37,265 nucleotides of DNA from an uncultured Alphaproteobacteria bacterium (GTDB taxonomy: Bacteria; Pseudomonadota; Alphaproteobacteria; HIMB59; GCA-002718135). Position 1 is the stretch's first letter, and the number at the start of each line of letters is the position of its first letter. The stretch is from assembly GCA_902616075.1 (NCBI GenBank), contig CACMRK010000006.1:1-37265 (forward strand), written 5' to 3'. The notes below the pieces were generated by a model. That model did not search any database, was not told the DNA's origin, and saw nothing but the letters and a program-made list of their open reading frames with translations. This document shows, piece by piece, positions 1-37,265 of this stretch. A program made the translations under genes and the position numbers.

Positions 1-645
1 TTAAATAAAAGTATTTCAATTTTTCATGGGTTAGAAAAAATAAAAAATGATAACAAAATTGATACTTTTGCAATTAAGTGTTGGCCTGAAATGTTTACTC
101 AATTTGGATGTGCATCATGCGGTCCAATGGCTATGATGAATGAAAAGGGAGTTAGCAGTGCATGTGAAGCTGATGTATTAGGAAGTATAAGTTGCGATAT
201 TTTAAATAAGATAAATAACAGACCGTCACTTTTAGTAGATGTTGTTGATTGTGATCCCAAAACTGATACTTTAGTTTTTTGGCATTGTGGATTAGCTCCA
301 ATTAGTATGGCAAAAAAAAATACAGCAAGTGCAACTGTACATTCTAATAGAAGGAAAGCATTGCTACATGATTTTGCATTTAGACCTGGAAAAATAACAA
401 TATTTAGAGTTTCAAAATCAGAAAATAAATTAAAATTTATTGTTATTAAAGGTGAAGTTTTAGATAAAAAAAATTCATTTTCGGGTACTTCGGGTGTTGT
501 GAGATTTCAAACAAATACCTATCAAAAATTAGTTAGATTATTCACGTCTGGTATCGAACATCATCTAGCATTCACATATGGAGATGTATATTCAGAAATA
601 AAAAAACTAAGTGCACAACTAAATATTCCAATTTACACAACATGA
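1..645 (+). CDS. L-fucose isomerase-like protein, C-terminal part (5' truncated by window)
   Basis: The frame is open from base 1 (no stop before the first ATG at 91), so this is the 3' end of a gene starting upstream; 214 codons are visible. The sequence shows a CWPEMFTQFG stretch, a Cys-containing segment (CASCGPMAMM) and an ACEADVLG motif, which together resemble the substrate/metal region of the FucI/AraA-like ketol isomerase family (COG2407 type). Such enzymes interconvert an aldose and a ketose in the cytoplasm. Its TGA overlaps the ATG of the following sugar dehydrogenase by 4 bp, so the two are translationally coupled. Next to a kinase and epimerase it could supply the aldose-ketose step of a sugar pathway; the substrate is unknown. 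Family call is good, specific function open. Confidence 0.72.
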   Translation, partial: LNKSISIFHGLEKIKNDNKIDTFAIKCWPEMFTQFGCASCGPMAMMNEKGVSSACEADVLGSISCDILNKINNRPSLLVDVVDCDPKTDTLVFWHCGLAPISMAKKNTASATVHSNRRKALLHDFAFRPGKITIFRVSKSENKLKFIVIKGEVLDKKNSFSGTSGVVRFQTNTYQKLVRLFTSGIEHHLAFTYGDVYSEIKKLSAQLNIPIYTT

Positions 646-1730
646 AAACGAAAATTAAATATGGAATTGTGGGAAGTGGACTAATGGGTTGTGAGCATAT
701 TTCAAATATTAATCTTATAGATTCAGCTGAAGTAGTTGCCATCTCAGACAGTAATGAAAATTCAATAAATAAAGCTAAAAATCTTATCTCAAATGATATT
801 AAAATCTATTCAAATAATAATGAAATTTTTAAAAATAATGAAGTGGATGCTTTTATTATTTCGACTCCCAATTTTACCCATCATGATATTATTAAAGAAG
901 CGTTAAAAACAAAAAAACATTTATTAATTGAAAAACCCTTATGTACAAAATTAGAAGATTGTCTTGAAATTAAAAAATTATCAACTTCATATCCATCAGT
1001 AATATGGGTGGCTATGGAGTATAGGTACATGCCACCTGTTCAAAAAATGATCCAAGAAATAGATACTAATAAAATTGGTAAGCTTAAAATGCTTTCAATT
1101 CGTGAACATAGATTTCCATTTCTTAAAAAAGTAGATGATTGGAATAGATTCAAAATAAACACCGGTGGAACATTAGTAGAAAAATGCTGTCATTTTTTTG
1201 ATTTAATGCGCCTAATTACAAATAGTGAAGTTACACAAGTATATGCAAGTGGTGACCAAAGTGTAAATCATCTTAATGAAAATTATAATGGAAAAGTTCC
1301 TGATATATTGGACAATGCATTTGTAATTTTAGATTTTAAAAATGGAATAAGAAGTTCTTTAGAACTTTGTATGTTTGCAGAAAATTCAGAAATGCAAGAA
1401 GAGCTATGTGTTGTTGGAGATAAGGGTAAAATAGAAACAGGTGTGCCAGCTGATGCATCTGGAAAAAACTCTTCAGAAGTTAGAATAGGTTTAAGAAACT
1501 CTAAAAATGCAATTAAAGAATTAGTTGAGGTAGATAAAAAAATTTTATCAGCTGGGCAACATCATGGATCGACTTATTATCAACATTTAGAATTTATTAG
1601 AGCAATTAATAATAATTTAAAACCACAGGTTTCTATAAACGATGGTCTTCACGCAGTGGCTATTGGAGAAGCAGCAGAGAAATCAATAAAAGAAAATCGT
1701 GTGGTTAAGATGAGTGAATTTAATCTTTAA
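642..1730 (+). CDS. Gfo/Idh/MocA family oxidoreductase
   Basis: A 362-residue NAD(P)-dependent enzyme of the glucose-fructose oxidoreductase/inositol dehydrogenase family. Visible are the Rossmann motif GIVGSGLMG (residues 8-16), the EKP motif that positions the catalytic lysine (97-99) and a GGTLVEKCCHFFDLM segment (about 175-189). There the usual D-x-G-x-H-x-x-D core appears as E-K-x-x-H-x-x-D, with K181, H184 and D187. Members oxidise sugars or inositols, and one branch (GH188, SqgA) cleaves sulfoquinovosides by an NAD-dependent oxidative mechanism; assignment to that branch cannot be made by eye. Start is ATG overlapping the upstream stop. Its 3' end overlaps the opposing dehydrogenase gene by 11 bp. 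Confidence 0.9.
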   Translation: MKTKIKYGIVGSGLMGCEHISNINLIDSAEVVAISDSNENSINKAKNLISNDIKIYSNNNEIFKNNEVDAFIISTPNFTHHDIIKEALKTKKHLLIEKPLCTKLEDCLEIKKLSTSYPSVIWVAMEYRYMPPVQKMIQEIDTNKIGKLKMLSIREHRFPFLKKVDDWNRFKINTGGTLVEKCCHFFDLMRLITNSEVTQVYASGDQSVNHLNENYNGKVPDILDNAFVILDFKNGIRSSLELCMFAENSEMQEELCVVGDKGKIETGVPADASGKNSSEVRIGLRNSKNAIKELVEVDKKILSAGQHHGSTYYQHLEFIRAINNNLKPQVSINDGLHAVAIGEAAEKSIKENRVVKMSEFNL

Positions 1731-2655
1731 AATTTTCAAAAAATTTATTTGTTTTATCAATTATAAAATTACTTACTCTAACGTTTGATTCAGCAGTTAC
1801 ACCTGCAATATGAGGTGTTAAGATGCAATTCATATCATTTGTAATATTGTTATAAAATGCTTCATTTACTGGTTCATTTTCAAAAACATCTAATGCGAAA
1901 CCAGAGATATATTTATTTTTATAAGCATCAATTAAGTCTTTCTCATTGATGACGCCACCCCTAGAAGAATTAATTATAATTGGTTGTTTTTTCATTTTAA
2001 TAAAAGCTTGTCTGTCAAATAGATACTTTGTTTCATTATTTAATGGGACATGAATAGAAATTATGTCGGCCAAATTAAGAATTTCATCGAATGAAACTTT
2101 CTTAACATTTTCTGCCTCCATTTGTTTCGAAGTTATAAAAGGATCATATGCAATACAGCTAACATCAAAAACATTTACAAGATTTAAAACTTTTTTTGAA
2201 ATATCCCCAAAACCTATTAGACCAAGTGTCTTTCCTCTAAGTTCTTTTGTAACAATTGATGTCCTTGGCCATTTTCCTTGTAGAGTTTGTTCTTTAATAA
2301 TGTGAGTTTTTTTTAATAATGTAAGAGAAGAATTCAAAACGTATTCTGCAACAGAGTCAGAATTCATGCCTGTTGCTGGCTGAACAATGATATTATTTTT
2401 TTTACAGTATTCTGTATCTATATTATCAAGACCAACACCTAATCTTCCTATAAACTTTAAATTTGATGCATTTATTAAAATTCTCTTATCTAAACTTGTT
2501 TTATTCCTTACGATGATGCCATCAAATTTCTGAATTTCTCTCTCTAAAAAATCTTTATTTTGCCAGGCATCTTTTTTATAAATTACATCAAATTTTTTAT
2601 TTATATTTTGCAATGATTGTGAATCTATAAATTCTGTAATTAAAATTTTTGTCAT
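1720..2655 (-). CDS. slcC: D-isomer 2-hydroxyacid dehydrogenase, probable (S)-sulfolactate dehydrogenase
   Basis: A 311-residue member of the D-isomer-specific 2-hydroxyacid dehydrogenase (SerA-like) family without a regulatory ACT domain. NAD-binding GLIGFGDI is at 145-152. The catalytic Arg (SRGG, R232), Glu (FENEP, E261) and His (PHIAG, H282) are all present. The N-terminal ITEFID, the GRLGVGLDNID segment, YDPF after the second Rossmann strand and HIAGVTAESN resemble, from memory, SlcC (EC 1.1.1.310), which oxidises (S)-3-sulfolactate to 3-sulfopyruvate with NAD. The location supports this: the sulfopyruvate decarboxylase genes lie two genes upstream in the same direction, and the start overlaps the kinase stop by 4 bp. 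A 3-phosphoglycerate dehydrogenase-like role is the main alternative. Confidence 0.75.
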   Translation of the reverse strand: MTKILITEFIDSQSLQNINKKFDVIYKKDAWQNKDFLEREIQKFDGIIVRNKTSLDKRILINASNLKFIGRLGVGLDNIDTEYCKKNNIIVQPATGMNSDSVAEYVLNSSLTLLKKTHIIKEQTLQGKWPRTSIVTKELRGKTLGLIGFGDISKKVLNLVNVFDVSCIAYDPFITSKQMEAENVKKVSFDEILNLADIISIHVPLNNETKYLFDRQAFIKMKKQPIIINSSRGGVINEKDLIDAYKNKYISGFALDVFENEPVNEAFYNNITNDMNCILTPHIAGVTAESNVRVSNFIIDKTNKFFENFKD

Positions 2656-3560
2656 TTAATTTTTCTAATTTTTAATTTTTTTAAAAACTTTTTTACGTTA
2701 TTTAAATTTGGTATTGAATATATGCCTCCAGCTTTCATGCATTTTAAAGTTGCAGTAGCTGCTGCCAATTGAATACTTTGAGAGTTTGATTTATTTAATG
2801 ATAGAGCTGTTGCAAAAGCACCATGAAAAACATCTCCTGCACAATTCGTTTCAACTGTTTTTACTTTTGGAACATTGCAATGATATAATGAGTTATTTTC
2901 AACCCAATAAACACCTTTTGATCCCATAGTAACTGCAACAAATTTATTTGTTTCATTGAATATTTGAAAAAGAGCCTTTTGCATATTGATGTTTTTTTTA
3001 TAAGTTTTCAAACCTTCTTCAGAAAATATAGGGTGCGAAGCTTTGTGAACAATTTCAGAAATTTTATTAGAATTTTTAAAATTATCTAGATCAGCAACAC
3101 ATTTAATATTTTTTTTATTGGTATTAATAGCAATATAAGAGGCCATATCTATCCATCTCATATCTATTGAATAAATATCCTTTTTTTTAAAATTTAATTT
3201 GGGTATTTTCTTATAATCAAGTAATTTTATATCATTGTATGCTGCTAGCAATCTTTCACCTTTTGTATCCTCAATTACAAAGCTTTGCGAAGACTGACAT
3301 TTTTTAATAAAAATTGATTTACTAGTATTTATAGAAAATTTTTTTAATTCATTTTTTAGAAAGACTGATGAATCATCATCTCCAAATTTTCCTATGAATT
3401 TTGAATCAGATCCCAAAATTTTTGCAGTAAATGCCGATACTGCTGCTGAACCACCTAATCTTTTATCAATACCTCTAGATAAAACTTTAATTGGTTTTTT
3501 TGGAAATTTATTAATCCTACTTATGTAATCTGTAAATATTGATCCTGCGCAAATGATCAT
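2652..3560 (-). CDS. PfkB family carbohydrate kinase
   Basis: A 302-residue ribokinase/PfkB-fold sugar kinase. The N-terminal Gly-Gly substrate motif is at 36-37 (RLGGSAAVSAF) and the C-terminal ATP/catalytic motif at 239-249 (NCAGDVFHGAF), with the likely catalytic base D243. The usual Thr/Gly before AGD is Asn-Cys here. The AGDVFHGAF form is shared with several hexose/ketose kinases, including sulfofructose kinase YihV as I remember it. It phosphorylates a sugar or sugar derivative with ATP. Overlap with the downstream dehydrogenase (TGA/ATG, 4 bp) and a 10-bp gap to the decarboxylase beta subunit indicate one operon. It is unusually rich in Lys, Asn and Ile, reflecting very low G+C. Substrate is inferred only: possibly a 6-sulfo-ketose. 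Confidence 0.88.
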   Translation of the reverse strand: MIICAGSIFTDYISRINKFPKKPIKVLSRGIDKRLGGSAAVSAFTAKILGSDSKFIGKFGDDDSSVFLKNELKKFSINTSKSIFIKKCQSSQSFVIEDTKGERLLAAYNDIKLLDYKKIPKLNFKKKDIYSIDMRWIDMASYIAINTNKKNIKCVADLDNFKNSNKISEIVHKASHPIFSEEGLKTYKKNINMQKALFQIFNETNKFVAVTMGSKGVYWVENNSLYHCNVPKVKTVETNCAGDVFHGAFATALSLNKSNSQSIQLAAATATLKCMKAGGIYSIPNLNNVKKFLKKLKIRKIK

Positions 3561-3570
3561 AAAATATTAA

Positions 3571-4140
3571 TTAAAGGTATTTAACTTTACCAATAAACTT
3601 TCTAAACCTATCTCTTATAGTTATAGGATTGAGTGGAATGGGATCAATTTTAACATTTCCAGAATTGATCTTTGAAATTATTACATATGAATTATCTTTA
3701 TCATCAATGGCTTTGTTTAATTCATTAACTGTTTCCTCGCCATAACATTCAATCACATTTTTGCAGCCAGCTCCTAATGCAACATCCTTTAAGGAAGTTT
3801 TCTCATCAGTAAATGTTCGTTGATCTCCTGTTGATCCATAAGAACCATTATCGATTATCAATAAAGTATAATTTGATGGCGCTCTATTACCTATTGTTGC
3901 TAGGGTGTTCATATTCATTAAAACTGATCCATCACCATCTATACTAATGACGTGTTTATTTTGGGATAGTGCCAAGCCTAAGCCAATAGAAGATGATAAG
4001 CCCATACTGCCTAACATATAAAAAAAATTTGGTTGATCACTAATTTTATATAATTCTTGAGATGGAAGACCTATATTACAAATAACTAAGTTATCTTTAA
4101 GAATATTTTGTACCTTATTTAATAAATCAAAACGGTTCAT
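3571..4140 (-). CDS. comE: Sulfopyruvate decarboxylase, beta subunit (TPP-binding)
   Basis: A 189-residue stand-alone TPP-binding domain. The ThDP/Mg motif begins GDGS (69-72) and ends at IDNGS (N98), the expected spacing of about 27 residues. An N-terminal IGLPSQELY and a MLGSMGLSSSIGLGLAL stretch are typical of the ComE/phosphonopyruvate decarboxylase C-terminal half. With the alpha subunit encoded just upstream it should decarboxylate 3-sulfopyruvate to sulfoacetaldehyde and CO2. Its ATG overlaps the alpha-subunit stop by 4 bp, consistent with stoichiometric expression. Split alpha/beta genes favour sulfopyruvate over phosphonopyruvate decarboxylase, which is usually a single chain, but the latter is not excluded by sequence alone. 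Confidence 0.82.
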   Translation of the reverse strand: MNRFDLLNKVQNILKDNLVICNIGLPSQELYKISDQPNFFYMLGSMGLSSSIGLGLALSQNKHVISIDGDGSVLMNMNTLATIGNRAPSNYTLLIIDNGSYGSTGDQRTFTDEKTSLKDVALGAGCKNVIECYGEETVNELNKAIDDKDNSYVIISKINSGNVKIDPIPLNPITIRDRFRKFIGKVKYL

Positions 4141-4637
4141 TTATCATCTTTCATTAAATTGAAATCACATAAAATAGCTACTGGTGATTCAACAACTTTG
4201 GCATGTTTGCTAAATGTTGAAATTTTATCTAATTCTTTTTCAGAAGAGCAATGCAACATAGGTATTCTCAACGTTTGTAAAATATCTTCAGTAATTTTAG
4301 CCATTCCACCTTGCGCTCCTACTGGCTCACCAGGTGTACCCCTGTAACTAATTAAAAAAACAACAGGCATTTGATATAATTGTAATAGAGAAACAATTGC
4401 ATTCACTGAATTTCCAATCCCTGTATTCTGCATCATTATACACGGGAATTTATTTCCTAAATAAGCTCCAGCACAAATACCCATACCTTCTTCCTCTCTT
4501 GGTACAGCCGAATAATAAACATCTTTATCATTTTCAAGAATATCAATCATGTTGGCTAATAACTTACAAGGAACACTTAAGTAAAAATCTACTCCACCTT
4601 TTTTTAAATTATCTATGATTTTTTTACTGATTTTCAT
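4137..4637 (-). CDS. comD: Sulfopyruvate decarboxylase, alpha subunit (PYR domain)
   Basis: A 166-residue pyrimidine-binding (PYR) half of a ThDP decarboxylase. Visible are the catalytic glutamate region REEEGMGICAGAYLG (47-61; E48-E50) that activates ThDP in the partner's active site, then MQNTGIGNSVNAI (69-81) and ISYRGTPGE (96-104). These match the ComD/phosphonopyruvate decarboxylase N-terminal half. It pairs with the beta subunit directly downstream. Known roles of ComDE are coenzyme M synthesis in methanogens and breakdown of C3 sulfonates (sulfolactate, DHPS) in marine bacteria. Lying between an aldose epimerase and a sugar kinase is unusual for either role and suggests that the sulfopyruvate derives from a sugar. 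Confidence 0.82.
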   Translation of the reverse strand: MKISKKIIDNLKKGGVDFYLSVPCKLLANMIDILENDKDVYYSAVPREEEGMGICAGAYLGNKFPCIMMQNTGIGNSVNAIVSLLQLYQMPVVFLISYRGTPGEPVGAQGGMAKITEDILQTLRIPMLHCSSEKELDKISTFSKHAKVVESPVAILCDFNLMKDDK

Positions 4638-4683
4638 TTATGCGGATGTCTATAGATATAAAATTATAAAACAATAAATTAAT

Positions 4684-5736
4684 TTATTTAAAATCATTTC
4701 TTAATTTTATTTTTGTATTTGAATTATATGTTTCGCCTACTTTTAATATAGTTGATGGAAAATTTGGTTGATTAATAGCATCTGGAAAAATTTGCGTCTC
4801 TAGACACATACCATATTGTAATCCATAATTTCGATTATGTTTGCCATGATATGAATCTTTCATCATATTACCAGTATAAAATTGTATTCCAGGTTGATCA
4901 GTCGAGTATTCAACTCCCATACCAGTAATATTACTGTAGATGGAAGCTATAGGTTGATCAATAGAATGATCTTTGAGAACATAATTGTGATCAATACCAC
5001 CGCCATCTAAAAAAGATTTATTTATTTCAAATGAATTATTAAGATCATATTTTGTATTAACTACATCGAATAGTTTACCAGTAGGAATTGATCCCTCATC
5101 AGTTTCGCAAATTTGATTAGATAATATTCTTACAACATGGTCAGTAATATTTTTATAATTATCTTTATGGCCATGGAAATTCCAATAGTTATGATTAGTC
5201 ATATTAACAATAGTATCTTGATCTGTTGTAGCATTAAAGGAAATTAGAATTTCGTTATTATTATTAAGTTCGTAAATAGTTTTACAATTTAGGTTGCCTG
5301 GATAATTTTCTTCTAAATGTTTAGACTGGTAAGTGAGCTCTACTTTAATACTTTGGCTTGTTTTTTTAATATCGGCTATTTTCCAAATCTTTTTATTGAA
5401 ACCTTCCTCTCCACCATGAAGATGATCAGGTTCAGTATTTGAATATAAATTATATTTTTTCCCATTAAGAGTAAATTTACTTTGCCCTATTCTATTACAA
5501 ACTCTTCCAATAATTGAATTGAAATATCCATGAGCTTCCAGGCAATCATCTAAATTACCATAACCTAATAAAACATCCTCTGTTTCAGAAACATTCGAAG
5601 AAATTGGAATACAAACTTCACTCATATAACCACCATAAGTATAAAAACTAAAACTATAATTGTTTGAGTTAATAATATTAACTATGTCAATATCTAAACC
5701 TTTATCATTTTGAAGTTTGGTAATTTTATATTCCAT
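4684..5736 (-). CDS. Aldose 1-epimerase (GalM family mutarotase)
   Basis: A 350-residue galactose-mutarotase family protein, full length. Key residues are visible: HLHGG (H105, H107), the general acid His in NHNYWNF (H182), and the general base Glu in CLETQIFPD (E313). It interconverts alpha and beta anomers of a free aldose. The stop-proximal end is 46 bp upstream of comD, and its start overlaps the stop of the EamA permease gene by 1 bp. Mutarotases also accompany sulfoquinovose operons (for example yihR), where they speed up anomer supply for the isomerase or dehydrogenase. Here its linkage to comDE and slcC is the strongest hint that the imported substrate includes an aldose. No signal peptide, so probably cytoplasmic. 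Confidence 0.92.
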   Translation of the reverse strand: MEYKITKLQNDKGLDIDIVNIINSNNYSFSFYTYGGYMSEVCIPISSNVSETEDVLLGYGNLDDCLEAHGYFNSIIGRVCNRIGQSKFTLNGKKYNLYSNTEPDHLHGGEEGFNKKIWKIADIKKTSQSIKVELTYQSKHLEENYPGNLNCKTIYELNNNNEILISFNATTDQDTIVNMTNHNYWNFHGHKDNYKNITDHVVRILSNQICETDEGSIPTGKLFDVVNTKYDLNNSFEINKSFLDGGGIDHNYVLKDHSIDQPIASIYSNITGMGVEYSTDQPGIQFYTGNMMKDSYHGKHNRNYGLQYGMCLETQIFPDAINQPNFPSTILKVGETYNSNTKIKLRNDFK

Positions 5737-6635
5737 TATGTTTTCCTTAATCTTTGAAAATTATTTTTTCTTTGTTGAAGATAAATGATTAATCCACCTA
5801 AAACTATGAAAAAAGCACCTGGGAAAAGTTGATCAACTGGCCATTCTGCAAAAAATATCCAACCTAAAATGAGTGCAAAAAATATCTCGATATAATCAAA
5901 TGGCATAATTTTACTAAGTTCTGCTTTTCTAGCACCATATATTAAAAGTAAAGTTCCAGATCCTCCTGCAATCCCCATTACACAAACTACTAAGAAATCA
6001 TTTATACTTTTGAAATTTTCCCACATGCCAAAAAACACCACTAACATACATGCAACTATGATTGTCCCTGTTTGACCATACAAGTTGATAAGTGGTGAAG
6101 GAACATGATCCTCAAAACTTAAGGATGTTACCCTTGCTAATGAATATCCAAATGCAGCAAGTATAGGAAGTAATAACATATAATTAAAGTCTGATGACCA
6201 AGGTTGCATAATTAAAACGATACCTACAAAACCAGAAATTACTGCACTCATTTTGTACCAACCAAATTTTTCACCTAATAAAGGAATAGCAAGAAGGGTT
6301 ACCATCATGGGCCCAGTGTATTCCATTGTAGCGACTAAAGCAAAAGGTAAGTAAGCATAAGAAGTATAGAGACATAATTGAGCCAATGCTACAAATACTC
6401 CGCGGAATAATCCTAACTTCCATTGCGTTATTTTTATTTGTCTACCATTTCGATGCCATTCATGTGAAAAATATAAAGCGATAACACATGGGATCATTCC
6501 AAATAAATTTCTAAAAACAGAAAGTTGAGCTGCTGGATATTCGTTTCGTAAAAACTTTATCGCAATCCCCATACAATCCAATAAAAACAAACCTGAAAGT
6601 GATAATATAACAGCTAAAAATAAATTATTTTTCAT
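5736..6635 (-). CDS. EamA/DMT-superfamily permease
   Basis: A 299-residue integral membrane protein with about ten hydrophobic segments in two EamA repeats. Typical elements are the early FLRNEYPAAQLSVFRNLF stretch, a GLFRGVFVALAQ segment, MEYTGPMMVTLLA closing the first repeat, and a C-terminal LGGLIIYLQQR end. DMT-superfamily proteins are usually exporters of metabolites or amino acids in the inner membrane. The gene lies inside the array between a sugar dehydrogenase (13 bp upstream) and the epimerase (1-bp overlap downstream), so it is probably co-transcribed. It might export a by-product such as an organosulfonate or a sugar acid; that is inference from position only. Confidence 0.88.
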   Translation of the reverse strand: MKNNLFLAVILSLSGLFLLDCMGIAIKFLRNEYPAAQLSVFRNLFGMIPCVIALYFSHEWHRNGRQIKITQWKLGLFRGVFVALAQLCLYTSYAYLPFALVATMEYTGPMMVTLLAIPLLGEKFGWYKMSAVISGFVGIVLIMQPWSSDFNYMLLLPILAAFGYSLARVTSLSFEDHVPSPLINLYGQTGTIIVACMLVVFFGMWENFKSINDFLVVCVMGIAGGSGTLLLIYGARKAELSKIMPFDYIEIFFALILGWIFFAEWPVDQLFPGAFFIVLGGLIIYLQQRKNNFQRLRKT

Positions 6636-6648
6636 TAATCATAATCTG

Positions 6649-7707
6649 TTATTCTAAAATAATTTCTTTTCCTACTTCTTGACTTTTATAAATTCCATCT
6701 AAAATTTTCATTACTTGTAGAGAGTGTTCAGCCGGAATAGCAACTGGTTGATCATTTGCAATAAACTCTGCAAACTCGATACATTCTTTTGCATGAGGTT
6801 CAATAGTGTCTTTTAAATTTCCTTCAATTTTTTTAGTTATGTGAGTTTGAGAATTGATATCATTTTTTATAATCTCACAATTAGGCCAATGCAAACCAGC
6901 TTCTCTTCCGTATAACCATACCTGCATATCTTCAATTTTATCTACTGGTAGTTTATGATGAAGCATCCATGATACTTCAAGCATCAAAGTTGCACCATTT
7001 TTAAACCTAACAAAAGCAGCTGCAAAATCTTCAACATTCATTGCTTCCTTATCATACTCTCCATTATAACTGAAAGAATTTGGCTGCTTTGCTAATTCTG
7101 TTTTTGACACACCCGTCACAGAAAGTGGTTCTGGATTGTTCATAAACCAAAGAGTTAAATCTAATACGTGCACCCCTATATCAATACAAGGCCCTCCTCC
7201 TGAATTTTCTTTTTTTAAAAAACCAAGTGAGACTGGTAAAAAATTTCTTCTAAGCATCCAAGAACGTGCATGATATATCGAACCAATTGATGTGGATTGA
7301 TCTTTTATTAATTGAGAATCTTTTCTGAATCTAAAGTGTTGAGCACACATTAATTTTTTTTTCGTTTGATCTCTTACTTCAATCATTTTTTTTATTTGTG
7401 AGGCATTTGGAGCTAAGGGTTTTTCACATAAAACATCTTTGCCTGCTTGCATTGCTTTAATTACTAAATCACAATGATAGTTATTAGGCGCACAAATATC
7501 TATTACATCTATATCTGGATCATTAATCATATCTAAGGGATCAAGATATAATTTTTTTATTTGGTTTATATTACCCCAATCTTCAAGAATAGAATTATTT
7601 ATATCGGAACCTGCTATTAATTCTGCATGTTCTGACATGTGCCAACCAGGTACATGTAACTTCGCAATACCCCCTACTCCAATAATACCAACTTTTATTT
7701 TACTCAT
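6649..7707 (-). CDS. Gfo/Idh/MocA family oxidoreductase (second copy)
   Basis: A 352-residue NAD(P)-dependent sugar/inositol dehydrogenase-like protein. The Rossmann motif GIIGVGGIA is near residue 8, CEKPLAPN carries the catalytic lysine, and GGGPCIDIGVHVLDLTLW contains the D-x-G-x-H-x-x-D arrangement expected of an active member. It shows only family-level similarity to the other two copies in this window, so these look like functionally distinct enzymes rather than a recent duplication. Position, 16 bp downstream of the third copy and 13 bp upstream of the EamA gene, places it in the transporter-led array. Two such enzymes in tandem often work as an oxidation and a later reduction on a 3-keto sugar; whether that happens here is unknown. 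Confidence 0.93.
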   Translation of the reverse strand: MSKIKVGIIGVGGIAKLHVPGWHMSEHAELIAGSDINNSILEDWGNINQIKKLYLDPLDMINDPDIDVIDICAPNNYHCDLVIKAMQAGKDVLCEKPLAPNASQIKKMIEVRDQTKKKLMCAQHFRFRKDSQLIKDQSTSIGSIYHARSWMLRRNFLPVSLGFLKKENSGGGPCIDIGVHVLDLTLWFMNNPEPLSVTGVSKTELAKQPNSFSYNGEYDKEAMNVEDFAAAFVRFKNGATLMLEVSWMLHHKLPVDKIEDMQVWLYGREAGLHWPNCEIIKNDINSQTHITKKIEGNLKDTIEPHAKECIEFAEFIANDQPVAIPAEHSLQVMKILDGIYKSQEVGKEIILE

Positions 7708-7723
7708 ATTTATATTTTTTAAT

Positions 7724-8713
7724 TTAGATATTTATCCATTTTTTTTCTTTTTCTGACTGGTAAATTGATTCCATTATACTACTTCTCAATGCTGCTTCTG
7801 TAGGAGTAACTAGATTTTTAGTATTGTTATCAATTAATGAATTGAGAAACAAATCAAATGCATGAGGCAATGTTTCTGGTAAATTTTCTTCTATTCTTTC
7901 TATTTTTTTACCTTCCTTATTTTCGTTTATAATTAATTGCTCATTCGTTGTTCTTGCGTGAGCTTTCGTTCCACTTACAAAAATAGTATAAGGCTGCGCT
8001 ATATCTATCCATCCCGCAGCAATACTAGCTATCAACCCGCTTTTAAATTTTATTAAAGCTTCTCCACTTTCTTCACAATCTGGATATTGATTATATACTT
8101 TTGTAAAGGTTGCGCTCACTGACTCAACATCAGAAAAAAACCATAAAAGAAGATCTAAAACATGTGTTCCTAAATCACCAAAAGCTCCAACGCCTGCAAC
8201 TTTAGGATCTGTCATCCATTGATAGTTTTTAAAAATATTCCGCATAATACCATCGTGACAATTAATAAGTCGAATTCTTGAAATTTCACCAAAATAATTA
8301 TCAGTAATTAATTGTTTAAGCTTTATGTAAACAGGATTACTTCTCATGAAATATCCAGTTTGAAAAATAATTTTTGAAGACTCAATAAGATTTGCCATTT
8401 CAAAAGAGTCTTTTTTTCCTATACCCAAAGGTTTTTCTATAAAACAGTGTTTTTTATTCTTGGTAATTTTTTTAACTAATTCATAGTGCAAATTAGTTTC
8501 TGAACATACTATAACACCATCTAAATTAGGTTCTTTCAATAAATCAACATAGTTATCATAATTCTTACATTGCAGTTTATCAGAGTCAATTTTTGACCTA
8601 TTCTTGTCTTTGTCCCAAACACCAATACAATTAATTTTAATGTTTGAAATTACCTTAGAAATAAAATTTGGTGTATGAATATGAGAAGTTCCAATAAATG
8701 CTATATTTTTCAT
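7724..8713 (-). CDS. Gfo/Idh/MocA family oxidoreductase (third copy)
   Basis: A 329-residue member of the same family. The nucleotide-binding start is atypical, FIGTSHIHTPNF, with His replacing part of the usual G-x-G-x-x-G; the EKP motif (IEKPLGIG) and GAFGDLGTHVLDLLLWFF (active-site D-x-x-x-H-x-x-D) are intact. The weakened glycine motif suggests altered cofactor geometry or a bound cofactor, but other family members show similar N termini. It is 18 bp downstream of the DppF-like ATPase gene and therefore the first metabolic gene after the transporter, a position often taken by the enzyme acting first on the imported compound. Substrate not predictable from sequence. Confidence 0.9.
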   Translation of the reverse strand: MKNIAFIGTSHIHTPNFISKVISNIKINCIGVWDKDKNRSKIDSDKLQCKNYDNYVDLLKEPNLDGVIVCSETNLHYELVKKITKNKKHCFIEKPLGIGKKDSFEMANLIESSKIIFQTGYFMRSNPVYIKLKQLITDNYFGEISRIRLINCHDGIMRNIFKNYQWMTDPKVAGVGAFGDLGTHVLDLLLWFFSDVESVSATFTKVYNQYPDCEESGEALIKFKSGLIASIAAGWIDIAQPYTIFVSGTKAHARTTNEQLIINENKEGKKIERIEENLPETLPHAFDLFLNSLIDNNTKNLVTPTEAALRSSIMESIYQSEKEKKWINI

Positions 8714-8731
8714 TACAGTTATAAAAACTAC

Positions 8732-9718
8732 TTATAGAGCACAACACTGATCGACCCAGTGACCTGGTTCAACTTCAATAAGGCCCATTTTTATTTCTCC
8801 ACCTTTGCAATCTACTCCAGGATTAGGACATCTGGTTCTAAACACACAACCTGGAGGCGGATTTAATGCACTAGGAATTTCTCCCTTTAGTTCTATAGCT
8901 TCAGATCTTTTCTCTGGATCAATTGATGGAATAGAAGATAATAGTGCCTTTGTGTAAGAATGTTTTGGGTTCTTAAATAATTCTCTTGAGGGTCCCATTT
9001 CAACTATGTGCCCCAAATACATAACTGCAACAACATCACATACATGAGCTACTACACTTAAATCATGACTTATGAATAAATAAGTTAGGTTAAGCTCAGT
9101 TTGAAGTTGTTTTAAAAGATTTAATATATCTGCTTGTATTGATACATCTAAAGCAGCAACACTTTCATCTGCTACTATAAATTTTGGATTACTTACTAAG
9201 GCTCTTGCAATTGATATTCTTTGTCTTTGTCCTCCAGAAAATGCATGAGGAAATCTTCTTAAATGCTCAATATTTAATCTACATTTTGAAGCAATGTCTC
9301 TTACTCTTTCATCAGTTTCTTGTCTTGAGTTTGTTATTTTCATCACTTCTAAAGGCTCTGCAATAATATCCCTCACTGTCATTCTTGGACTTAAAGCAGC
9401 ATAAGGATCTTGAAAAATTAATTGAGCTTTTTTTCTATATTCTTTTAAATCTTGTTTGTTCATATCTGTTAAATCATAATCTCTTTCATCGTCATGAAAA
9501 ATAACATTTCCAGAACTAATTTTGTTAGCTCCAAGTATTGCTCTACCAAGAGTAGTTTTTCCTGAACCAGATTCACCCACTAAACCAAAAAAAGATCCTT
9601 TTTTAATTTTGATATTGATATTGTTTACAGCGTGTATTTTTTGTTTTTTTGAAATAAAATTTTCTTGATAATCAAAATTTACTGAAACATTATTTACTGA
9701 AATTAAATTATCACCCAT
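8732..9718 (-). CDS. Opp/Dpp-type ABC transporter ATP-binding protein (DppF/OppF-like)
   Basis: Cytoplasmic ATPase of a peptide/oligosaccharide-type importer. From the chosen start (328 residues) Walker A GESGSGKTT is at 48-56, the ABC signature SGGQRQ at 161-166, Walker B with catalytic Glu at D184-E185 and the H-loop His at 218 (ISHDL). A C-terminal oligo/dipeptide domain contains the FRTRCP cysteine motif. I start at the ATG at 9716-9718, not the upstream ATG at 9772. Homology begins at MGDNLISVNN, and this start overlaps the upstream ATPase stop by only 8 bp, against 62 bp for the longer start. Its last residues almost repeat the end of the upstream ATPase. Confidence 0.93.
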   Translation of the reverse strand: MGDNLISVNNVSVNFDYQENFISKKQKIHAVNNINIKIKKGSFFGLVGESGSGKTTLGRAILGANKISSGNVIFHDDERDYDLTDMNKQDLKEYRKKAQLIFQDPYAALSPRMTVRDIIAEPLEVMKITNSRQETDERVRDIASKCRLNIEHLRRFPHAFSGGQRQRISIARALVSNPKFIVADESVAALDVSIQADILNLLKQLQTELNLTYLFISHDLSVVAHVCDVVAVMYLGHIVEMGPSRELFKNPKHSYTKALLSSIPSIDPEKRSEAIELKGEIPSALNPPPGCVFRTRCPNPGVDCKGGEIKMGLIEVEPGHWVDQCCAL

Positions 9719-10700
9719 TTTGACCACACTTAATTCCACATTGATCAACCCAGTGACCTGGTTCAACTTCAATTAATTTCATTTCTATTTTACCATCTTT
9801 TCCTTCTGGATTATGATGGGGGCATCTAGTTCTAAATACACACCCTGTTGGTCTATCTAATGGACTTGGAATATTTCCAGGTATTGGAGATAACGGTGCG
9901 TCTAAGTTATTTATGTCAGGTAAAGCTTGTAATAGCCCTTTTGTATAAGGATGTTTTGGGTTTTTAAGGATCTCATTTACTGGACCTTTCTCAACTACAC
10001 TTCCCAAATACATAACCGCTACATGATCAGCTACCTGTGCAATAACACCTAGATCGTGAGTAATAAATATTACTCCCATTTGATATTCTTTAATAATATC
10101 TTTAATTAGGTTAATTACTTGAGCTTGAATTGTTACATCTAAAGCAGTTGTTGGCTCATCTGCTAATAAAAGTTTAGGCATTGTTGATAGTGCCATAGCT
10201 ATCATTGCTCTTTGACGCATTCCCCCAGATAATTCAAATGCATATTGATTAAACCGTTTTTCTGCATCTGCTATGCCTACTCTTTTTAGCATGTTTATGG
10301 ATATTGATTTTGCTTCCTCTTTATTAATATTTTTATGAATTAGTAATTGCTCAACCATTTGTGCGCCAATTTTTATTGCTGGAGCAAAACTTGCCATAGG
10401 CTCCTGAAAAATCATTGATACTTTACCACCTCTTATTTTTTTTAAGTCTTGCTTAGAGGTAAATTGAAGAACATTTTCGTTATCTAAAATTATTTCTGCG
10501 TCTTCATTATAAGAAGTATTACCTGGATTTAATTTCATAATCGATTTAGCAGTCACAGATTTACCTGATCCGGATTCACCAACTATACCAAGTACTTCAC
10601 CTTGATCTACAGAAAGAGAGATATTTTCAACTGCAGTAATTCTACCTTCATCAGTATCAAATTTTACATCCAAATTTTTTACTTCTAATAAATGGCTCAT
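9711..10700 (-). CDS. Opp/Dpp-type ABC transporter ATP-binding protein (DppD/OppD-like)
   Basis: A 329-residue ATPase, partner of the DppF-like subunit. Walker A GESGSGKSV is at 41-49, the signature LSGGM at 157-161, Walker B ADEPTTALD with D181-E182, and the H-loop in ITHDLG. The C-terminal oligopeptide-transporter domain has the GCVFRTRCPH cysteine motif and ends in VEPGHWVDQC, also seen in the partner ATPase. It energises import together with the two permeases encoded just upstream (1-bp spacer to the DppC-like gene). The two ATPases form a heterodimer in this transporter class. Confidence 0.95.
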   Translation of the reverse strand: MSHLLEVKNLDVKFDTDEGRITAVENISLSVDQGEVLGIVGESGSGKSVTAKSIMKLNPGNTSYNEDAEIILDNENVLQFTSKQDLKKIRGGKVSMIFQEPMASFAPAIKIGAQMVEQLLIHKNINKEEAKSISINMLKRVGIADAEKRFNQYAFELSGGMRQRAMIAMALSTMPKLLLADEPTTALDVTIQAQVINLIKDIIKEYQMGVIFITHDLGVIAQVADHVAVMYLGSVVEKGPVNEILKNPKHPYTKGLLQALPDINNLDAPLSPIPGNIPSPLDRPTGCVFRTRCPHHNPEGKDGKIEMKLIEVEPGHWVDQCGIKCGQNG

Positions 10701-10701
10701 A

Positions 10702-11814
10702 TTACTTTACCTTATGAGGATCTGCTGCATCACGTAATCCATCCCCTACATAGACAAATGTTAAAATTAATACGACTAAGAAAAACACAGGGATAAAATA
10801 CCATTGATAGTTAAGAAGTACGTCAGCCTTAGTTGCATTTTGCAAAAGTACACCAAGAGAATTTACTGGTTCTCTCAAACCAAGTCCTATAAAACTTAAA
10901 GCAGTTTCAGATAATAACATGTATGGAAAACTAATGACTAAATCGACAATAATATAACTCGTGAAACTTGGTAATAAGTGTCTTACAATAATGTGAGTAG
11001 ATGATGCTCCACAAAGTTTTGCAGCAAGAATATATTCTTGGCTTCTTTCACTAAGTAAATGTGTTCTTACTCTTCTTGCAAGAGTTGGCCATGAAATTAA
11101 TCCTAGCAAACAGGAAATAAAAAAGAACCGTAATTCAGAACTCCATTCTAATGGTGCAAAGGCAGCAAGACACATAAATAAAGGTATTGGTGGAACCGTT
11201 CGAATTGCATCAGTAAACATTTGTAATACGCTATCAATCCAACCACCATAGTAACCTGAGATTCCACCTATTATTAGGGAAAGAACAAAAGATATAAATA
11301 CACCAAGTGTTCCAACAGCCAGTGAAATGTAAATTGCACTTAAGGTTCTACTGAATAAATCTTTTCCTGCCTTATCTGTTCCAAATATATGGATACCACC
11401 TTCTTCAACTCCAAATAAATGAGTATTAAATGTAAAACCTGGAATTTTAAAATCTAAAATTTTTCCTGGAAGATTTATATTAAAATCAAAAACTTTATAT
11501 TCCCACCCTTCAACAAAAAAATAAACGTATCTTCTTTTTTCAGTATCAACTTTATAAACCCATCTAAAATTTGTATCTGCTCCTCTATATTTTTCTAATG
11601 TGTGTAAAAACGGCCTTGCAGAAAATCCATTATCATCCCAAAACATTGGAATTTGAGGTGCTCCATTTTCATAATCTTTATCTCTCCCTTTAATTGTTGG
11701 ATCATAAGGTGATAAAAAATCAGCAAAGAGACTACAAATAATCATAAACAATAAAATAGAACCAGCAATCATAGCTGATCTATTTCCAAAAAAGCGTGTT
11801 CTTACTAACTGCAT
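10702..11814 (-). CDS. Opp/Dpp-type ABC transporter permease (DppC/OppC-like)
   Basis: A 370-residue inner-membrane permease. An N-terminal transmembrane helix (about 15-35) is followed by a long, probably periplasmic, insertion of roughly 100 residues rich in aromatic residues. A five- to six-helix core carries the ATPase-contact loop AAKLCGASSTHIIVRHLLP. Ordinary DppC proteins are about 290-300 residues, so the insertion explains the extra length. Similar long forms occur with the large family-5 binding proteins thought to take oligosaccharides or glycosides rather than peptides (from general knowledge). The gene is 38 bp downstream of the DppB-like permease. Confidence 0.93.
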   Translation of the reverse strand: MQLVRTRFFGNRSAMIAGSILLFMIICSLFADFLSPYDPTIKGRDKDYENGAPQIPMFWDDNGFSARPFLHTLEKYRGADTNFRWVYKVDTEKRRYVYFFVEGWEYKVFDFNINLPGKILDFKIPGFTFNTHLFGVEEGGIHIFGTDKAGKDLFSRTLSAIYISLAVGTLGVFISFVLSLIIGGISGYYGGWIDSVLQMFTDAIRTVPPIPLFMCLAAFAPLEWSSELRFFFISCLLGLISWPTLARRVRTHLLSERSQEYILAAKLCGASSTHIIVRHLLPSFTSYIIVDLVISFPYMLLSETALSFIGLGLREPVNSLGVLLQNATKADVLLNYQWYFIPVFFLVVLILTFVYVGDGLRDAADPHKVK

Positions 11815-11852
11815 CTGCGTTGCAGTGTAATAAGCTTCTTTTTTTTTGATTA

Positions 11853-12866
11853 CTAACCTCCACCCATAACTCCTTTTCTTATTCTTGGATCAATTATAGC
11901 TAAAATAATATCCGTTATAAAATTCACAAAAACAATTGTTGCTGTTAGAAGAAAAATAATTGCACCTGCTAATTGCTGATCATTTGATCTTGCTAGAGCT
12001 TCAATCAACAATGCCCCAGCTTCAGTAAGAATTAAAATTAAGGCTACAATCGGCAATGCACTAAATATACGATTAAGGTCGAAACCTATAGAATTGATTA
12101 CTGGACCTAAAGAATGTTTTGCGGGATATCTCCACAACAAACTCATTCCTGATATTCCTCTAGCCCTTGCAGCCATTACATATAGTTTATCATTTTCATC
12201 TAGCATTAGTGCTCTTACTGTTTGAAGAGCAAAGGCAGTTGCATTCCAACCTAAAACAAATATTGGAAGCCAAGCTCTACTTAAAAAATCAAATAGTTTT
12301 GCTGATGACCAGGGTTCGTTTTCATATTCTTGAGAAAATAAACCTGTCATCGTATCGCCATAGTAAACAGTCATAAAAAGCATAATACAGAGTGCTACTA
12401 AAAAATTGGGAAGTGCTATTCCAAGATAACTAATAAATTTAAGCGTATTATCTAATGATGCATATTTTGTCGTGGCCGATATGATCCCAACTGGTATGGC
12501 AATTAAATATGAAAATATTAGTGCAACCAAACATATTGTTAAAGATAAAGTAAATCTTCCACTTAATAATTCATTAATATTCATTCTTAGAATACAACTA
12601 TCACCAAAATCTCCATTAAAAACTATATTAGAAACCCATTTGCCATATCTATACAAAAAAGGTTTATCTAAACCTAAACGAATTTTTTCTTTTTCTATGT
12701 CTTCATAAGTTATTTGTGATCCTTGTGTATTTTTAAATGCTAGATATCTTTCAGCACAAGTTCCAGGAACTAATTCCATTAATGAAAAAACAATAAAGCA
12801 TACAAGAAGCAAAGTTATAATTGCAAGTCCTGCTCTTGTGAGAGTAAATTGTATAAAATTAATCAT
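11853..12866 (-). CDS. Opp/Dpp-type ABC transporter permease (DppB/OppB-like)
   Basis: A 337-residue inner-membrane permease with the family's N-terminal transmembrane helix (about 10-32), a periplasmic segment with GLDKPFLYRYGKWV, and five further helices. The ATPase-coupling loop reads AARARGISGMSLLWRYP. The sequence ELVPGTCAE after helix 1 matches the conserved ..PGDP.. position of DppB proteins. It pairs with the DppC-like permease to form the channel. The start lies 86 bp from the binding-protein stop, with a strong hairpin in that gap, so its mRNA level is probably lower than that of the binding protein. Confidence 0.94.
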   Translation of the reverse strand: MINFIQFTLTRAGLAIITLLLVCFIVFSLMELVPGTCAERYLAFKNTQGSQITYEDIEKEKIRLGLDKPFLYRYGKWVSNIVFNGDFGDSCILRMNINELLSGRFTLSLTICLVALIFSYLIAIPVGIISATTKYASLDNTLKFISYLGIALPNFLVALCIMLFMTVYYGDTMTGLFSQEYENEPWSSAKLFDFLSRAWLPIFVLGWNATAFALQTVRALMLDENDKLYVMAARARGISGMSLLWRYPAKHSLGPVINSIGFDLNRIFSALPIVALILILTEAGALLIEALARSNDQQLAGAIIFLLTATIVFVNFITDIILAIIDPRIRKGVMGGG

Positions 12867-12902
12867 ATAAAATAATTAGGAGACAAGAATAATTAAAAAA
12901 AG

Positions 12903-12931
12903 AAAAGCGGCAATATATAATTGCCGCTTTT
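12903..12931 (-). terminator. Intercistronic hairpin / attenuating terminator after the binding-protein gene
   Basis: Perfect 11-bp inverted repeat (arms 12903-12913 and 12921-12931, core GCGGC/GCCGC) with a 7-nt loop, flanked by T-rich runs in both directions. On the minus strand it follows the binding-protein stop by about 20 bp and precedes the DppB-like start by about 35 bp. In that position a hairpin usually gives partial termination and protects the upstream mRNA from 3' decay, raising binding-protein levels over permeases. It could act bidirectionally. Confidence 0.8.
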
Positions 12932-12952
12932 TTTATTATTTATTGAGTTAAA

Positions 12953-15007
12953 TTACTCGTCTAACCACCATTGAGTAGCTAGGTATGGGTATGTTCTATA
13001 ATACTCATACGAAGTAGTTTTAAACTGCGTAAAGTTTTTCAAAGCATTTCTATGATAAGTTGGAAAAGGTGCTTTCACCGTACCAATCAATAGACTTTGC
13101 TCTGTTAACATTGTTGCAATTTTTTCACCCCACTCATTAGACTCAGCAGTACCAAGAGCGTAAGATTGGAATTTATCAATTCCATCACTTAAGTCATATA
13201 CCCACTGAGGAGGTTCAGTACCTTCGTCACCATTACTATCAATGTATGCTGCCCAATCTAAACCTTGTGTATGGTTAAAGTAGTTACCAAACGGAGGTTT
13301 AAATGTTTCTGGGTTACCAGCAACAATTGCTAATGGTTGACCTTTATCCCAAACATGAACGTCAAGTTGGTTAGCAGCTTGCGAACCACGATATTCATCT
13401 GGAGTTACCTCTTTAAAAGTAGTTTTTACTCCTACTTCATTGAAGTATCTTGCAACAAGTTCAACTTCAACACCACCAATACCTTGAGTAGCATAGTCAA
13501 TATTTATAGCTAGAGCATCACCATTTGGTAATTCTCTAAATCCATCACCATCAACGTCTTTTAATCCTACTTCATCAAGCAGAGCATTTGCTCCATCTGG
13601 ATCGTATTGAGTCATATGCATTTTTATACTTTCAGGGACGAAGTCAGGTGCAGGAGAAAATCCTACAAACTGCTCAACTTTACCTAAACCGTAATATGCA
13701 ACTTCGTTGATCTCGTCTCTATTCATAGCAATTGACATTGCTTGACGGAAACGAATATCCCCATAGACTTTACGTTTTTCAGGATCAGGATGTGTTACAT
13801 TAAAACTAAATAATGCAGCACCACAACCTGGATTGATTTGAACTTGATATCCACCAGACTCAGCACCATCAAGTAATTGAGGAGCGGACTCTAATTGAAC
13901 AGACTGTGATTTATAATCAACTTCACCATTAACAAGTTTTAACAATCTTATTTCATTTTCATTGATGTATCTTTCATTTTGATAATCAATGTATGGTAAT
14001 TGATTTCCAGCTGTATCAACTTGGAAAAAGTATGGGTTAGCTGCATAGACTCTACCTTCAGTAGTATCTTCAATAGTCATGTAAGCTTCTAAAGAAGGAT
14101 AAGCTGCATAAGGTAATCCAGCAACTAGATCTGGTTTAGCTAGTAAAGGAGTTGGAGTATCAGTCCAACCTGAGTTACCATAATATGCTGCTAAAGCATC
14201 ATAACCATCTGCAAATCCTAATGCTTGAGCATTTGCATCAGCATTTGAATCAATTTCCGGATGGAATTGTTCTAGGAAATGTGAAGGCATGAAGAACTGG
14301 TTATATGACCATGCAATAGTTGCAGTTAAACCAGGGAACGGAGATGGTAAGTTAAATCTTACTGTTTGATCATCAATTACATCAACAGTCATTGGCTCAC
14401 CACCAACTAAAAGATATGGATATGGTTTTTCACGAATCTTTGGATTCATCATCAAATCTTCGTACCAAAACTCAACATCTCTAGCCACAAAAGGTTCACC
14501 ATTTGACCACTTGTGACCTTTACGTAACATGAATGTTAAAGTAGTAAAATCATCATTCCACTCATAATCTTTAGCAACGTTTGGAACAATTGTAGTTAAG
14601 TCATCAGCAAAACGTAATAAGTTTACGTGTCTTGTAGATAGCATATCAGAAGTTCCAGCTTCAGTTGCATTCGATAAGAAGTTTATTGTATTTCCATATT
14701 TACCAATAGACTCATATGGTACTACAACAAGTGGCTCATCAGGTAATCTATCCTCAACTGGAGGTAGACTTCCTGGGTTACCTTGTATTGTAGCGTTTAT
14801 GCTAGCAATATTTGGATTATCTGAAAACTTCATAGTACAGCCGGCTGCACTTTCATATTCTGATAACTCATATTGCTGAGGATATTTTCCGCCTGTCTGC
14901 GCATCGTTCATTGTTGTACCTACGCAATGACCACCTGCAAAAGAGCTTCCACTCCAGACAAAGGTTGCGGAAGAAAATACTAACGCTATGAATAGTTTTT
15001 TTAACAT
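12953..15007 (-). CDS. ABC transporter solute-binding protein, family 5 (long form)
   Basis: A 684-residue periplasmic binding protein of the SBP_bac_5 type. Residues 1 to about 24 form a signal peptide (basic start, hydrophobic core, SSFA cleavage site). The family pattern is visible as W-S-N-G-E-P-F near TFMLRKGHKW and RFRQAMSIAMNRDEI in the middle. Peptide binders of this family are usually about 500-550 residues; the 684-residue length fits the long subgroup linked to carbohydrate or glycoside import. It is the promoter-proximal gene of the minus-strand array, with a clear Shine-Dalgarno and a hairpin behind it. Its coding sequence is richer in G+C than the metabolic genes downstream, consistent with high expression. 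Ligand unknown; a sulfosugar glycoside would fit the downstream genes. Confidence 0.94.
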   Translation of the reverse strand: MLKKLFIALVFSSATFVWSGSSFAGGHCVGTTMNDAQTGGKYPQQYELSEYESAAGCTMKFSDNPNIASINATIQGNPGSLPPVEDRLPDEPLVVVPYESIGKYGNTINFLSNATEAGTSDMLSTRHVNLLRFADDLTTIVPNVAKDYEWNDDFTTLTFMLRKGHKWSNGEPFVARDVEFWYEDLMMNPKIREKPYPYLLVGGEPMTVDVIDDQTVRFNLPSPFPGLTATIAWSYNQFFMPSHFLEQFHPEIDSNADANAQALGFADGYDALAAYYGNSGWTDTPTPLLAKPDLVAGLPYAAYPSLEAYMTIEDTTEGRVYAANPYFFQVDTAGNQLPYIDYQNERYINENEIRLLKLVNGEVDYKSQSVQLESAPQLLDGAESGGYQVQINPGCGAALFSFNVTHPDPEKRKVYGDIRFRQAMSIAMNRDEINEVAYYGLGKVEQFVGFSPAPDFVPESIKMHMTQYDPDGANALLDEVGLKDVDGDGFRELPNGDALAINIDYATQGIGGVEVELVARYFNEVGVKTTFKEVTPDEYRGSQAANQLDVHVWDKGQPLAIVAGNPETFKPPFGNYFNHTQGLDWAAYIDSNGDEGTEPPQWVYDLSDGIDKFQSYALGTAESNEWGEKIATMLTEQSLLIGTVKAPFPTYHRNALKNFTQFKTTSYEYYRTYPYLATQWWLDE

Positions 15008-15014
15008 ATATTTT

Positions 15015-15019
15015 CTCCT
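15015..15019 (-). promoter_or_regulatory. Shine-Dalgarno of the family-5 binding-protein gene
   Basis: AGGAG on the minus strand, 7 nt before the ATG at 15005-15007. It stands out because most genes in this window have weak or no recognisable ribosome binding sites, and it supports the start chosen. Confidence 0.75.
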
Positions 15020-15023
15020 ATAA

Positions 15024-15116
15024 GATAAATTTATCGTATGATTTTGTTTGTAAACAATTTTGATTTTTTAGCAAAAATATTTGACGTTTTTATTACAATT
15101 TTTTTAAAAAAATTGT
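15024..15116. promoter_or_regulatory. Divergent promoter region with three palindromes
   Basis: The 151-bp gap between the minus-strand transporter array and the plus-strand sulfatase gene holds three dyads. These are a perfect 12-bp palindrome at 15024-15035 (GATAAATTTATC), an interrupted 6-bp repeat at 15044-15057 (TTGTTT-GT-AAACAA) and a perfect 22-bp palindrome at 15095-15116 (ACAAT arms around T7/A7). A TTGACG at 15081-15086 could be a -35 element for the plus strand. AT-rich DNA makes chance palindromes common, so the regulatory reading is tentative; the 22-bp one is the best operator or bidirectional terminator candidate. No regulator gene is adjacent. Confidence 0.4.
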
Positions 15117-15158
15117 GTATTTCTTCTTAATTAATTACTTTAATAATCATTAGCAAAT

Positions 15159-16694
15159 ATGGAAAAATCCAAAAAATCTGTTCTTTTTATATGTGCTGAT
15201 CAATGGCGTTTTGACTGCTTTAGCTTCCTAAATCATCCATATGCTCTAACACCAAACTTAGACAAACTTGCAAAACAAAGTGTAGTTTTTAAATCACATT
15301 TTGCTGGAATTGTCCCTTGTGGTCCATCTAGAACCACTATGCTTACAGGTTTATATCCATTTATACATCGTTCAGTATATAATGGCGCTCCTCTTGATAA
15401 AAGATTTACAAATATCGCTAAAGAAGTTCGTAAACTAAATTATAATCCAAGACTTTACGGATACACTGATACTTCTTGGGATCCAAGATACTTGGATCCA
15501 AAAGATAAAAAAAATTTTACATATGAATCACCAATGGAAGGATTTGATGATGGTTGTGTTTTACCAGGGGGAAAACCTGAGCCTTGGGCTAACCATCTTA
15601 ATCAAAATGGTTTTGAAATTAATAAAGCAGAAGATTTGTACAAAGGAAGAAAGCCTAAAGATGATCAAGCGTATATTTATGAACCATATTATATTCCAAC
15701 TGAATTTTCAGACACCGCATTTTTAGCAGACAAAGTTGTTAACGACTTAAAAAAGGTTAAAGATTCATTTTTTATGCATGTATCTTTTTTAAAACCACAC
15801 CCACCCTTTCATGTAGCTGATCCATGGTTTAGTAAATTTAATCCAGATAGTATTAACTTATCTAAAAATGATATTTCACTGAAAGAATTATCAAAAAAAC
15901 ATCCACTACTTGAAGAGTTATGTAAAAAATTTTTACTAAAAGAAAATTTCTCTGAAATTAATTATGATCTTTTAAAAGATCAAGATATCAAAAATATTAT
16001 GAGTGTCTATTTTGCTATGTGCGCAGAAGTTGATTTTAATATTGGTAAAATTTTGAATGCTCTTAAAGAATCAGGGCAAGAAGAAAATACAATGATAATT
16101 TTTACTAGTGATCATGGAGAGATGTTAAATGAAAATAATTTATGGGGGAAATTAGGTTGGTGGGACTCTTCTTATAGAATTCCATTATTTATTTATCTGC
16201 CTCAAAACAATCCAAAAGAAATTAACCATTTAACAGAATCTGTAGATGTTGCTCCTACAATTTTAGAATGGCTTGGTGGTAACATCCCCATTGATTGGAA
16301 TGGTCAATCACTGATGCACAATATCAATCATAAATACGAAAAATCACCTAATAAAGAATATGTTGTTTTTGATTATGATTTTAGAGAAAGTACTTCATTT
16401 GTTAAAGATAAAAAATTAGCACCCGAACAATGTAATCTATCGGTCATTAGAAATAATAAATGGAAATATGTTCATTTTCCTTCATTGCCATGTTTATTAT
16501 TTGATTTAGAAAAAGATCCTGAGGAAATAAATGATCTATCAGACTTAAGAGAATTTAAAGATATAAAACATGAACTAGTATCAAAATTGTTAAGTCACCG
16601 CATGATTCATCAGGAGCGACAATTATCAAACACTAAACTTTCCAGTTCAGGTGTTAATACAAAATCTGGACCATTTAGCAGAAAAATGGAATAA
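15159..16694 (+). CDS. Sulfatase / phosphonate monoester hydrolase family enzyme
   Basis: A 511-residue alkaline-phosphatase-superfamily hydrolase. The formylglycine motif CGPSR is at 54-58 (C54 to be converted to formylglycine), metal ligand D14 is in ADQWR, H214 in KPHPPF, and metal ligands D318-H319 in SDHGE with K331 in WGKLG. This residue set and the C-terminal region (NKWKYVHF, LLFDLEKDPEE, LSHRMIHQERQL) resemble phosphonate monoester hydrolases/promiscuous arylsulfatases (PMH, as remembered) more than polysaccharide sulfatases. It hydrolyses a sulfate ester or a phosphonate/phosphate mono- or diester. No signal peptide, so cytoplasmic. It is divergent from the transporter operon and 7 bp upstream of a MetE-like gene. 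An anaerobic- or FGE-type sulfatase maturase is not in the window. Confidence 0.88.
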   Translation: MEKSKKSVLFICADQWRFDCFSFLNHPYALTPNLDKLAKQSVVFKSHFAGIVPCGPSRTTMLTGLYPFIHRSVYNGAPLDKRFTNIAKEVRKLNYNPRLYGYTDTSWDPRYLDPKDKKNFTYESPMEGFDDGCVLPGGKPEPWANHLNQNGFEINKAEDLYKGRKPKDDQAYIYEPYYIPTEFSDTAFLADKVVNDLKKVKDSFFMHVSFLKPHPPFHVADPWFSKFNPDSINLSKNDISLKELSKKHPLLEELCKKFLLKENFSEINYDLLKDQDIKNIMSVYFAMCAEVDFNIGKILNALKESGQEENTMIIFTSDHGEMLNENNLWGKLGWWDSSYRIPLFIYLPQNNPKEINHLTESVDVAPTILEWLGGNIPIDWNGQSLMHNINHKYEKSPNKEYVVFDYDFRESTSFVKDKKLAPEQCNLSVIRNNKWKYVHFPSLPCLLFDLEKDPEEINDLSDLREFKDIKHELVSKLLSHRMIHQERQLSNTKLSSSGVNTKSGPFSRKME

Positions 16695-16701
16695 TAAAGA
16701 T

Positions 16702-17751
16702 ATGTTAACGACTGTTATAGGCGCCTATCCAAAACCAAGCTACTTAAAAATAACTGATTGGTTTAATGCTTCTGGTGGCACAGACACTGAATATCCAACT
16801 AAATTTTACGAAGATGAAATAAAAAAAATGGGCGATAATGTTGAAGAGTTATTTAATAAAGCTACCAAAGAAATAATTAGTGATCAGGAAGAATGCGGTA
16901 TTGATATCCTAACCGATGGTGAAGTTAGAAGAGAAAATTATATTCACTATCATTGTAGATATTTAGAAGGAATTGATTTTGCAAATCTCACAGAAAAAGT
17001 TGCTAGGACAGGGAATTATAAATGCTGGTTACCAACAATAACTTCAAAAGTTAAAGCAAAAAAATCTTTTTTAGTTGAAGAGTGGAAAAAAAATCAGAGT
17101 TTAACCAATAAAGATTTAAAAATTACTATTCCTGGACCAATGACTATAACAGACACCATAGCAAATACATTTTATGATTCAGATGAACTTATGGGTGAAG
17201 ACTTAGCTGATGCTATTAATGTAGAAATTAAAAGATTGGTTGATGCAGGATGTAAATATATTCAAGTCGATGAACCGTTGTTTGCTAGAAAACCAGAAAA
17301 TGCTCTTAATTTTGGAATCAAAAACCTAGAAAGATGTTTTAAGGATATTAATAATCAAAGTATTGAAAAAATTACTCATATTTGTTGCGGCTATCCTGAT
17401 AAATTAGATGCAGTAGATTATCCAAAAGCGCCTTTAGATTCTTACAGTAAAATTAGTAAAGCTTTAGATGAGTCAATTATAGATACAGTTTCTATTGAAG
17501 ATGCTCATCGATATAATGATTTAAATTTTTTAAAAGATTTTAAACAAACAAAAGTTATTTTTGGTTTAGTAAAAATAGCAAGCTCTCAAGTAGAGTCTAA
17601 AGAAGAAATTGTCTCGAGAATAAATGATGCATTAAAGTTTATTGATAAGGAACAATTAATTGTTGCTCCTGATTGTGGCCTTGGTCACTTACCTCGAGAT
17701 TTGGCAAAAATAAAATTAAAGATAATGGTAGAAGCTTCTAATAGTTTTTAG
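16702..17751 (+). CDS. MetE-like protein, catalytic (C-terminal) domain only
   Basis: A 349-residue homologue of the C-terminal barrel of cobalamin-independent methionine synthase; the N-terminal half of MetE (about 400 residues) is absent. The zinc ligands are all present: H226 and C228 (HICCG), E266 (SIEDAH) and C325 (PDCGLGH). TDGE at 71-74 and a PGPMT motif are also typical. It should activate a thiol for methyl or alkyl transfer. I start at ATG 16702: homology begins at MLTTVIGAYPKP, and the alternative ATG at 16651 would overlap the sulfatase by 44 bp. Pairing with a sulfatase/PMH is unusual. It could be a core methionine synthase taking methyl groups from another donor, or an enzyme acting on an S-methylated compound. 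The stop overlaps that of ald by 3 bp. Confidence 0.87.
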   Translation: MLTTVIGAYPKPSYLKITDWFNASGGTDTEYPTKFYEDEIKKMGDNVEELFNKATKEIISDQEECGIDILTDGEVRRENYIHYHCRYLEGIDFANLTEKVARTGNYKCWLPTITSKVKAKKSFLVEEWKKNQSLTNKDLKITIPGPMTITDTIANTFYDSDELMGEDLADAINVEIKRLVDAGCKYIQVDEPLFARKPENALNFGIKNLERCFKDINNQSIEKITHICCGYPDKLDAVDYPKAPLDSYSKISKALDESIIDTVSIEDAHRYNDLNFLKDFKQTKVIFGLVKIASSQVESKEEIVSRINDALKFIDKEQLIVAPDCGLGHLPRDLAKIKLKIMVEASNSF

Positions 17752-18863
17752 TGTACTAAAGTTTCTGGATTAGCATAATCATAATTTAAATCATCAGCAA
17801 TAGCTTTATATGTAACGGCACCTTTAAAAATATTTAAACCATTCATAAAATTTTTATCATTTTTTAAAGCATCTTTAAAACCATTAGAAGCTAAGTTTTG
17901 AATAAATGGCAAAGTGACTGCATTTAAAGCAAGAGTGGAAGTTCTAGGAACTCCCCCTGGCATATTTGCAACACAATAATGAACAACATCATCAACAACA
18001 TATGTAGGGTTTGCATGAGTTGTTGGTTTACTAGTTTCAACACAACCACCTTGATCAATTGCAACATCAACAATTACAGATCCACTTTTCATCTCTTTTA
18101 TCATGTCCTTAGTTATAATCTTTGGAGCATTAGAGCCTGGAACAAGTACTCCGCCAATTAGTAAATCACATTCAGAAATATAATCTTTTAGATTTATTTT
18201 ATCACTATGTAGTGGTTCTATTTTATCACCAAATTTTTCTTGTAATTCTTCTAATCTTTTTTCTGATTTATCAACGATGAAAACTTTTGCTTGCATACCT
18301 GTAGCAATTATTGCTGCATTTTCTCCAACAACACCTCCACCTAAAATTAATACATTTCCAGGCTGAACTCCAGGTGCGCCACCTAAAAGTAAACCACTTC
18401 CACCCTTATGTTTTTCAAGAGAATAAGCTCCTGCTTGTATCGACATTCTACCTGCTACAGCACTCATTGGTGCTAGCAGAGGTAATTTATTATTATGATC
18501 ACTTACCGTTTCATAAGCTATACAAATAGAATTTGAATCAATTAAACCCTTTGTCAATTCTGGAGCTGCTGAAAGATGTAAATAAGTAAATAAAATTTGG
18601 TTTTCTCTTATCATTGCTACTTCATTCATTAGAGGTTCTTTTACTTTTACGATCATTTCAGAATCATTGAAAACATCTTCAGCGGAATTTACAATTTTAG
18701 CACCTGACAATTCATAATCACTATTTGAAAAGCCAGCTCCAATACCGGCATCCTTTTGAATTAGAACGGTATGTTTATCTTTTACTAATTCTTTAACACT
18801 TTGTGGGGTAAGCCCAACTCTGGACTCCTGAGCTTTAATCTCAGAGGGAACACCTATTTTCAT
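17748..18863 (-). CDS. ald: Alanine dehydrogenase
   Basis: A 371-residue NAD-dependent L-alanine dehydrogenase, full length. The catalytic and substrate residues known for the family line up at their classic positions: R15, K75 (VKVKEP), H96 (TYLHLSAA) and D270 (VDVAIDQGG). The NAD-binding loop is ILGGGVVGENA (173-183). It deaminates alanine to pyruvate and ammonium in the cytoplasm. Its ATG overlaps the stop of the aminotransferase gene by 1 bp (TAATG). The pair forms the standard cycle in which the transaminase turns pyruvate into alanine and Ald regenerates pyruvate while releasing ammonium, as in taurine degradation. Identification is firm. Confidence 0.97.
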   Translation of the reverse strand: MKIGVPSEIKAQESRVGLTPQSVKELVKDKHTVLIQKDAGIGAGFSNSDYELSGAKIVNSAEDVFNDSEMIVKVKEPLMNEVAMIRENQILFTYLHLSAAPELTKGLIDSNSICIAYETVSDHNNKLPLLAPMSAVAGRMSIQAGAYSLEKHKGGSGLLLGGAPGVQPGNVLILGGGVVGENAAIIATGMQAKVFIVDKSEKRLEELQEKFGDKIEPLHSDKINLKDYISECDLLIGGVLVPGSNAPKIITKDMIKEMKSGSVIVDVAIDQGGCVETSKPTTHANPTYVVDDVVHYCVANMPGGVPRTSTLALNAVTLPFIQNLASNGFKDALKNDKNFMNGLNIFKGAVTYKAIADDLNYDYANPETLVH

Positions 18864-20203
18864 TATCTGTCATGCATATAGTTTGAGATACCTGTTCTTA
18901 ATTTTTCAATTATCTCATCAATATGTTTTTTTTCACAAGTAAATGGAGGTGCAACAATTAAACAATCACCTGTTGCTTTCAAGCTTAAGCCTGCTTCAAA
19001 TAATTTTTTAAAACAAGCATATCCAGCTTTGCCTAAACGCTCATCCATTTTAATATCAATTCCTCCCATCATTCCATATCCTCTTATATCAGTAATGATA
19101 TCTAAGTCTTTCAAAGTAAATAAACCATCTAAGAAATATGGAGACATATCTTTTGCTCTATTAAATAAATCTTCTTTCTCGATTATATCTTGCATTGCTA
19201 AACCTGCTGCCATTGAAACAGGTATAGCAGAATAAGTATAACCATGAAAAAATTCTATAGCTCCTGTAGGTGAAGCATCAACAATAGTGTCATAGATATG
19301 ATCACGTGAAGCCACCGCTCCTAAAGGCACAACACCATTAGTAATTGCTTTAGCCATTGTCATGATATCAGGACAAACATCAAAAGCTTGCGCTGCAAAT
19401 GGAGCACCCATTCTTCCCCAACCAGTAATAACTTCATCAAAAATTAAAAGAATTCCGTGTTTGTCACAAATTTCTCTTAGCCTTTTTAAATATCCTTTTG
19501 GCGGAACTAAAGTTCCTGTTGATCCTGCTACTGGCTCAACAATACATGCTGCAATATTTTCAGCACCTATATTACCAGCAATTCTTTCAAGATCATCTGC
19601 TAGATCAGCACCTGTTTCAGGTTCGCCTTTTACAAATAAATTTTCAGGTAAATGAGTATGTCTTAGATGATGTACATTTGGCATGAGAATATTTGAGAAA
19701 GTTTTTCTATTAGCAATCATTCCGCCAACAGAAATTCCTCCAATATTCATTCCATGATAACCTCTTTCTCTTCCAACTATGTGAGATCTATGACCCTCTC
19801 CTTTTGCTTTAAAATATGCTATGGCTGTTTTTATTGCTGTTTCAACAGCTGATGATCCACAAATAGTAAAAAATATTTTATTTAAATCTTCGGGTGTATG
19901 TTTTGAAACTTTTCTAGCTAAATCAAATGAACCGCCAAAACCTTGTTGAAATGGTTGAACATAATCTAATTGATCTAATTGTTTTGATACTGCTTCTCTT
20001 ATTTCTGGTCTTGAATGACCCGCTGGACTACAAAATAATCCTGAGCTAGCATCAATTAATTTATTACCATAATGATCAGTATAATAAACACCTTCTGCCT
20101 TAACCATTAATCTTGGACTATTTTTATAATCTCTATTAGATGTAAATGGCATCCAATGTTCTTCTAATGAATTAGGTATTTCAGTTCTTTTTTCTAAGTC
20201 CAT
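18863..20203 (-). CDS. Class III omega-amino acid:pyruvate aminotransferase (beta-alanine/taurine type)
   Basis: A 446-residue PLP-dependent fold-I transaminase. The PLP lysine is K285 (MAKAITNG) and the cofactor-binding Asp is D256 (FDEVITGWGRMG). GSSAVETA (116-123), RGYHGMN and HGYTYSAIPV are present. The N-terminal HWMPFTSNRDYKNSPRL signature strongly resembles beta-alanine:pyruvate aminotransferase. Enzymes of this branch also include taurine:pyruvate aminotransferase (Tpa), which makes sulfoacetaldehyde. Overlap with ald and divergence from a phosphotransacetylase-like gene favour taurine, hypotaurine or a related omega-amino acid over polyamines. Sequence alone does not separate taurine from beta-alanine use. 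Confidence 0.9.
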   Translation of the reverse strand: MDLEKRTEIPNSLEEHWMPFTSNRDYKNSPRLMVKAEGVYYTDHYGNKLIDASSGLFCSPAGHSRPEIREAVSKQLDQLDYVQPFQQGFGGSFDLARKVSKHTPEDLNKIFFTICGSSAVETAIKTAIAYFKAKGEGHRSHIVGRERGYHGMNIGGISVGGMIANRKTFSNILMPNVHHLRHTHLPENLFVKGEPETGADLADDLERIAGNIGAENIAACIVEPVAGSTGTLVPPKGYLKRLREICDKHGILLIFDEVITGWGRMGAPFAAQAFDVCPDIMTMAKAITNGVVPLGAVASRDHIYDTIVDASPTGAIEFFHGYTYSAIPVSMAAGLAMQDIIEKEDLFNRAKDMSPYFLDGLFTLKDLDIITDIRGYGMMGGIDIKMDERLGKAGYACFKKLFEAGLSLKATGDCLIVAPPFTCEKKHIDEIIEKLRTGISNYMHDR

Positions 20204-20253
20204 TTTTTTCCTTATTAAAGATTGAGTATATGAAATTATAGATAAATCAAAGA

Positions 20254-20279
20254 ATATTTCTTACACAATAAAGAAATAT
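20254..20279. promoter_or_regulatory. Dyad in the aminotransferase/phosphotransacetylase divergent intergenic region
   Basis: A 9-bp perfect inverted repeat (ATATTTCTT at 20254-20262 and AAGAAATAT at 20271-20279) separated by 8 nt, in the middle of the 118-bp gap between two divergent operons. Its size and central position suit a shared operator for a dimeric regulator. No regulator gene is adjacent, so this is a candidate only. Confidence 0.4.
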
Positions 20280-20321
20280 CATAGGAAAAATTGTAGCAGT
20301 GGTATAGAGAGAATATCAAAT

Positions 20322-21221
20322 ATGAGCACATTACCAGAAGATCTTAAAAGTAAAGCTTTAGAGACTCCTAACATACCAGCAGCAGTTGTGTGCCCCAATC
20401 AAGAAAGCATATTATCAGCTGTAATTGAAGGTAAGAATATGAACCTCATCGATCCAACTTTAATTGGAAATAAAAGTTTAATTACTGAAACAGCGAAAAA
20501 ATTAAGTTTGGATATTTCTAATTTTAATATTGTAGAGGCTAAAGATGAAGAGGATAGTGCATCAATTGCTTGTCAAATTTCTAATGAAAATAAAAGTAAA
20601 ATCATAATTAAAGGGAATCTTCATACTGATATTTTAATGCGCTCTTATTTAAAAAAAGAATTTAATTTACTTGATGGTAGAAGATTAAGTCATATTTGGC
20701 ATATGACTACGCCACAGCTTAAAAAACCCCTTTTTATTACTGATGGCGCCTTAAATGTTTTACCAAGAGTTGATATAAAATTACAAATTCTTAAAAATGC
20801 TGTTCAATTTTGTAATAAATTAAATATTACTAAACCAAAAGTTGCAATTTTATCAGGTACAGAAGATCCAATTGACAGTATGCCAAGTTCAGTAGATGCC
20901 AAAAAAGTTATGGAACTTGCGTTAGAAGAAAAAATTAATGCTTTTGTTCATGGACCGCTTGCTTTTGATAATGCTGTTTCTAAGGAAGCAGCTAAAATAA
21001 AAGGAATAAATAATGATGTTGCTGGTGATGCTGATGTATTATTAGTACCTAATTTAGAAACTGGAAATTCTTTGTCCAAAATAATGGTTTATTTTATGAA
21101 TGCTTGTGCGGCAGGAATAGTAATTGGTGGTAAAGTACCAGTTGTAGTCCCTAGCAGAGCAGATAGTAAAAATTCTAAACTTGCGTCAATTATGGCAGCT
21201 GTAGTTGCTGCAAATAACTAA
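20322..21221 (+). CDS. Phosphate acetyl/butyryltransferase family protein (short Pta)
   Basis: A 299-residue stand-alone PTA/PTB catalytic domain without the N-terminal DRTGG/regulatory parts of long Pta. The family's C-terminal block is clear: GDADVLLVPNLETGNSLSK, then AGIVIGGKVPVVVPSRADS. It would exchange acetyl-phosphate and CoA for acetyl-CoA and phosphate. Homologues of this short type stand next to xsc in several sulfonate-degrading bacteria, where they convert the acetyl-phosphate made by Xsc; they also occur fused to MaoC hydratases. Divergent from the aminotransferase-ald pair. Xsc and acetate kinase are not visible here, so the sulfonate role rests on context. Confidence 0.87.
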   Translation: MSTLPEDLKSKALETPNIPAAVVCPNQESILSAVIEGKNMNLIDPTLIGNKSLITETAKKLSLDISNFNIVEAKDEEDSASIACQISNENKSKIIIKGNLHTDILMRSYLKKEFNLLDGRRLSHIWHMTTPQLKKPLFITDGALNVLPRVDIKLQILKNAVQFCNKLNITKPKVAILSGTEDPIDSMPSSVDAKKVMELALEEKINAFVHGPLAFDNAVSKEAAKIKGINNDVAGDADVLLVPNLETGNSLSKIMVYFMNACAAGIVIGGKVPVVVPSRADSKNSKLASIMAAVVAANN

Positions 21222-21244
21222 TTAGAAAATAAATTTTAGCTCGA

Positions 21245-22102
21245 ATGCTTTTAAGACATTACTTTTTAATTTTAATAATCACTTTTTTATTTGGAAGTGC
21301 CTACCCTGTTCAGAAAGTTATTTTTAATGAAAATGTTCCCCCATTATTAATGGGAAGTTTAAGAATGTTAGTGGTTTTCATATGTCTTTTGCCTTTTTGG
21401 CGATTTAGAATTCCTGAAAAAAAATACTGGTTACCACTTCTCTTTTTTTCAATTTCTATGGGTTTTTTGGCAAATGTTTTTATGACATTATCTTTAAATG
21501 AAGCAAACATAGTTTCTCCGATAATTATTGGTTCTCAACTGGCTGTACCATTTGCAATATTATTAAGCTCATTTTTTTTAAAAGAGAAAGTAAGTATTAA
21601 AAAATGGGTACTTATATTTATTTCTTTTTTTGGCATTATTTTGTTAGGCTTTGATCCATTGATAAGAAATGAAATTTTTGCATTAATCTTAATAACGTTA
21701 ATGGCATTCTTCTATGCTAGTGCACAAGTATTTTCCAGGTACCTAAAAGATTTAGAAGTTACTCTCACAAATGCAGTAATGGGACTAGTTGGATTTGTAT
21801 TACTAATTATTTCATCATCAATATTTGAAGGACAAACGATAAACGAAATAAAAAATATTAGTTTTCAGTCATGGTTATTAATATTGCATTCAGGTATCTT
21901 TGTCTCAATTGCTGCACATATGTCGATGTTTTATTTGTATAGGATGTATCCTGTTAATAGAGTATTTCCATTTTACGCTTTATTTCCTGTATTTGGTGTG
22001 TTGTTAACATTTATAATTTTTTATGAAATACCAACTTTAATTACTTTTATTGGTGGTGTAATTGTAATCGTAGCAACTTATTTTATAAATAAAGAAAATT
22101 AA
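21245..22102 (+). CDS. EamA/DMT-superfamily permease (second)
   Basis: A 285-residue membrane protein with about ten hydrophobic helices in two EamA repeats. The first helix carries FLFGSAYPVQK, the end of repeat one LALNEA-like text (here LSLNEANIVSPIIIG), and the second repeat VFPFYALFPVFGVLL. It is 24 bp downstream of the phosphotransacetylase-like gene and probably co-transcribed. Substrate is unknown; export of a metabolite from the upstream pathway is possible. It is not a close copy of the EamA gene in the large minus-strand array. Confidence 0.88.
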   Translation: MLLRHYFLILIITFLFGSAYPVQKVIFNENVPPLLMGSLRMLVVFICLLPFWRFRIPEKKYWLPLLFFSISMGFLANVFMTLSLNEANIVSPIIIGSQLAVPFAILLSSFFLKEKVSIKKWVLIFISFFGIILLGFDPLIRNEIFALILITLMAFFYASAQVFSRYLKDLEVTLTNAVMGLVGFVLLIISSSIFEGQTINEIKNISFQSWLLILHSGIFVSIAAHMSMFYLYRMYPVNRVFPFYALFPVFGVLLTFIIFYEIPTLITFIGGVIVIVATYFINKEN

Positions 22103-22109
22103 TTTTTGA

Positions 22110-22877
22110 TTATTTAGCTGTCCATCCTCCATCAATTACTAGTGATGAACCAGTCATCATTGATGCGGCATCTGAAGCAAGATACACTACAGCACTAGCA
22201 ATATCACTTTCTGTTGCTACTTTTCCTAAAGGTATGTTTTCAATTACAGATTTTTTAAAACTTTTATCTTTAAAAAATTTTTTGACCATTGGTGTTTCCA
22301 CAAATGTAGGACAAACAGAGTTAACTCTAATGTTATATTTAGCCAAATCAATAGCCATCCCTTTGGTAAGACCTTCAACACCAAATTTAGTCATATTATA
22401 AACACTTCTAAGAGGAGCTCCAACTTTACCTAATTGAGAAGAAATATTTATTATTGATCCACCAATTTTTTTTCTATTTTTTGATTTAAGCATAACTTTT
22501 GTAGCTAATTGAGCAATATCGAATGATGCTTTAATATTAAGATCAACAACTTCACTCATATCTTTTCTTTTAATTTTGGTGAAATATTCAGGTCTATTTG
22601 TGCCAGCATTATTTACTAATATGTCTAATTTATTGATTTTAGAAAATATTTTTTTTATTTCTTTTAAATTAGTTACATCACACACATAATAACTACATTT
22701 CTTTTTGAGTTTTTTAATTTTGTTTTGAACAATTAATAGATCTTTTTCTGTACGACTAAGAATAATTACATTTGCACCTGCTTCTGCTAACGCTATAGCA
22801 CATGCTTTACCTATGCCTTTGCCTGACCCTGTCACAAGAGCAGTCTTATTTTTTACATTAAAATTTTTTAGAAACAT
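22110..22877 (-). CDS. SDR-family dehydrogenase (classical short-chain)
   Basis: A 255-residue classical SDR oxidoreductase. Cofactor motif TGSGKGIG is at 16-23, NNAG at 89-92, and the catalytic Ser in NISS (146-147) with Y160-x-x-x-K164 (YNMTK). The C-terminal GGSLVIDGG-type end is present as GSSLVIDGGW. Acts on an alcohol/ketone of a sugar, polyol or acyl type. It is the last gene of the CUT1-transporter operon (13 bp after the HAD gene), so it probably oxidises the imported compound. G+C is very low with many lysines. Specific substrate not predictable. Confidence 0.93.
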   Translation of the reverse strand: MFLKNFNVKNKTALVTGSGKGIGKACAIALAEAGANVIILSRTEKDLLIVQNKIKKLKKKCSYYVCDVTNLKEIKKIFSKINKLDILVNNAGTNRPEYFTKIKRKDMSEVVDLNIKASFDIAQLATKVMLKSKNRKKIGGSIINISSQLGKVGAPLRSVYNMTKFGVEGLTKGMAIDLAKYNIRVNSVCPTFVETPMVKKFFKDKSFKKSVIENIPLGKVATESDIASAVVYLASDAASMMTGSSLVIDGGWTAK

Positions 22878-22890
22878 TTGATCTGATTAT

Positions 22891-23550
22891 TTACAATGAA
22901 AAAATAGATTGATCTAATAAATTCATTTTTTTAATACACATTTGAAAACTATCTTCCAAATGGTAATCACCTGGAAACCCAATGCATTTAATTCCAGCAC
23001 TTACGGCAGAATTACTACTTTCTTCAGTATCCTCTATTGCAAGACAATCTTCTGGCTGTAAATTTAATTTATCCAATGTAACTTTATAAATTTCTGGATG
23101 TGGTTTTTCATTTTTAACAAATGATTTATTACCAATGAATTCAAATTCTTCTTTTGAAATTTGACCGGAAAGACTTTCAAATACTGCATCGACATTATTT
23201 AAAGTTGTAGAAGTTGAGAAAGCAAGTTTAATATTATTATCTTTTGTATACTTAATTATTTCATCAACACTCTTTCTTAATTTTTGTTTATTCTGAATAA
23301 TGTACGAGCTAAAGATTTCTGTTTTTCTATTTCTAATTTGTGAAGCATTTACATTAACATTATTTTTTTCTGCAAAATCCTCTATTCTTTTTGTACCACC
23401 AGATTGTTTAAGCAATAATCTATAATCCTCTTGATCCCAATACCAATCTAGTCCAGCTTCTTTAAAAGCTTCATTAAATGATTCTCTTTGCAAATCTGAT
23501 GTTTCAATTAAAGTTCCTATTGAGCCAAATAATATTGCTTTATAATTCAT
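22891..23550 (-). CDS. CbbY-like HAD-fold protein lacking the motif I aspartates
   Basis: A 219-residue HAD-superfamily protein, CbbY/beta-phosphoglucomutase-like by the segment ETSDLQRESFNEAFKEAG, a cap domain at about 15-85, FSTSTT as motif II, K147-area (NEKPHPEIY) as motif III and AIEDTEESSNSA as motif IV. Oddly, motif I reads LFGSIGTL (7-14) instead of FDxDGTL: both the nucleophile and the acid/base Asp (normally at 9 and 11) are Gly and Ile. I confirmed this from the bases at the gene start. The protein is therefore unlikely to use normal phosphoaspartate chemistry. It lies between the SDR and double-NTF2 genes in the transporter operon. Confidence 0.85.
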   Translation of the reverse strand: MNYKAILFGSIGTLIETSDLQRESFNEAFKEAGLDWYWDQEDYRLLLKQSGGTKRIEDFAEKNNVNVNASQIRNRKTEIFSSYIIQNKQKLRKSVDEIIKYTKDNNIKLAFSTSTTLNNVDAVFESLSGQISKEEFEFIGNKSFVKNEKPHPEIYKVTLDKLNLQPEDCLAIEDTEESSNSAVSAGIKCIGFPGDYHLEDSFQMCIKKMNLLDQSIFSL

Positions 23551-23589
23551 TTTATCCTTTCAATTTTATGGAATAAGAAATCATAAAAC

Positions 23590-24663
23590 TTATTTTATTG
23601 AGCCAAGTCCTCTAGAAATATTAATATCTCCAATGTTTCTCGCTTTGTTAAATTCTTTTATTCTATCAAAAACATTAACACCTATTTGCTGATAAACATC
23701 GAGAAGGTCTACTAAAACCCAATTCTCTCTGATAAGACCATTTTCTAATCTCCAAAAATCTAAACTCCGCATTTCTATAATTTGATTTGATGGAGCAATA
23801 CCCATCCATCCATCTTGAGAAATTGTAGATCGCATATTTGGCCAACCAGTTTCACAGACATAATCGCCTTCATATATCCAATGTGTTTGCATATCCTGCA
23901 ACCCCTCATTTTTTAAACTATCATTTGATGAACCTCCCTTTCTATCAGGCATTGCACGCAAAAAAGGTATTTGATGCCAATGGCGAAATCCTTCGATACC
24001 CCTTGCTGTGCCAATTCCAACTGGTCCGTACCAATTAAATCTGGGGTGCCAATATTTATCTAAATTCATAACTTGTGGATTTGGATTACTAGGGTGTAAA
24101 ACCATATCTCGAAGCATATTTATTACAATGTCAAAATTTTTTGATCCATCACCTTCTATCTTTAAACCGTCTCCTGTCATAGGAGATGGTGTGCATAAAA
24201 AAGATCCTAGCTGAGGACTCATTGGCCATGCATTTGCCTGCATCATCAATTCAGGTAGATCCCAAATTGATTGCATTTCTATAATTTGATTATTTTCTAT
24301 TTGGAAAAACTCATGATAACGCATATGAACTAAATTTCCTGTTGGCGGAATATCTAAAAATGATTTTAAAAAAGTTCCCATATAATTGCCCATAGTGCCT
24401 AACCAATCTTTACCTTCAGGTGTTGTGCCTGCCATAACAATCATATCTCTTCTTTCAAGATCAGGAATGCTATCTAAAAGGGGATTTATACAATTAGTTA
24501 ACAATTTATCTAAACCATTAAATGTTCCAAAAGGATAGCAGAAATGAAACACCGAATTTTCAGAAAAATATTTAACTAGAGAATTTTTTATTGAATTTTT
24601 GTTAAAATTTTGAGTAGCTAATTGATAATTTTCAAAATTTTTTTTTAACTCTTCAGGTTTCAT
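23590..24663 (-). CDS. Double-NTF2 (SnoaL-like) protein, copy A
   Basis: A 357-residue protein made of two SnoaL-like (NTF2-fold) halves, joined near residue 190. Half one has IPDLERRD, MGTFL and a YHEFFQIENNQIIEMQ strand pair. Half two starts WHPRFNWYGPVGIGTARG and ends with a ..ENGLIRENWVLVDLLDV.. strand. SnoaL-like proteins include cyclases, isomerases and hydrolases; no function can be assigned here. Homologous along its length to the gene at 32935-34029 (shared PDLERRD, P-TGDG, WHP-x3-WYGP, GIGTARG). It is 5 bp downstream of the MalG-like permease, so probably acts on the imported solute. Confidence 0.82.
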   Translation of the reverse strand: MKPEELKKNFENYQLATQNFNKNSIKNSLVKYFSENSVFHFCYPFGTFNGLDKLLTNCINPLLDSIPDLERRDMIVMAGTTPEGKDWLGTMGNYMGTFLKSFLDIPPTGNLVHMRYHEFFQIENNQIIEMQSIWDLPELMMQANAWPMSPQLGSFLCTPSPMTGDGLKIEGDGSKNFDIVINMLRDMVLHPSNPNPQVMNLDKYWHPRFNWYGPVGIGTARGIEGFRHWHQIPFLRAMPDRKGGSSNDSLKNEGLQDMQTHWIYEGDYVCETGWPNMRSTISQDGWMGIAPSNQIIEMRSLDFWRLENGLIRENWVLVDLLDVYQQIGVNVFDRIKEFNKARNIGDINISRGLGSIK

Positions 24664-24668
24664 AATTT

Positions 24669-25550
24669 TTAACCTTTAACTGCTCCAGCTGTTAATCCGC
24701 TAACAATCTGTCTTTGAAAAAACATTACAAGAAAGAATAATGGAGCAGTTGCTGAAACAACGGCAGCTACAGCATACATTACTTTACCTTCTTCCTGTAC
24801 GGTACCTAAAAAGCTAGCAATTGCTGGGATCATTGTTTCATTTTCATCTGAAAGCAACATAGATGTAACTGTAAAATCATTGTAAGCAAGAAGGAAACTA
24901 AATAATCCAGTAGTTATTACACCCGGCCACATTATAGGAATGATCACATATCTAAATGCTTGAAATCTATTACAGCCATCGCACATAGCGCTTTCATCTA
25001 AATCTTTTGGTATATTTAAAAAAAATGAATGTAACATCCACAGAGTAAAAGGCTGATTAATTGCAACAAGTACAATTATTGTTGTAGGTAAAATTCCCCA
25101 AACATTCCATGCAAAAAAAGGTTGAAGATATCCTGAAACTAAAGTCATATGAGGCATCGCACGAAAAATAAGACCTGCCATTAAAATCCAGAAGGCATAT
25201 CGATAAGTAGACCTTGCAAGAGCATAGCCTCCTAAAGTTCCAAATGTAAGAGAAATTAAAACTGTAAAAAATACTACTATGCTTGTGTTAATAACAGCGC
25301 GCCAAAATTCCTCTTCTATCCAAGAGCCATAATATCCATCAATAGTAAAAAAATTACCTGTTTGTTTTTCAGTATGAAAGCCAAATATTGCATTTGCCCA
25401 GTCAGCTTTTGAAAAAAAATCAGCTTGTACTTTAAAAGACCCCCACAATGTCCAGATAAAAGGAAACATAGCAACAATCAACCAGAGAGCCACGAATACA
25501 AAAGCAATAATTCGAACTGGGGTTAATTTATTTTCAATTTTTGTATTCAT
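24669..25550 (-). CDS. CUT1 carbohydrate ABC transporter permease (MalG-like)
   Basis: A 293-residue inner-membrane permease with six predicted helices. A periplasmic segment after helix 1 contains the GYYGSWIEEEFWRAVINTS text, and the ATPase-coupling loop is DESAMCDGCNRFQAFRYVIIPIMWPG (EAA-type, about 195-220). The C terminus ends LTAGAVKG, standard for MalG/UgpE-type proteins. Works with the MalF-like partner (6 bp upstream). The coupling loop has Cys at two positions, unusual but not disabling. No ATPase gene follows it; instead an NTF2-like gene does. Confidence 0.93.
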   Translation of the reverse strand: MNTKIENKLTPVRIIAFVFVALWLIVAMFPFIWTLWGSFKVQADFFSKADWANAIFGFHTEKQTGNFFTIDGYYGSWIEEEFWRAVINTSIVVFFTVLISLTFGTLGGYALARSTYRYAFWILMAGLIFRAMPHMTLVSGYLQPFFAWNVWGILPTTIIVLVAINQPFTLWMLHSFFLNIPKDLDESAMCDGCNRFQAFRYVIIPIMWPGVITTGLFSFLLAYNDFTVTSMLLSDENETMIPAIASFLGTVQEEGKVMYAVAAVVSATAPLFFLVMFFQRQIVSGLTAGAVKG

Positions 25551-25556
25551 AAATTT

Positions 25557-26591
25557 CTAACCCTTATTTTTTTCATTAAAATCTCTCCATGTTCGAATTA
25601 GCACTGGCAAAAGTAAAATTCCTACGCAAAAAATAGTAATCATAGATGTTGCTCCTGCTGCATTATATAGAGGGTAAGCACTTTCACGCAAATGATTCCA
25701 TATTAACCAGGATATTGAGGTAGCGTGGGCTTCTGCTCTAAAACTTATTATTGGTTCAAAAACTCTAAAATTATCCATTAAAAGTATTAAAGTTATAAAA
25801 ATAGCAAGTGGCATTAAATGAGGAATAACGACATGGCGTGTTCTTTGAAATTTAGATGCACCATCTATAGTTGCTGCCTCAATTGTTTCATGAGGAACTG
25901 TTTGAAGACCTGCATAAAAAACAATAAAACTAAACGGCATCAAATGCCATATACCATAGACCATCAACATGACCCAGGTAAGCACAGGTGATGCTTTCAA
26001 GCTCAGAGAATTATCATTAAATATTTTTTGGAGTGTGGCTCCAATAACACCATCGCCATCAACCATCCAAAACAATATCAATGAACCAACAAGAGGTGTA
26101 ACTATCATTGGAAGAAGAGATGCAAAAATTGTTGGACCTTTTAACAACTTAGGAAGATTATTGACTCCAAGAGCAACTAAAAAACCAAGAAATAAAACAA
26201 ACGGAGTAACTACAAAGGTGTAAGTAAGAGTAAAGCTAAGCGCTCTATATAAGGGGTAATTATATATTTTTTTTACAAAAACTATAAAACTATCCGAGCT
26301 ATTCCAAGCCTCTCCTATTTCATCAAATGCAAAATGCATTCTGTTTGAATACGTTTTAAATCCATTAAATTTACCAAGAGGTGCTTTTTCTTTTAACTTC
26401 GCAGAAGCTTCAGTATCCACAGATGTTGTTGTCTCACATCCAAAAGGATCACAATTTTCTGAAACAATTATTACTTGTTTATGTTCTATATGTAGGGATT
26501 GAATAAAAACAGAAACTATAGGTATTGCAATAAATAAAAACATTACACTTAATGAAGGAAGGGTGAATAATAAGAATGTGCTGTGCTTCAT
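25557..26591 (-). CDS. CUT1 carbohydrate ABC transporter permease (MalF-like)
   Basis: A 344-residue inner-membrane permease. After helix 1 (about 8-30) there is a periplasmic insertion of roughly 75 residues holding a CDPFGC cysteine pair that could form a disulfide. The transport core then follows, with coupling loop EAATIDGASKFQRTRHVVIPHLMP. Typical six-helix CUT1 permeases of the UgpA type are about 290-300 residues, so the insertion accounts for the extra length. Start ATG at 26589-26591. It is separated from the upstream binding-protein gene by 80 bp containing a strong hairpin. Confidence 0.93.
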   Translation of the reverse strand: MKHSTFLLFTLPSLSVMFLFIAIPIVSVFIQSLHIEHKQVIIVSENCDPFGCETTTSVDTEASAKLKEKAPLGKFNGFKTYSNRMHFAFDEIGEAWNSSDSFIVFVKKIYNYPLYRALSFTLTYTFVVTPFVLFLGFLVALGVNNLPKLLKGPTIFASLLPMIVTPLVGSLILFWMVDGDGVIGATLQKIFNDNSLSLKASPVLTWVMLMVYGIWHLMPFSFIVFYAGLQTVPHETIEAATIDGASKFQRTRHVVIPHLMPLAIFITLILLMDNFRVFEPIISFRAEAHATSISWLIWNHLRESAYPLYNAAGATSMITIFCVGILLLPVLIRTWRDFNEKNKG

Positions 26592-26621
26592 TATGCTATT
26601 TTAAATTACATAGAAAGATAT

Positions 26622-26649
26622 AAGGGGTTTTCAAATTTGAAAACCCCTT
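26622..26649 (-). terminator. Perfect 28-bp palindrome hairpin after the CUT1 binding-protein gene
   Basis: Two 14-bp arms with no spacer (26622-26635 and 26636-26649, core GGGGTTTTC/GAAAACCCC). On the minus strand it begins about 20 bp after the binding-protein stop and lies about 30 bp before the MalF-like start, with AT-rich flanks. It likely acts as a partial terminator and 3' mRNA stabiliser. Same placement as the hairpin at 12903-12931. Confidence 0.8.
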
Positions 26650-26671
26650 TTTATTGATTTATATTTATTGA

Positions 26672-27913
26672 CTACAGATAACCTGCGTCTTTAGCAGCTG
26701 TTTCGTAAACAGCCTCTACATCACTAAGTGCTTGTTCAGCACTTTCTGCTCCCTTTAAAAAATCAACTAGCTCTGCACCTAATGCATTGTGCAATAATCC
26801 CATTTGAGCAAACATTGGATAAGATTTAGCGCCGCCTTGAGCAGTTGCAGACACTCCTGCTGCAGCTGGACCAGGTTTAAAACCATCAATTAACCAAATT
26901 GCATCATCATTATTAGCAGCAACCATTTCTGAAGTCATACCACTGACAAGTGCTGCAAACGTTGCTTCCGCTTCACTGTCAGACACGTTAGTTGCTATAG
27001 TTATTCCATCCCACCATAAAGTTGCTCCTGGTATTGAACCACCAGTAACAGTTGGAGCTGCAGATAGAACAGTATTTGAAGTCACCTCAGCTGAAGAACC
27101 TTCATTATCTAGTATAACTCCTCCACGAGAACCCCACATAAAGCCAATTGCAGCTTGACCAGCTTCCCATAATCCTTGCGTATCATCAGATGCCTGTGTT
27201 AAATGATCAGGATGAGCATACTCAACTAGAGCTTTCATTGTTTCTAGAGCCGCAATACCTTTAGCGTTATTAATAGATGCTTCTGCACTACCTTGCTTAA
27301 AGAATTCTCCACCATGTGCTAAGTATATAGTATTAAATACTTCTCCAACATTCCATCCTACTTTAAGATTCATTACAAGTGGATGCTCCATAATACCAGC
27401 TGAACGTATTTTTTCAGCAGCAGAAATTATTTCATCATAAGTTGCTGGCATTCCATCAACTCCAGCTTTATCTAAAATATCTGTTCTATAATACATGTGC
27501 TGAGAATTAGCCATGAATGCTATAGCCATTATTTTACCATCAATAGTTATAAGTTGATTAGATTTTAAGTTGCCACCATATTTTTCAACTAGGTCATTTA
27601 ATGGTCTAACTAGTCCATCATTCATTAACTGAACAAGAGTAGAGTTAGCTACAATCACTGATGTATACTCTGCTGGATCTGGTGTTTGAGCAGCGTTCAT
27701 TATTTGGCGCGCTTCAGTAGTATGATTTCGAGTGAATTCAGAAGCAGATCCTGCACAATTGCTTTCAGCAGAATTTGCTATTGCGTGAATTGCTGGAAAA
27801 TCACTTGCTAAAATTCGGATGGATTGTCCATTAGGACCACAATCAGCCGCAAACAAAGATGAGCTGAAGAATAGTGCTGTTAATCCACCTAAAATTAATT
27901 TTTTTAAAAACAT
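26672..27913 (-). CDS. CUT1 ABC transporter solute-binding protein (SBP family 1)
   Basis: A 413-residue periplasmic sugar-type binding protein. The signal peptide is residues 1 to about 22 (MFLKK start, cleavage at LFA-ADC); mature residues include FMANSQHMYYRTDILDKAGVDG and AAIGFMWGSRGG, typical of UgpB/MalE-like folds. It delivers an unknown solute to the MalF/MalG-like permeases. It is first in the operon, with a strong GGAGG site, and is divergent from a LacI-type regulator. A C-terminal alanine/glutamate-rich helix (about 385-410) is normal for the family. Ligand not predictable; family-1 proteins mostly bind mono- or oligosaccharides or glycerol derivatives. Confidence 0.94.
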   Translation of the reverse strand: MFLKKLILGGLTALFFSSSLFAADCGPNGQSIRILASDFPAIHAIANSAESNCAGSASEFTRNHTTEARQIMNAAQTPDPAEYTSVIVANSTLVQLMNDGLVRPLNDLVEKYGGNLKSNQLITIDGKIMAIAFMANSQHMYYRTDILDKAGVDGMPATYDEIISAAEKIRSAGIMEHPLVMNLKVGWNVGEVFNTIYLAHGGEFFKQGSAEASINNAKGIAALETMKALVEYAHPDHLTQASDDTQGLWEAGQAAIGFMWGSRGGVILDNEGSSAEVTSNTVLSAAPTVTGGSIPGATLWWDGITIATNVSDSEAEATFAALVSGMTSEMVAANNDDAIWLIDGFKPGPAAAGVSATAQGGAKSYPMFAQMGLLHNALGAELVDFLKGAESAEQALSDVEAVYETAAKDAGYL

Positions 27914-27917
27914 GTTT

Positions 27918-27922
27918 CCTCC
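27918..27922 (-). promoter_or_regulatory. Shine-Dalgarno of the CUT1 binding-protein gene
   Basis: GGAGG on the minus strand, 4 nt before the ATG at 27911-27913. One of the few strong ribosome binding sites here, again preceding a periplasmic binding protein. Confidence 0.75.
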
Positions 27923-27950
27923 ATATATTACGTATAAAAAACAATTTTTT

Positions 27951-28016
27951 TACGCGTATGTATATAACTATAATTATTAAAATGATATTGCATTACTTTG
28001 AATTAATATGCAATAT
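27951..28016. promoter_or_regulatory. Candidate LacI operator region between binding-protein and regulator genes
   Basis: The 127-bp divergent gap contains a perfect 8-bp palindrome TACGCGTA at 27951-27958. It also holds a 9-bp inverted repeat with a 14-nt spacer (ATATTGCAT at 27985-27993, ATGCAATAT at 28008-28016), ending 24 bp before the regulator ATG. LacI-family proteins bind inverted repeats in such positions and often autoregulate. Which dyad is the operator cannot be settled by eye. Confidence 0.45.
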
Positions 28017-28040
28017 AATGAATAAATTAATAGTGGATAA

Positions 28041-29045
28041 ATGAACATTCAGAAAGCAAAATTACCAACATCAAGTAGTGTGGCAAAGCTAGCAGGTGTG
28101 TCACAATCGGCTGTTTCACGATGCTTTACAAAAGGAGCAAGCATTTCTAATAGAACAAAATTGAGAGTTATCGAAGCAGCAAAAAAACTAGGATATAAAC
28201 CACAGTCCTTTTCAACTAATTCTCTGAGTTTAGATGAGGGAGGTTTAGTTGGTGTTATATTACCATATATTACGAATAGATATTATCCTGAAGTGCTTAT
28301 CGAATTACATGAAGCTCTAAGAGTATCAGGGTATAGAATTTTATTAATTACTACTGATGATGGTGAGGAATTAGATGATAATTTAATTCAACCCTACTTA
28401 AAAGAAAAGTTAGTTGCGATTGTTTCAGCAACAAAGCCTACTGATGCGTTTGTAGAAAACTGTTTAGCCAAACAAATTCAACTTATTGCATTTAATAGAA
28501 ATTGGAAAATACCTACACTGAGTTCTGTAGCTTGTGATCATAAGTATGGTGGAGAAGCGGCGGCAGAACATTTCGTTAATAATGGGCATACTAAAATAGG
28601 AATGGTTGAAGGACCAATTGGATCATTTGTAAGTGAAGAAAGATGTAAAGGTTTCAAAAACTATTTAAATAATTTAGACAAAATTAAACTGTTTCATGAA
28701 AGAGGAAATTTTACATATGAAGGAGGTTTAGATTCAGCAAAAAAACTTTTAAAAAATAATATTACAGCATTGTTTTGTGCTGATGATATTATGGCTTTTG
28801 GTTGTGTTGATTATATTAAAAAAAATACAAAACTTAATATACCAGAAGAGATAGAGGTAATTGGATATGATGACATATCTTCAGCAAATTGGCATTCATA
28901 TAATTTAACAACAATTAGACAACCAGTAAGACAAATGTCTAAACTTGTAACCCAAATAATAGATGATAACATTAAGGATCCAGAGTTAGAGCCTATCAAT
29001 CATCTAATTCAGGGTAAATTTATTTATCGAAATACAACTAGATAG
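28041..29045 (+). CDS. LacI-family transcriptional regulator
   Basis: A 334-residue repressor-type protein. The N-terminal helix-turn-helix is at about 11-30 (SSSVAKLAGVSQSAVSRCF), with the hinge helix near KLGYKPQ. The C-terminal periplasmic-binding-protein-like effector domain shows GVILPYITNRYYPEVL, FCADDIMAFG and EVIGYDDI motifs. It probably senses the solute carried by the divergently encoded CUT1 transporter, or a metabolite of it, and controls that operon and its own. It is the only transcription factor in the window. Start ATG at 28041; a downstream hydrolase gene follows after 3 bp. Confidence 0.94.
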   Translation: MNIQKAKLPTSSSVAKLAGVSQSAVSRCFTKGASISNRTKLRVIEAAKKLGYKPQSFSTNSLSLDEGGLVGVILPYITNRYYPEVLIELHEALRVSGYRILLITTDDGEELDDNLIQPYLKEKLVAIVSATKPTDAFVENCLAKQIQLIAFNRNWKIPTLSSVACDHKYGGEAAAEHFVNNGHTKIGMVEGPIGSFVSEERCKGFKNYLNNLDKIKLFHERGNFTYEGGLDSAKKLLKNNITALFCADDIMAFGCVDYIKKNTKLNIPEEIEVIGYDDISSANWHSYNLTTIRQPVRQMSKLVTQIIDDNIKDPELEPINHLIQGKFIYRNTTR

Positions 29046-29048
29046 AAA

Positions 29049-29740
29049 TTGGGTAAAGTAATTTTAATCCCTGGATACATGTGTAACAAAAACATTTGGG
29101 ATGCACAAATATCTATTCTAAAAAAAAAATATAATGTTTCCATTCCTTCTCTAAAGAATATTGCTACAGTTGATGATGCTGTACAAAAAATCATAAACAA
29201 AAATAAAAAAAAATTTCTGTTATTGGTTTTTCAATGGGAGGATTTATTGCAATAAAATTAGCAATCGAGTATCCAGAAATATTAGATAAATTAGTTTTAA
29301 TAGGAACTAATGCAAGAAATATTTCACAAAAAAGAAAGTTGCTTTTAGAAAAATCATTAACAACCTTAAATAAAAATAACTTCGCAAAATTATTTTATCA
29401 AAAAAACTATAGTTCCTATTTTTCTAATAAAGATTTGAAAAATACATCATACCAAAATACTGTTTATTTAATGGCTAAACAATTAGGATATAAAACTTTT
29501 TTAGACCAAACGAATTTGATTCTAAAAAGACCTAATCAATTAAATAAACTAGATAAGATTGTATCAAAAACTCTTATTATTCGTGGCAAAAACGATAAAC
29601 TATCCTCTAATATTATGAACAATGAATTAAATAAGAAAATAAAATATTCAGTTTATACAGAAATTAAAAATTCTTCTCATTTTGTAATGCTAGAGAAGCC
29701 AAAAACTTTTAATAAAATTATTACTAATTTTTTATTTTAA
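29049..29740 (+). pseudogene. Alpha/beta hydrolase, frameshifted at an A9 run
   Basis: A TTG at 29049 opens a frame encoding the strand-1 and oxyanion start of an alpha/beta hydrolase (VILIPGYMCNKNIWD); it runs to 29255. The rest of the protein is in the -1 frame, ending at 29740. The switch falls at nine consecutive A's (29205-29213): reading on in the -1 frame gives the nucleophile elbow GFSMGG, then Asp in IIRGKNDKLS and His in NSSHFVMLEKP, a complete Ser-Asp-His triad. Apart from that single-base change (8 A's would restore the frame) nothing looks decayed. It is either a sequencing/assembly error, a recent mutation, or expression by slippage. Rejoined length is about 230 residues. Confidence 0.68.
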
Positions 29741-29741
29741 A

Positions 29742-30872
29742 TCAAATCGTTTTAGATGCTATTTGAGTGCCCTCAACTAACGAAATTAATTTCTCATAAC
29801 AAATTTTTTCATCAACTTTTCCAAATCCAGCAAAAGTACTAAAACCACAATCTGTACCAGCCATAATTTGCTCCTTTGGTACAAAAGTAGAAAATTGTTT
29901 TAACCGATCAGCAACAACTTCCGGGTGTTCAACAAAATTTGAAGTAGAATCAATAACACCGGGCACAATAACTTTATCTCGTGGCAATTTAATCTTTTCA
30001 AAAACTTTCCATTCATGAGCATGTCTTGGATTAGAAGACTCAATTAATAAATATTTACTTTTTGCCTTAAGTACTATTGGTAAAATTTTTTCCAAACCAA
30101 TATCAAAGGTATGAGGTCCTTCATAATTTCCCCAGCAGATATGCATTCTAATTTTGTGTTGTGGAACTGATGCCAGTGAAAGATTAAGAGCTTCAATTTG
30201 TTTTTCAGCTCGCAGCAAAAAACTTTTTTCATCTAATTCTTTAAAATTCATATGCCTTGCTAGGGCTAAATCTGGACAATCAACTTGCAAGAATAAATTA
30301 TTAGAAGTAATTTGTTGATATTCTTCTGCCATAATCACGCTAAGCTTACTTAGGTACTCGTCATCATTTTTGTAAAATTTATTAGGTAAAAAAACATTTA
30401 TGACTCCTGGTGAAGCAGCATTCATAAAGCCCTTAGTATGATTATTAGCACTTAATGCAGAAGATAGATTATTTATATCTTTTAAAAGATCATCATTATT
30501 TTTAATAGAGAGTTCTCCAGTACAACAGGGTCGGGTATAAGTAGGTGTTCCCCCACTTTTAGCAATTTTATCTTTATATTCAGGAAATGCATCTAAGTCA
30601 GCTGGCGCTCTTCTTTCACTTTCACCGGAAAAACCATTAATTCTATCTTTAACATATGTAGCATAACTGATTTTACTCATTTCACCATCACTGACAAAAT
30701 CAATACCTGTATCAAGTTGTTTTTTGACAATGTCACTTACATTTTGTTTTACAACATCATCAAATTCATTTTCACTAAAACTATCTCCCTTATCTTTTGC
30801 AAAAAGTAATTCTGATAAAGCTTTAGAACGAGGTAAACTTCCTACATGTGTTGTTAAAATTTTCGTGTTCAA
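29742..30872 (-). CDS. MetE-like (UROD/MetE-fold) protein, second copy
   Basis: A 376-residue single-barrel homologue of the methionine synthase II catalytic domain. Zinc ligands are visible: H244 and C246 (MHICWGNYEGPH), E278 (LIESSNPRHAHEW) and C342 (AGTDCGFST). SDGEMSK is at 61-67. The WGN-x-EGPH and NPRHAHEW segments are of the subfamily that includes epoxyalkane:coenzyme M transferase rather than true MetE, as I remember it. It would activate a thiol for alkyl transfer or cleavage. It is 7 bp downstream of a double-NTF2 gene and bicupin, so it belongs to that operon. The substrate is unknown. Confidence 0.88.
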   Translation of the reverse strand: MNTKILTTHVGSLPRSKALSELLFAKDKGDSFSENEFDDVVKQNVSDIVKKQLDTGIDFVSDGEMSKISYATYVKDRINGFSGESERRAPADLDAFPEYKDKIAKSGGTPTYTRPCCTGELSIKNNDDLLKDINNLSSALSANNHTKGFMNAASPGVINVFLPNKFYKNDDEYLSKLSVIMAEEYQQITSNNLFLQVDCPDLALARHMNFKELDEKSFLLRAEKQIEALNLSLASVPQHKIRMHICWGNYEGPHTFDIGLEKILPIVLKAKSKYLLIESSNPRHAHEWKVFEKIKLPRDKVIVPGVIDSTSNFVEHPEVVADRLKQFSTFVPKEQIMAGTDCGFSTFAGFGKVDEKICYEKLISLVEGTQIASKTI

Positions 30873-30879
30873 TCTTTAG

Positions 30880-31851
30880 CTATCCTGTTTTCATCAAAAT
30901 TTGTTTCCAAATTTCAGTTTCATCAAGCAAAATCCATTCATTTTTAATACCTCGTGGTCCAAATTCAACATGTGATATAGCCATGACATGAACTGCTGCT
31001 TGACTAGGTACTCCAAAATATCCCGAACCCGAATGAACACCATTAAGTGACCATCTAATAGCTGCCTTTCTGTACTGATTTGGTTCTTCTAAATAGCTAA
31101 CATGATCAATTGAAAATGTTGCATCAGGAAATGATGACAATAGAGAAGTCCAAAAAGTTTTTACTTCTTCAACTCCGTAAGCTTTCAATCCGCCTGGTAA
31201 TTCTTGATTTATTGCTCTATCATATTTTTTATCAACTATATTAATATCTTTATTAAATATAGATTTTAGGACTTCTGCATATTCATAACCTGAATTTTTT
31301 TCCGGTAAATTTAATTGTGAATATTTTAAATCCAAAGGCGTATTTTTGTTAAAAGGAACTGCGCAATTTTCAACACCCCCTTGATTATCAATTATTTGTT
31401 TTGCATATTTTTTTGGATCTAAATTAAGTTGTCTTACGATTGCGCCCTGATCTCTAACAAGCCATTCATCATACACTTGATTATCCTTGCATGCACAATC
31501 TGCAATTACTCTATAAATAAGTTTTTTTCCTGTTGCTTTTCCATAAACACCATCATTCAAGTGGGTTGCTCTAGTTAAAATTCGGTGCGAAGATAAATAC
31601 CCATCATGTTCATTACCTATCCATATGACATCTTCACCTAAAAGTTGACGGTCAGGAAATTCTTCTAAAGTTGCATAAGTTGCTTTCACAACTGCATCAG
31701 GTCCATACACAACTCCAGCAGGGGACCTAACTGGAATTCCTTTTGCATAATATTCTCTTATTGACTCAACATCCTTGTCTTCCCAAATTTGATATGTAAT
31801 TTTTAGTATATAATCGGGTAGATCTCTAAATTTTTGATCAAAACCCTGCAT
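30880..31851 (-). CDS. Double-NTF2 (SnoaL-like) protein, copy B (divergent)
   Basis: A 323-residue protein that again seems to hold two NTF2-fold halves. Half one (about 10-150) has YYAKGIPVRSPAGVVYG, a strand pair and NQVYDEWLVRDQGAIVRQL. Half two (about 195-320) has GVEEVKTFWTSLLSSFPDA, RWSLNGVHSG and GIKNEWILLDETEIWKQ. It is more distant from copies A and C, lacking their WYGP-x-GIGTARG block. It lies 3 bp after the bicupin gene and 7 bp before the MetE-like gene. Function unknown; the compact operon suggests a joint catabolic role. Confidence 0.78.
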   Translation of the reverse strand: MQGFDQKFRDLPDYILKITYQIWEDKDVESIREYYAKGIPVRSPAGVVYGPDAVVKATYATLEEFPDRQLLGEDVIWIGNEHDGYLSSHRILTRATHLNDGVYGKATGKKLIYRVIADCACKDNQVYDEWLVRDQGAIVRQLNLDPKKYAKQIIDNQGGVENCAVPFNKNTPLDLKYSQLNLPEKNSGYEYAEVLKSIFNKDINIVDKKYDRAINQELPGGLKAYGVEEVKTFWTSLLSSFPDATFSIDHVSYLEEPNQYRKAAIRWSLNGVHSGSGYFGVPSQAAVHVMAISHVEFGPRGIKNEWILLDETEIWKQILMKTG

Positions 31852-31854
31852 CTT

Positions 31855-32826
31855 TTAATTTTTTTGGCGCACTATATAAATGCTACCTTTATCGCTACTT
31901 ATATTTTTAAGGCTTCTTGTAGAGTTTTTTGGAGGGGAGAAGGCATCTCTAGAGCCAATTAACACCTTTTTATCATTACATGTAATTTCCCATTCTCCCT
32001 CCAAACATAAATAAACTTCAGATTTTGATGAGGTGTAAGAATGGATATGAGCATTATTACCTTCAAGAAGAGTAAGTCCAAATCCAGTTTTATGACTAAT
32101 GTATGGTTTAAATTCTTTATTATGAATAGTGAAATCATCTAAATAATTTAAAATAGAATTTGAATTATAATGTTCGTCATCTAGAAAATAATTTTTTTGA
32201 TCTGCATAGCGAATTACAAATTTTTCAATTTCCTCAGAAGTGTAATGATCAAATTGTGTTAATTCATTATCTGTGATTGGTTCTATTGCTTTTTTACCAT
32301 CAGGTATTTGATTTTTTTCTAAATCAATAAGAGAGTTATCATTTAAAAGAACCATTCCAGTTTCTTTTGCTTTTTTTAACAATGAAGGAGTCCATGTAAT
32401 TACTCCAGGATCATTTTCACCTAAAACTACAAACATTAATGCTTGTTGATCACTAACATTTTGAAATCCTCTAAACATATTAGTAGGAAATGAAGCGACA
32501 TCTCCTTTATGTAAAATAACCTCACCCTCTTTTCCATCTGGTCCCCAATAAAAACGCCATGAACCAGAAAAGATAATAAACACCTCAGCTGTTGTATGAC
32601 TATGAAGCCCAGAACCATTCATCGGTGCAGCACTTACTGCCCCAATATTAAACCCATGCTCCTCAGCAATTTTTACATTTTGTTTAGAATCTTCACTTAC
32701 GCCAGGACCCACTAATGAGTAATTCAATCTATCTTGATGTCCTTTTAATTTACCCTCAACAAAAGGAACCTTACTTGGTATTAAATCATTAAATCTCGCA
32801 AGACGACTTTCTATATTTATTGACAT
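31855..32826 (-). CDS. Bicupin (two cupin domains)
   Basis: A 323-residue protein with two cupin barrels. The first has the metal motif H75-x-H77-x3-E81 (GLHSHTTAEVF) and LHKGDVASFPTNMFRGFQN, where the usual second-motif His is missing. The second (about 245-320) has HIHSYTSSKSEVYLCLEGEWEI, matching H-x-H...E, and again no clear His in its second motif. Bicupins include aromatic-ring dioxygenases, isomerases and sugar-binding proteins; which applies is unknown. It is the first gene of a minus-strand set with the double-NTF2 B and MetE-like genes, divergent from double-NTF2 C. Confidence 0.85.
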   Translation of the reverse strand: MSINIESRLARFNDLIPSKVPFVEGKLKGHQDRLNYSLVGPGVSEDSKQNVKIAEEHGFNIGAVSAAPMNGSGLHSHTTAEVFIIFSGSWRFYWGPDGKEGEVILHKGDVASFPTNMFRGFQNVSDQQALMFVVLGENDPGVITWTPSLLKKAKETGMVLLNDNSLIDLEKNQIPDGKKAIEPITDNELTQFDHYTSEEIEKFVIRYADQKNYFLDDEHYNSNSILNYLDDFTIHNKEFKPYISHKTGFGLTLLEGNNAHIHSYTSSKSEVYLCLEGEWEITCNDKKVLIGSRDAFSPPKNSTRSLKNISSDKGSIYIVRQKN

Positions 32827-32864
32827 ATTAAGAAAAATTATATTTTATGCATTTTTAATGAATA

Positions 32865-32884
32865 TTATTCAAAATATTGAATAA
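32865..32884. promoter_or_regulatory. Dyad in the bicupin/double-NTF2 divergent region
   Basis: An 8-bp inverted repeat with a 4-nt spacer (TTATTCAA at 32865-32872, TTGAATAA at 32877-32884) in the 108-bp gap between divergent operons. Size fits an operator; AT-rich DNA makes coincidence possible. It does not resemble the dyads near the LacI gene. Confidence 0.35.
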
Positions 32885-32934
32885 ATCAATTAAATATTGA
32901 GCCTAAACTGTGAGTAACTGAAACTAAGTAAATT

Positions 32935-34029
32935 ATGACAGAAATTGAAAATTTTAATACTGGAATAAAAAAAGAAGGAAGCACTGAAGTAATTAATTTA
33001 AATCCAAAGATAAATATAGCAAATAAAAAAAAAATCAGAATTCTTTTAAAAAATATAGCTGAATCCAATTCAGAAAATATTAATAAAAATATTAGTGATG
33101 CGTATCATGATGATGCAGAAATAAGAACCTTCCATCCACTTAATGACTTAAAAGGCATTTCTGAAATAACAGAAAAATTATGGAAACCGCTTTTAAATGC
33201 ATTTCCTGATCTTGAGAGAAGGGATAACCTAATTCTTGGGGGTTCTTTTCAAAACTCAGTTTTTGTTTCAACAATAGCTCATTTAACTGGGACTTTTGTT
33301 AATCCATGGCTTAATGTTCCTGCTCATGGCAAAACTATACATTTAAGAATATGTGAAGCGCATCAAATTAAAGATAATAAAATCATTCAATCACATATTT
33401 TGATTGATACTCTAGATTTTATTCGTCAGGCAGGATTTTGGCCAATAAATAAATCATTAGGAGTAGAAGGAATGTGGCCTGGTCCTATAACCGGTGATGG
33501 TACAACATTTGAAAATATGGATGATGAGTTGTCCATCAATTCGATGAATCAAGCTTTAACAATGCAAAGAAGTTTAAATATAAAACCAGAAACAGATCCT
33601 GGATCAACGCATGAATACGTTAGAGATAAATTACTAAATCATCCTCAAAAAGAATTCTGGCATCCTAAAATGATGTGGTACGGACCTTGCGGTATTGGTA
33701 CAGCAAGAGGTTTAAAAGGATATGTTGATCATCATCAATTACCTTTTAGGTTTACATTTAAAGAGAGAGATTATTGGAAAATTGGTCATTATATAGAAAT
33801 AGCTGATGGTAATTATTCAATGACATCAGGCTGGCAAAGTATTGAGTGTATACATGGTTCTAATGAGTGGCTAGGCTACCAAGGTACTGGTAAAGCTGTC
33901 ACAATAAGAGTTATGGATTTTTATTTACATCATGAAGGGCGAATTAGAGAAAATTGGGTACCAATTGATATAGCACACATACTCGATCAAATAGGTATTG
34001 ATATCTTTAAATTAATTCATAAAAAATAA
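32935..34029 (+). CDS. Double-NTF2 (SnoaL-like) protein, copy C
   Basis: A 364-residue protein homologous along its length to copy A (23590-24663). Shared are [12 protein letters not shown], the strand [15 protein letters not shown]-like segment, GPITGDG in the linker, [18 protein letters not shown] opening half two, and a closing [21 protein letters not shown]. It has about 40 extra N-terminal residues, Lys/Asn-rich. No catalytic assignment is possible. It is 2 bp upstream of the HisD-family gene, so the two are a translation unit; that pairing may mean it handles the dehydrogenase's substrate or product. Confidence 0.82.
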
Positions 34030-34031
34030 TT

Positions 34032-35351
34032 ATGGCAATTGAATATTTAAAAAAAGGTTTAGATGAAAAACAAAGAATTGAAGATAATGATAAAGTAAAA
34101 AAAATTGTTGAGGAAACATTAAGTAAAATTGAATCAGAAGGTGATAAACATATTAGAGAGTTATCTCAAAAATTTGATAACTATTCTCCAGATAGTTTTA
34201 GATTAAGTGAAGATCAAATTAATCAATTAATGAGTGAAGTCTCTGATGATGACAAAGAGGATATTAAATTTGCTCAAAAACAAGTGCGATCATTTGCGGA
34301 AGCACAACTTAAAACTTTGAGTGAATTAGAAGTAGAAACGCATCCAGGCGTTATTCTTGGTCATAAGAATATACCAGTGCAAGCAGTTGGATGTTATGTA
34401 CCTGCTGGAAAATTCCCAATGGTAGCTTCTGCTCATATGTCAGTTGTTACTGCCTCTGTTGCTGGGGTTCCAAGAATTGTTGCTACTACACCGCCTTTTA
34501 AAGGTAAGCCAAATCCAGCTGTCGTTACAGCAATGAAAATGGGCGGTGCTCACGAAATTTATGTTTTGGGAGGAATGCAAGGAGTTGGTGCTATGGCTAT
34601 AGGTACAGAAACTATTAAACCTGTAGATATGCTTGTTGGACCTGGCAATGCATTTGTTGCTGAAGCAAAAAGACAATTGTATGGCAAAGTTGGTATCGAT
34701 TTATTTGCTGGTCCAACTGAAACAATGGTTATTGCAGATGAAACTGTTGATGGTGAAATATGTGCAACAGACTTATTAGGACAAGCCGAACATGGATATA
34801 ATTCTCCTGCTGTGATGATAACAAACTCAAGAAAACTTGCAGAAGAAACATTTAAAGAAATTGATAGAATTTTAGAAATTTTACCTACTAAAGAAACAGC
34901 AAGTACAAGCTGGAGAGATTATGGAGAAATAATTTTATGTGATACCTATGAGGAGATGTTATCTAAAGCAAATGAAATAGCTTCAGAGCATGTTCAAGTT
35001 ATGACAAAAAAAGATGATTGGTTTTTAGAAAAAATGACATCTTATGGTGCTTTATTTTTGGGTGCTAGAACTAATGTTGCTAATGGTGATAAAGTTATAG
35101 GCACTAACCATACTCTTCCTACTAAAAAAGCTGGAAGATATACTGGTGGTTTGTGGGTTGGTAAGTTCATTAAAACCCACACTTATCAAAAGATTACAAC
35201 CGATGAAGCAGCTACACTTATTGGAGAATATGGATCTAGACTTTCACACCTTGAAGGATTTATTGGTCACGCTGAACAATGTAACGTTAGAGTGAGAAGA
35301 TATGGGAAAAAAAATGTTGGATATGGAAAACCAGCAGGAGAAAAAATTTAG
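34032..35351 (+). CDS. Histidinol dehydrogenase family enzyme, possible sulfopropanediol dehydrogenase (HpsN-like)
   Basis: A 439-residue zinc- and NAD-dependent dehydrogenase of the HisD family, catalysing a four-electron oxidation of an alcohol to an acid. Zinc ligands fit Q251 and H254 (GQAEHG), D353 (NGDK) and H413 (IGHAEQ). The catalytic Glu-His pair is E319-H320 (SEHVQ). No other histidine-biosynthesis gene is nearby, and it is paired with a double-NTF2 gene, so a catabolic paralogue is more likely than true HisD. HpsN, which oxidises 2,3-dihydroxypropane-1-sulfonate to sulfolactate in marine bacteria, belongs to this family, and a sulfolactate pathway is encoded in the same window. The [12 protein letters not shown] segment differs from HisD as I remember it. 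Specific substrate unproven. Confidence 0.88.
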
Positions 35352-35352
35352 C

Positions 35353-35748
35353 TTATTTTAATTCCCCTTTAACTCTCATTTCATTTCTAATTTTTGTTGC
35401 CGAGATATCATGTATTTCTTTTCCTAAATCATGTTCTGTAAATGAATAACCAACTCCTCTTCCATAAGAAATATCAATAATGTTTGGAACCTTAACAACA
35501 ACATATTCTTTTCCATCAGTAAAACCATGTTGAGCTAAACCTTCATTAATTTTTGCTTTTACTTCTTCAAATTGAAATGGATTGTCAGCTTGACCTTCTA
35601 CACCTGCATCTACACCTCCCACGTCACGATACATAATACATACCTGACCTGTTTTCTGAAGTGCTCTTTTAAATAATTCTGTATGGCCATCATGCCATGG
35701 TTGCCATCTACCTAACATTTGTACTGTTGGTTTTTTCCAATCAAACAT
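35353..35748 (-). CDS. Small nucleotidyltransferase (cytidylyltransferase-like)
   Basis: A 131-residue HIGH-superfamily nucleotidyltransferase. GRWQPWHDGHTELF (13-26) holds the H-x-G-H nucleotide-binding motif, and ISATKIR (115-121) is the second conserved motif. These enzymes transfer a nucleotidyl group to a phosphorylated or sulfur-containing acceptor. It overlaps the APS-kinase-like gene by 8 bp and is probably translated with it. A closely similar pair is common in marine cyanophage and pelagiphage genomes, as I recall, where its role is unsettled. G+C is visibly higher than in CysQ or the double-NTF2 genes (24 of 60 bases in one sampled line). Confidence 0.85.
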   Translation of the reverse strand: MFDWKKPTVQMLGRWQPWHDGHTELFKRALQKTGQVCIMYRDVGGVDAGVEGQADNPFQFEEVKAKINEGLAQHGFTDGKEYVVVKVPNIIDISYGRGVGYSFTEHDLGKEIHDISATKIRNEMRVKGELK

Positions 35749-36154
35749 TTTTAATCTCCTTTGCTAGATTTTCTATTTCTTCATCTGATAAAAATTTGGT
35801 TATTTTAATGTCAGTTTTATTTGGTTGTTCAAACATTTTATTTGTATCTTCAAACCTACCTTCTTTAATAGTATCCAGCCAGATAACGAAATCAGGCTCA
35901 AAAGCTTCTCTTGCTTTTTCAGTTGGTGCTACGAAGTCACAAATTACCCATCTTCCATTTTGTTTTTCGAAATCGGCAAATGTTTTCATTCTATTGGCTT
36001 GTCGTATTCTACCTTCCATCGTAAAATCCCAATCGTTTGCTGACTTCCTGACTACATCTGCGTTATACCAAGCACAATTATCAATTACTTTAATAAGCCT
36101 TTCAGCTAACCAAGTTTTGCCAGCACCAGGAAGACCACAAATAAGTATTTTCAT
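35741..36154 (-). CDS. APS-kinase-like P-loop protein
   Basis: A 137-residue P-loop kinase. Walker A GLPGAGKT is at 7-14, and YNADVVRKSANDWDF and GRIRQANRM resemble the substrate-binding region of adenylylsulfate (APS) kinase. GRFEDTNKMFEQP is the C-terminal lid. It is shorter than bacterial CysC (about 200), so a true APS kinase role is not certain. It lies 11 bp downstream of cysQ and overlaps the nucleotidyltransferase gene by 8 bp. With cysQ next to it (which removes PAP/PAPS) a sulfate-activation or nucleotide-salvage context is plausible. The opposing long open frame (35697-36158, plus) is a shadow. Confidence 0.83.
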   Translation of the reverse strand: MKILICGLPGAGKTWLAERLIKVIDNCAWYNADVVRKSANDWDFTMEGRIRQANRMKTFADFEKQNGRWVICDFVAPTEKAREAFEPDFVIWLDTIKEGRFEDTNKMFEQPNKTDIKITKFLSDEEIENLAKEIKNV

Positions 36155-36165
36155 ATGATTATAAT

Positions 36166-36957
36166 TTATATTTTAGCGATAAAATTAGGGTTAATAACAC
36201 TTTCTTTCGTGTTGTATAGTAATATATTTTTATTAAAATCTTTAACTGAACCACCTGCCTCTTCAAGAATAATATGTCCCGCAGCAATATCCCATTCTGA
36301 AGTTGGACCTAGTCTTGGATAGATATTTGCCTTACTTTCAGCTAAGTAACAAAATTTAAGAGAACTACCAATTTGGATTAACTCAAAATTATTACAATTA
36401 TCATTTATCCAATTATCAAAATCTTTATTAGAATGTGATCGACTACCAATAACCTTTGTTAAATTACTTTTGTCTTTTACTGAATTTATTTTTATAAAAT
36501 CTTTAGTTGTTTCAATATTTGACTCTGTAATTAATTTATATGCGCCATTGTTTTTTAAAGCATAATAAAGCAAAGACTTAGCAGGCGCATATATAATACC
36601 AAATATTGGTGAATTATTTTTTATTAATGCAATATTAACTGTAAATTCTCCATTTTTTTTTATAAACTCTTTAGTTCCATCTAATGGATCTATTAACCAA
36701 TATGAATTCCAAGTTTTTCTTTCTTTCCATTCTATTAGACTTTCTTCGCTTAATATAGGAACATTCGGGCTAAAAGATTTTAATCTATTTAAAATTAAAT
36801 TATTTGATTTTATATCAGCTTCGGTAATAGGTGAATTATCATCTTTTATTTCTACATTAAAAGATTTTTTATATACTTTTTGAATTTCCTTACCTGCATC
36901 TATAGCAGTATTTAATATTTTTAATAAATTTTTTGATTTATGTAATTCTAAGTTCAT
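36166..36957 (-). CDS. cysQ: 3'(2'),5'-bisphosphate nucleotidase (CysQ-type)
   Basis: A 263-residue inositol-monophosphatase superfamily phosphatase. Metal and catalytic motifs are visible: E71-E72 (SEES), IDPLDGTKEF (89-98), and the second aspartate in TSEWDIAAGH (D223). The TKEFI extension after DGT is characteristic of CysQ. It hydrolyses PAP (and PAPS) to AMP, relieving inhibition of sulfate assimilation, in the cytoplasm. It is first of a three-gene minus-strand set with the APS-kinase-like and nucleotidyltransferase genes. Codons are strongly AT-biased and Lys/Asn-rich. Confidence 0.93.
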   Translation of the reverse strand: MNLELHKSKNLLKILNTAIDAGKEIQKVYKKSFNVEIKDDNSPITEADIKSNNLILNRLKSFSPNVPILSEESLIEWKERKTWNSYWLIDPLDGTKEFIKKNGEFTVNIALIKNNSPIFGIIYAPAKSLLYYALKNNGAYKLITESNIETTKDFIKINSVKDKSNLTKVIGSRSHSNKDFDNWINDNCNNFELIQIGSSLKFCYLAESKANIYPRLGPTSEWDIAAGHIILEEAGGSVKDFNKNILLYNTKESVINPNFIAKI

Positions 36958-36991
36958 GATTCTTTTAACAGAATTTTTTTATTAATTAAAA

Positions 36992-37265
36992 TTATATGTA
37001 AATGAAATACATATATCCAAAATACAAAGTTAATCCAATAATTCCATAAATACGTCCAATTTTTTTTACAAAAATCATAAACATTAAAATTAATGCTGTA
37101 ATTGATAACATGAAGTATAAGTCTTGATTTGCTAAAACTTCAGGAACTTTAAAATTACCAAAAAATGAACTAATACCTAGAACACCTAATACATTATAAA
37201 TATTAGACCCCAGAATATTTCCTAAAGCGAAATCAATCTTTTTTCTAAAGGCAGAAACAATACCA
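36992..37265 (-). CDS. Calcium/sodium antiporter, C-terminal part (truncated by window end)
   Basis: An open frame enters from beyond base 37265 and ends at the TAA at 36992-36994; 91 codons are visible. It encodes IDFALGNILGSNIYNVLGVLG, the second alpha-repeat signature (GNxxGSNxxN) of the Na+/Ca2+ exchanger superfamily (YrbG/CaxA type), followed by a hydrophilic loop and two transmembrane helices closing with a short C terminus. It sits in the inner membrane and would extrude calcium against sodium. The gap to cysQ is 34 bp, so the two may be co-transcribed. Confidence 0.85.
   Translation of the reverse strand, partial: GIVSAFRKKIDFALGNILGSNIYNVLGVLGISSFFGNFKVPEVLANQDLYFMLSITALILMFMIFVKKIGRIYGIIGLTLYFGYMYFIYI

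Follow-up and report, generated by a model that had tools for sequence, protein, structure and literature searches.

A predicted sulfoquinovose catabolic module joined to C3-sulfonate breakdown genes in an alphaproteobacterium of the AEGEAN-169/HIMB59 clade

A 13-gene operon and the convergent gene pair beside it (1-1730) probably form a module for sulfoquinovose (SQ) catabolism that is connected to C3-sulfonate dissimilation. The window, namely the 37,265 bases analysed here, is an entire contig (C6) of a genome that is 62% complete, and both of its ends are thus cuts. The first-pass annotation had described a same-strand operon at 1720-15007, and 13 minus-strand ORFs with intergenic gaps of -62 to +86 bases were confirmed there; the operon is conserved within its own genus (AEGEAN-169/HIMB59 clade). 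The functional unit, however, reaches left of 1720, to a plus-strand isomerase gene (1-645) and a GH188 gene (642-1730). NCBIfam and Pfam scans of nine of the 13 operon proteins identified a family-5 binding protein (SBP5), two Gfo/Idh/MocA proteins, EamA, aldose 1-epimerase (GalM), ComD, ComE, PfkB, and a D-2-hydroxyacid dehydrogenase; the other four proteins, a pair of permeases and a pair of ATPases, were assigned by eye. These identities agree with the first reading. The features are as follows.

1-645, plus strand: SftI-type (L-fucose-isomerase-like) putative sulfoquinovose isomerase, C-terminal 214 aa, cut by the left contig end (identity to the L060 ortholog, NF048012)
642-1730, plus strand: predicted GH188 NAD+-dependent sulfoquinovosidase, SqgA (solved-structure matches, residues)
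1720-2655, minus strand: SlcC-like predicted sulfolactate dehydrogenase, D-2-hydroxyacid dehydrogenase superfamily (tree, gene context of homologs)
2652-3560, minus strand: PfkB-family, sulfofructose kinase-like (YihV-like) protein (solved structure 7ag6, identity to YihV)
3571-4140, minus strand: ComE, predicted sulfopyruvate decarboxylase beta subunit (TIGR03846, tree)
4137-4637, minus strand: ComD, predicted sulfopyruvate decarboxylase alpha subunit (TIGR03845, tree)
4684-5736, minus strand: aldose 1-epimerase, candidate sulfoquinovose mutarotase (PF01263)
5736-6635, minus strand: EamA membrane transporter, candidate exporter by inferred role (PF00892)
6649-7707, minus strand: Gfo/Idh/MocA oxidoreductase, accessory, DgpA-like (best solved structures DgpA1/DgpA)
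7724-8713, minus strand: Gfo/Idh/MocA oxidoreductase, accessory (NCBIfam/Pfam scan, occurrence)
8732-9772, minus strand: ABC transporter ATPase, AbcF (by eye)
9711-10700, minus strand: ABC transporter ATPase, AbcD (by eye)
10702-11814, minus strand: ABC transporter permease (by eye)
11853-12866, minus strand: ABC transporter permease (by eye)
12953-15007, minus strand: family-5 solute-binding protein, 684 aa (PF00496)
20322-21221, plus strand: phosphotransacylase (NF006045)
34032-35351, plus strand: HpsN-like DHPS 3-dehydrogenase, HisD superfamily, putative C3-sulfonate entry (solved structure 8v35)
36950-37265, minus strand: cation-exchanger-like membrane gene, end only (by eye)

The sulfosugar handling suggested at first reading finds support in a GH188 sulfoquinovosidase, an SftI-type isomerase, and a YihV-like kinase. 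The best solved structures for ORF 642-1730 were FlSqgA (8qc2/8qc8, 357 bits) and ArSqgA (8qc3/5/6, 350 bits), followed by an unnamed oxidoreductase (8zn9, 326 bits) and then by a drop to 106. The ArSqgA residues K107, Y136, R166, L170, K172, E189, and H193 are all kept in the window SqgA (7/7), as is the His321 motif. R166, L170, and K172 are the sulfonate residues, and this triad pattern was found in all 55 GH188 homologs; a stricter motif screen flagged 19 of the 55, because it required complete EYRYMPP and HHGSTYY. We assign ORF 642-1730 to the GH188 sulfoquinovosidases and predict that it cleaves SQ glycosides. The isomerase fragment is 62% identical to residues 248-459 of a full-length ortholog (L060, 460 aa). 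Two full-length orthologs scored 275 and 299 bits against the sulfoquinovose isomerase model NF048012, and the fragment itself scored 188 bits; since the equivalog score of 700 was not reached, the protein is called SftI-type and not SftI. The other NCBIfam matches of the two orthologs amounted to a single one of 19 bits, in one of them. Across 102 genomes of the genus and 337 of the class, every NF048012 match lay under the cut-off; sub-cut-off matches also occurred in two of 14 control genomes, and some members of the genus have a further isomerase-like protein that the model matches more weakly. The SftI-type isomerase is present in all six genus genomes of at least 90% completeness, in one of them as a fragment at the edge of a contig.

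The closest solved structure to the PfkB kinase is sulfofructose kinase 7ag6 (E 3.6e-45), with the runner-up (3e-27) 59 bits behind, and the kinase shares 35.5% identity over 293 aa with E. coli YihV. Among solved PfkB proteins it is nearest to the sulfofructose kinase YihV, and we predict the same activity for it. The closest solved structure to GalM is aldose 1-epimerase 1snz, and its identity to YihR is low, only 22.5%; the family does not fix the substrate, and GalM is a candidate sulfoquinovose mutarotase. An ordinary sugar operon, with fucose, tagatose, or galactosides as the substrates of its kinase, its epimerase, its isomerase, and its Gfo proteins, might also present such families: Pfam gives just Fucose_iso_C and PfkB for the isomerase and the kinase, and among the solved relatives of SBP5 (closest 5ipw, SPH1118 7ver, and the alpha-galactoside-binding 6epy) some carry sugar-binding names. 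With the GH188 sulfonate triad intact, the kinase nearest to YihV, and SlcC-ComDE linked, we regard this explanation as highly improbable.

The ComD/ComE-like sulfopyruvate decarboxylase and the SlcC-like dehydrogenase proposed at first reading held up. ComD passes the equivalog cut-off of TIGR03845 (161.0 against 147.95), and ComE passes that of TIGR03846 by 0.9 bits (222.4 against 221.5), a cut-off passed in 13 of the 61 genomes searched. In the tree, ComDE grouped with the sulfopyruvate decarboxylases of roseobacters, Kiloniella, and Rhodospirillales (97/98), separate from AepY, although the outgroup branches are long. The dehydrogenase grouped, also with 97/98, with SlcC-position and ComDE-adjacent homologs of C3-sulfonate clusters, separate from SerA; the SlcC labels come from gene context, and the branching order within the group is open. 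Its score against TIGR01327 was 258 bits (cut-off 454), and an identity as the phosphoglycerate dehydrogenase SerA was rejected on this score and the tree. Four of the best plasmid matches of the dehydrogenase were inspected, three of which are annotated; an Ldh-family (ComC-like) gene comes after the SlcC homolog in all three, and a UxaA-family pair (SuyA/SuyB-like) lies near it in two. The predicted identities of the dehydrogenase as SlcC-like and of ComDE as sulfopyruvate decarboxylase are thus supported. Neither protein falls in a phosphonopyruvate or phosphoglycerate clade, the placements that the first-pass annotation had named as fatal to its proposal.

Two other uses of ComDE were weighed. 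A phosphonate route, with the pair acting as phosphonopyruvate decarboxylase, could draw on the shared superfamily and on weaker matches to TIGR03297. These matches reach only 100 and 133 against a cut-off of 312.5, which together with the tree separation from AepY speaks against this identity, and no PEP-mutase-type match appeared among the best 25 NCBIfam matches per protein; we give the phosphonate route almost no credence. Coenzyme M synthesis, in which the sulfoacetaldehyde from ComDE would go to a thiol cofactor used by MetE-like proteins, is suggested by the role of ComDE as a coenzyme M enzyme in methanogens, according to the part of PMC3787637 consulted, and by two methionine-synthase-family proteins in the window. 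It is equally hard to credit, given that sulfoacetaldehyde would be degraded by Xsc, that the SlcC clade consists of catabolic clusters, and that the gene set resembles that of sulfoglycolysis.

Co-occurrence was counted over 73 comE loci of the lineage, with loci whose contig reaches far enough as denominators and with no correction for kinship. SBP5 was found in 60/61 loci, GalM in 69/70, PfkB in 58/67, the dehydrogenase in 57/66, EamA in 67/70, AbcF in 67/68, AbcD in 64/67, and the permeases at 10702-11814 and 11853-12866 in 63/64 and 62/63, respectively, an association exceeding chance. The two Gfo genes, correctly identified at first reading, are accessory rather than integral, both being present in just 27 of 61 loci and neither in the other 34. 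In 55 loci the contig extends 4.5 kb or more downstream; of these, 46 have the full set of kinase, SlcC, SQase, and isomerase, nine have no member of the set, and none has only some of it (kinship uncorrected). The nine loci retain a ComDE-GalM-SBP5 core, and because this core, EamA included, persists there without SQ genes, the transporter may carry another ligand; its presumed cargo is an SQ glycoside, for example sulfoquinovosyl glycerol. In G147, an alphaproteobacterium of another family, a single run reads kinase-aldolase-SftI-SqgA-GalM-aldehyde dehydrogenase-SlcC-ComD-ComE, with xsc elsewhere in the genome. The Zymomonas plasmid pZZM402 carries class II aldolase-epimerase-SftI-type-GH188 plus a semialdehyde dehydrogenase. 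Outside the genus, two of the five genomes with the strongest SftI matches lacked both comE and xsc at cut-off level.

These counts bear on the possibility that the operon serves roseobacter-like catabolism of the C3-sulfonates DHPS or sulfolactate and that the adjoining sugar genes belong to a separate pathway by chance. On three plasmids roseobacter comDE accompanies a TRAP transporter, HpsN, SDR, and ADH, and one of these plasmids also has xsc close by; HpsN is encoded in the window; and ComDE is kept without SQ genes in the nine loci above. On the other side, SlcC tracks kinase, SQase, and isomerase in all-or-none fashion, G147 carries the same set plus an aldolase as one run, and the sulfonate site of the window GH188 is intact, so that we consider a chance neighbourhood unlikely, though it deserves some weight.

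The end of the SQ module would require Xsc. xsc was not found in the own assembly (62% complete), but was detected in 18 of 25 genus genomes of one search and in all six near-complete genus genomes, which also carry comE and the isomerase; the model exceeded its cut-off in none of 14 control genomes. Among G001-G024, comE and xsc share a contig, 28-57 kb apart, in 11 of 15 genomes with both; four of 19 comE genomes (59-88% complete) lack xsc and four xsc genomes lack comE. The cation-exchanger-like gene end at 36950-37265 is 98% identical to residues 214-303 of its G005 counterpart, and in syntenic relatives xsc follows this gene directly (G005) or one gene later (G024); the own xsc is thus probably located off the contig. 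A GMC oxidoreductase gene adjoins xsc. The phosphotransacylase scored 307.4 against the NF006045 cut-off of 282, matching positions 167-458 of this bifunctional model. The HpsN-like protein matched sulfopropanediol 3-dehydrogenase 8v35 with 400 bits versus 261 for HisD, and a separate HisD (512 bits) lies on contig C5 of the own genome. HpsN does not occur throughout the genus: five of six near-complete genus genomes have a second HisD-family gene, which G079 lacks. Against the SDRs that accompany HpsN in the clusters of roseobacters and Kiloniella, the window SDR reaches only 26-29%. It is also conceivable that SQ is broken down to sulfolactate or DHPS and exported, perhaps by EamA, with SlcC-ComDE serving imported sulfolactate. 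Sulfolactate or DHPS is the product of known sulfoglycolysis, as described in parts of PMC12890257 and PMC12421959, and EamA occurs in 67/70 loci. The kinase, however, shares its operon with SlcC and ComDE, and all six near-complete genomes carry xsc; we judge such export unlikely.

Two steps between kinase and SlcC have no dedicated gene recognised in the window: neither an SFP aldolase nor an in-cluster SLA dehydrogenase/reductase was identified. A LacD/YihT-type aldolase was found neither in the own genome (62% complete) nor, except for one short partial match, in six near-complete genus genomes, but it adjoins the isomerase in seven of the 46 loci with the full SQ gene set. A class II aldolase was rejected as the missing step, since 94 of 102 genus genomes carry one or two matches whether the isomerase is present or absent; the own genome's copy lies, by eye, in an inositol-type cluster. 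A second transaldolase copy as in sulfo-TAL was likewise rejected, five of six near-complete genus genomes having one copy and G091 two; no transaldolase was found in the own genome (62% complete). Five aldehyde-dehydrogenase matches occur in the own genome, of which the closest is a GabD-like one on contig C2, above the NCBI SSADH cut-off and away from the sulfonate genes. A single operon from SQ to sulfoacetaldehyde, as first read, is not literally present in the window, because there are two convergent units and no identified aldolase or dedicated sulfolactaldehyde dehydrogenase; G147 has it as one run.

We propose the following route, in which enzyme activities, transporter ligand, and flux direction are inferred from sequence. 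An SQ glycoside, e.g. sulfoquinovosyl glycerol, would enter through the SBP5 ABC transporter, and SqgA would release SQ, whose anomers the epimerase may equilibrate. The SftI-type isomerase would convert SQ to sulfofructose, the YihV-like kinase would yield sulfofructose 1-phosphate, and an aldolase (the LacD/YihT-type candidate in some relatives) would split this into DHAP and (S)-sulfolactaldehyde. Sulfolactaldehyde might be oxidized to sulfolactate by an aldehyde dehydrogenase or HpsN, sulfolactate to sulfopyruvate by SlcC, and sulfopyruvate would be decarboxylated by ComDE to sulfoacetaldehyde and CO2. Xsc would then give acetyl phosphate and sulfite, and phosphotransacylase presumably acetyl-CoA. 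A sulfo-EMP-like front end with SlcC-ComDE-Xsc, a variant of known pathways, is supported as a prediction. Somewhat better than even, in our estimation, are the chances that this is a new one-cell route from SQ glycosides to acetyl-CoA and sulfite in uncultured AEGEAN-169 bacteria of the surface ocean, with the kinase-to-ComE run in the unrelated G147 and an unrecognised aldolase in most AEGEAN-169.

SQ, a sulfur-containing sugar of plants and algae, is described in PMC12890257 as among the most abundant organic sulfur compounds. According to the consulted parts of that review, chain-splitting SQ routes mostly have sulfolactate, DHPS, isethionate, or sulfoacetate as end products, which other bacteria then take up; C-S-bond-first routes (sulfo-ASMO, sulfo-ASDO) use all carbon within one cell. 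The main text of this review contains no word starting with 'sulfopyruvate', and a part of PMC12421959 calls sulfosugar and desulfonating routes in one bacterium unusual. If our reading is true, a streamlined open-ocean clade runs both, with exit via ComDE and Xsc, apparently carrying SQ beyond the usual stop of comparable routes to a C2 compound from which sulfur leaves. GH188, SftI-type isomerase, YihV-type kinase, SlcC, and ComDE together offer a metagenome marker, and test beds that can be cultivated might be found among lineages having the G147-type run.

A single operon leading from a sulfosugar to sulfoacetaldehyde was thought new at first reading, but the conversion of SQ to sulfoacetaldehyde is not new in itself: sulfo-TK has this endpoint. 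There transketolase acts twice, cleaving sulfofructose and sulfoerythrulose, and reduction of the product yields isethionate and its oxidation sulfoacetate, with no ComDE in the account given in part of PMC12890257. The DHPS route HpsNOP-SlcD-ComDE-Xsc shares HpsN and the ComDE-Xsc end but starts from DHPS (PMC11382572, in part), and three DHPS-route plasmid clusters inspected had TRAP transport and no sulfosugar genes. As portrayed in sections of PMC12421959, the tandem sulfofucolytic-SlcC/ComC-SuyAB route of Paracoccus wurundjeri likewise takes a sulfosugar to sulfite in one cell via SLA, SL, and SlcC, but with an ED-type front end on sulfofucose and SuyAB instead of ComDE-Xsc. The predicted GH188 'Y160' cluster of Actinobacteria bacterium IMCC26103, in the portion of PMC11465081 that describes it, shares GH188, fucose isomerase, and SF kinase, and further a D-3-phosphoglycerate-dehydrogenase gene, ABC transporters, SFP aldolase, and SLA dehydrogenase; it has sulfolactate sulfolyase SuyAB where ComDE and Xsc stand here, and position 170 is Leu in the window GH188, not Tyr. 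Sulfo-EMP, represented by E. coli yih and by Arthrobacter, which has GH188 SqgA and excretes sulfolactate, shares the SQase, the epimerase family, the isomerase step, and the YihV-like kinase. Its LacD/YihT-type aldolase is shared by some relatives only and was not found in the window's lineage; the present system differs further in an SftI-type isomerase in place of YihS and in a predicted onward course via SlcC, ComDE, and Xsc.

All thirteen same-strand genes that the first-pass annotation had described between 1720 and 15007 were found, on the minus strand and with spacings of -62 to +86 bases. A family-model scan bore out the gene families given there for nine of them; the permeases and ATPases, which lie outside these nine, were identified by eye. 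The window makes up the entire 37,265-base contig C6 of a 1.05-Mb genome that is 62% complete, and its lineage is the AEGEAN-169/HIMB59 clade. Its comE is 98% identical to that of the single-cell genome AG-891-K05 (L060), which serves as the reference of genomospecies GCA002718135-1 according to the available part of PMC10734472. The genes central to the analysis are as follows.

1-645, plus strand, terminal part of a 460-residue isomerase (SftI-type)
642-1730, plus strand, GH188 sulfoquinovosidase (SQase) homolog, left of the operon start set in the first-pass annotation
1720-2655, minus strand, D-2-hydroxyacid dehydrogenase (SlcC-like, called SlcC below)
1720-15007, minus strand, the thirteen-gene operon, including SlcC, a 684-residue family-5 binding protein (SBP5), an aldose 1-epimerase (GalM), the PfkB kinase, ComD and ComE

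Conservation was assessed with the best 80 of 100 confirmed comE relatives, 73 from this lineage and seven from other alphaproteobacteria. Counted per locus rather than per whole genome, only where the DNA reaches far enough and with no correction for relatedness, SBP5 was present in 60 of 61 lineage loci, GalM in 69 of 70, EamA in 67 of 70, PfkB in 58 of 67, SlcC in 57 of 66, the homolog of gene 642-1730 in 55 of 64, and the isomerase in 46 of 55. The kinase, SlcC, SQase, and isomerase (the sulfoquinovose, or SQ, module) were all or none: of the 55 loci whose DNA continues for 4.5 kb or more downstream, 46 had all four, nine had none, and not one was mixed. The two Gfo genes of the operon are accessory, since 27 of 61 loci carry the pair and 34 carry neither gene. 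A separate search found comE (>200 bits) in 26 of 37 genus genomes and in none of 24 from the order's other family. In loci without the SQ module, a gene resembling an aldo/keto reductase (L039, 2083-3093) or a UxuA-like dehydratase (L042, 12736-13920), both recognised by eye, adjoins comE.

Among the module genes, gene 642-1730 matched the solved GH188 SQases FlSqgA and ArSqgA with 357 and 350 bits (PDB codes assigned from PMC10755693) and an unnamed chain, 8zn9, with 326, the next match being 106. Seven substrate residues of ArSqgA given in the available part of PMC10755693 (K107, Y136, R166, L170, K172, E189, and H193) are all matched, as is the His321 motif, and the sulfonate triad pattern is present in 55 of 55 GH188 homologs of the lineage. 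Named plasmids carry relatives of this gene within sulfo-ASMO-like and sulfo-ED-like clusters (pathway names by eye); in Zymomonas, plasmid pZZM402 has a class II aldolase, an epimerase, an isomerase (35% identity), and a GH188 gene (48.5%) side by side, with a semialdehyde dehydrogenase nearby. Among solved structures, the PfkB kinase comes closest to sulfofructose kinase (E 3.6e-45, against 3e-27 for the next), and its identity to E. coli YihV is 35.5%. Full-length copies of the isomerase scored 275 and 299 bits to the NCBI SftI model, under the cut-off of 700, and are thus named SftI-type; other NCBIfam matches were at most 20 bits. The SftI model matched in 65 of 102 genus genomes, in some solely by way of another isomerase-like protein with a weaker match, and also, below the cut-off, in two of 14 control genomes.

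ComD and ComE exceeded their curated cut-offs, with a narrow margin of 0.9 bits for ComE, and the comE model exceeded its cut-off in two of the 14 control genomes. The earlier reading as a sulfopyruvate decarboxylase held in a tree, in which AepY and two further thiamine enzymes fell separately from ComD and ComE. The concatenated ComD+ComE tree, to be read with caution as its outgroup branches are long, grouped the lineage with roseobacter, Kiloniella, Magnetovibrio, and Rhodospirillales sequences at 97/98. On three named roseobacter plasmids, comDE occurs with a TRAP transporter, a hisD-annotated HpsN, an SDR, and an alcohol dehydrogenase, and on one also with xsc. The dehydrogenase, likewise predicted as SlcC-like, was joined at 97/98 to plasmid relatives and two ComDE-adjacent homologs, apart from SerA, with the inner order unsettled. 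Its label comes from the gene context of relatives; the comparison included no characterised SlcC sequence. Four of the best plasmid relatives were examined, three of them annotated; an Ldh-family (ComC-like) gene is next in all three, and a UxaA-family (SuyA/SuyB-like) pair lies nearby in two.

The proposal of an operon leading to sulfoacetaldehyde had looked to the surroundings for xsc. A profile search found no xsc in the window's own 62%-complete assembly, while 18 of 25 genus genomes (this one among the 25) carried it over the cut-off, with a split copy besides in G001. None of 16 genomes of the other family and none of the 14 control genomes exceeded the cut-off. Both comE and xsc were present in 15 of genomes G001-G024 (the split copy included), in 11 of them on the same contig and 28-57 kb apart; comE occurred without xsc in G002, G007, G014, and G022 (59-88% complete), and xsc without comE in G003, G006, G012, and G013. 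All six genus genomes at least 90% complete have comE (>220 bits), xsc (>939 bits), and the isomerase, which in G116 is a piece at a contig end. The window's right end cuts an exchanger-like gene; in G005 the gene following it is xsc, and in G024 a single GMC oxidoreductase gene stands between the two. A choline-dehydrogenase-like GMC oxidoreductase also stands tail to tail with xsc in L026 (6986-8590), G017, G021, and L195; isethionate oxidation might be its role.

The most probable reading of these genes is a route from an SQ glycoside through SQ, sulfofructose, and sulfofructose 1-phosphate to sulfolactaldehyde, which would then pass through sulfolactate, sulfopyruvate, and sulfoacetaldehyde to acetyl phosphate and sulfite, with the window's phosphotransacylase possibly acting after the Xsc step. 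A candidate for the aldolase step is a LacD/YihT-type class I aldolase that directly adjoins the isomerase in seven of 46 loci; among solved structures, 8tnf (described simply as a DUF2090 protein) is nearest to it, followed by LacD and YihT. A genus search matched it in 22 of 102 genomes, eight of these at at least 62% identity, and not in the window's own 62%-complete genome; near-complete G061 has just a short aldolase fragment beside the isomerase. Class II aldolases do not track the SQ module, 94 of the 102 genomes having one regardless of it. The stereochemistry of the route is coherent, since sulfosugar breakdown converts S-sulfolactaldehyde to S-sulfolactate (available part of PMC12421959) and SlcC is an S-sulfolactate dehydrogenase (PMC11131964). 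In the latter study HpsN acts on R-DHPS, and is therefore a less evident candidate for the sulfolactaldehyde dehydrogenase here, and a GabD acts on both sulfolactaldehydes. We infer the step from sulfolactaldehyde to sulfolactate in the window's lineage; its own genome gave five aldehyde dehydrogenase matches, the closest of which passes the cut-off for SSADH and lies away from the sulfonate genes. The SBP5 transporter may carry something other than SQ compounds, because nine loci keep ComDE without the SQ module. It is also exchangeable, since in L189 (G061, 935-6533) another ABC transporter, spermidine/putrescine-like by eye, precedes GalM-ComD-ComE-PfkB-SlcC.

Other genes of the window are as follows.

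15159-16694, CGPSR-motif sulfatase in divergent orientation to the binding protein; PehA-like (411 against a cut-off of 900)
16651-17751 and 29742-30872, a pair of stand-alone members of the cobalamin-independent methionine synthase family
17748-20203, AptA-type omega-aminotransferase (585 against a cut-off of 500) adjoining an alanine dehydrogenase
24669-27913, sugar ABC transporter (SBP1, MalF, and MalG; no adjoining ATPase seen) beside SnoaL-like, HAD, and SDR genes
35353-36957, APS-kinase-like, small nucleotidyltransferase-like (by eye), and CysQ genes toward the xsc side

Pairing of an omega-aminotransferase with alanine dehydrogenase is known from taurine dissimilation, and sulfoacetaldehyde from this pair could enter the same Xsc step. 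Protein 16651-17751 matches the Pfam catalytic-domain model of its family and has a 53% relative near a 2-hydroxyacid dehydrogenase and ComDE in L119 (Rhodospirillales). The binding protein of 24669-27913 shows 39-48% identity in four of the five relatives having it and 99.8% in the fifth, suggesting swapping. Where the window has the APS-kinase-like set, G017, G021, and same-genus G111 have CysD/CysN-like genes (by eye) and CysQ. Beyond the isomerase in L060, L071, L080, and L104, a transporter cluster varies by genome, with sugar ABC types, a further hydroxyacid dehydrogenase, and sulfatase-like proteins (all by eye); the isomerase-side transporter of several relatives is accompanied by a protein resembling the formylglycine-generating enzyme (by eye) and by more sulfatase-like proteins.

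Outside the genus, the SftI model matched in ten of 337 sampled alphaproteobacterial genomes, none over the cut-off, and the five with the strongest matches were examined. G147, from another family and 100% complete by score, has in a single run a YihV-like kinase (39% identity), an aldolase (46% to AEGEAN), an SftI-type isomerase, GH188 with all seven residues of the ArSqgA set, an epimerase, a semialdehyde-type aldehyde dehydrogenase, SlcC (59% to Paracoccus), ComD, and ComE (68% to Alisedimentitalea). Upstream of this run are TRAP-like genes (by eye) and one further ORF, and xsc is on a separate contig. G241 and G345, from a third family, share this type of run as far as the aldehyde dehydrogenase, and both have xsc. 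SlcC comes next in G345, where the comE model search found no comE; in G241 a longer opposite-strand ORF is listed at that position, so that SlcC is not claimed, and comE lies elsewhere. G457 has the isomerase and aldolase, a ComE match of 127 bits, and no xsc over the cut-off. In G370, isomerase-like pieces share a contig with an aldolase and an SlcC-like stretch, and neither comE nor xsc exceeds the cut-off.

A 2025 study by Ma et al. reportedly concerns marine sulfoquinovosidases and may bear on the AEGEAN-169 clade. We found no description of sulfoglycolysis genes linked to ComDE in the available parts of PMC12330013, PMC11382572, PMC12421959, PMC13372026, PMC12890257, PMC8873060, PMC12133307, and PMC10504371; this is no proof of novelty, as subscription literature lay mostly outside the search. 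The main text available for the AEGEAN-169/HIMB59 papers PMC10308909, PMC10734472, and PMC11366302 contains no sulfo- words, taurine, or sulfonate. In the accessible portions, PMC10504371 mentions AEGEAN-169 and sulfoquinovose in separate, unlinked places, and PMC12330013 includes ComDE and Xsc in the legend of an overview of DHPS degradation. Of the published architectures that we encountered, the predicted GH188 Y160 cluster is closest; in the available part of PMC11465081, it has SuyAB, whereas the present genomes have ComDE in that place.
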